From assembly GCA_964020085.1 (NCBI GenBank), contig OZ026605.1:435701-499700 (forward strand): a stretch of 64,000 nt of DNA, written 5' to 3'. Shown one piece after another: positions 1 through 64,000 of the stretch. Positions within the stretch are counted from its first letter, which is position 1, and each line of letters begins with the position of its first letter. Made by a program: the position numbers and the translations under genes. This stretch comes from Micromussa lordhowensis (Eukaryota; Cnidaria; Anthozoa; Scleractinia; Lobophylliidae). The notes beneath the pieces were generated by a model that saw only the letters and a program-made list of their open reading frames with translations, had not been told where the DNA came from and did no database searches.

Positions 1-2949
1 CTGCTAACATCGGGATATGTCCCGAGACGAAGCAGTTTGTTGGCGGTACCGGAGGCAGAACGAATCGAGATTGAAATGGACGAACGAAACCCTTCTTGTT
101 CAGTATTAGTCGGTGAAAACAACTCGCCGGAGTTGGTCAGCAAAGAGAGTGCATCCCAACAGTCGTCACCTTCAGGAATTAATTTCACTTTCAGGAGCCC
201 CGACCAAACTTCCGAAGTGTCCTCGGTAGCAACGACGCTGAGTCCGAAAAGAAGCGAAACTGCGAGTGCGAGCTCTCCAAATGGATCCCAAACCCCGCCC
301 ACCGGTCGTCAACGAAGCACCTCATCCACTCAGTCCCAGTCCCTGTCTATAGACTCAACGCAAGGATCGCCCAAGCTAAATTCCCGGGGACGGATGGGAC
401 GCCGTGGTAGTCTCTATGTGGTTGGCTTTACAGCAAAACACTGGCAGAATTTGGCTTTGAAGAAGAATAAAAAGACACAATCTGCACAAACAGAGGCAGG
501 TTCGCGTAGGGCCTCTGCGAGCTCTGCCGATAGGAGGAGCTCTGCCTTTCAAGACGCTACTACGAGCAATTCTCGAAGAAACAGTAGAAAAGACGGCGAT
601 GCATGTGCGCCAAAATTTCCCGAAAAAGTCTCCTCTGAATTGCATTTGCAACTAACTGCTTTGAAAGAATCGGAAACGATGACGGAGACACGGGGAACGC
701 AAAGTACAATCCCCCTTCGGAATGTCAGAGAAATTGGTGACAGCGGGATGCGCAATGGAGTTGTTGAGCGGAATGAAAAGAACACCCAAACGTCCAAGAA
801 ATTCCGAAGTCGATCAGATGATAACACACGATTCAAAGCCTCGCCGATTAACAAATTGCGTGACGAGTATCGTAACGGAAAGTCGAGTGTAGTATCAGTC
901 TCGATAGAGAGCAACGATTCTAGCGCGAGGATGTCCGACGACTCGTTGACGATTAACGATCGACACCGCCAGCGCCGCGGATCCTCCCCGCTGGTCCGAC
1001 AAAAGGCCGTATTTACTTTTGATATCCCCGATCAGCCTGTCCAAGTAGATCCGAGTGCTGGAGGCAACGTCCCGGCCACCACGAAGCGTAAACCTCCCCC
1101 GCCGCGTGCACACGACGAGAATGGATTTTCTCTCTCCCCGCTAATCGAGCACAGCGAAAACGAGATAACAGAACAGAAAAAGTACGTGGACGCGAGGAGA
1201 AACTCTTGTATTCCAGCGATAACAATGGAACGGAGGAGTTCGAGCAAGCGAAGCAAGCCTGAAGGGCTACTGCCGAATGGATACGTCAATGGCTCATATC
1301 ACTATGACGACGAAGATAGAGTCATGGGCGAGAAACAGTTACCACCCATTTCTCACCACCCTACAAAAGCGTTATTTCAAGATGCAGAGTTGTCTCGAAC
1401 TCGAAGTGAAACGTTTCCTCTTTATTTTGCTGTAGCGGGGGACACGTACCCATCCGTCCCCTCGTCGAGTCACGGTCAACCGTTTTACACAGAAGCGAAA
1501 TCTCTCGGTCAATATGCAGCGCCACCTCACAGGCAGGTGCCAGCGCACTCGGATTCAAACTTACCGTCAATAAGTGAGGAACATGCGGTGTTAAACCACA
1601 AACAGCGCGGCATGGATGTAACTCGGTTAGGGGCACCAGCTATGTTGCCACGTCCTAATTCTCTGCCTAACTGGAGTGGCAGTCTTGTGCGGCCTGTTGT
1701 CATGCACCGACCGTACAGTGACTCTTTGTATATGCACCACAGCGAAGCATACCCTTTTGCGTCCGAGATGGCGAACTCGATGGGAAGTCTTCGACACTCC
1801 CAAGGAATTCAACAGTTCCCTTCCCCGCCTATTACCCAAGGTAATCATCGAGGTCAGCCGGTACGGCGGAACACTTACAGTTCATTTGAAGAACAGAGGG
1901 CACTTCATGACGCGGCTGACCTGGCTCAGAGGCGCCAAGGGCAAGTACTGTACGTACACGTACCGCCAATTGATCCCATCAGTGCCGGGTCAGTGGCTGC
2001 TATGAACTTGGCTAGCGATCGTGACAGAATACCAGAAGGAGCACGCAATGACAAGATGCGCTCGAAGGGAAATAGCTGTGAGCACATCACGTCGCCTTTC
2101 TTCTTTCAAAAGACTGAATCTATTTCTAGTCCAGACTTACATTCAGTGAACAGTTCTTTGGCACCAGAGCATCTCACGTCGAATCTTTCCAACAGTTGGC
2201 ATCAGTCTCCGGATCAAAGTGCTAGGAATAGACAGGCTGTTGACTTAAAAGAAAACGGGGTGAGTGCTAGTTATTCCAGTTACCCGTCGTATCCAAACAT
2301 TCAGGCGCTCCAAACTCGCGAGTTTTCTTCCATTCATTCGGTTCCGAACAGTTTGCACGACGTATCTAAGGCGTACGGCTCAGAGCCGATCGAAGTCAAG
2401 TCCACACTAGCTCAGTCGTCCTCGGGTGGACGATCGCCTGGGCAACCAGAGGGTAGGGTTACTGAACGCGAAAAAAGCGCGTCTTCACCGCGACTTGAAC
2501 GATCAGACAGAGAGGTGATTTACAATGGGCATGAAGTGTTACAGCAGAGAGAGAGTTCAAGTAGGCCTGCTAGTGTTCCAGTGTTTAATCGTCAGCGCGC
2601 ACGTGCTCTGTTTGTTGGTGATTCGGGAATTGAGAGCGTGGGCAGTTTGAATTCTATGACTCACTCCGTGGAATCCGAAGTGGAATGTGGCAAAGAGCGC
2701 AAGGAAAGCGTGACATATCCGAGTAACGCAAGAATCGACATCTTGAATCCCATTCATGAAAGCGAGACGGAAATCTCCGATTCATCTCCGGCGGACAGCG
2801 CAAGAAACACAGCAAAGTCGTCTTCGAGTTCCCCGAACGATGACTTAAACAAGAAAAAACAACTTGTTATTGGCAACATCAAAGTTAACGGTAGCCGCAT
2901 GACGGATATTCTACGTAACCCGGATCTGTACGAATCCAGCTTAGTATAA
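1..2949 (+). CDS. Last coding exon of a large protein with a disordered tail and PDZ ligand (5' partial)
   Basis: The frame is open from base 1 to the TAA at 2947-2949, giving about 982 residues, so the start codon and earlier exons lie outside the window. I do not recognise the protein. It is rich in Ser, Arg and Pro with no obvious folded domain or membrane segment, so it looks like a long intrinsically disordered cytoplasmic tail. Eight R-R-x-S/T motifs fit PKA-type kinase sites (for example RRGS near residue 122 and RRNT near 625). A D-S-G-I-E-S motif near residue 874 (bases 2620-2637) fits the beta-TrCP phosphodegron. The protein ends in E-S-S-L-V, a class I PDZ-binding C-terminus. These features suggest the tail of a membrane receptor, channel or scaffold, but that is inference. 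The long uninterrupted frame and higher GC than the flanks support real coding. Confidence 0.85.
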   Translation: MLTSGYVPRRSSLLAVPEAERIEIEMDERNPSCSVLVGENNSPELVSKESASQQSSPSGINFTFRSPDQTSEVSSVATTLSPKRSETASASSPNGSQTPPTGRQRSTSSTQSQSLSIDSTQGSPKLNSRGRMGRRGSLYVVGFTAKHWQNLALKKNKKTQSAQTEAGSRRASASSADRRSSAFQDATTSNSRRNSRKDGDACAPKFPEKVSSELHLQLTALKESETMTETRGTQSTIPLRNVREIGDSGMRNGVVERNEKNTQTSKKFRSRSDDNTRFKASPINKLRDEYRNGKSSVVSVSIESNDSSARMSDDSLTINDRHRQRRGSSPLVRQKAVFTFDIPDQPVQVDPSAGGNVPATTKRKPPPPRAHDENGFSLSPLIEHSENEITEQKKYVDARRNSCIPAITMERRSSSKRSKPEGLLPNGYVNGSYHYDDEDRVMGEKQLPPISHHPTKALFQDAELSRTRSETFPLYFAVAGDTYPSVPSSSHGQPFYTEAKSLGQYAAPPHRQVPAHSDSNLPSISEEHAVLNHKQRGMDVTRLGAPAMLPRPNSLPNWSGSLVRPVVMHRPYSDSLYMHHSEAYPFASEMANSMGSLRHSQGIQQFPSPPITQGNHRGQPVRRNTYSSFEEQRALHDAADLAQRRQGQVLYVHVPPIDPISAGSVAAMNLASDRDRIPEGARNDKMRSKGNSCEHITSPFFFQKTESISSPDLHSVNSSLAPEHLTSNLSNSWHQSPDQSARNRQAVDLKENGVSASYSSYPSYPNIQALQTREFSSIHSVPNSLHDVSKAYGSEPIEVKSTLAQSSSGGRSPGQPEGRVTEREKSASSPRLERSDREVIYNGHEVLQQRESSSRPASVPVFNRQRARALFVGDSGIESVGSLNSMTHSVESEVECGKERKESVTYPSNARIDILNPIHESETEISDSSPADSARNTAKSSSSSPNDDLNKKKQLVIGNIKVNGSRMTDILRNPDLYESSLV

Positions 2950-3350
2950 AGTAATTCGCTGTTTCCTTTTCAATCTTGGACCCTGAGTCTTCGTTTTCCT
3001 TGACCTCTGGCCGAGAAATGAGACCGCTGGTCAATGGAAATGAAGCACCTCTGGCTGCTTGACCGATGCTTGCTCCGTTGCATTAGACATTTGAGTGTAA
3101 TGCGCATGCGTATGAGTACATTTTATGTAAAAGCAGGCTCTTTTACGTTTCCTCCAAGCGAGAAAGAAAAATGTGCGCCAATATAAGCTTTTTTTTTACT
3201 GAATATTAATAATTACAGTCCTTGAAATGTTGATTGTCTTCTAGTTTTTTTAATTTAGCTAACTTGGAGAATGCAGGTCAACGAGCCGGTCAGGGCATAC
3301 CACCCAGTCCGGTTACTAAGGACCGAACGATTTTTGAAGCTTACTATGGC
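2950..3350. other. 3' flank of the first gene
   Basis: Presumed 3' UTR and spacer. It contains AT-rich stretches and a T run near 3190, but no clear canonical AATAAA and no gene. Confidence 0.4.
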
Positions 3351-3555
3351 AACTTATTATCCAACTCTGCTTCCTAGAGTACAAATAACGTGCAAAACGA
3401 ATACAAATATCAGATATTTGTACTCGTCTCATTCCTCCCGGTTCAAAAACCCATTCCTCCCGGTTCAAAAACCTTGGCAAGTCAGAATTTTGGGAAAAGA
3501 AATCGTTGGATAATAAATGTCCTATTAGACGATTTGGTGTGCAGTATAGCTGTAT

Positions 3556-3588
<33 letters not shown>

Positions 3589-3660
3589 GGGCTTGTCAAA
3601 ATACTGCACAACTCGTAAAAATATACAGTGATACTACACACCAAAACGTCTAATAAGATA
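3351..3660. repeat. Dispersed inverted-repeat element R1, copy 1
   Basis: Closely matches 48454-48757 over its whole length. The right half is a large inverted repeat. One arm runs from about 3517, the other ends at 3660 with CGTCTAATAAGA, and the centre is a small hairpin built on TATTTTGACTCGCCCTACGG and its complement. No coding capacity; a MITE-like non-autonomous element. Confidence 0.75.
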
Positions 3661-3899
3661 TATTTATTATATGGCTAGCTAGCTCCATAAGAGGGCAAGA
3701 TACCTTGCCTTGTTCTTTTTTTGTTTGTGTTTATGGATGTCGACTCCGTCTCGGTCCATAAACACGCAAAAAAGAACCCTGGCCAATATTCAGCCATCTT
3801 GACCTCTCGCTTTGTCAATGACCCATACATTTAAGGCTTCGTCAATATACCCCACATTGGCTCTAAGCGTTACACGAAGTTGATCACACAATCCCTAAT

Positions 3900-3990
3900 C
3901 ATGTTAAGTGATGAAATGATGAACCCAGCTGTGCTTGCAAGTTGAGACCGGTAAAAAAAAATCAGGGCTTCAACGGGATTTTCTGTTTAT
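3900..3990 (-). mobile_element. Truncated tRNA-derived SINE fragment
   Basis: On the minus strand the segment carries AAAATCCCGTTGAAGCCCTG, which looks like the end of a tRNA (B-box side), followed by a short T/A run and a SINE body-like segment ending near AAGCACAGCTGGGTTCATCA. The tRNA 5' half with the A box is missing. Recognition rests on memory of similar cnidarian repeats and was not searched. Confidence 0.35.
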
Positions 3991-4164
3991 GGAGCAGATC
4001 CAGCCTAGATTTCCGGAAGACTGCTATGTGAAGGGCGGAATGTCCCTCGTCTCACTAAGGCGAAGAAATGAAAGAAAAAAACACTCCTACATACTTGTTT
4101 GGTTGTTGAGATAGATCTGATTTTAAATCTTTAACATTTCTCTATTATTAAAAACATCCATAGT

Positions 4165-4580
4165 TTCAGAATAATTGTTAAGATATTTGAGCAGCTTCAC
4201 CTTAACGAACAAAACGCCGACATCCAGTTTACCAAAGAAATCGAAGAAAATAGAAAACTTCCTTTTCTAGATTGTTTGGTATTTCGCGACAACAACGAAC
4301 TACGACCGACAGTGTACAGAAAACCGACGCATACCGACAGATTACTTGACCAATCATCCTACAACCCGACTTCACACAAAGCCACGACTATGAAGACTTC
4401 GACGAGACGAGCGCAACTGGTTTGTGACACACCGGACAGTTTACGTGACGAAAACAATTACCTTGTTCACGAGCACAACTACAACGCTGACTTTATCATG
4501 AGACGAACCATTTACCGACCTACCGAAGTTGACGCAACGAACAGAAACCCGACACTTGTTACTATAGTGACTATACCTTA
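4165..4580 (+). mobile_element. Penelope-like element reverse transcriptase fragment (broken)
   Basis: The frame from 4135 to the TAA at 4579 encodes the C-terminal part of a Penelope-type reverse transcriptase. The landmarks in order are I-Q-F-T-x-E, the L-P-F-L-D block, V-Y-R-K-P-T-H-T-D-R, and a downstream T-I-P. In intact elements the sequence continues with Y-x-K-G-x-S-E-x-I. Here the frame breaks after T-I-P and similar residues continue in another frame to about 4620, so the copy is frameshifted. The catalytic palm and the GIY-YIG endonuclease are absent. A dead retroelement remnant. Confidence 0.8.
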
Positions 4581-4647
4581 AAACGAGACTGACTGAACAT
4601 AATCGAGCCGCGAGATATAGCTAAAATGAGAGGGTCCAACACAGGTT

Positions 4648-4810
4648 TGGCGGGATTGCGGGATGGGGCTTAAAATCGAGGCGGCATGCGGGATAGATAC
4701 GAAGCAAATTAGATGCGGGATGAAATCGTCCTCTCGGGACCGGGATACGCAGATTTTCACAGTCGGAATTCGGGATGCGGGATGTTTTGAAATCGATGGC
4801 GGGATAGAGG
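4648..4810. repeat. GCGGGAT-rich degenerate minisatellite
   Basis: The heptamer GCGGGAT and variants recur at irregular spacing (for example near 4651, 4687, 4717, 4775 and 4799). Overlapping short frames on both strands are products of this composition, not genes. Confidence 0.55.
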
Positions 4811-5170
4811 AATACAAAAATCCGAAGACGCCGATGGTAATGATTATTTATATGACAGGAATTATAACTAACGGATTTCTGGTTTACCGGTGACATACAA
4901 TCAGTGAATCCTTGTCTTAGACTTTCTGATAGCAAGTCCAGTTACCATAACACTATATCAGGGACGTTTGGCTTGGCGCGCGTGTTTGTCAAAGGTCACA
5001 TAACTTCATTTCACTATTCTCTTGAATGACTTGAATGGTCTTAAATGCGCGATGGCGACGCCATCATCAGAAAACCTTCGGGACCCTAATAAAATGCGTT
5101 GTCATGTTTAACGAAAAGGGCACTAGTGGCAATAATTTCACCAGGAAGGAAAAATTTCGAGCAGTTTTAA

Positions 5171-6110
5171 ACAGGAATCATAATTGAGTCAGGTTTTCTT
5201 TTCTCACTATCAATTGACCGGGTCATGAACAGAACTACAGAGGGTAGGAGAACTGGCATACGATGGAAGCTCACCTCGGTCTTGGAAGATCTTGACTTCG
5301 CAGACGACATTGCCTTATTGTCATCTAGATATGTTGACATAGAAGATAAGACCAGTAGGCTTGTCGAAGAAGCTGCCAGAGTAGGACTTAAGATCAACTC
5401 GAAGGAGTCAAAAGTCATGTGAATAAATGCCAGAAACGACCAAAGAATAAAAGTAAATGACGAGCAGGTAGATGACGTTGAAGAGTTTTTGTACCTAGGT
5501 GCACTGTTGGACAAAGAAGGTGGGGCGACCAAGGACATACAACAGAGACTAAGTAAAGCCAGACAAACTTTCTACAGGTTGCGAAGAATTTGGAACAGTA
5601 GCGAAATTAGCAGGAACACAAAGATTCAATTGTTCAAAGCAATTGTCAGAGCAGTTTTGATGTATGGCTGCGAAGCTTGGAAACTCACGAAAACAGCTGA
5701 GAAGCAAAGAAGCTGGACGCTTTCCAATACAAATGCATGAAACGCATACTGAGAATAAGATGGCCACGGACCATCTCACACCAACAACTCCAGGAGACCA
5801 CAGGAGTGAACAGAACAAGCGATGAGATCAGACGCCGAAGATGGAATTGGATCGGGCATATAATGAGGAAGAACAGAGAGGAGCACTGTGTTACAGCATT
5901 GGAGTGGAGGCCAGAGGGGAGGAGGAGACCAGGTCGACCAAAAACAACATGGAGAAAAATGGTTGAAGACGAAAGACGAGTAGCTGGGTGGCAATCATGG
6001 ATGACTGTCAGAGCTTTAGGAGCAAACCTAAGTGGATGGAAAGAGAATGTCAAAGCCTTATGTGCCTTATGGCACGAAGAGATATAGAGAGGAGGATCCG
6101 CAAGACCGTT
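5171..6110 (+). mobile_element. RTE-like non-LTR retrotransposon, 3' part of reverse transcriptase (broken)
   Basis: Frame 2 from 5171 gives a reverse transcriptase palm segment with the F-A-D-D catalytic box at about 5300-5311. An in-frame TGA interrupts it at 5420-5422. The same frame resumes through L-Y-L-G-A-L (thumb) and Y-G-C-E-A-W. Near 5700 the reading shifts to frame 1, which continues to 6087 with the basic R-R-R-R-W-N-W-I-G-H block, the G-R-R-R-P-G-R-P-K-T-T-W motif and an H-E-E-I end typical of this endonuclease/reverse transcriptase group. The 5' endonuclease is missing. With one stop and one frameshift the copy is dead. Confidence 0.85.
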
Positions 6111-6903
6111 AGGTGAGTTCTTGATTCCTGCTTATGTTGTCTTTGTTTCTTTATTCTTTTTAAGCCAGTAAAACGACGAATTAAACCATTCATTCGTTGC
6201 AGTGCTTCTAGTCGGTAAAGTGTATTTTTTTAATTTTAGACGCAGAAATTTTGGTGGCCTAAGGGAAACAGCGGAGAGAATTGGCCTTGACAATTACATC
6301 GACGTTAAGTTATCAAGGCTTGATAAAGCAGACGGGCGCGGCAGAAGGAATGCAGTGCTTTGCTATAAACACGGACTTATAGGCGGAACTTTAAATGCCC
6401 ATGGACAAGAACTATAGGACTCACACCAGTATCGCCAAGAACCTGCCGATCAATATTCCACTTGAATAACGCATTTCACCTTATACTTCGAGATGTATCC
6501 CTATCAATCTTCAGACGTTGTGATCAGGATGAAACACAAAATCGCCAAGCCAGATGTCGAAACCTGACGCATGGTAAATACTCTGCAGAGAAGTAAGTAC
6601 TCCGCACAGAATGGTTTCAACGGTCTGGTCTACCTAAATGTAAGTAAATTTTTCCAATTTCTCGAAATTTTTTTAAATTGCAAATAAGTTTGTCCGTTCC
6701 GCGCATTCTGAGTTAATTTGTTGAAAGGCTCGTGCGGCTCCACGAGGTATTTCCTTGGAAAACCATTACAAAAAAGGTCCCTTATGAGGGCCGCACGTTT
6801 CGACCGGAAAATGCGATGAAAGTGAACATTTATTAATAAGAAATTTGAGGGTATTGGAGTCAAGATGCAGTTTTTATGATTACCAAGTTTCGGACCTTTT
6901 TTC

Positions 6904-7600
6904 AAGGCCCGGTTCATACGTCGCATTTCTGCCGTGTCGACTGAATTCAATTAAACGAATTAAATTCGACGGAAATTAGACGTCTGAATCGGCTGCCGCA
7001 TTTCTCTAGCACGTCGACTGGTCTTTTCGCATTATCCGACAGAGATGCGACATCGATTCCAACGTCGAATTTCTGCCGTGTCGAAATCTAATAATACATT
7101 AGGTTAATGTGTTGAGCATGCTAAAATTTGGTCCCGCCAAAGAAAAGGAAGCAACTTGTCCATTCTCGCCCCAATGCTTCCTGTCCCAATGCTACCTGTC
7201 AGGAAAGCTCTATACTGAAACGCTAGATGTGATCTACTCAGGCGACTTCTTTACAAGGACAAGTTGGAGCTTTGACTGGAACATATTGCAAGACATACTG
7301 CTACATTGTCAACCTTCTCCTTCTCGTTCCATTGGCGAAATATTTTTCACAAAACTACAATCCTTCGTCGGTCAGTATCTTCGTCCGCCATATTGAATCC
7401 TCTACGTTTAAAACATTTTCCGCTGACCGACATACCCAACAGTATTAATGGTGAATTAAGTGGATCACAAGTGCGACGAATGAATCGACAGAATCGCATT
7501 TCTGCTGCACTCTATTGAATAGGCCAATTTCGATATATTAAAATTCAGCCTCCGCACGAGGCTCCGGGAAATAAACCCCACGGCGTACGAACCGGACCTA
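6904..7600. mobile_element. Non-autonomous DNA transposon with about 17-bp terminal inverted repeats
   Basis: The left end AGGCCCGGTTCATACG (from 6905) is the near complement of the right end CGTACGAACCGGACCT (7584-7599). Inside, TTTCTGCCGTGTCGA-type motifs recur near 6928, 7070 and 7500. A 95-residue frame (7109-7396) lies inside but resembles nothing I recognise. Confidence 0.55.
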
Positions 7601-7790
7601 AGTTGTCAGTCAAAATTTCACACTGATTAAGTAACAGTTTTCAAAGGCCATGACCTGAACAACCGTTCAGTGCATATCTGTAAGATATCATGAAACAAAA
7701 TAAAGAGCGCTTTTCGATTTGGAAAGTTATTTCAACACTGACAATTCATCGACTTGGGTCACTCGGTCCCGAGACTCATTCGCCCTCCGC

Positions 7791-8124
7791 AGGAGCCCAT
7801 TACTAGGAGCGTGCAACTACCCCATATTCCTGTCACGGCGTTTTCACAGACTGATCTATTTTTAGTTTGAATTTACCGCGAATTGAGACCCCCCGCAGCA
7901 CCTCAGTGACCAATCACAAGCATGGACCTGATTTTTAACTGACGTCATCATTTCACCGGAAGATTAAAAAGAAAAACAAAAGTTTTTTTCGTTACCGATG
8001 CCCGCTCATGTAGACCGGAACTGACCTATTTCGAGGGTAAAGATGCCTAAAAATAGACCGGTCTGTCAAAATGCCGTGACATAGGCTTAGTATGGGAGTT
8101 GCACGCTCCTAGTGATGGGCTCCT
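7791..8124. mobile_element. MITE with about 85-bp inverted-repeat arms
   Basis: The left arm starts AGGAGCCCATTACTAGGAGC at 7791. The right arm ends with its near complement, GCTCCTAGTGATGGGCTCCT, at 8124. Pairing continues inward through CTGTCACGGC / GCCGTGACA and CTATTTTTAG / CTAAAAATAG. The central part carries no gene. Confidence 0.75.
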
Positions 8125-11100
8125 GCCCTCCGCCATTGCAAATCGGAAAGAACATCTACGAGTCAGAACACGTTTCGATTCACAATGGTTTCACTTTGTC
8201 GTTGTTTTTTTTTTTACAAAAGTCTGTGGATCGCCTGGCGTGCTTTAAGCGTTGCCATGCGTTTCTGTACAGAAACTGGTCTGATAGGCTAGGACTTTAT
8301 GACAACCGCCACGTGATCAATTTTGACCAATAACTTGTCATTGGCTTATTGCGGTAAGGCAATTCTGAACAATCGAGATTTTGGAATTCTGACACGTGTT
8401 TTTGTGTTGAACGAGAACATAAGTTGCCGGTAGGATTAACTTTCCCAAAAAAAAAAGCTGAAAGGCATATGTAAGGTAGGTTGTATATATTGTTACTGTT
8501 TCCAGTTCGTCCTCATCTAAAAGATTGTGAAACTGTTTATAAGCTCAGCAGGGATTTTTTTCATTTCTTTGTTGTTACAATGTAATCCGGAAGAAACTCG
8601 ATCTTTTTTAGCGAAGTAGAATCTCGAAAAAAGAAATATCTGCGATCTCTTTCTATTGAGTAGAGTATTTTAAACTGGCTACGATTTTGTCAACTTTAAT
8701 CGCTTGTGCTACTTTAGTTATGACACCATCGATTTTGCGCTTCGCTTTTTCACGCGGCTAGGTTTGCGATTTCTTAGCTTGGAGAAATTCTACTCACAAA
8801 TTGGGTCATATGTTCTACTCAGAAGAACGCATTAAAACTGTGTATTCAGTTTCCACTAGTTCTGCTTGGATATAGATAGAAATCAGTGTCATATTCTTGA
8901 CACATGAGAATAAACTGTATTAAACACATTCGGCTTGTTCAACAAAGCCCTTTCATTCTTTGCCATGAAACGACTCGAATGGCAAGAGATTTAAGCAGAT
9001 ACGCTTACGTTCTCGTCTTTTCTTTTCTCTTTTTCCACCAATCGAAAATTAAGATGTTAGTGACAGTCATTTCATGGACACACGTACCCCGTTACCAGAA
9101 CCGAAACTGGCTTTAGTCAAAGGGTTAAAATAAAACATTAAAAAAACTACTTCTCTTGATACCTTAACTCGTTTGAGCACAGCGGTTAATCTAAAAGGTG
9201 AGATCTTTCCCTCAGCGTGCACAGCGATACTGATAAATTGCGTGTGTATACGGTTTTCACTTTTAATAAGTCCTTATTTTTTATGTTCATTAACTTTGCT
9301 ACTCTTTCGCTTCTTTGTTCTCACTACAAATGACAATTTTCTTAGTCCTGCTGTTCTTCGTTTCTTGAAAGAAAAGGAACCAAACGAATCAGATTAATTA
9401 AAGTATCAGATAATTAAAATTAAACCAATTTTCTATACGCAAGTTACTTCTCGTTGACTGCCTGTAAAGTCGGCCACGTTGAACATCCAGACGAGGGTAA
9501 TGTCGTCGCAATATCTTGGGATTGAAATGGTTGCTAAGCAATAACGTCAGAGGAATGACAATGGAATGGCAGCTGCCAAACAGTAATGGATGGACATCTT
9601 AAATTCATTTCAGAATTTCAACTGAGTATTTAAAAAAAAACCTGAGTTATAAATATGACAAAACTGATCGCCTCTGCAGGGAATTAAACGCGCACAACCT
9701 GCGTATGTCCAGTCTTTTTATTTACTATTTGTTGTCATACAACCTTTTTGACCACTTTTGTTTTAAGTAATGAATTAAAATTCTATCTAAAGTTCGATCT
9801 TCTCTCTAATGAACTGTTACGCTCTGTTTCCGACATCTCCGCGCGTAAAACCTCAGTGGGTTATTTGTAGTTGCCAATGTTTCGAGGATTTCCTCTTTAT
9901 CAATGACTAACTGATATGAAAACAATTAGTAGACTCCGAGAACTTCGCGCAGACAATTTACATCTGTGCATTGCTTCTTTTTTACTCTTATTTGTTGTTA
10001 TACAAACCGTACTTTTCTATTTCTTTCAACTTTAACTTAGAAGGGGAAAAATTTAACGCGGCCTGTCATGGTGATACGGTACAAATCGTTTTCATGATTT
10101 TTTGCCCCGTATAATCCTCCTAGTTTGTAGTTTATCTATTTTTACCTCCTCTTATTTTGCTAGTTTCTTTGCTTCATATTTCCCACAAAGTTTCGTGAGT
10201 TCTTTATCATCAATCTACAATTACTAATTTAAATCTCAGGGAACTTAGCAATTTTATACTTGAACCGTGAATGTCCGAGTCTACCTTTATTCTTAGCTTA
10301 GCTTTTGTTGAGGTTTCGTTCCTGTCTTCTCCTTGCGGAAGCAGATGGCGAAATGTTTTCTGCTGTTTTTGGACAACTTTGACAGCCTCGTGTTTCTTAT
10401 CTCTCAGCCTCGTGGAAGGTTTTAATGAACCTCTTCGGAGAGGCCGCAAGGTTTAAGATGGGTAAATAAACAGTGCTTAGATCGTTCTTTACGAATCCAA
10501 ATGATTGCCCCCAGTTCTGGATGACATAACGACTTATCGTCATCATTGATTCGCAGAATTGGATCAACAAAGCAATAAAATCTCCTTTTGCGATTTATTC
10601 TCAATTGAGAAATTCATTTAAGCATCTCTCACGAAAATCAATTTTTTTCAATCATTGTTTTCATTTCTCCCGTTTGCGTTAGCCAACGAGAGACCAGCTC
10701 CCTTCCACCTGTACTAATTATCATCCGAAGTCTTTTTCGCTGTCGAGTGGGCGCCCTATCGCCTCAAAAACATGCCCGGTTAAACATGGAAAATCCGCAA
10801 CAAGGAGCAAAGTGATGAAAAGTGAAGGCAATCCAATCAAAGATTTTGAAGCTTTGCCATCGCCTATTTACTGAATATTGATTTGTGGATGTGTTGGATC
10901 CTGGCGTTGATTTTGATCATCTAGTTATTTCAGCTCCCGGATGCGACGTAGTATTCAACAATCACTACACTACAAAAGGGCTCCTAACATCTGTCGAGAG
11001 TGAAAAAAGCCTTTCGTGAGATCAGTCGTGATAAAATTAATTGCTTTTCGCCGATCGATCCTCTCATTGAGATTGATGTGCAATAACTTTTCATTAAGGG

Positions 11101-13793
11101 GATAGAACAGCTCTCACGGATTCAAGAAATCAAAAGCAGTTTACGCTTGCTAGCTCTTCCAAGGCACCACCCTTGCGACCGAAGACAAAGCAATAGTACA
11201 GATTTATTGTCATGGATAATCAAATTGGATTTAAAGGAAATGTGAGGTAACCTACGCAATATCTACACCTTGTAAGGAAGAAAACGAGAGCAGAACAAGC
11301 ATCAACTAATAGTATATAATTTCCGCACTATTGTCATGAATGGAACGGGAAAACCTGATCACTCCCACGATTTAATCAGTGAAATTGAGCACAAATGACC
11401 GAAGATAATTCTTTGTTAGCAGCTTTGGCCATTTCAGCTGTCAACGAGGCAGAACAAATGTCTGCGTTTCTCCCCCGCAATGCAGAGGGGAAAAATATGA
11501 TAATCTGGTGCTTTAATGACTATTGTATTCAGAAAACGGCCGGTGTGTAATGAGGTTATACGAGCACTAATGTAGCGCCTCTGGCCTCGAAGGGTATACC
11601 AAAAGAAATTAAAGACAAACTGGTTTTCTTTTTGTTGCAAGGGTAGTGTATAGCTTCAGGGAATTCAGTAACGAAGTCGCTAAGAAGAAGAAGAAGATTC
11701 AGTTTAACAAAGAGAGCATCGAGACACGGCGGCCGCACAGACATGGCTTTGAAGGTACTAATTAATAAGTTCTTATCTTCAAGGGCTTGGAATCGACATT
11801 TCATTTGTATTATATATAGGCGTTGCGAACGGTTGCGGCTTATCATGCATAACACAGTATTTACCATGGTAGAGAAAAGGGTGAAAATTAGATTGGCTTT
11901 GAGAAACACGGAACGGAACTTTATTAGTTGAATGAAAAAAAACCTCCTCTTCGACGTCAGCTTTTACTTAGATTTTAAATTGAATACAGCAGTGCTCCTG
12001 ACGAAATATTAGCACATAGTCTCCTCTACTTACTATGATTAGCAGAATGCAATGATGAGAAAGGAAACTTGTAAGGGCATACGTGACAGTTCTCTTAAAA
12101 GTCTACTGATTTCGAGGAACAGTTGTTATTTCGAGCAATTACTGTCCATTTTGTGTAAGACTTTATAATTATGCTATTTCAGATACTGTGATATGTAATT
12201 ACCTTTCATTTCAACAACAGTTCTCTATGTTTTGCTCAGACTGTACTGATAAAATGTCGTTTGATATATTCTTCCATTTAATCTTTACAATGTATCATCG
12301 TTTTTTCTTTAGGACTCGGAAAGCAAAACATTTTTTTTTCTTTTGTCATTGTTATTTTGTAACGATGCCTCTCGCCAAAAGACGCTCAATCTTTAGCAAT
12401 GATTAGAACATTGGCCAGACGGCTTTTAAATTACTAATAACATCTCCAACAAGTTTTTGATTAGATTTTATGGTAATTTTCTGCCCTTCTGAGTAGTTAG
12501 CTACCGAATATGCCTTCTATTTCTTGCGCTTAAGTGTTCTTTAATTTTTCTGTATTTTAGGCCGTTTTCTACTAATATAAAGAAGCTATAAATTGCTATC
12601 ACAACGTCAATGTTAAATGCTAGCTTTTAATAGACCTAAAGTACAACTTAACAGAAGAGTGCTTCTAACTTTAAATGTTATTCTAATTGAAAATTGTTTA
12701 GTCGCTTACAAATTTGAATTGCTGGAAGGCAACTTACCTTAACGGTTCCGACTCGTCGTGTTTTTGTTATTTGGTCATTATGAATTAAGTATCGATAAAC
12801 ACCGGTGATTTAAAAATGCAAATACAACCTGATTTGGTTGTTTGTTTTTTTTTCTTTTCACGCGCTTTCGTTTTGTTTCGCGTTATTACCTACTTCAGCC
12901 AAATGATCGATATTTCAATATTTATTAGCGCTTTCATTAATTTCTGAATTCACTTACATGTATTCATTTATGAATTTTCATTTGAATTGAGTTAAAAGGA
13001 ATAATTTATAGTGACAACCGACAAACGGTCAGTGTTAGAAAACGAATGTTTTTGTAAATGAATTAAGCCATGGGGAAGTGCTGCCTGGAAAAATGTAGAT
13101 TAGTAATATTTCAAACCCGAGAGAGCGTGTTTTACCACACGACATTTCCGAACACCGTGAGGAGGATTAAAAACACAACGCGCGGCGCAATATTTTTGAC
13201 AAACCTTGAGATTTTGGGAAATATGGTAAAACGCTGCGTCGAGTGTTTTCAATCGAAGCTCAAACTAAGGAGAAAACAGAGAACTAATATTGTATAAATC
13301 TATGCTAATTAAGATTAGATATATCAAAACACCATCACGGTTGTGGTTTCCTTTGTCTAAACTCGATGAATCATTAATTTAAAGTTTGAGAAATTATCTC
13401 AATAAGTATTGATTGTTCTTGAGGCAAGACCTTTTCCGAATATTTTCGATGGTATCCAGATTTCATGCGAAGAACCTCATGTCAATCATACATAGCAACT
13501 CCACCGCCAGTTAATTGAAGGTTGCTATCGGTTGATGTCAGTTAGTCGAAACGGTGAAGCGGAGAGCATGCACTTCTTTATTCTTTAGGTATGACATAGT
13601 GGTTGATTTGTAAAAACATAATAATATCGGTGTAAAATGACTAACTGAATGGTTTGTTTCGAATGCTCGAAAAACCGCGTTCGCAATCCAATTGGGTGCC
13701 TACTTTCCCGTGAGCAAATTAGATGGCGATTTAATCAAGTACGGAGTTCAACTGGCTTCGAAGGCGCGCCTTGCACGTTGCACGTTGTTCAGA
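8125..13793. other. Gene-poor AT-rich stretch
   Basis: Only short chance frames, homopolymer runs and no convincing exon. The segment 13070-13297 (75 codons) has slightly higher GC and repeat-like palindromic wording but no recognised domain. I see no gene here. Confidence 0.5.
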
Positions 13794-14157
13794 TTAAGGC
13801 GGGGGTAAACGTGAATTTAAGTGAAATTTTGGTAAGTTTAAAGAGAGGTTGAAAGGGAAAAAAAAAGGGTTATGGAACACCACCAGACAGTTGCCCGACC
13901 GCACAATGGCACTCCATTTTAAAACAACAACAAATCTTCCAAATTTCCTATTTCCATCAATTTTACTATTCCTTTGAGAAAAACTATTTTTCTCCAAAAA
14001 TACCTAAGAATCACCAAAAAATTTACAAAACAACCCAAAACATAGATATGTGAGATGAGCAGAGAGATTCTTGATTGCTTGAAACGTAAACAAGATATTT
14101 GCATTAAAAACATAATACCCAGCCAAAATACGGCTTTCATGTTTCCCCCCGCCTTAA
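13794..14157. mobile_element. TTAA-flanked MITE (piggyBac-type ends), copy 1
   Basis: Begins TTAAGGCGGGGGTAAACGTG at 13794 and ends CCCCGCCTTAA at 14157, so both ends carry a TTAA. This is the target site duplication of piggyBac-like elements. The ends match the element at 54893-55203. No transposase is present; the minus-strand frames inside are short. Confidence 0.75.
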
Positions 14158-15270
14158 GCGTCCAGCTCTCAGCGCTGGCCAGGCTGCCTCAATATTCCTA
14201 GTCGATCAATGATGCGGAAACTGAAGCCCGGTCTGACCTGGAAGGCCCTCTAGCCTTACAGACAGACTTTAACCACTTCTTGCTCTTTGATGAAAAGTTA
14301 ATTGAGTGTCCTGAAACACAAACACGAAAAAATTACGATGGCGATCAGACCAAACGAAAACAGCACAATGAGCCAATAAGAACTCGGACACCACACTCGA
14401 TATACTGACTTCAAGCGCGGGAAACCGCGTGAGACGATGTCGCGATTGGTTTAGGCCTGCGTCTGATTGGTTGAACAGGCAGTGGCACTGGCGCGAAGGT
14501 TGTTTACCATTCACCCAAACATTCCGGAAAATTGGCGGTCAGAATATTAATGGTTAGACAATTTTGGCTCGCACGACCGGAAAATTTTTTTGAATAAACA
14601 GAACGTCTTGAAAGGTAGTCAAAAATTTCCAACCGAAATATCCGAGTGGAACTGAGCATTTGCAATTCTTTACCGCCATCTTGGAATTATGATCAGGTCG
14701 AACTCTCTCTTTCGGTAAATTGGAGTTTGTTTGAGTGAATGGCAAATGACCAATCCGAACTTTCCATCAGGCAATTTTGCTTTCCATTTGTACAAACAGT
14801 TGTTGACGAACGAACTGCTTTCTCCATGTAAATGGTAAACAACCGAGGTGTCTGAACTAATCATCGACTAAAGTGGAGAGTTTTTCAATTTAGACTCAGT
14901 GAAATCAGTTTCAAATTGCTTGGGTTTTGCTTTACCACTTTCTATGAGAAGTTAAAAGAAAACTTGCAGCTCGTAGACCATGAATGATACTTATTAATCC
15001 GGAGATGAAATTCCTACTAGATGTGAACTCACACAGGCGATTTCCGAATAATATACACTACCATATGTTTTCTTGTAATATGCGGTTCAAATAATGCTGG
15101 CCTGGGCTCAATGTAATCTGTTACAATCTTGTCTAACTTGGACCACCCATACGCATTTCAATAGCTTTCTAGTATTTATTCATTCTTCTTTCTTTTTTAG
15201 ACATTAGTAGACCAGGTTCATTCTACTTGCATGCATCTGTAAGTTTGCATGTGACGAAAAGCGAATTTTA
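14158..15270. other. Intergenic stretch, no gene seen
   Basis: Contains only short overlapping frames on the minus strand, none with a recognisable domain or signal peptide. Confidence 0.4.
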
Positions 15271-15816
15271 TTAATATTGTTTCTTATTTTCCGGCGCCAA
15301 TGTGCGAAATCGCTTTTTCCTATGTTTATTTACTTTCCCTGTAGTTGAAGCGTGGTTGACAGACAAAGTGACGCACGTGAACCCACGTTTCCCTGAAACC
15401 AACGCGTCAAAGTTTCCAAAAAGGTCAAATAGCTGTTGACAAACACGCTTCCGAAAGTTCTCGCTAGTCCAAATACCTTCATATTTTGTCTGCACGCGAT
15501 GAGAATTTCTTAAAATAGCTTCCAATGTACGTGGATACATGGCGCATCTTACGTCAAATTCTGCGGGGGATCCATTTTGCGACGATGTTGAAGTGTCTGC
15601 GTTAAAGATTTTCCGGGGCAGAACGGCTAAAAGATTTCTATTATCTATCGACTCAGTCAAATTAACCCTTTGCCAAGGAGCACATTCTACATTCCCTGTC
15701 AGTCTTCGAATTAACTCTTTCGTCAGCTTTCTTATCATGAATCTCGTCTGCACGCGAGGTTGCTCCTTAATTAACTTCCTGAAGTCGAAATGAATCTTCT
15801 GCTTTATAGCTTTCAT
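15271..15816 (-). CDS. Unrecognised 181-residue basic protein (doubtful)
   Basis: A minus-strand ORF from ATG at 15816 to TAA at 15271. The protein is basic. It has two loosely similar segments beginning R-V-Q-T (near residues 21 and 108) and a Lys/Arg-rich end. There is no signal peptide, membrane segment or recognised domain. Its length is more than expected by chance in DNA of this composition, which is the main argument for it. Against it, the start codon lies in the first unit of a degenerate tandem repeat (15808-16125) and no promoter or splice structure is evident. It may be a single-exon gene, a terminal exon or an old coding remnant. Confidence 0.35.
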   Translation of the reverse strand: MKAIKQKIHFDFRKLIKEQPRVQTRFMIRKLTKELIRRLTGNVECAPWQRVNLTESIDNRNLLAVLPRKIFNADTSTSSQNGSPAEFDVRCAMYPRTLEAILRNSHRVQTKYEGIWTSENFRKRVCQQLFDLFGNFDALVSGKRGFTCVTLSVNHASTTGKVNKHRKKRFRTLAPENKKQY

Positions 15817-16125
15817 TCAACACACTACAGTTTCATCCACAGACTTAACAGTTATGATTGTACTTATGTATTGTGCAACAGAAAGCCTCTTACCACATAA
15901 AAGAATTGCTTAAAAGCTTTCAATATGAAAGGACACACGCTAGTGTTTCACCCAGAAACAAATTGGACTCACCTTGAACGGCATAGCAATCAGTACCACA
16001 GTGAAAGTTGTGCTAATTAGCTTTCATTTGAATGGTCACACACTAAGGTCTCATCCACAGAGCTAAAAGGTAGAAGCACTTTGTGCAGCATTAAAAACAG
16101 CAACACATGAAAAGCTCTTAACAAC
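15808..16125. repeat. Three degenerate tandem units of about 105 bp
   Basis: Units start at 15808, 15915 and 16019, each opening with AGCTTTCA followed by a CACAC-C-TA...TTTCA/TCTCA-CC-AGA block. The first unit overlaps the start of the minus-strand ORF. Confidence 0.55.
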
Positions 16126-16129
16126 ACTG

Positions 16130-18170
16130 AGTTCAATCGAGGTCATGCATAACAGATTTTTAAGATTGACGATTAAGAGTGAATGTACTTGACTTGTGTT
16201 GTATGAATCCGCCAGGCTTAGTCTTTCAAGAACATTTCAAGTGTGCGCGCGTGGAACAATTCTTGTGCGTCCTTCTGTACCATAAATGCACCTTCTGTCT
16301 TACATTTGTCCCCTTTGTGAATGGAAGGTAACAGATAGATGGGGCTTTGAGTGGATTTCGCTCGTCAAGCTTAGCATGACTTTCGATTTTGACCTTAAAG
16401 AGCAGCCATTTCATGCAGACCGTGTCACATTTGATATGCTCAATTGACAGCACTCTACTTGAAATTGGGTTTTAAAGAGCCATCATTCCCAATGATGGAC
16501 AAGCAATCAATTTATTGCAGAGTAATTTACTCTTTTTTCACTCTGTACTTTTACATAACTAGTATGATTTGATAAAATACCACTCATAACAGTCAGAAAC
16601 AAGAACCAAACCTCTGGCCATGGAATAGAACCATGCTTTACTCGGTCCACCGAAAAAACGGTCTTGTCTGAGACACTTTCAACGAAATATGGTGCAGAAA
16701 TGACTCAAGCCTGAAACAGACAGAAAACATTGTTTCCTTTTTCTGGCATCAAACACATTTGATTTTCACATTTTTATGGGTATCACAACTTTTCTCAGAT
16801 TCATTCATGTGTAAAGCTTCATATATGGAAATGCCACTCAAATGTCCAAAAAGATATTTTGTAAATCAGATAATCGGGATATCTTGAAGAGTGCATCGTT
16901 TTAATTTGGACATAACGTGTCACCTCTATGTTATCTGAATAATTCTAAGCTTGTACCAGAGAAAACATTTTGAGGAAATGTGATCTTGAGAAAACTGACT
17001 AGCCCTCGATTTGATAAGGGTTTGAAGCCTACACAGCAGCAAAGTCACGAAACAACGTTTTCAATTTGAAAGAACATTTCGTTTAAATAGAATATAGAAG
17101 CAAACAAAGCGATTCTCGTGCCTCAGATTTGTACTGAAATTACGAAATAGAAATCTCGGTTTATGCAGCAAAGTCGAGAACATTGTAAAGATGGCAGACA
17201 TACTTGAAGACTGTTGACTTTGGGCAACATTATCAGAAATGGTCAGCCTTGTACGACGAGAGAAACTGCATATTTGTTTAAAAATCCTGCTTATTGACAA
17301 ACATATTCAGTTATTAGACAGTTTCTTACAACTTGGCTGTCTTCATTCAGAAATATACTTAAGTTTAGTCATTCCCTCCAGAAACCGGCGAGAAATATCT
17401 TGCAATAATATTACTGACTTGGCAACAACCTTTCTAGATAGATTGAAAATTTATCAGACAAAAATTTTTCCTCATTTTTCAAGAAAATGTGATAGGGAAT
17501 GCTTGTGTATTGACTAGGCCGGAAACGGAAGAAAGGAAGTCTGTAGTCAAGGTAAACAGTGGATAAAAATACAATTTTATTCACAGCTCGACGCGTGCCT
17601 GCAATATGTTCCTCGAAAATTGGACTAATAATTAATGATTTTTTTCCAAGACTCATTATCTTCTTAGTCTGTCAGTCTGCCAAACTTCACTAATTAAAAG
17701 ACACTACCAAACTAAAGAGACTGACAAAGGTAGGATTGCATGTCGATATCAAATAATCGCCTGAAACCACGAAATCCACATCCTGAAATAATTAGCTTGC
17801 ATTCCAAAGTGCCTTGTTTAGTTGACGGATCAGGTGGTTTCAAGCGTAATTGGAATAACTGAGACCACGGTTCTAAGAGATAACAGAATCGCGAAGGCAA
17901 CACCCACTTCACTCCTACAAACGATAAACGAGCAGGAATCTTCCATCAAAAGTTGACGACAAGCAAGTGTTTGAAAGCTCTATAGTTTGATCACTGTTCC
18001 TCTGCATGCAAGCGAAAGGAAAGCGGGTTTATTTGAAGTGTACAAACTGAGTGATATTTCCTAACGCAGTGGAAATAGAGGGTCAACAGTCAAACATTCT
18101 GCGGTCGTTTTTCCCAGATGAGGGTCGCAATAACAAGCGGGGAATATACGGGAAGTGACGGAAGATGAGA
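16130..18170. other. Intergenic stretch upstream of the trunk-like gene
   Basis: No gene supported. A 92-codon plus-strand frame at 17239-17517 ends in Cys-Leu-Cys-Ile-Asp, but its cysteine spacing does not fit the neighbouring knot family. Confidence 0.45.
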
Positions 18171-18174
18171 AAGA

Positions 18175-18188
18175 TATAATATATAATA
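18175..18188 (+). promoter_or_regulatory. Possible TATA element of the trunk-like gene
   Basis: TATAATATATAATA lies about 70 bases upstream of the proposed ATG at 18255. The region is AT-rich, so this could be chance. Confidence 0.35.
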
Positions 18189-18254
18189 GCTTGGGTTAAC
18201 AAAAAACGTTTACAGAAATAGGTTCCATCCACAACTTGCAAAGAAACCACAATC

Positions 18255-21200
18255 ATGGCAAACGACCTCTTACAGGTGAGAGAGATTCTAATTATTATTT
18301 TTTGATTAATTAATGGGCGTTTATATTTCAAGTGTGTTTGAGGATTTTGTTGTTTTAACCAACACGTAAAGGATTATTTAGTGCTGATTGCAAATATTCG
18401 TCGGCCTCGCTTTCACACATACCTAAACACGAATGTAAAGGGTTCAATTCTGTGCAGTTTTATAGCTAAATTTCTCGTAGAAGAGGGGTGAAAATAAGCC
18501 GGTTAAATTACATTACAGATCACTAAGATGGACTTTCATCTTAACATTTTCGCAGCTTTTTGTTCTTCAACTAATTGTTAGCCAGTTACTTTTCAAAAAT
18601 GTTCCATATCAGTTAGAATCATTCCTATATATAATAGCTTTATTGTAATTCTTGTAATGAAAACTAAACATTACTAAAACATAGTTTATGCAATTTCTGT
18701 AAATCGCAAATCTTTACAATAAAACGATAGGACAACTAGAAATTTTCTAGAATTTTTCTAACTGAAAGCTCACTTCTCTATGAAATTTTGCTCTAAATGT
18801 CCCAGCATATTTTAAATTAATAATTGGATGTCATGGTGGTTTCTCATTCGGCAAATGCCATAGACAACAACAGTCCAATATTGCTACCTGCCAGCAGGCG
18901 ATTCAAACTATCAATAAAAAACGATGGTCTTGATCATATATTATAGATTAAGAGAAAGCACTACGGCAACTCAACAACATGCAAACAACAACAGACTTAT
19001 TACAAGAGTTCTGCGTTGTATTTTAACGTACAGGGTTTGTAGTTACCTATCACAATGCTGGCAGCATCAAAATAATAGAGGAATATAACTTAGCTAAAGG
19101 AGGATTATGCAGGATTAAGGTTTAAGAAGGATCCTATATAGAGTATTGCATAACAAACATGATCGATTTTCTAATTCTTACTCAGTGAAATCGAAATTCG
19201 ATTTCAATGATATCAATGTTCAATGTTAAAGTTGTGTCATTCTCAAACACATCAAGATTAATCTGTAATCTCAAACAATATTAACCATTTCATCTGCCAT
19301 TTCAAATCCTTTTTTAGCTTCGCATACGACAGGAAATTATTATTTTCAAGCTTGTAACGGGTATAGTGATTATCGGGGTGTTGACGAAAAGCGGCAACAC
19401 AAAGTCGTTACATAAGAACGTAATGAGCAGGACGAATTCTTAGCACGTGCGTTGTACATTATCTTCGTACATTTACAAGACGTCCTCTATTAAATTACAA
19501 CTTAAACTTCTGGGTGCTACCAAATACCCGATTAAAATTTCTGTTTTTGCTTTATGTTCTTCAATGGATGGGGCAAATCATGGCAAAAAATGCCGTTATC
19601 TGTTTTTATTTGGACATAAATGTATTCTTAACAGATTCAATTATAAGATACATCGAGAAGTAAACTGAATTTAGCCATATATTGTAGTCACGTTTTGGTT
19701 AAATATTAATTCATGCGTTTTAGCCTCAACATTGACGGAACCGTTAATTTTCACAGAACTTCTCCGGAAAGTGACGTTGAACTTCAGATAGATAATAGTC
19801 TGACAAACTTGTCATTGTCAAGCGTGAGTAGAATTTGCTACCTAAGGGCTAGAAAGATAAGGGTGCCCTTTTTAAAAGTTCGCGAATAACGCTTAACGTC
19901 TTTAAGCTTACTACAGTATTTTTCTCTTATGGTATGCCAAGATTTAGTTCAAACATAAATGCATTGACCTGGGTAATTTGGAACATCATCTCGTCTAGTT
20001 TCGTGAGGTATCTCACGTGTTTTGGGGCCGCCCTGACGCCTCGTTTCTGACCCAAACCCACAGTCTGATTGACGACGTCAACATTTCCTCAACCGAAACA
20101 ATTAAATAATTAAAGTAGCGCGCGAACTGTAGCTTTCTTCTCACGTTTAGCACGCAAAAAGAAAATTCGTAGTCACTTCTAAGTGACCGAGTCACTGCCC
20201 CATAACTTAGCTTCGTGTCTAAAGAATAAAACAGCAAAAACAAGCTAATAATTTGGGGAAAACGAAAATAGATAGGGAGAATGAATCTCGTTCACTTTTC
20301 ATCTCTTAAAGATCGCCTCGAGTCATAAATTCATTAAAAGCAGATTTCATTAAAAAGACAACAATCAGTTGGGGCAACTTAAAACAAGCAGGATGTTTCT
20401 TGTTGATTGCGATCTTTGACTGATAGAGAGGGTCAGAAGGTTTTTACATTAAGGAACAAACAACATTAGCAGCTCACCCACGAGTATAGTACATAGATAA
20501 AGAATTGACATGATTTAGCAAGGAGGGGCTGGATATATGTGAGCCCGGTGTGTTTAGTTGCTTGCACTGCGCATGCATGTTTCCTCTTGGGTATCTTTAG
20601 GACCCATACCGACCATTATAGATGGAAATTTCGATAGAGTTGTCGGGTTCCTGTACAAGCCAGAGTTAATGATGATTTTATCACGAGAGACCTTTCCGCC
20701 AAATCGGATCCACCACAATTTGTTATCAATCAGGAACGTCCGCAATGAGAACCTCACGAAATTCGACTTCTTTTTCACGGCAATCGGTTGCCGTGGCCTC
20801 AAATTCGTACTATGTTGCGTCAAATAGCTGCATTTAGTGCGCTTTGTTGGTTGGAGAACCACAGTTCTTTGCAAGCTTTTGTGGCTTTCAATAGCTAGGG
20901 GTTATAGAAAGTGTGTAAAGGACTTACAAAAAGGAAAATGTTAAGGTTGAAAATTTTGATGTGGGGTATTTGAAGTGTACGCATTTTGATCATGTTTCCG
21001 TGAAGTACAGAAAAGCGTGACTGTCGGGCTTTCTTAAACAATTCTGGGGAAGCTGAAGCAAACCACAACGGCAACGGAAAACAGATCCGGATCACCAAAA
21101 AGGGTTAAAAATAAGTATTAAAATGCCTCTGCACGTGTGTAAGAACGTTATATAACGTTTGCCAATTAACAAAGTCACGGCATGGTTCAGTCCCGGTGTA

Positions 21201-22961
21201 CCGGTAAATAAGAACTGATTAAAAGAGCAAACCATGTAATACAGCAAACGAATGACTCCTAAACAAAGAAAATGCATGGATTGAGCGGTTCAATTTAGTT
21301 CGGTAATCGAACCCAATCGAACTCACACAAAAATAATTGGACAATCGAACTAAATCGAACTTTTGATTTCTGAAGTCTTGTTTTTTCGAGACATCAGGAC
21401 ACAGCCAAATTCAGCGTTTTCGGCAGAGGGGTCTTTGAACACAACGAGAAAGTTTCAGTTGGCTTGGAAATTTCGCAGAGGCACTGCTGGACACACAGAT
21501 AGTTCTGACCTGCTATCTTGAAATGTCGTTGTACAGACGCCGAGAGTTCACGTTACATAATTAGAAATAAATTATTATTAGTTATGGTTGTGCCTTGTTA
21601 TCGTTCTATGGTCGACGTTGGTCTTTTTTGTAATAAATACATTCTGCCCGCACGCCTAGCTGGTGGTCTTTGTGATCTCCGCCGCTGATCAGAACGCAAG
21701 AAAGACGGCTATCTAGAAGATTCGGTCTCTCCACAAATATCTTGCAAAATCTCCTTGGCCGGGTTGTTCAAAGCCCGATTAAGCTAACCCAGGGCTAGCG
21801 AGAATTTTGATTTGAGTTTTGCAACTTTACGGAGAGGTTTTCTGTTTATATTGTTTGGCCTTCTCATTTTAATTTGAATAATCTCAAGCTAAACAAAATA
21901 TAGGAAGCGAAAAACATTAAAATCTAAGAAAAATCAATGCTTCGGTTAACTTTTAATCCGGAAATTCTCAAAAAAAGTTGTAAATATCCCGATTTTTTTT
22001 CTAAATTTCTCTATTTAAAAGAAACACACACATAGATAAACTGATTGAAAGTCACTTATAGGACTTCAGGAAGAAGATGCTTCCAGCATCCATCCTATTG
22101 GAAAATTGCTGCTTTATCGCTTTTAGTGATATGGAATATATTTCGAGTGGGAAATTGCTGAACTGGATTGTTTGTGGCATAAAACTGAGCATGCTTCAAG
22201 GAAATAGTAAGAAAAAAATGGCTAAGCCAAATAAATTCTAAATATCTCGCAATCTCGGAATCTCAAAAAAATATCCAGATAAGACACAAACAGCAGTGAT
22301 TAATGGCCCAAGAACGAAAGTATTTACAATATCCAGATATTTGTGAAAAGGCCTACAGAAGATTATAAATTGCTTATAACTTCTTCCTTTTCTTTCTTCA
22401 CAGTTATGGTTGCTTCTAACAATAGGTCTGTCTGTGGTAACGTTTAGATCAGAGGTAGGAGCGGCCACCTTTTCCGTTTTCAAAAAAAGACCCGACAAAG
22501 ACTGTCAGCCTGTCAAACGTGACTTACTGAGGCAGCAGCTCGGCAGCGCATACAATCAACGCTACATGGCCATGGACGACGAAGACCTTTACTACAAAAC
22601 CAACCAATCACCGCCACAGGGACACGAACACGTGACCAAACGGAACATAACCAAGAGATCCAGCTCAATCAACATCGATCAGATCACCGACCCGACCCCC
22701 TGGACGTGCGAGACAAGTAATATCTGGATAAACTTGGGCCAGGGATTTTTCCCTCGTCACGTGAGGGCGGTCACGTGCTCGAGTGCGAAATGTTGGTTTG
22801 GACACTTTCAATGTCGACCGAAGTTTTACAAAATCCAAGTGCTGAGGAAGAAAGTTGGCGTTTGTTTAAAAGTGTCCACCGGCTCGGGGAGCCCTCGTTG
22901 GCAAGACTTTTGGGAAGAAGATGAAAAAGATATTCCCGTGGACTGCGAATGCGGCCATTAA
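18255..22961 (+). CDS. Trunk/PTTH-like secreted cystine-knot ligand
   Basis: Two coding exons are proposed: 18255-18275 (ATG plus six codons, ending CAG|GTGAGA) and 22404-22961 (after a pyrimidine tract and CAG), joined in phase 0 over a 4.1-kb intron. The joint product is about 192 residues. The join makes a signal peptide (M-A-N-D-L-L-Q then L-W-L-L-L-T-I-G-L). A spacer follows with TKR and KR basic sites and an N-I-T glycosylation site, then a 7-cysteine domain spaced C-x22-C-x4-C-x6-C-x16-C-x26-C-x-C and ending C-E-C-G-H. The core W-I-N-L-G-x-x-F-F-P-R-x-V then Cys, and the C-W-F-G segment, match what is known of the Trunk/PTTH (and more distantly Noggin) family. The start has a good Kozak context (A at -3, G at +4). 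A dimeric extracellular ligand is inferred. The exon 1 assignment is by reading, not by transcript. Confidence 0.75.
21279..21362. repeat. TTCGATT/AATCGAAC short repeat element, copy A (inside intron)
   Basis: Several AATCGAAC copies with the shared block ATCGAACTCACACAAA, also present at 24053-24246. It lies in the long intron of the trunk-like gene. Confidence 0.55.
21762..21960. mobile_element. GCCCGATTAAGCT MITE, copy A (5' part, decayed 3' end)
   Basis: The left part starts GGTTGTTCAAAGCCCGATTA and is nearly identical to 37926 onward, including TTTTCTGTTTAT and TTGTTTGGCCTTCT. The right inverted repeat is degraded. It lies in the intron of the trunk-like gene. Confidence 0.65.
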
Positions 22962-23013
22962 TGTTGAGTTGTAGATACTAAATTAACTTATACTGTTTGT
23001 GAAATGATAAATT

Positions 23014-23019
23014 ATTAAA
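23014..23019 (+). terminator. Candidate poly(A) signal ATTAAA of the trunk-like gene
   Basis: ATTAAA 53 bases after the stop codon, followed by T-rich sequence. Confidence 0.45.
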
Positions 23020-23255
23020 CATTTTATTGAACTCATTCAGATGTGCTGGTATTAAGCTCCACAGTAACAACTTCGTGTACTTGTCACGACCCTCGTAAAT
23101 TCTAAAAAGTAACAACTTCTGATCACTACCCGCCCGCAAACATATCTTCACTTGTTATGAAAAACGCAATGAAAATAGCATCTACGACAAGCTATCTACG
23201 AACAAGAGAAAATGAGGCTCTTGGTACGAACCAAGCCGTGTCGACTAATTTTTAA

Positions 23256-23717
23256 ATGACTCTTTTACAACTTCTTTTCTCCCTTTTTGTTTTAGGTATA
23301 TTGAGCGAACACTGTTACTTTTGCAAAATGTTTCTTGATTTTATTAGATGGAACGACCCGTACATTTGTGGTATTTTAGCAAGCCTAAAGTTAATTCCTG
23401 AAAGTTGCCATCAACGGAAAGAAGCGATAGGTAATGGCAGCTACCAAGTTCAAACTAGCGAGAGTAGTTACTTTCGGAATTTTACGGTAAATAATACGGC
23501 CAGGCAAGGAGAGATATTGCCAACGGTGGCGATTGCCAGTTTCCTTTTCTGCAGTGAAGCTTTTAATTTTCAGTTTGATACGCGAAAAATCCTCGTCATT
23601 GGATCGTGCTACCTGCTATCTCTTGCGCTTTTTTCAACGAATCGAAATACAGTTCACAATAACACTACGAGGTCGAATTTAGTACCACACTGGAACGTTC
23701 CAACAACTGATAAATAA
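23256..23717 (+). CDS. Possible small secreted or membrane protein, 153 residues
   Basis: ORF from ATG at 23256 (A at -3) to TAA at 23715-23717. The first 17 residues (M-T-L-L-Q-L-L-F-S-L-F-V-L-G) read as a signal peptide. Six cysteines follow, along with N-linked sites (N-G-S, N-F-T, N-N-T) and two hydrophobic segments near residues 88-105 and 111-127. I do not recognise the family; it lacks the Cys-x-Cys end of the neighbours. A TTTTTGTTTTAG sequence inside the start region could instead be a splice acceptor, making this a terminal exon beginning at about 23296. The ORF length is modestly beyond chance. Confidence 0.4.
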   Translation: MTLLQLLFSLFVLGILSEHCYFCKMFLDFIRWNDPYICGILASLKLIPESCHQRKEAIGNGSYQVQTSESSYFRNFTVNNTARQGEILPTVAIASFLFCSEAFNFQFDTRKILVIGSCYLLSLALFSTNRNTVHNNTTRSNLVPHWNVPTTDK

Positions 23718-24052
23718 CCGAGTTAACTAATCGCTTGTCAGCATAACCACTGATCGATTATGAGGTAAACATACAATCTTATTGGCTACACAAGGGCCGT
23801 GTATCGACAGAAGACAACAGGATGTGGTCAATTATTGAAAATATTTTAACGTTGCGTTAGAAGATAAGCGATTACCGATTGAAGGTCCGCTCTCAGTTTC
23901 CTACGAAAACATAGACTTAACGGACGTTTTCGTGAAATTTCCGAAATAAATATCTTATTTTTCGAGGCTTGAGTTACTTCAGTATAACTCGTGTTTTTCG
24001 TGTTTTTTAGACCATATAACATGATCCTTGGTCAAGTGAATTAACTCACCGA

Positions 24053-24246
24053 GCACAATCGAACGCAATCCATTGGACTGCGTTCGACTGAGTTCGGTTG
24101 CCGAACACAATCGAATGGATTGAGTCGGTTCGGTTCGATTAGTTCGATTGAGTTCGATTGGTTCGGAAATCGAACTCACACAAAGTTTGGTGTTGGATTT
24201 GGTTCGATTGACGAACTAAATCCAACTCATCCCAAGGTTCGTTTGA
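24053..24246. repeat. TTCGATT/AATCGAAC element, copy B
   Basis: Dense tandem-like runs of AATCGAAC and its complement GTTCGATT with partial palindromy, and the same ATCGAACTCACACAAA block as copy A. Minus-strand frames over it have no gene character. Confidence 0.65.
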
Positions 24247-25958
24247 CTCAGTATGCCAGGTATTTGTAGCGGATATAACGCGCGCTCTGATTGGCTGATT
24301 CTAGGGCATTATTCTCCCTTATTATATGGCTGTGTCTCACAAGGACTGGGAACTACCGAATTCACGAATTTGATTGGCTGAAATCCATATTGGAAGCGGT
24401 CTAGTTTTTCCCATCTAGACCGGCATCTAGACCGGTAAAAAAGTTGCGGTGAGAAAGTTGCAAACTGAAATGCAAAAATGTTGACTATTTTCTTCTAACA
24501 ATATTTATTTACGGAAGTGCCAAAAAGCCCGATGAGAAAAAAAAGTAAAGAGGGCGAGCCAACTTTGGCAGAATTAAGTTCAGCTCATCGCTGTTCGCAA
24601 GCCACATGTCAGTTAGTACAAACCAGTTATATCAAACGAATCAAATTGTTATTGTTTGCCATATAATAAACATCTTATTAAGGGGGTCTTATACAAAAAA
24701 AAAGATGTTTTTAGCAAAAAAACTCTGTGGAACAGTTTTGGCACCACGTTTAAAGACTTTGCACTCTGACTTCAAAAATGACTATTTTCAGGTCACATGC
24801 CTCAATAGTTAATGAATGACTAGCTCCTAAGTGTTAAAAATTGTGTTCATTACAAACACGATAACTTACTAATGGATGGTTCGAGAAGCATGCAATTCAG
24901 TTCATGCTGTCCACAAGCAGGTTGTCCAGGAGCCAAACCTCAGAAAGCAGTGTTTCGAGGGATTTTATCTCGTAAAATTGGGAAAAAGGTTTCTAATATT
25001 AACTAATATTAAATGTATTAACTGAATAACAGGGATAGAATTTCATTAATTGCAAATTTTGGAGGTTTGCCTCCTAGATAACTGTGTTCTTTACCAATGT
25101 TGAAAATCTGACAACATTCGGTTAAAACCCTGTAAAGATATCGTGCGTGAAATATTGGCTTTAAAGTTTGTCTTCGGTCTCTGAGAACCCAAATTGGCCC
25201 TGTGAACGGGAAGGGGGGTTAAAGGAAAGGGGAAGGGGGTATATCGAAAGGGTTTACATGAATGTTTCATTGAATACGCGAATACACACCAGTCATAGAA
25301 ATGTTAAACAAGTATAAGGAGCGTACAAGATGGCACAGGAAACAAAGTTCGGGACCATGATGCAAAATTCTCATGAGTACACATCTCTAAAGCTTTTCTG
25401 TAAAGTATCATTAAAATGTACTAGATTGAATACATTTTGTGAGTACTTTTAGACTGTAAACAATGGTTGCTATGGGTGTTGCTATGTTGAAATAGTGTGT
25501 CAGTGTGCGAATTTCTTAATTTAAACATACATCAAGGAGTAATTACAGCAAAATCGTTTCAACATACGATTAACAATTGGTCAGGGATGGTGAATCTTCA
25601 TGTTTCGAAAAAATGTTTTTTTGGGGAAATATCCAAATATCAGAGTATAAGACCACCTTAACCGAGCTTAGTCGGTCTGTATGGGAGAATCTTGACCTCA
25701 GTCGTGTGTACAGACCTCACTGCGTTCGGTCTGTACTCACGACTTCACTCTCGGTTAATAATTAGTTAGGAATGGACCTCAAATTCTCTCACTCATTCAC
25801 CCCCTCCATCTGATTCTGTTAAACAAAAAATTAATGAATTAAACCTGCATTAAACTTTCTAGGCTTGCTTTTGTCCCCAAAGGTTCTGTGCAAATGCTAA
25901 GTAGAGGGGTAGACACAGGCGGAAATAACTTTCTTATTTAACAAACAAAACAACAAGG
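24247..25958. other. Intergenic stretch with G-rich and palindromic pieces
   Basis: No gene. It holds a purine-rich G-run stretch at about 25203-25240 and a small palindromic segment at about 25650-25760 (ACCGAGCTTAGTCGGTCTGT and related repeats). Confidence 0.45.
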
Positions 25959-26069
25959 CCTAAGCCGTGTATTACACTGTGATAAAACACGACGGGCATT
26001 TGAGAACACGAGGGAAATGTAGAAAACACGAGCCGTAGTGTTTTATCACAGTGCAATACACGGATTAGG
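25959..26069. mobile_element. Hairpin MITE
   Basis: The left arm CCTAAGCCGTGTATTACACT at 25959 continues through GTGATAAAACAC. The right arm GTGTTTTATCACAGTGCAAT continues to CACGGATTAGG at 26069. Near-perfect arms of about 32 bp around a short centre. Confidence 0.7.
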
Positions 26070-26098
26070 TTGATAATAATACACATAAAAAAATACTC

Positions 26099-26131
<33 letters not shown>

Positions 26132-26208
26132 TGTAACTCGAATGCGAAAAAAATGGCAATTTCCGGCAATTTTTCTGCGCAAATGTTTCATGTTTGTGTT
26201 ATTAATAA

Positions 26209-26360
26209 GTAATCATACGGTTTTTCTCGTTCAATTTGAAATTAATTTGCACTTGTGAGTTTTTCAGAAAGCTGAAATTGCACTCGCCCAAGCCGCTCGT
26301 TTTGAAAAACTCACTCGTGCAAATTAATTCCAAATTGAACTCGAAACCGTATGATTACCT
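26209..26360. mobile_element. Hairpin MITE with about 55-bp arms
   Basis: The left arm opens AGTAATCATACGGTTT and the right arm closes ACCGTATGATTACCT. Pairing extends inward through CAATTTGAAATTAATTTGCA and its near complement to GAGTTTTTC / GAAAAACTC. Confidence 0.75.
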
Positions 26361-27060
26361 ATACTAATTCAAAGGAATTTTTGCACTCGAACAAGTTAAG
26401 TGTGGCTAATTTGAAATCATACAAAATAATTAAATTGGCAGAAATCGACTGGGGAAGAGATATTTAAGGAAACGCACGTTATGTACTCCAGTGTTATTAT
26501 TGAACGTACTCCCCGAGAGCTATGAGAAAACAATAAGCTCCTTGGCAGTCAATAGCGGTTCGAGATCATTACACGAGATACATCGTTGTGCTTTGTAAGC
26601 GACGGACAATTATTTTTTAAGGGGGATGGGGTAGGCAATTTTCTGGGGAGTAAAATGTTTTTCTTACCTTTTTTGGGGCAGTAGCTTGTGCACAACTTTC
26701 AAGTCAAATACACAGGACCTGGATATTAGAAAGCACTTGCTTTTCCAGCACGTTTTGCTTTGCAGGATTCTTAAATTGCGCCTAGTAGAACGCATGCACT
26801 CATCTTCAGTTCTTGAATTTCAAATGACTTACATCAGAAAGAATTGAATCAGGGCAGGCTTCTATATTCAGAAGAGGGCTCTAAGAGCTATCTGATTTTT
26901 GTAAGAATATTGTTTTTCCTGCCAGGGCTGAAGATTCCTATTTTTTTCCGATTTTAGCTTCGATGGCCTAAGAGCAAGAGTTTATATGACCAATCTGTTT
27001 TCGAATGTATCTGGTGTCGGGATGGTGTTTAAGGTGGTTCGAAATAGTTTTCATTTTCCC

Positions 27061-27141
27061 GAGACAAGTTAGCCTGCGAAAACAACCGTTCTTCTTCGCT
27101 CCCGAAGAAGGACGGCTGTTTTCGCAGGCTAGAGACAAGTT
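27061..27141. mobile_element. Palindromic micro-element with 10-bp target duplication
   Basis: A 61-bp palindrome (27071-27131; AGCCTGCGAAAAC...GTTTTCGCAGGCT) has the same 10 bases, GAGACAAGTT, on both sides (27061-27070 and 27132-27141). It looks like a recent insertion. Confidence 0.65.
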
Positions 27142-28211
27142 CACAAATTCTTTTCTAAATTATGTTTGGTTCATCGTATCACTATGAAATTTGGCACAGA
27201 AATAAAAGAAACATCATAGATTCATTACATGACATTCATTTCAGAAAACCTGTTACCATAGCAACCATATGACGCATTCAGTTGAGCCCCTAAAATCGAA
27301 ATCTATTATCTTTTTTAAAAAATTGGTCGGTGAAATCTTCTCAAACTGCAATATTATATGTCACCAGAAATGACCTTCAAAATATTTTAGTTTAAAAAAA
27401 ATCTGTAAATTATTCCTTTTCGGTTTTATTGTTAATTTTAAATTAATCTTATTCTTAAAATATTCTTAATATTTCGCAAATTTCAGCCAGCGTTGACATT
27501 CTCACAAACCATATTAAGCGTACGCCCATTACGTTATATAATAAGATCGCCTGGCCTTTTTTTTTCATGAACAGGCCTTTTCAATTGTTTCACGTGACGG
27601 TACACGTGAATGTGTTCGACTCCCAGCTCACGTGTGGTGACTGAAACATGACACGCAGTATCTTCTTCAACGGACCACCTCGGACTTTAAGTGAGGAGTG
27701 TCGCGTGACCTGCGATCTGGGGTTCTTCTTTGGGCCAAAACGAACGCCTGATCGCAGGTTTAAGTTTCGCGGAAAACGGAAGGCGGAAGTCGGTTGCGTG
27801 TTAAATCTCGAAAAAGGGAAAAAAGATTGAACACGGCACGAACGTTAGCAGAGCTAGGCTTTCGCTAGATCAATGGCGTCAATCGATAGTCTTTACGCGC
27901 AGAAATTCGTTTACCACATGTTCACATCACCTCTTCCCACGGGAAGGATTAATTGGCTGGGTGGTGTTTAAGGATGTCAGTGACAAATATGATTCGGATT
28001 GCGTGAACTTCTCTTAGATGCAAAAGCTCGAAGAAAACGTTGATGACCCGACCTACGCAGTCTGTTGGGTGTGGTTATCTTTCCGGGAGATGGGGGTGGG
28101 CTGTTGTTTTGTTGTTCTAAATTAGTAAAACCACGTAATTCCCTGAGCGGGTTTGGTTATCAAGCACGTTTGCATGCCTTGGTGCTTATTAAATTTTTGG
28201 ACCTTGAGAGT

Positions 28212-28467
28212 GGGCGCTTATTCGAAGCTGGGCATTTTATTTTTCAGCTAGTAATATGTTTATTTTGCAACAAAACGTGACGATGTGCCAAAGCATAATT
28301 TTTACTGTTCAATAATTACCAATTCTCCTCTTGTGGGATTAATTTTTTTTGCGGGCGGGGGGAGGGGGGGGGGGCTAGGTGGGTGAAAGGCTGGGGGGCT
28401 TATTCGAGGCCTAGGCCCTGGGCATAGGTGGGCGCGTTATTCGAAGTTGGGCACTTCGAATAAATGC
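28212..28467. repeat. TTATTCGAAG repeat region with G-rich core
   Basis: GGGCGCTTATTCGAAGCTGG at 28212 recurs as GGGCGCGTTATTCGAAGTTG at 28430. Between them, 28351-28399 holds many G runs (up to 12 Gs) that could form a G-quadruplex. Confidence 0.5.
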
Positions 28468-28850
28468 GATATATTGATTTAGCTGTAATGCGTTCAGTTC
28501 TGGCAATCTAGGCTAATTTTGTCTAACTGGAGTATGTTTTTCTTTTATGTGACGGAATCGTTGGCTAGTTTGAGACTATACCGTTACATCTTTTATGTGG
28601 TATTCGTGTATGTGGAATTGAGCGTACATCACTAAAGATGTTTTTCCGTGTAATTATGAAATTTGAGGCTTTTCTATCTTTTCCGTGTGTGTTACGATTA
28701 AGTCAACTGTCTTGAGGAAAGAAGGCCTATCTCCTTTCAGCTATTGCACGTTCTATCTTAAGCAATATAGAATATTGAAAAATGTATAGGTACATTAGGC
28801 CTACGTCGCGAAATTTGCCTTCACATCTCCTGTCGTCACAGTTAGCGGAA

Positions 28851-28955
28851 ATGACGACAACTCATGTGACCTATGTGGTAAACACGGTGTTTTGTTTCAT
28901 GAACCTGGCCGGCGCTTCCAGTCATAAGGTGGTTTCTTTTGCTGCTGTGTATCAG
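28851..28955 (+). other. Possible first coding exon with signal-peptide-like start
   Basis: ATG at 28851 opens 35 codons, with a hydrophobic stretch after M-T-T-T-H (V-T-Y-V-V-N-T-V-F-C-F-M), up to a perfect donor CAG|GTAAGT at 28956, phase 0. No convincing partner exon was found downstream, so this may be chance. Confidence 0.25.
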
Positions 28956-30341
28956 GTAAGTTCTCTTCCTTGTTGATCAGCATTGACTGAATTTTTTATT
29001 CTTGGTAAAGAGCAATTTATTGTACAACTTGGCGTGTAACTTAGATTGAAATCTTAACCAGAAGTATCTCGCCCAAGGACAAAAAAAATTCTTGAGAACT
29101 GAAATGGCCTTGACACACAGCGAGTGCTCATATATCATGGTGTTTTAAATACCATGCGCTCCCAAGTCTAATTCAAAATATACTGCTATTTACAGCATTC
29201 GCGGGTTATATAATTTCCTTATTGACTTCCTTTTAAAGTGAAAATTTGTGAAGCACTGCGGTTTAAGGCCGCGTCGCTTCATGACCTTGGTTGCAACTTT
29301 TAGAGAGCGTCTCAATGAACTCGTTCCTATTGACGTATAAATTGGGTGAAATAACACAGATGCCATGGCGTACGAACGTGTAGGAGGCTCTTTGGCATAA
29401 ATAAGAATACTGAAGGTGTGTTTTGTGGTTTAGCATACGTGATGTGCATTTCCAGTTTTTCTGCTCAAGGTCATTTTCAGTCGGAGTCATTTTGTTTGCC
29501 CTAAAACGAAATCTCGTACGCCTCTTTTCGCGTTCTCTAGTTAACGCATCTTATTTCTCAAGAGCTTTTAACAATTAATCACCAGTGACCTAATGACTCT
29601 TGTAACGGTATTGTTCCGCGACAGCACAGCGGAGGGTAACGGAAGTGAATATAAGTGACAAAAAATATCTGGAATGCTAAGTTATTTCTTCTAAAATTCT
29701 GGCACTGGCAGCTGGTGTTCAAAGCATACCACATACAACTTTGTCTCCCGGCATAGATTTTATGACTACTCTGCGACAAAAGTATTTTTAAAACGTGCAC
29801 CCCAACGTTGTTGCGCGTTGTTTGACGACCGGCTAAGACTTCATCATAAATTACATTTCTAGGACGAACTCTTTTATAGCTATGGCGTACTGATAACAGT
29901 GCTCTTAACCCTCTCAACAACCCCGGGGGAATTTCTTTCATCTTAATGGACCCTTAAAACGTGCGTGACAGCCGAGGAAAGATAGAGAAGATATTCTCGA
30001 TTCCAAACTGATCTATCGGACTGGGAACATGACGTGTGCGGGGCAGTTGTGCAAAAGGTTGTCAATGAAAACCGAGGTTAAAAAGTGTTGATATGTTAGT
30101 GACAGTAGAGTTAGAATGAGGCTTTGTAAGACAGCAATGCTCGTAGGACTCAAAGATAAAGTTCAGTCACAAGGAATTCCACGTCACATGTACGCCGGTG
30201 AAGTCCGCTGTCAAACATCGCAAATAGTGTTTCATTAATATTGCGAGGAACGATATTTTCATTTAATAAATAAAGAAATTGCAATACATGGAGAGGAAGC
30301 CACATCAGCCTTACCCTGTAGCTGGTTTCCATGCGGGTCAT
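28956..30341. other. Stretch without a supported gene
   Basis: A 120-codon minus-strand frame (29579-29941) contains a Cys-Gln-Cys but has no signal peptide and continues well past it; it is not supported as a gene. Confidence 0.35.
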
Positions 30342-30470
30342 CTATCCTGGTCGAATTGGAATTTGGAGATGTTGGTTTTCGTGGAGGGAGGTTAAAATCG
30401 GGAAACCCGAATAAAACCCTCGGAGCACGGCGAGAACCAACAGCAAACTCAACCCACATATGAGCCACAT
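30342..30470 (-). CDS. Short ORF with a strong signal-peptide-like start (42 residues)
   Basis: The minus-strand ATG at 30470 opens M-W-L-I-C-G-L-S-L-L-L-V-L-A-V-L-R-G, a classic signal-peptide profile. About 24 further residues follow, ending I-P-I-R-P-G before TAG at 30342-30344. A C-terminal Gly could serve as an amide donor in a peptide precursor, but there is no preceding basic cleavage site, the Kozak context is weak and no promoter is evident. It may equally be chance. Confidence 0.22.
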   Translation of the reverse strand: MWLICGLSLLLVLAVLRGFYSGFPILTSLHENQHLQIPIRPG

Positions 30471-30741
30471 TGGTGTCCTTTCTACCCAATCGGTGAAAAC
30501 GAGATTTCAACTCCCTCAGACTAACGAATCTCTCTACCTGTAAATGCTACGCAAGCGCTCATCCGAACAAAATTGTTTCGTCAAATAGCCCCGACCAGAC
30601 CTTATTGCCCTATCGTCTAACACTTCAAAATATTTTAGTTAAGTTCCAAAAATAAATCGTAGTAAATTAGCAGGATACTGGTTAAGTAACTAGTTCTGAT
30701 GAGTAAGAGCAATAACTAAGGTCAGCGTGAAATCCCGATCA

Positions 30742-30749
30742 TATATAAA
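30742..30749 (+). promoter_or_regulatory. TATA box of the decayed knot gene
   Basis: TATATAAA about 100 bases before the ATG at 30841. This is the same spacing as in the intact genes at 57511 and 61897. Confidence 0.4.
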
Positions 30750-30840
30750 CCCCAGCAGTTATGTTTATCTTAAGAGTTCATTCTCTCAGAGTGCTATAAT
30801 AGTACAACAAATCCTTCCAGAGTGCTTGCGTGAGATCATC

Positions 30841-31268
30841 ATGGAGACAGTATCCAGTCCAATACTTAGAAAATATTGGACCGGTAATAAAACAATCTGA
30901 TTGACTGATACTAGTTATTGGCCCTCGAAACTAAGTTAGTCGTGTAATAAGTTAATCGATCACATTGCTGCCGCGATGTTAAAATTAGCAATGGGAACAT
31001 CAGCACGCTTTCTTAAAAACATTTATTGCTCTTTCTAAACATGACAAAGTAAAATAAGCATCTTTCTTCTCTCAAGTTTCGATACTTGACGCTTTCTCTC
31101 ACTCGATTCCTGTTGTGTTTGAGTCAAACCTCTTGACTTGACACTCGATGTTTACAGGAAACAAATATCTAAGTAAAGTGTTCACTTTGTGTAGGTGGTC
31201 CCAATATATTTCATGGGGCGTATTACGCATGTCAACAAGACTTGTTTGTGTTTTGCGAATGTACTTAG
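30841..31268 (+). pseudogene. Decayed cystine-knot family member
   Basis: A TATA box, then ATG at 30841 with codons M-E-T-V (compare M-E-T-I in the gene at 57511). Exactly seven codons on, where a donor is expected, the sequence reads ATACTT instead of GTAAGT. A TTTCTTCTCTCAAG acceptor precedes 31077. From there one frame runs 64 codons: a hydrophobic signal-peptide-like start (F-R-Y-L-T-L-S-L), TGA at 31134-31136, TAA at 31170-31172, then a Cys-rich end closing C-E-C-T and TAG. The Cys-x-Cys end one residue before the stop, the mini-exon and the short intron match the family. Two in-frame stops, a lost donor and a short Cys domain mark it as a pseudogene. Confidence 0.5.
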
Positions 31269-32369
31269 GGTGGCGACAAGTTTTTTTTCATTATTTTGCT
31301 CAGAACAATTCAGTACCGCACAGCTAGCTTGCAATGGGCCAGATTGTTCAAACTTTAGAAGGAGTAGTAGATTATGCAAGTCGGTAAGTGTTATTTTACT
31401 GCATATCATCCGAATAGCGTTACTTAACATTTAAATTTAGTTTTAGAAGAGAAGTTGTAGCAATGTACGTTTTCAGTTACCCCTCTTTGAACACTTAATT
31501 TAATATTTTGAGTGAGTAAAATGACGCTTGTAATATTAATGAAAGTGTTTTAAAAGAACAAACAAGTTAAAGAACCATATTTGTCGAGACACCTCGATTG
31601 ATTACTCTATTAAGCCCAGTGCATATATCGTCAGAGACGTTATTTTATTCAGTTGGATAACTCATTGCCAATGTAATATCGACCGCTAAAACTCGTAGTA
31701 AGGCGACTTCATTCTTAATTGCAATCTTTAAAGCAAAGAAACACTTGACATACATCGACAAGTAATCAAAAGGCTATACAAGAAAGTTATTGTTCTAGAG
31801 TCATCAGGCATAATTGAGCGAACGAAGAATGCGAATTTCCAACCGAACAACAAACCTGCTACACCGGGTTGAGAGAGAAACGATGGTTCAATTTTAAGGC
31901 AAGGAACAGTGCTTCCCAGAAAAACCTGCTACGTCACGAATTACGCATGCGTGATGTGGAACAGATCATAGGAGATGGGGAAATACATTTTGTCACTTCG
32001 TTTGAGGAGCAGTTCTTGTTTAACTGACACAACGCGAAAGAAGAAGGTTGACTAAAGCCGTCAAACAAATTTTACGCCAAATTAAAACGTCGTCTATTTC
32101 AGTTAAATAGGGGAAATAAACGAACAATAGTGAATTTTGAGTTTTCGATTGAATGATTAAGGATTTTATTAGACGTTTATTGCTTATAATTGATTGTGTT
32201 GTAGTCATTATAATAAAATGCGATATAGCTATGACATTGAGAATATTGGCCCGCGCCTAAACTATGAACGTCACTGGGAACACATTGACCTCCTCTCTCG
32301 AAACCTCCGTCCGAATGACCGGACGGTTAAGATATTGAGCTAACATTTCACTGGAACAATTTTTTCATT

Positions 32370-32535
32370 CTTATATTGATCAATTAATTTCCCTGATTTC
32401 CTGTGGTTTCTAGCTCCAAAGTCAGCAGTCGTTGAAACAGAAACTTCGCTTAAGTACTTACTCTTTAGCAGGTGGTTCAATATATTTGATAGTGACGTAA
32501 TGTATGTCGGCACGCTTTGTTGATAGATGATGCAT
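32370..32535 (+). pseudogene. Weaker relic of the same knot exon
   Basis: The block around AGGTGGTTCAATATATTTGA aligns with AGGTGGTCCCAATATATTTC at 31194, and flanking similarity extends roughly 60 bases each way with small gaps. The reading frame is destroyed. It is likely a duplicated and further decayed copy of the 31-kb pseudogene. Confidence 0.35.
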
Positions 32536-35500
32536 GTCCTTCAGCATTAGGAAACGTGACTGAGTAAGTTTTGATAGTTTGTATTAAACTTTTTCAGGCC
32601 CTGACTTTCTTGAAACAGGTTAAGGTATAAGTCTGCATACGAGCCCGCCCGCCAAATGGTACATCAAGCTTATCTATACTTGTCACCGTCAAGTTATAGA
32701 AATTGGCTATAGATTTCTTATAGGCGTATGAAACGAATCATTATTTAGCGTATGAAACGAATCAGTATTTAGTTGGATAATTTAAGTGACTCGTTCGAAA
32801 AATTCGAATACAAATATTGATACTTGATTCTAAGTTCCGCTTTGGTCACTAATCAAACTAATGAAAGCAAAATAAACTCAGTGCAAACAATTTTAAAGGT
32901 TACCCAAGGCGTTGTAGTTCATAAACATCCGAAAGAAAATTTAACTTTCAAGCCTGTCGCTTTAAAACGTTGCGTTTTTAGATTTAATTTGTGGTTAGAT
33001 AACAATCAGAAACTTGAGAGGGTTTACGCGAATCCTGTGATAAAACTCTTCAAAAACCACGTACTACGAATTGCGTAGTTTTTGAACTGTTTTATTTTCA
33101 ATATTGTGTAAGTGATCTTCAAATCCCTGGTGCGATCAGACAACCACAACACCTCCTATTAAACACTAGCTTTGTTCGAGGTGCTTTGATCATTGTTTGG
33201 TAAAATACTACCCGGGAATTCGCGCTGTTCATTGGCTGCATGTTCGTGAAAAGCTTTTCTGCCAGTCGACGAAATAAAACAGGTATTTAATTTGTATTGT
33301 TTTCGACACATAAGACAATACTATAATCTCTACAAGGCTCTCATTTGCTATTTATGGCTACAGCGTTAATTAATGCGAAAAGCGAACTGAAAGAGAGTTG
33401 ACAACGTTTTGTTTCGCAACACGCTCGTTGAAGCTGCAACGCAAAGTGAAACGCGTCCTGTATGAAGCTTTACAGGAATATGGACAGTATTCGAGACCTT
33501 TTAGTATTTAGGTAGGTCTGTGCTTTGATTTTTCTAATTATCTATAGGGAAAAGGAAATTAGGAAAATAAGCCGCGGGCAAGTCAACTTTGCTTCGCGGG
33601 AAATGTCCGGCTTTACTTGAAACGTAGGAAAATTGTATTCATCGGATAGTTTTAGCTTTTCTAACCGAGTAGTCAGGTTTGCCAATATATTTCGGGCAAA
33701 AGGTTTGTGATTTTCTTTCAAAATGCATTGATGTGACTACAAAATCTTATTTTGCCTAGAAACCTTTCAATTAGGTTATAATTTCGGGAGAATCGGCTTC
33801 GAAAACGAACGAGTGCGATTGAGACACTAGTTTTGTCAGAATGTTTGTTTCTTTAGGACTGAATTAAACTTTATCTACGCTGTCAGTGATTTCAGTCGCA
33901 GCATATCGTACAATTCAGATAAATCTTTATTTCGGAAAACGCTTGCGACAACTTGCAATTTTAATAATCTGTTTTTCAAACTCGAGTTCTATACTAATAA
34001 TCCTTTCAGATCGCAGCGTGAGTTTCTGCTTCGCACATGCTGTGAGTTGACAGCTGTGATGCTTTTTAAGATTTGAATATTTCCTTGTTTTTCCAGGTTG
34101 AAACTAAAGCGATAATGTTTACCCTGCGTAGCATTAAATCTTGTTAAATACGCCATAACTTCAAATTGAATTTTTTTTCCAAGGATCTTTTTAAGAATCT
34201 CTCTTTTAGTGCACATTTTTCGAATAATGTGTGCTTTCAAAGATTACTCAGCATTTATGACTTTCCGAGAGTCGTGGAAAAGTCCTTCGCTCACTTCAAG
34301 CGACGTACATCACTGACCTTCCTTTCAATATCGGTGTTGAAGCCAAAACGGACGGTGAAGAACTTGAGCTCGATTCAATCTTACTTGTACAGTGGCACAG
34401 TTTTCCACGCATCAATCGGAACTTTACCTACATGTAAACAAGGAATTTCACTTGTCCAAAATTGATATATGTACTATTTTATTTTTCAATCGAGGCTCTG
34501 CAAGCTTCTGCAAGTTCGTAGTTTGAAATAGAAACATGTTGATTTTTATCGGTTTCTCGGTTACAACGCCTATGATAAGCGATAAATAATTTAGCCACGC
34601 TGAATTGTTTTCAAACAGTACCAGTTTTTCCTGATAAGCCCGGCCTTCGTCGAGAATGAACTACAAATTGAAAGGCCTTGAGCTGATCGTTCACAAAAGA
34701 GCTCAAATACTCCTGTGTTTCTATTACCATAAAAGTCGATAATTGGTTTACTTGCAACTCGTTAAGCATTTAGCAATGTGTCCGTAAGAAATTATGAAGG
34801 GAGCAAATGCAGTAAAACGTTGAAATTACATATATAAGAGAAGCGGGCCAAAATTAAAATTGAAAACAATTTGTTTTGATAATTGCGTTATAACCGTCAT
34901 TTCAATCAATAGGCATTTTACAAACGACCTGAATTTACATTCTTCCTAAATTTTTTAAGCCTTACAAGGTAATCGTTTCTAGCTAACACTATGGACTTTG
35001 CGCTACATAAAAATAACAAACTGCTAAGTGTAGAATAATCTGACCACCATTACTTTCACTTTCTGTGGGTTGCTTTCCACACCGAAGGCTGTTTTATTTT
35101 GTTTATTGATTTCATTTATTTAACACTTAGTCAAGTAACATGTACATCAACATTACTTGAAAGACTATACTAAACTTGGTCTTGAATTCTATCTGGGAAT
35201 TCTTGGTACGAAAAACGCGCTAAAGTGAAGCAAAATTCAAAAGTAAATAAAACATGTCGTAGCTGACGTAAACAAAAGACTGACCTCATTGCTATAGAAT
35301 TCAGCGCGAAACGCAAATAATCCAATAACTGTACGTGTGAATTTAGAAGAATGTAATTAACATTTCCTGTACATTCTGTGGCATGTAAAGATAATGATGT
35401 ACATCAACCCCAAAAAATTGGAAACACGCCTTTTGCAACAGATTGTTTCAAGGCCTTCTTCAGTTTACTCGATGATGTCATTTGCCCAGTTCAAAGATGA

Positions 35501-35780
35501 CATCAGGCAAAGCAATTTCACCAACCAGCCTTGTGTTTGAAATGCAAATTGCAAATGTTATCGTGGACAAATTCCCAAAGCAGCAAAGATGAAAAGAATA
35601 CCCTTGTGAAAACAACACCAAGGTACCTGAGGTTTGAGAAAATTTCTCGCAAACGAGGCTTGATGGTGAATTTTGAGCGTGTGACGTGTTCATGCCCTTG
35701 ATTCGATACCAGCTAAGAAGACAGTGCCGTTGTTTCGTCCAGGGTCGTTCATTATCCGAGCTTAAAGTTCCTTTGTTTTG
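32536..35780. other. Gene-poor stretch
   Basis: No supported gene. A 26-bp direct duplication (GCGTATGAAACGAATCA-core) lies at 32723-32774 upstream of this stretch. Frames at 32824-33078 and 34166-34465 (84 and 99 codons) show no domain. Confidence 0.4.
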
Positions 35781-35781
35781 C

Positions 35782-36094
35782 CTCGTCTATACTACGCCGG
35801 AGAAAATTTGAAAAACGGCGTTTCGCTCTGAAAACGCAACAAATGTTTTCCTTCCACACTGAAAATTTTGAATTTGCGTTTGTTGAAGATTACATGATTA
35901 CCGTGACGCCATCGTTTTCGAAAAGTTCTGGTTTTAAAATGTTTTCCGTCCACACTAGAACTAAAATCCGGCGTTTTCAAAGTTCTCCGGTTTGAAGAAT
36001 GTTTTGACGGATTAGTGTGGACGGTACGTCTATTAAACCGTAGAACAAAGTCTGCGTTTTCAAATTTCTCTGGTGCAATGTGGACGTGTCCTCA
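35782..36094. repeat. Dispersed repeat R2, copy 1 (GTCCACACT family)
   Basis: Shares many blocks with 51963-52335: TTTCGAAAAG-TC-G, AAAATGTT-TCCGTCCA-ACTA, TCCGGTTTGAAGA, GACGGATTAGTGTGGA and TTTCAAATTTC-CTGG. No coding capacity. Confidence 0.6.
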
Positions 36095-48311: not shown

Positions 48312-48453
48312 GCTTTTATAAAATAATTCTCAAAAAATGCGCGCCGATCTGAAACGTCACAACCGTGTTTACATACTCTCATCTAAACACATCTATCGAC
48401 CAATGAGAGCACGCGTAGTGGCTCAGTTATTTTATAACAGTTAATAGTCTTTG

Positions 48454-48757
48454 AACTTATTATCCAACTTTGCTTCCTAGAGTACAAATATCGAGCGAAC
48501 GAGTACAAATAACAGATATTTGTACTCGTCTCATTCCTCCCGGCCGCGTGAAGTTCAAAACCTTGGCAAGTCAGAATGTTGGGAAAAGAAATCGTTGGAT
48601 AATAAATCTTCTTATTAGACGTTTTGGTGTGTAGTATCGCTGTATATTTTTACTCGTTGTTTGTATTTTGACTCGCCCTACGGGCTCGTCAAAATACTGC
48701 ACAACTCGTAAAAATATACAGTGATACTACACACCAAAACGTCTAATAAGATATATA
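48454..48757. repeat. Dispersed inverted-repeat element R1, copy 2
   Basis: Second copy of the element at 3351-3660, with the same TATTTTGACTCGCCCTACGG hairpin centre and outer arms TCTTATTAGACG / CGTCTAATAAGA. Confidence 0.8.
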
Positions 48758-50275
48758 TATTTTACTCAAGAAAGGCTTCAGTCGATACCTCTTCTAGGTT
48801 CGTTAAACCAGCGCTGCCGAAAAAAGCGTCGTGGTTTAAGTTCCCCGAGTAACATGAATTGAGATCGTGGATGAATTGATTCGGCCGCAGTTAAATTACA
48901 ACTGAATTACCGCACCAAACCATTTCAAGTTTGAAAATTTGCCGTCAGCAATAAGAGAATAAAACTGTTCAAAGCCATCTGATGATACAGAAAATCAATA
49001 AATATCGGAACAGTTCACGACTTCTTTACAGTTGTCAGCTGGTTATTGCATGCATTAACCACCGTTACTCAGACAAGCTCTAAGATAAATATGTCCATGA
49101 GGAAAACAGTTAACACTCGGTAAATATCAACAAAAATTCACCATCTTCGACTAAAGGAAGACGGCAAAATTCACCATCTTTATCCACTTTATCCATTAAA
49201 TATCTGTTTTTATTATTATTTATTTTTTTTGAAACGTTGAAAGAGCTACATCACAGTTTGTGCATCTTGAAAACTTTAACCTGAAGTTTTCAAGTTCGTG
49301 GTTTGTAATCCGTGTTTATCTTGTCCATTCTTAACCACCCTTGTTCCTTTATGGTTTATTATTATCTCTTTGGTGTTTTTTATCTTAGTAAACCGCCTTT
49401 TTCAGGTTTCCTTCAATTTAAGCGTAATTTAGTCTGTCTGTACGAGTCTAGTCTTCTTGATTAGTTCAGTGCTGCTCTTAGTCTTAAATTGCCTTTCAAA
49501 CATGGCGGCTTCAGTCATACAATGCTAAAAAGACTTACGAAACTTCACTAACGACTGAAGGAAGACTGCATCAATGCAGTTCTGAGAAATAATGGAAATA
49601 AAATGTTTCCCAGTCTCACAGGAACAAAAAAATATAAATAAAATAGAAAAGCCCATAGCAGGAAGTTCTTAACAATGTTAACACACATTATTTCAATAAC
49701 GAACCGCAAACTGGGTGTTTGACGTTTTCCATTTCCGGTCGATCGAGTCGTATTTCACGTCGGAAATATATTTCTTCAAGTAGAGGGCAGAATGAGAAGT
49801 TTTGCGGCTATGTAAAATCTGATAATAATAACAATGTTTTCTTTTATACTATAATTCTATGCCATGGTAATAGACTTACCTTACAAAGACTATATTTGTT
49901 ATTGGCCGTCTGCAATTAAAAGCTGGGTGCGACACACTGACAATATCAATCGATGACCCAGATAAACTCTCGCCGGTAAACGAAACACGTCACATCAAAT
50001 GCACGTGGACGCATAACGGAATTATTTTCCACTTCGAGCGGAACAAGATCTCTACTTTTTTCTTCGCTTAATTAAGGGTGGGAGCACAACCCAATGGAGA
50101 ATGCACTGGCTCGGAGGAATTTCAAGCAACAGTCCGTTCGGCGAACAACGCGAAGAGACGCTTCAGCAGCTGGGAAGTCTGCTTTCATTCAGAAAGTCAT
50201 TCAGAGTTATCAGTTTTAGTGTGTTGAGTTCCACGCGTTTGTCTTCTTTTCTTCTTCTTTCCTTTCTAAGTTAGT
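48758..50275. other. Intergenic stretch, no gene seen
   Basis: AT-rich with short frames only. Confidence 0.4.
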
Positions 50276-50712
50276 GGGAAACTAATTGAAAACTAATAAC
50301 TGAAGCATCATATACATGAGGGCCGTCCATTTTATCTCACGGATGATCGAGATGGCTCCATTTTGAAAGGCTTATATGAAAGGCTTATATGATGGAAACT
50401 AATTGAAAACCAATAACTGAAGCATCATATACATGAGGGTCGACATAACTTGAATCAGCTAAAAACATGGCTGAGACTTCGCGCTCAAAATTTTAGTCAG
50501 GCTCTAGTCAGGGGGGTTATTTTTAATGTATGTGCTTTATTTACTGGTAAGGATGATGGAGAAATCATGGCATATGGAATAACCTGTGTTAGCAAATTAA
50601 CAGTTTCTTTAGTCTTATCAGAGGCCACCCCGTCCATTTTTTCTCTCTTTATGAGGTCAGGAACTGTGTCACGGATGATCAAGATGGCTACATTATGAAA
50701 GGCTTATATGAT
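50276..50712. repeat. Direct repeats with a 117-bp period and a distant third piece
   Basis: GGAAACTAATTGAAAAC-AATAACTGAAGCATCATATACATGAGGG begins near 50276 and again near 50393. A second block, CACGGATGATC-AGATGGCT followed by GAAAGGCTTATATGA, lies at about 50338 and again at 50670-50711. Confidence 0.6.
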
Positions 50713-51690
50713 GTGTTTATGCTAGTGCTTTTATCGCTGAATTTTAAGCCTTCCTTGTTACCGGCTGGACTACTGTGCCTCTTTTATATAGCTCCCCTCC
50801 AAAAATATGGCAAAAATCATATGGCAGAAATGAATCTCGAACTAATATTACACTTGTACGATCGTAACATGATATAGTTGCAGTAATATCCGTAGAACTA
50901 ACAGGCGGGATTTTCCGGTGTCCTCTCAGCAGACTGCTGAATTAGCCATATTTTGACCCTAACGATATTTCATTCTTTCGGTCTGTTTGGTTTTTCCGTA
51001 ACAAGAACCGGAAACACGTCACTTGTGCTTTGCCCGAGTGGCATGCCATGACTTGTACTGCAAACAGTATACAAAGACAGGAGCCCAAAATATTAAAATG
51101 TTGAAGCCATTTATGGAAAGACTTCTAAGTTCTGGCTTGATGATCCAGTTTTCCTGCAGGAAAAACGTGGCGTTTCCTAGAATGAAGACAAAGGCTTTAA
51201 CGGAAAACATGAATTCTACTTACGGTTCCTCTTTCAGTTGTATGGCTATCTGTGAATACAAGCTTAGACGTATATGTTTTTCCGCTTCGCCCTGGGCTTG
51301 TCTACTCCTGTAGTGTTTATCGTATAAGTGAATTTAAATTACACTTTAGCAAACACAAGAAGATCTGGGTTACTCATGATGCTGAGATTCTGGGAAATAA
51401 ATCAGAGGAGTCCTCATTTTATTCCCACCTACCTAATAATGTGAATTTATTGGATCATGAAAAAGTAAGAGTTAAAAACAAGAAAAAACAAAGTAACATG
51501 GTTTGTGGTTTGTTTCAGCTGTCCATTTGTGTAGCACAGTTGTTAGATTGGGCGTGAGTCGACTCAGCTTCCGGCTCTCCCTGTGTTTTCGTTGCTTTCG
51601 AGCTGATAGGAAAAAAGTACATTTACATTACAAAGCCACCTAAAATAAGGTCATTGTGTAATGCTTCACTTGTCATGTCCGGGTACGGGT
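50713..51690. other. Intergenic stretch upstream of knot gene C
   Basis: Overlapping frames of 96 and 101 codons (51023-51313, 51252-51557) have no recognisable domain or splice logic. Confidence 0.35.
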
Positions 51691-51691
51691 C

Positions 51692-51698
51692 TATAAAA
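51692..51698 (+). promoter_or_regulatory. TATA box of knot gene C
   Basis: TATAAAA in a GC-richer context, 189 bases before the ATG at 51881, so the transcript would start near 51722. Confidence 0.55.
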
Positions 51699-51880
51699 AC
51701 CTTCGTATCTGCCGTAGTCTGTTAAAAGATTTAAACTGAAGCCGACGAGAAGCAAAACTCCTATTGGTCAGCCTCTGCAAGAACATATATTACAACAAGC
51801 GCTGCCCGAACTCAGAAGAAACAACTGACGAATTTAAAATCACCGAACTCAGATTTAAAAACACACAACAAGAGGCAACT

Positions 51881-53015
51881 ATGTATAACACCGTCTTGAA
51901 GGTAAGGTTGCTTGGAAGTCGACCTACTTATGGCATGATGTCAGATGACGAGGGAAGAAGAAGTTTGAAAACGGAGCTTTCACTCTGAAGACGCACCAAA
52001 GGTTTTACGTCCGCGCTACGGCGGAGATATCTGAAACGCAACAATCAGCGGCCATTTTGGATTTGTGCTTAAGTAAAACTTGGTCAGCGAAATCAGACGA
52101 TCGATTATCATGATGTTATCTGTTTCGAAAAGCTCCGCGTTCAAAATGTTCTCCGTCCATACTAAAACGCAGAGACGCGCCGGCGGTTTCAAATTCCTCC
52201 GGTTTGAAGAGCGTTTACGAAAAGCTCCGTTTTCGTGACGGATTAGTGTGGATGGTAGGCCTAATGAAAATCGTAGACTGGGTGAGATAAAGCTGCGCTT
52301 TCAAATTTCGCTGGCGTAGTGTGGAAGGGGAATGAATTGCCTTGATTAAAGATAAACTCAAAAAGTGACTAGATTCCGGCGTTGACAATTATTTCAATAA
52401 CCATTCGTTCTCAAAAGATCGAAGAAATGTGTCGCAGGATAAAAAGTTTTTCCGATTGTTCCACGCTGGTGAGATACTTGATATATAAATATCTTATCAC
52501 TTTTTTTCAACGAGCTTAAAATTTTCCATCATTTCGTTCCTATCGTAAAACTGAAACTATACTAATTTTTCTTGCAGTTCACGGCAGCCTATTTCATGAT
52601 ACAAAGCTGGCTTTTTTATGAAGTATATTCCAGTCCTGTTAAAGTGAATCAACAGTTGCCAGAAAGCCAGACAATTGAGGATCTTGTGTTTTCAGACCTC
52701 ATAGATGACGGCAAAGTTCGAGAACCTTTCAGCGCAGCATCCACTACTCTTCCTCCTCAGAGACACGGTAGTGTAGACACATTTCTCTATCGACTCACAC
52801 GCCACTCAAGGCATGCGAACCCTTGCGAGGTAAGAAAAATACGAAAGTGGAACGACTGCCTTGGAAGATACTTCACTGAAATTCACTGCACAAGACTTAG
52901 TGTGGCCTGTTTATCAGCCAACAATGTTCCACCAAAGTGCAAGAAAAATTATCAAGCCATCCTTGGACAGAGCGGCTACTGTCGAATACTTACGAGCTGC
53001 ACCTGTGCAGCGTGA
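51881..53015 (+). CDS. Secreted 8-cysteine knot protein (knot gene C, pair with D)
   Basis: Exons 51881-51901 (M-Y-N-T-V-L-K, donor AAG|GTAAGG; A at -3) and 52578-53015 (acceptor TTTTTCTTGCAG), phase 0, intron 676 bp, about 152 residues. The junction forms the signal peptide (F-T-A-A-Y-F-M-I-Q-S-W-L-F after the join). A spacer of about 65 residues carries an R-L-T-R site. The knot follows with C-x10-C-x9-C-x6-C-x9-C-x13-C-x5-C-x-C, ending C-T-C-A-A. The W-N-D-C-L-G-R-x-F segment recalls the W-x-N-L-G-x-x-F-F-P core of the gene at 18255. About 60% of knot residues match gene D by eye, and similarity continues into the 3' UTR. The intron holds an R2 repeat. A secreted dimeric ligand is inferred. 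Confidence 0.75.
51963..52335. repeat. Dispersed repeat R2, copy 2 (inside the intron of knot gene C)
   Basis: Shares blocks with 35782-36094, including TCCGGTTTGAAGAGCG and GACGGATTAGTGTGGATGG. Confidence 0.6.
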
Positions 53016-53097
53016 CGTGATTCTACTCCTCGAGCATGCGTGGCGGGATATCATCATGTTGCTGCCAATCACTGTCAGGTTTTAGTAAAGAACATTT

Positions 53098-53112
53098 CAT
53101 CACTGTGTGATG
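53098..53112 (+). promoter_or_regulatory. Conserved 3' UTR hairpin of knot gene C
   Basis: CATCAC-TGT-GTGATG forms a 6-bp stem with a 3-base loop and is followed by TGTAGTCC-TCAA. The same arrangement lies after knot gene D at 58701. Shared by descent; a regulatory role is only a possibility. Confidence 0.45.
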
Positions 53113-53115
53113 CAT

Positions 53116-53931
53116 GTAGTCCTCAAAGGATTCAGTTTATATTGAAATTATTTTTAGATGCATGAACTATTGTAAAAAAAAATGAAGTACTTTATCGATA
53201 TTCTCTTAAACGAAGTCAAGATATATTTAATATTCTGCCAGTATATTAGTATATAGGGTTTTTCTTAGTGAGAATCTGTCAGTATATTGTAGTGATATAT
53301 TAATGTATTTATTTAAACTGATATCAATTTATCATGTATGAAAAACAGGTGTATTCTCACTCTCTTTTACCTCAGTCAGAAGTAGGTTGGTACATACCCT
53401 TTATTGTAAAAACTTGTATGTGTAGGTTTTTATTTTTAAATGAACGGTTCTGCACCTGTGAAGTTGTCAGTGATATATAGGAAAAGAGAAAATTTGAAAC
53501 AATTTTTTCATTAGAAACTCATATGACAAACACGAGTTTATTATAATCATTAGATATTTATCTATTTAAAATTGAAAGTCTACTTATTTTTATGGTAAGA
53601 ATAATTGTTATTTATATATTTGTCATTCGTATATGAAGGTATTTAGAATGTCAATCAAAATCAAATTTTGTAAACATTTTATGCGACTTATCAATTCCAG
53701 TTATGAGAAATAAATTCTTTGATGCCATGTACATATATTATTTTTTACGATAGTTTACTTTTCTTACGTTAATGAGTAATGAAGGCTGTGGAACCTGTCT
53801 TTAGGATGTCTTCCCATAAGTACAGGCTGGGTTAATAATTTTCAAGTATTGACTCTGAGTTGGGGAGCTCGGTATGTAGCTGCGAAGGCTACCCCCCTAT
53901 GTAATGGATTTAAGGGGTTACTTAAGGTGGC
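53116..53931. other. AT-rich 3' flank
   Basis: Long AT-rich stretch with TATATT runs. An AATAAA at 53709-53714 could end the transcript of knot gene C, although it is about 700 bases from the stop. No gene seen. Confidence 0.4.
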
Positions 53932-54896
53932 TCACTAGTAAAAAAGGGATCAAAACGTTTGCTTACATATGGTAAAGAAAGGTCAATTGTGTTTGAAGGT
54001 TTTCTTGAAAATGGTTGCTATGGCAACCAGCCACAGCCTTTTGAGGTTTGATTTTAAAGCATTGATGCCAACAGTTCCTGCTCTTTTACAAAACAAGATT
54101 TGATTTTAAAACAAGCATATCTTGTAAGTTTCTGTTTCGTTCTATGCAATAAACTGAGGTGTTTACATTTTGACTATTGTTTTTTCTGTGCTTTCTACAG
54201 GTCTTATTTGGAAATAACCTTATTTTGCACCAAACCCAGTGAACAAATTATCTAGTGTCACGTGACAAACTTTAAAATGCTATGAATTTTTTAGTTTATT
54301 ACATGACGACACTATTAGTCTTTGATGACCTCAAATTTCAGGAATTTCTCATAAATACTTTCCAATGTAGAAATGTTGGCGTGAAGTCAGTAGGTACAAA
54401 AGTAGACCTTTGAGAAAATGCACTTAAAGTTTCTTACATGATTGATTCAGCATTTAACAAGCCAAACATTGCGAGGGAGGGGTACAAATTGGATCTCCGG
54501 GAAGGGGGTGTCATGGTTGTTCTATTTTCTAAAAAGTTTCCACAATTGTAGGAAATGTTCTTTTTCATAAGGGAAATGAATGAGCCTGTGATGGTAAATC
54601 AAGCAAAGCTTTTCCCAAGTAATTATACCAATCGAGTTGTTTGTCTCTTTACAGCCTTACTACAAAGTATTGCTCATATATGTTAAAATTAATCTATATT
54701 TTTGGTCATGTTCTTACTGTAAACAACCGTTGCCGTTGTTACGTAAAAAAAAATTATACCACTCTGTACTTTCCTTAAATTTAGCACTTACTTTTTACAA
54801 GTGTTCAAGGGCTTTAAATCTTTTATGTTTAAAAAACTGCATTTTTTCTCAACGTCGTCAGTTTTTTGACTAGTGAGCCACCTTAAGGCGGGGGTA
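53932..54896. mobile_element. TTAA-flanked 965-bp MITE
   Basis: Starts TTAAGGTGGCTCACTAGTAA and ends GACTAGTGAGCCACCTTAA, near-perfect inverted ends including TTAA on both sides (piggyBac-type). No transposase; the 78-codon frame at 54637 is not recognisable. The right TTAA is shared with the next element. Confidence 0.8.
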
Positions 54897-55203
54897 AACA
54901 TGAATAGGAGTGAAATTTAAAGTAATGGTATCCGTCTACCAATTCTTCACTTCAAATTTCAGTTTTCCAAATCCATCAAATCTTCAACATTTCATATTTT
55001 CCTCAATTTAAGCTATCCGTAGAGAAAAAACATTTCTTTCCCAAAATGTCCAAAAATCACCAAAAAATTTACACAAAACCGCCAAACAGTGGTTAATGAA
55101 ATGAGCAGAGAGATTTAGTGTCGCTTGAAACGTGACCGAGAAATTGGCAGAAAGGCCGTGTTAAGCGACCTCAAAACAGCCTTCACGTGTACCCCCGCCT
55201 TAA
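54893..55203. mobile_element. TTAA-flanked MITE (piggyBac-type ends), copy 2
   Basis: Starts TTAAGGCGGGGGTAAACATG and ends GTGTACCCCCGCCTTAA. Same family as 13794-14157. Confidence 0.8.
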
Positions 55204-55229
55204 ATCGATCGTGTGGAAATCTTCGCCAG

Positions 55230-55380
55230 GGCCTGGTTGTTCGAAAGGCGGTTAACGCTGTCTACCGGATAAATCACTATCCAGCAGATAGCCGGTGGTT
55301 TCTTTTGTTAACACTTATCCACTGGATAGCGATTTATCCGGTGGATAGAGTTATCCAGCCTTTGAACAAGTGGGGCCAGG
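55230..55380. mobile_element. MITE with GGCCTGGTTGTTC ends
   Basis: GGCCTGGTTGTTCGAAAGGC on the left pairs imperfectly with GCCTTTGAACAAGTGGGGCC on the right. The centre has palindromic TATCCACTGGATAGCGATTT-type repeats. Common wording in cnidarian genomes, from memory. Confidence 0.7.
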
Positions 55381-55399
55381 TCTCTATCACAGGAGACTG

Positions 55400-55560
55400 A
55401 TCTATGCGACGAAGGGCTAACGCTCGAAACGTCAGCTTCCGAATCTCTTTACGATGGCCAATTCACATTATCAGCCCAGGTGATAAAACCAAATTTTCTT
55501 GTAATACTCCCACCGAAGCAGCACCATAGTTTCTTTAGAAACTTGCCCCCTTTATTCGTA
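55400..55560 (+). mobile_element. Likely Penelope-like element 3' remnant with conserved hairpin
   Basis: GACGAAGGGCTAACGCTCGA followed by AACGTC (55408-55433) is an imperfect hairpin. This wording recurs at the 3' ends of Penelope-like elements, where it relates to hammerhead ribozyme-like motifs (from general knowledge, not searched). Another Penelope remnant lies at 4165-4580. No coding frame is retained. Confidence 0.4.
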
Positions 55561-57400
55561 ACACTGAACAGGCTGGACCATGACCTACCAGGGGAGAACG
55601 AGAATGAGGCAAAGCGTGCAGATGAAACTGTTCTCCCCAAAAACCTGAATTAACCTCCAGAGATCAGTGGAAAGTGGAATGGCTAGGAAGGGCTGTATAG
55701 CTACCGAAATGGCATGATATTAAGCCAGGGGGGGCAAAGAAAACGTCATCAAACACAAGGTTTAATAGCGCACGTGCATTATACATCTCTAATTACACAT
55801 TTCGTTGCCATGCTCTGCACAACAGCAACGTGAAAAAAAAAAAACAAGTTCTGGGTACTTTGGAGAACGTAAGCTACGGCGGCAAATGTTTCCATTTCGT
55901 TTTGGAGTTTTTAACTGAGATTACCTAGTTTAATGGTTTGAGAAGGTTTTTAGACCGATTTGCGCACTGAGTATTCAGACGGTTTCGAAATTCGAGGGTA
56001 GAACACAAATCTATTTACATTTTGCTTAGTTCCCTATTGACTAAAAAGCTGAGGCCCTCCATCAACAAACGTTTGATCACTCATCTCAAGCGAAAAGCTC
56101 TGGGAGAGAACTTGTCGAGGCGGCATATGAGACACCACTAAGCTGAGGAGGTAGAGGAAGTGGATTACACTCACTCTCCGTGAAACCTTCGAACAACACC
56201 ACTAGGAATGCCCACTGCCATCGAATGGAATCCCCAGGGTTCGGCCAAGAAAGGCGGTCGACCCAAGCATGCAGACGCAGCCGGATGTGAAGCAGCGCAC
56301 CATCAGTATAAAGCTCTAGAAACCTGTCGTGGCATGAGACCAAGAACATTAATTAATTAATAAACTTCGGTGAAGAGCCACCGTGAACCAAAGAAGGAAA
56401 GAGGCAAAGAGAGAGAGATTCAGTAAAACTAGTATTACTAAACACTGTACTGCATCTGAATATGATTGTCCTTCCCTCTTAGCTTTAACCCGACTAAATA
56501 GAACCTCTTGTACAAATTTCGTTCAAACGAGGCCTCTTTTCATTCGTTATGTCTAAACCGTGTGGCTACCCTGGCATTTTAAAATGGCTGCGACGCCGTT
56601 ACGTTTCCGTTTTATAAGTTATACTTACATGCATCACGGCTATCGAATAAGCACACACGTCTGTAATTAAGCATTTCCTTTCCATCAATTGCCTTGCTGC
56701 TTGTTCTTATTTCCTCTTTATTTTCTCTGATTGCTAAGACGATCTTATATCAGGTCAGAGTGTACATCTCATATTTTCATTAACCTATTTTCAGGGTGAA
56801 ATCCGAATAGCTCGAACCCTGGTAAACTCAAACATTTCTCAAATTGAAACGAAAGAAAAGTTCACCTGTATCTACTTTAGTCTCTTTCCGCCTGTAATTC
56901 CACTTTCGCTGAGTCGAGCTCCCGATAAAAATTATCTGTGCCTGCACCGGAAATGCGTCACGTTCTTGCAGCGTGCCAAAACAAAGAAGCCAAAGAAATA
57001 TTCGGAGAAAAAAAAAAAAACAGAAAAAAGTTAGCAGTTATTTAACAGAAAGTATGTGGAAAACGTTTCTAGACCCATATTAAATAGAAAACCTCTTAAA
57101 CAGTTCAAACAAACAAATGCTTGTGTTTACTTTTTTCAGTAAACACATTAATCAAAAATATAATCGCAAGATTTAAGAGTTAATCTTCACCTCCTAAACG
57201 GACAGACAATATTTTTAAAATCAAATCTAAATCGAACGAGTGCTAGCTACCACGAAATTAAGAAACTGTTGAACTGTTCCAGGGCTGTTTTTGCGGTTTC
57301 AGTCCCCAAATGGGCGTTGTTAGCAGCGAAAGGAAACAAATTAATTAACATATTACGATAAATCTAAAATTAGATCGATGGTGTAATTGCCCTGCTTTCA
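55561..57400. other. Intergenic stretch upstream of knot gene D
   Basis: A somewhat GC-richer patch at 56080-56350 has an 87-codon minus-strand frame without recognisable features. No gene supported. Confidence 0.4.
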
Positions 57401-57407
57401 TGCGCGT

Positions 57408-57414
57408 TATAAAA
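57408..57414 (+). promoter_or_regulatory. TATA box of knot gene D
   Basis: TATAAAA, preceded by GCGCGT, 103 bases before the ATG at 57511. Confidence 0.6.
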
Positions 57415-57510
57415 ACGCTGACTTCTTTTCGTAAGACCATGGACCACTGTGAAGATCAGAGCTGACAAAGAGAAGAAAACACGAACTTCTCGATCTCAGA
57501 AGACAGCCGT

Positions 57511-58671
57511 ATGGAAACCATCTTCTTCAAAGTAAGTCCCTTAACTTTTTTGTTGGCTTTTAACACAGTTTTAAATATCCCAGGTTTAGGTTTTGAGAAT
57601 GCACAATGATGCATTTGCCGTTTGTACAGAAATTTGCACAGAAGTTCGTACAGAAAACGAGAGGAAACTACGAGAGTACGGTTAGAACAATGCAATGAGA
57701 GCTGATTTAGTCACTTCAAACCGTCATGTTGTTAATGGTCTCCTCTTTTTCAAAAATAATTTCGCTCAACTGAAACTGAAAACTCGAGTATTTTGTTTAA
57801 TCAGCAAAATAAGTACACGATGATAGGAAATTCCGTAATTTTCTCTAAAGGTAAATATTTTTCTCATCCCGCAGACATTTCGGATGATGTAACTGATAAG
57901 GCATAATGTTGGCAGAAACCGGCCGGCAACTTTTCGACACTTAATTGTAAAAAATCAATTAGAGATTTGCGACGGATACTCTTTCTACCGACGGCTGCGA
58001 ACTCGTGACCTCCGAAACTTCTGTTTTTAAGAATTGCTGTTGTGATAATTGATTAATTAATTAGTTAACTAATTGGCCTTTTTGTAAAAACAAGGCAAAT
58101 CGTAGCACTAAAGAATCTGTGTATTTCTTAAGAGAGTATTCATTAAAACCAGATATTCGCCCAAATGAAATTACTTTGAAAAATGTTTGCAAAACACTGG
58201 AGAATTCTAATGTTGACTTCTGTCGTTTTCTTGCAGTTCGCTGTTTACCTCTTGGTACAGAATCACGTTTTCTCGGCGGTTTTTTCAAGGTTCGTCCAAA
58301 TCGACCACTCACCCCGAAGACCAACGTTTCATGAAGTTTTAGCCGACGTCTGGGATGAAAATGACTTAGAGGAAGTTCACAGCGGGGCTTCACCAACAGA
58401 ATCACGACAAGACGTTGCCGCTGAAAATGAGAACAATCTACATTCATTTCCCTTGCGCCACAAACGTAGGTCGAGTGGCTGCGTACTGCGAAAAAGAATT
58501 AAGTGGAACCAATGCCTTGGAAGACGCTTCCCTGAAATTCACTGCCGAAGACTAAGTGTGACATGTTTATCGCGTGACAATATTCCACCAAAGTGCAAGA
58601 AACATCTTAAAATCATCTTTGGTGAAAGAGGAGGCTGTCCAGTGGTTACGGGCTGCACATGCGCAGCGTGA
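57511..58671 (+). CDS. Secreted 8-cysteine knot protein (knot gene D, pair with C)
   Basis: Exons 57511-57531 (M-E-T-I-F-F-K, donor AAA|GTAAGT) and 58237-58671 (acceptor GTTTTCTTGCAG), phase 0, intron 705 bp, about 151 residues. The frame is open upstream of the acceptor, so a simple ORF call would wrongly start at 58183 inside the intron. The joined signal peptide reads F-A-V-Y-L-L-V after the junction. An acidic spacer ends at R-H-K-R-R, a furin-type site directly before the knot (C-x10-C-x9-C-x6-C-x9-C-x13-C-x5-C-x-C, ending C-T-C-A-A). W-N-Q-C-L-G-R-R-F-P is the trunk-like core. A close paralogue of the gene at 51881, in the same orientation about 5.6 kb away: a tandem duplicate. Confidence 0.78.
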
Positions 58672-58700
58672 CGTCATCGCGCTCCTTGGTTCATACTGAT

Positions 58701-58715
58701 CATCACTGAGTGATG
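58701..58715 (+). promoter_or_regulatory. Conserved 3' UTR hairpin of knot gene D
   Basis: CATCAC-TGA-GTGATG, 30 bases after the stop, followed by TGTAGTCC. Counterpart of 53098-53112. An ATTAAA at 58998-59003 is a candidate poly(A) signal. Confidence 0.45.
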
Positions 58716-59404
58716 TTTGTAGTCCGTCAAGGACATTGAAACTATGACAACCGATGAATGGCAAAATAACTTTGTTAACTATATATTCATGAACACACAC
58801 AGGGGGATCGATTAGGGCAGTAAAGAGACCTTACATTCGCTCAACAGTCTCAATGATTTGTAAATTCTCTCCGATACCAAACCCGCACAGCTTTGCTAAT
58901 CGTAGAAAGAAACAACATTTTTTAAAGAAAGTCTGAATGGGATCTTTGTTTTGATCGTCAAAAGCTTGCGGATCTGCCGGTTCTGACCAGGGTCAGAATT
59001 AAATGACTGCCATAGTTCATATTTATGAAACCCGCTCATTATCAGCTAATATTGTAAATATAAGTTTATTGGCTATTTATGTTAAAAGAAGCCACACGTA
59101 TTTAATCAAGGAATGTCAACATTGTGACCACTCTTGTATGTATTTAGTAAATGATGAGAGCAAAAATGCACTGATTTATTTAATTGAATGTAATTTGTCG
59201 GAGTTCTCAAATCTCCTCTTTCTCCACTCCGCACAGGATTCCTGCTTCCCCAAGGGTTCTCGGTTGAGACCAGAAAACTCAGTATTGGTTTAGGGGAGAG
59301 GGGAGGGGAGCGGGGGGCGGGTGTTGAGGTTTTTATTTGACCACCGAGAAAAAGACTTGTTTCAGAAGTTATTAGACACGCATCTATTAAACCATTAAAG
59401 GGTT
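58716..59404. other. 3' flank with a G-rich run
   Basis: 59293-59323 has five or more G runs on the plus strand and could form a G-quadruplex. No gene seen. Confidence 0.4.
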
Positions 59405-59760
59405 TATTTTTTCATCAAAAGAAATAGCTCTTTCTTACATGATAAACTATCAAAAATAGCTAAAAACATTTTGCTGCTTGGTTAAAGATATAACCTGGCT
59501 ACCAAGAGCTGATAATAAAACGCAAAAACCTAAAAACTATATCCTTGTTATTGTATGCTTTTCATGAGACAGAGTAAAAAATTCTCAAAAAAGGCTCTTG
59601 ATTACATGATGAACTATCAAAAATCCCTTTTAAAAGTTTTGCTGCGTATTAGATATACAACTTGGTGGCTTCTAAGAACCACTTCAAACGCACACAAAAA
59701 ATATCCTAGCTATTCACTGCTCCTTATTGAAAGGAGCTGACTCTTTAACAGTTTCTACAT
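59405..59760. repeat. Degenerate direct repeats of about 170 bp
   Basis: TTACATGATAAACTATCAAA (about 59435) and TTACATGATGAACTATCAAA (about 59603) each lead to AAA-TTTTGCTGC and a GGCT-C/T-AAGA block. A third, weaker TCTACATGAG lies near 59754. Confidence 0.45.
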
Positions 59761-59914
59761 GAGACAACAACTTGTCAGACCACAGGCAGCCCACCGTGTT
59801 TTCGTAGTCCGTCGAGCGTAAGGCGAAAGAGAAAAGTCGCCCGTGTAAGTTACACTCAAGGTGTGTTGAGTCGTCTCCCGTGTGAATTATGTACCGCCAT
59901 TTTTTCTCTAGCGA

Positions 59915-59920
59915 TTTATT
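59915..59920 (-). terminator. Candidate poly(A) signal of knot gene E
   Basis: AATAAA on the minus strand, beyond the tandem array. If used, the whole array would lie in the 3' UTR. Confidence 0.35.
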
Positions 59921-59941
59921 TCCGTATCATACCCAAGACTG

Positions 59942-60585
59942 TCTAAGAAAAACGAGGGGCTGCTTCTGGTCTGTAAATTTGTTCATTAAAATTAGTTAAC
60001 AACCTACTTTTCAGAATTTGCATAGAATGTGCAATGTTATTATAAGCATTCGCAACCTGTGACAAACTTTTCAAGCTGTCCGTTTATAGAACAGGCACTC
60101 CGTCTAAGAAAAACGAGGGGCTGCTTCTGGTCTGTAAATTTGTTCATTAAAATTAGTTAACAACCTACTTTTCAGAATTTGCATAGAATGTGCAATGTTA
60201 TTATAAGCATTCGCAACCTGTGACAAACTTTTCAAGCTGTCCGTTTATAGAACAGGCACTCCGTCTAAGAAAAACGAGGGGCTGCTTCTGGTCTGTAAAT
60301 TTGTTCATTAAAATTAGTTAACAACCTACTTTTCAGAATTTGCATAGAATGTGCAATGTTATTATAAGCATTCGCAACCTGTGACAAACTTTTCAAGCTG
60401 TCCGTTTATAGAACAGGCACTCCGTCTAAGAAAAACGAGGGGCTGCTTCTGGTCTGTAAATTTGTTCATTAAAATTAGTTAACAACCTACTTTTCAGAAT
60501 TTGCATAGAATGTGCAATGTTATTATAAGCATTCGCAACCTGTGACAAACTTTTCAAACTCTCCGTTTATAGAACAGACACTCCG
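59942..60585. repeat. 161-bp tandem array, four units, built from the 3' end of knot gene E
   Basis: Units start at 59942, 60103, 60264 and 60425, each opening TCTAAGAAAAACGAGGGGCT. On the minus strand each unit contains the last 20 codons of knot gene E with its stop, then 98 bases of 3' UTR. The unit at 60425-60585 is the gene's own end. The other three look identical to one another. Against the gene's unit they differ at only three bases, all within the coding part and all amino-acid changing (Val/Ala, Glu/Gln, Phe/Leu). Confidence 0.9.
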
Positions 60586-61897
60586 TTTTTCAATGCACCT
60601 CCCGTGTCTATGATTACATCCGTGGCTTGCTGTTCGACACTCGACTATATGTTTGCGGTCTGTGCCACAGAGTAAAACCTTTCCTGTGAATCTCAAGACG
60701 CAATCGTGGACAAAGCGCGCCATGCGCGCATGCTCGGACAACAAAATCGTGCCGTTCCTCGACCTCGTGTTACTGGAGCGTTCGTCACGGTGTAATGCAT
60801 TCTCCTCCATAATCACGCCACTATTCGCATTGTCGCGATAGGAGATATCCTGTTTCTGTTCCCCCTCGTTGACGACTGGATGTGACGTCATGATACCGAT
60901 TCGGCACAAAAGTAGAATGCTGGCCAATATCTATTTATAAAAACACAGAAATAAACCAATTATTTAATTCAGTTTCAAGGTAAAATTAACACATCGCAAG
61001 GGAGGGGTTGGGCATCCCTCTTTCGTTTTGGGGGGGGAGGGTCTGAGGCTGACACTTTATAGCGTTTAAAACCTCCTCTCGTCGCGTTAATTCTGTATTT
61101 GTCAGCCATTTTTGTGCGGCCGATTCTTTTTAATCAAACATGAAAGTAAAAATTCGAACTCGAAAACTTATCCGAGCTCGTGAGATTAAAGAACACGTGC
61201 CTATACTGTTTTTAAAGACTGCATTTACCACATTTTCCTTTGACCAGAAGACAATCGCCAAATGATAAGTAAAAACAATAAAGAGGTCAAAGGATAGTTC
61301 AATGTGTACGTAAACGTTGTTGGAAACTTGATTCTGTCTAAACTTTTGGGCAAAACCTGAACTTCACGCTAGAAGCCAAACTTTTCAGTTAGTCGAAACT
61401 AATTCCAGTTTTGGCCAATCCAAACAAACAAACGCTCTCTCGCACATGTTAATTCACACGATGAAACAAATTAGCCGGACTTACGCAGTAAAAAAGAAAA
61501 CAACGTAAATAAGTTAAGTATGTCTGTATTATTAATTGATGTATTAGGTTTCGCACATGAAACGCTCTGAGTCTCAATCAAAGCCACTTCAGAGTCGAAA
61601 TTCTCGCTAGGTAAGAGGAACGGCCGAACCGTTTTAAATCGAAATAGCCATTTTTCTAATTGAATCAGATTAGGTTTGACTCATGACAAGTTCGGCATGC
61701 ATCAAAATCGGGGTCTATATGGATAGTCTTGTTACAGATTATAAGATTTGTACCCATCTGTGTAACCAGGGATCGCTTCCTCACTTATTCGTTCAAAATT
61801 AAAACACATAATCTTTTGCGACTTCGACTGAAATTCATATTCTTCTACTGTTTGCAAGAAATTAGTTTCTCACCTTAATATGACAAGACATAGTCAT
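60523..61897 (-). CDS. Secreted 8-cysteine knot protein (knot gene E)
   Basis: Minus strand. Exon 1 is 61897-61874 (M-T-M-S-C-H-I-K, donor AAG|GTGAGA). The second Met at 61891 has the better context (A at -3). Exon 2 is 60930-60523, after a T-rich tract and AAATAG. Phase 0, intron 943 bp, about 141-143 residues. The joined signal peptide reads I-L-A-S-I-L-L-L-C after the junction. A spacer with N-G-T and R-M-A-R leads to C-x10-C-x9-C-x6-C-x6-C-x6-C-x12-C-x-C, ending C-E-C-L. The first half matches the C/D spacing exactly; the second half is rearranged. The 3' end is tandemly amplified downstream. It is the only member of the cluster on the minus strand. Confidence 0.72.
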
Positions 61898-61997
61898 CAA
61901 TTTTACTGCACGGGTTCTTCTTAAAATCTTCTTGGTAGTTCCCTCCGTTCTTGAGCAAAGATGTTTGCTAATGCACCAAGCGTTGGAAACATTTTCC

Positions 61998-62006
61998 TTT
62001 TATATA
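61998..62006 (-). promoter_or_regulatory. TATA box of knot gene E
   Basis: TATATAAAA on the minus strand, about 101-109 bases before the ATG at 61897. Confidence 0.55.
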
Positions 62007-64000
62007 CTCTCTGAACACCAGCCTTTCAAATTCCGCTGAGTCCCAAATTGCGGTAAAATTCTTTTTAACGAAAGGGAAGTTTTACAGTCCAATGACAGCG
62101 CCCAGCGTGATATTGGCTTTTTTATCACAATGTCGGAATATCCTTGTTTTGCTTGTGTTCATGTTTCGTTTGCCGTTATAAAGTAACTTCCCTAGAGATT
62201 AATTTTTCCGCAGTTTATTTTTATTTTTTGTCTGTTTTCGTTTGTGAAAGAAACTCTAACTGTCGTATAATTTCTTAAAACTAAATACTTGGAACCCGCT
62301 TATTTTTATCCAGCACTTGTAGTAGTTTGCCGAGAGTTTAGGGCATTTTGCTTCATTAGTTTTGTTTCATTTGACTATTTTCGCCCAAATTAAACTCAGA
62401 AAGCTTTTACAAACTTAGGGTTTGAAGCAACGAGGAGATTACAAGCACGCTCATTTGCCGAGCCCAAGCTGATACGTTTAGTTACAAATGGTTTGTAAAT
62501 GGTTATCCCGTGAAAAATAATTCCTTAAAGAAGACTAGTCATTCTTAAGTCGCCGCTGTACTTCAGTATTGTGAATAAAACATCATCAGTCTTATCAGCT
62601 CGGCTTAACTGGAAAAACGGCTTCTATGCCCTCACTTATTGAATACCTCGGTAGCGTGCCTAGGCTGTGTTCAGTTCCCTTATCATAATACTTAGCTTAT
62701 TTAATGCTGATATATAGATAAAACCGGCTTGGTATTGTGGTGCTATATGTTTTTACTTTCGACCGTCTGGGGGAAAATTCAATATTTAATACGAAACTTC
62801 AGCTTTGATGTAATGTACGTGTTGACCTTGATGTTGCAGATTTGACCTGACGACATAATCCACGCTTCATATGATTTTCATTCAAAAAACACGCGAGCAC
62901 CGGATTAATTTGTGTTAGTAATGCAAAAACCTGGAAATAAACCCAACAGTTATACTTCCCAGAATCTTTTTCAAACTGAAGCTAGCTTTTGAGTCGTGTT
63001 CTTGAAAGACCGTATCATAAATTTCACTCAGAGAGTATGGTGTGCCGGAGGCGCAATTTAATGCTATTAATCTCAGAGGAAGTTCCCTAAAATGACCGGC
63101 TGCTAAACTTGACCACTTATACTGATCAATCATCACGTCATTTGTTAGAGATCAGTTATGTCACCGATCTCTTTCCTGTTCGGGAGGAAATCGTCCAGCG
63201 ACAACAACTTCCTTAACAGATCTGATCTCTGACAGATGACATGATGATTGATACAAGTGGTATAAGCTGTCGATCGTTTTTTAAGAACTTCCTCCGAGGT
63301 CAAAAGCATCAGTTATGATTCAGGCTAAACTAAAGTTCTACTTTATGCCATGGCCGTATAACAAAGTGGACGTAAGCCTGGCTTCTGCAAGAACTAAGTG
63401 GTTAGAGTCGTGTTCAGGATTACCAGCAGAGCTGCTGCAGCAGAACTCTTGCCTACCAGACAGGATAATATTATATAGTTTACTACTTCTTACGCAACTT
63501 AGGATGTGGCGTGACATCGTTCTACATGCCAGATTTCCGATTAATGCAACCATTTAGCAAACGAAATCCACTCATAAAAAATCTCTGATAAACAAGGTTA
63601 GACTAAATAGATGAGAGGTTTTCATTACCGTCTTTTTGGCCAGGGTCTTCAGCCCTCTAAAGACTAAAAACTTCAGTCTTCCAGTTCGAAATTTAACCCA
63701 GCTGATAAACAAGAATTGGGTCTATTTTCTTTGTGTTGTCATTTCGAGAGGTACGCAAACAGAGAGGATGGAGTAGTTTGTGTTGGTCCAGAAAAGACGT
63801 TTCCTTGGGTTATGAAAACAAACTACATACATATTTTAATTGGAATAATAATTTCAGGTGTATATGAAACATCCTCCCGCTGATCTTCCATCTTTTCATG
63901 TGCCGCTTCCTCCGGGAAATTCATGATATTTAAAATACAAACCTTTTGCTTATCCGTAAAAGGGCAATTCGAATTAATATATGAGATATGTGAGAGCGGA
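62007..64000. other. Right end of window, no gene seen
   Basis: Short overlapping frames on both strands at 62915-63136 and 63315-63557 lack recognisable domains. A small palindromic region with AGATCAGTTATG / AGATCTGATCTCTGAC lies near 63150-63235. Confidence 0.4.

Follow-up and report, generated by a model that had tools for sequence, protein, structure and literature searches.

Trunk and PTTH are known mainly from sets of one or two genes per species, which in insects pattern the ends of the embryo and time moulting. Together with Noggin-like proteins they form one cystine-knot group, some members of which activate Torso/MAPK signalling and some of which antagonise BMP; in the available part of the same account, Noggin-like proteins can activate receptor tyrosine kinases, and Noggin binds BMPs through an N-terminal clip domain (PMC9071555). 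Trunk in stony corals is already known: the part of PMC6660194 at hand places it in Stylophora, for which one accession is named, and in Orbicella, for which two are named, and notes that it was not found in Nematostella. Corals also have SCRiPs, several per species, described in the accessible part of PMC2652719 as small secreted preproproteins, nearly all with a proprotein cleavage site and with the motif Cx6-7Cx4-6CPx3-6Cx4-6Cx5-6CCC.

The window analysed here, by which we mean the whole stretch of 64,000 nt at C11:435701-499700, was taken from the 580.8-Mb genome of Micromussa lordhowensis. It probably contains several members of a large family of small secreted cystine-knot ligands, dispersed in the genome and related in kind to Noggin-like proteins, Trunk and PTTH. 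Five genes, A, B, C and D on the plus strand and E on the minus strand, were all found in the window sequence (Table 1). In the models chosen, with alternative GT and AG sites also present, each gene has a first exon of seven codons (A-D) or eight codons (E) with a phase-0 donor, and a second exon that runs from a phase-0 acceptor and encodes a hydrophobic leader followed by a polar spacer and then a cysteine-rich domain with Cys-x-Cys at most two residues from the stop codon. The domain holds seven cysteines in A and eight in B-E. The hydrophobic leader, whose hydrophobicity was computed for A-D and for four genes of subfamily S1, suggests that A-E are secreted.

An earlier note on this DNA had described five two-exon genes with a leader, a spacer and a domain of seven or eight cysteines ending in Cys-x-Cys, and all of these features are in the sequence. 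Its exact C2-x9-C3 spacing in B-E was confirmed from the measured spacings, and the alignment shows no deviation from it in any of the 14 non-A members from the fetched region described below. A basic cleavage-like site, which the note had assigned to all five genes, can be recognised clearly in A (TKR), B (DKR) and D (HKRR), but C (RHSRH) and E (a single R) have weak versions of it. The decayed member that it had placed between the genes was not recovered, as a tblastn search that used 15 family members as queries produced no match below E 0.069 in the window apart from the genes already identified.

Table 1. Features of genes A-E and of related cluster members (window coordinates unless a locus is named)
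Feature	Position	Strand	Remarks
Gene A exon 1 (MANDLLQ)	18255..18275	+	phase-0 donor CAG|GTGAGA
Gene A exon 2: leader, TKR-site spacer, putative 7-Cys Trunk/Noggin-type domain, stop	22404..22961	+	
Gene A predicted cystine-knot domain, C-x22-C-x4-C-x6-C-x16-C-x26-C-x-C	22701..22958	+	
Gene B exon 1 (MLRFLVY)	45065..45085	+	donor TAT|GTAAGT
Gene B exon 2: leader, DKR site, 8-Cys domain, stop	46030..46419	+	
Gene B predicted cystine-knot domain	46219..46416	+	
Gene C exon 1 (MYNTVLK)	51881..51901	+	donor AAG|GTAAGG; two further such candidates within 5 kb
Gene C exon 2: leader, spacer, 8-Cys domain, stop	52578..53015	+	
Gene C predicted cystine-knot domain	52818..53012	+	
Gene D exon 1 (METIFFK)	57511..57531	+	donor AAA|GTAAGT
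Gene D exon 2: leader, HKRR site, 8-Cys domain, stop	58237..58671	+	
Gene D predicted cystine-knot domain	58474..58668	+	model started at window 58471
Gene E exon 1 (MTMSCHIK)	61874..61897	-	donor AAG|GTGAGA; one unrelated candidate farther upstream
Gene E exon 2: leader, spacer, 8-Cys domain, stop	60523..60930	-	
Gene E predicted cystine-knot domain	60526..60708	-	
Gene E, last 64 bp: three additional tandem copies, 161-bp period	60040..60425	-	codons of the C-terminus included
Cluster-1 members without a convincing short first exon	L003:9064-9636, L044 near 2639, L011:8458-8970, L012:4257-4769, L013:56-568		

Judged from its sequence, gene A is a probable Trunk/PTTH-type ligand gene. Gene A matched the Noggin Pfam profile (PF05806) at E=0.0021 and 18.4 bits, under the curated cut-off of 24.1 bits, with its best stretch at profile positions 132-182 of 211; its match to PTTH chain 5aoq_L had E=0.37 and ranked under unrelated chance matches. 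The Noggin profile gave no match to B-E, and the Spaetzle profile none to A-E. For NGF (PF00243), no match was listed for A-E under filters that drop most matches above E 0.1, and a genome search with NGF gave no match, its control likewise matching nowhere. No IL-17 Pfam match was listed for A-E or for 14 aligned family members. In a profile search of solved structures the family profile did not reach PTTH; the sole structure-profile matches, cellophane-induced protein 1 and two cytosine deaminases (E 0.1-0.9), were taken as chance. A protein search of the genome with gene A returned the gene itself plus two matches at E about 6, and A appears to be single-copy. Its exon 1 lies across an intron of 4.1 kb and is the least secure such call of the five genes; the upstream scan, which covered 5 kb, gave no other candidate of this kind.

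Among the other genes, exon 2 of gene B opens with an ATG, so that exon 1 of this gene may be unnecessary. The domains of C and D are 62% identical, and gene E resembles a relative at +72.5 kb (tblastn E=7e-6). A FAM124-domain gene (window 36651-37670, plus strand; Pfam E 4e-58) lies between genes A and B. Towards the left end of the window, an open frame of 1305 aa (window -968 to 2946, plus strand), which looks like a voltage-gated potassium channel's main exon, had no Pfam match at E 0.01 over its window part. Sequence fragments at window 5423-6084 (plus strand), which resemble the final part of a reverse transcriptase from a LINE-type retrotransposon, had none at E 0.01 over 5701-6084.

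The local cluster of five genes described in the earlier note is present, but it passes both window ends and belongs to a set of about 42 loci genome-wide. The fetched region comprised the window and 100 kb on each side, 30 kb of it N, and its flanks contain ten more members: six S1 genes at window coordinates -95.7 to -70.4 kb, one member of subfamily S2, a relative of C and D, at +68.1 kb with C7 lost, and three S3 copies at about +72.5, +78.3 and +84.1 kb with identical mature domains. Farther left are an intact S1 gene at C11:333.7 kb, a decayed S1 fragment at C11:332.7 kb, outside the window, and a divergent member, L044b, at C11:328.3 kb. Spread over about 192 kb (C11:0.328-0.520 Mb), cluster 1 comprises 17 open members plus one fragment, with unrelated genes such as FAM124 interspersed. 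Of the 17 open members, 12 have the short first exon and its phase-0 donor. The search for it gave no convincing candidate in the other five, which are the S1 gene at -70.9 kb, L044b and all three S3 genes; their first exons may lie farther upstream.

Protein searches of the genome were run with C, S1, the member on contig C3, A, S3 and B as queries. Beyond cluster 1 they gave 16 matches at C11:2.502-2.668 Mb, seven on contig C1 (1.763-1.842 Mb) and one on contig C3 at 23.08 Mb. Five of these 24 were read (the C3 member, three of the seven on C1 and one of the 16 on C11), and all five have a hydrophobic stretch, Cys-x-Cys at or near the stop and, upstream, a candidate exon of 5-8 codons with a phase-0 donor, the candidates including MKLNFCLK, MSTTKA and MDILK. 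Weak matches at C10:30349667, C7:34370475, C3:35770380 and C3:35999914 (all read) and at C10:13476776 were excluded from the members. The family total of 18 + 1 + 7 + 16 = about 42 loci is approximate, with unread matches at E-values of 0.001-0.5, and the counts are lower bounds. The family has expanded into several clusters.

By sequence comparison, B-E are one family, homologous to each other. Pairwise scores were compared with shuffles in which the cysteines were fixed, and z reached 5.6 for B against C/D, 6.3 for S3 against B and 5.4 for S3 against E; values for S1 were weaker (0.8-2.3), and gene A had no pairwise link to the others (-0.7 to 1.7). Wide profiles were built leaving out one subfamily at a time, from a set that left out three near-copies (one of the six S1 genes and two of the three S3 genes) as well as L044b, and in which two C1 copies stood for seven. 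The best member beat all 2000 shuffles in seven of eight subfamilies, B included, and one of five S1 members and two of three S2 members scored inside the shuffle range. Against the wide-family profile, gene E was reached by 7 of 2000 shuffles and gene A by 5 of 2000. In a narrower profile test, 4 of 1000 shuffles reached gene B and 1 of 1000 reached gene E, and gene A, at 1.9 bits, fell under at least five shuffles. A tree of 19 domains supported S1 at 95, S2 at 98 and S3 at 98, the grouping of S2 with the C3 member at 69, S3 with E at 79 and S3 with E and L044b at 84. Its other deep nodes were weak (18, 22, 38 and 41), gene A being placed at 22.

The earlier note had read the locus as an expansion starting from a Trunk/PTTH-type gene. 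Gene A is indeed Trunk/PTTH/Noggin-like and the family has expanded, but a start from A is not borne out by the pairwise scores or the tree. Because the link of A to B-E is weak, "starting from Trunk" is unproven, and gene A is no more than a plausible founder of the family. It is possible, though doubtful, that B-E and their relatives are instead a lineage-specific knot family, neurotrophin- or Spaetzle-like or independent, and that A is an unrelated Trunk neighbour sharing the general knot only. Against this, A has the same short first exon, phase-0 intron and Cys-x-Cys at the stop, and is placed by the wide-family profile above all but the five shuffles mentioned; in addition, members elsewhere that are without C2 and C6 have an intermediate cysteine pattern.

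The domain most likely adopts a four-strand cystine-knot growth-factor fold, with C1, C3, C4, C5 and C7-x-C8 forming the knot. The AlphaFold2 model of the gene D domain (pLDDT 77.9) has four strands, 4-13, 18-27, 42-51 and 54-64; the model of A was unusable. Among the 50 structural matches listed for the D model, all are IL-17, NGF or PTTH with modest scores, and they include PTTH chain 5aoq_L as a weak resemblance. The strands of this D model put C2 (residue 15) within the turn of the first hairpin, with C6 (residue 56) adjoining that of the second. Both cysteines are present in five of nine subfamilies (S1, S2, S3, B and E) and both absent in three (the C1 array, L043 and L044b), and the C3 member has C2 and no C6; this joint presence gives a Fisher p of 0.048 with coding by eye, A excluded and kinship uncorrected. 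The C6 of gene E is at a different place from C6 elsewhere.

The disulfide pairing of PTTH was taken as the template for the knot, and a bridge between hairpin tips occurs in DAN-type factors. By analogy, the knot would pair C1-C5, C3-C7 and C4-C8, and a C2-C6 bridge would join the hairpin tips in many members. Since C2 is missing in three related subfamilies, it is probably outside the knot ring. A neurotrophin-type knot ring containing C2-x9-C3 was set aside, as C2 and C6 are missing together in three subfamilies. A single origin of the putative C2-C6 bridge is disfavoured by the tree, in which L044b, with neither cysteine, groups with S3 and E.

Selection was estimated as dN/dS by the Nei-Gojobori method in S1 and S2, the two testable subfamilies; A, B and E have no close copy for such a comparison. 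Mature-domain values ranged over 0.21-0.39 for the divergent S1 pairs, 11 in number, and over 0.26-0.52 for the three S2 pairs. A young S1 pair gave 0.80, on eight changes, and in the three remaining S1 pairs the changes were too few to judge. The mature domains of S1 and S2 are under purifying selection. The pre/pro region of S1 had values of 0.26-1.37, the highest from the young pair. Between two sets of S1 genes (L001-L003, -95.7 to -75.4 kb), synonymous divergence was about 0.16-0.22 in the pre/pro region and 0.45-0.60 in the mature domain, a difference which hints that gene conversion has acted on the first half of exon 2 in these genes.

It is unlikely that the expanded members are venom or defensive peptides on a cystine-knot scaffold, not signalling ligands. 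Tandem copies, divergence, small basic cysteine-rich mature domains (the seven computed carry a net charge between +3 and +11) and the pre/pro dN/dS of the young S1 pair would all suit such a role, but the S1 and S2 mature domains are conserved and not diversifying, with the young pair as the exception, and the structural matches listed are all cytokines or hormones. Membership of the SCRiPs, which are likewise small secreted preproproteins and number several per species, was rejected, since these domains end in Cys-x-Cys with other spacing and the SCRiP motif given in the accessible part of the source ends in CCC (PMC2652719). Still less likely is an immune or self/non-self role, in which duplication would have diversified secreted factors used like IL-17 or Spaetzle; against it stand weak Z scores, the lack of an IL-17 or Spaetzle Pfam match in A-E and the lack of diversifying selection in the S1 and S2 mature domains. 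That the frames are chance or dead sequence is very improbable: the S2 copy at +68.1 kb is without C7 and one S1 copy is a fragment, but purifying selection is seen, the gene anatomy is repeated, and frames of the family's type are in excess. Counting frames that are 60 aa or longer, end in Cys-x-Cys and have 7 or more Cys among their final 95 residues gave 15 in the region against 0-2 per Markov shuffle (20 shuffles). Of the 15 frames, 14 are family members and one is unrelated; chance does not produce such an excess. A 6-8-codon first exon of matching kind occurred within 1 kb of a random position in 208 of 3000 trials.

Most of the precursors read share one layout: a phase-0 intron interrupts the signal peptide after 5-8 codons, the polar pro-region that follows often has a basic site at its end, and the C-terminal domain, about 60-86 residues long, closes with Cys-x-Cys or shortly after it. 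Under the preferred reading, a dispersed family of Noggin-like/Trunk/PTTH ligands, removal of the leader and cleavage at the basic site, where present, would release a stable, disulfide-linked and probably dimeric product; we infer secretion, cleavage, disulfide pattern, dimerisation and signalling for the family, whose products would most likely be extracellular ligands or antagonists. C2 and C6, in B-E and many relatives, would bridge the two hairpin tips. For gene A, our guess at the receptor is a Torso-like receptor kinase. B-E and about 36 other loci may be paralogues of A that arose via tandem duplication. Only tentatively do we propose the full course, in which one Noggin-like/Trunk-type gene gave rise to about 42 genes at four chromosomal loci, the C2-C6 bridge, present in many, was gained or lost repeatedly, and the resulting ligand repertoire was possibly matched by receptor diversification.

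We know of no Trunk/PTTH set as large as such a repertoire. No cluster or expansion like this one was found in the open-licence literature, most subscription journals being outside this scope. A large expansion in another kind of animal would help to show the role of the Trunk/PTTH ligand class beyond arthropods, and it would raise the question whether Torso-like receptors expanded alongside. It would also offer natural variants for how the knot selects its partner, between kinase activation and BMP antagonism.

In comparison with the known systems, A-E resemble Trunk and PTTH in having a precursor with a leader, from which secretion is deduced, a predicted C-terminal cystine-knot domain and a terminal Cys-x-Cys. 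With Noggin, gene A shares in alignment the C-x22-C spacing and a W..LG..F.PR stretch. IL-17 has a different cysteine layout from these domains, and the structural score of the D model against it is modest. From Trunk and PTTH, B-E differ in having C2 and C6 and in their shorter loops, and the family differs in its number, with about 42 loci here against the one Trunk accession of Stylophora and the two of Orbicella named in the available part of PMC6660194.
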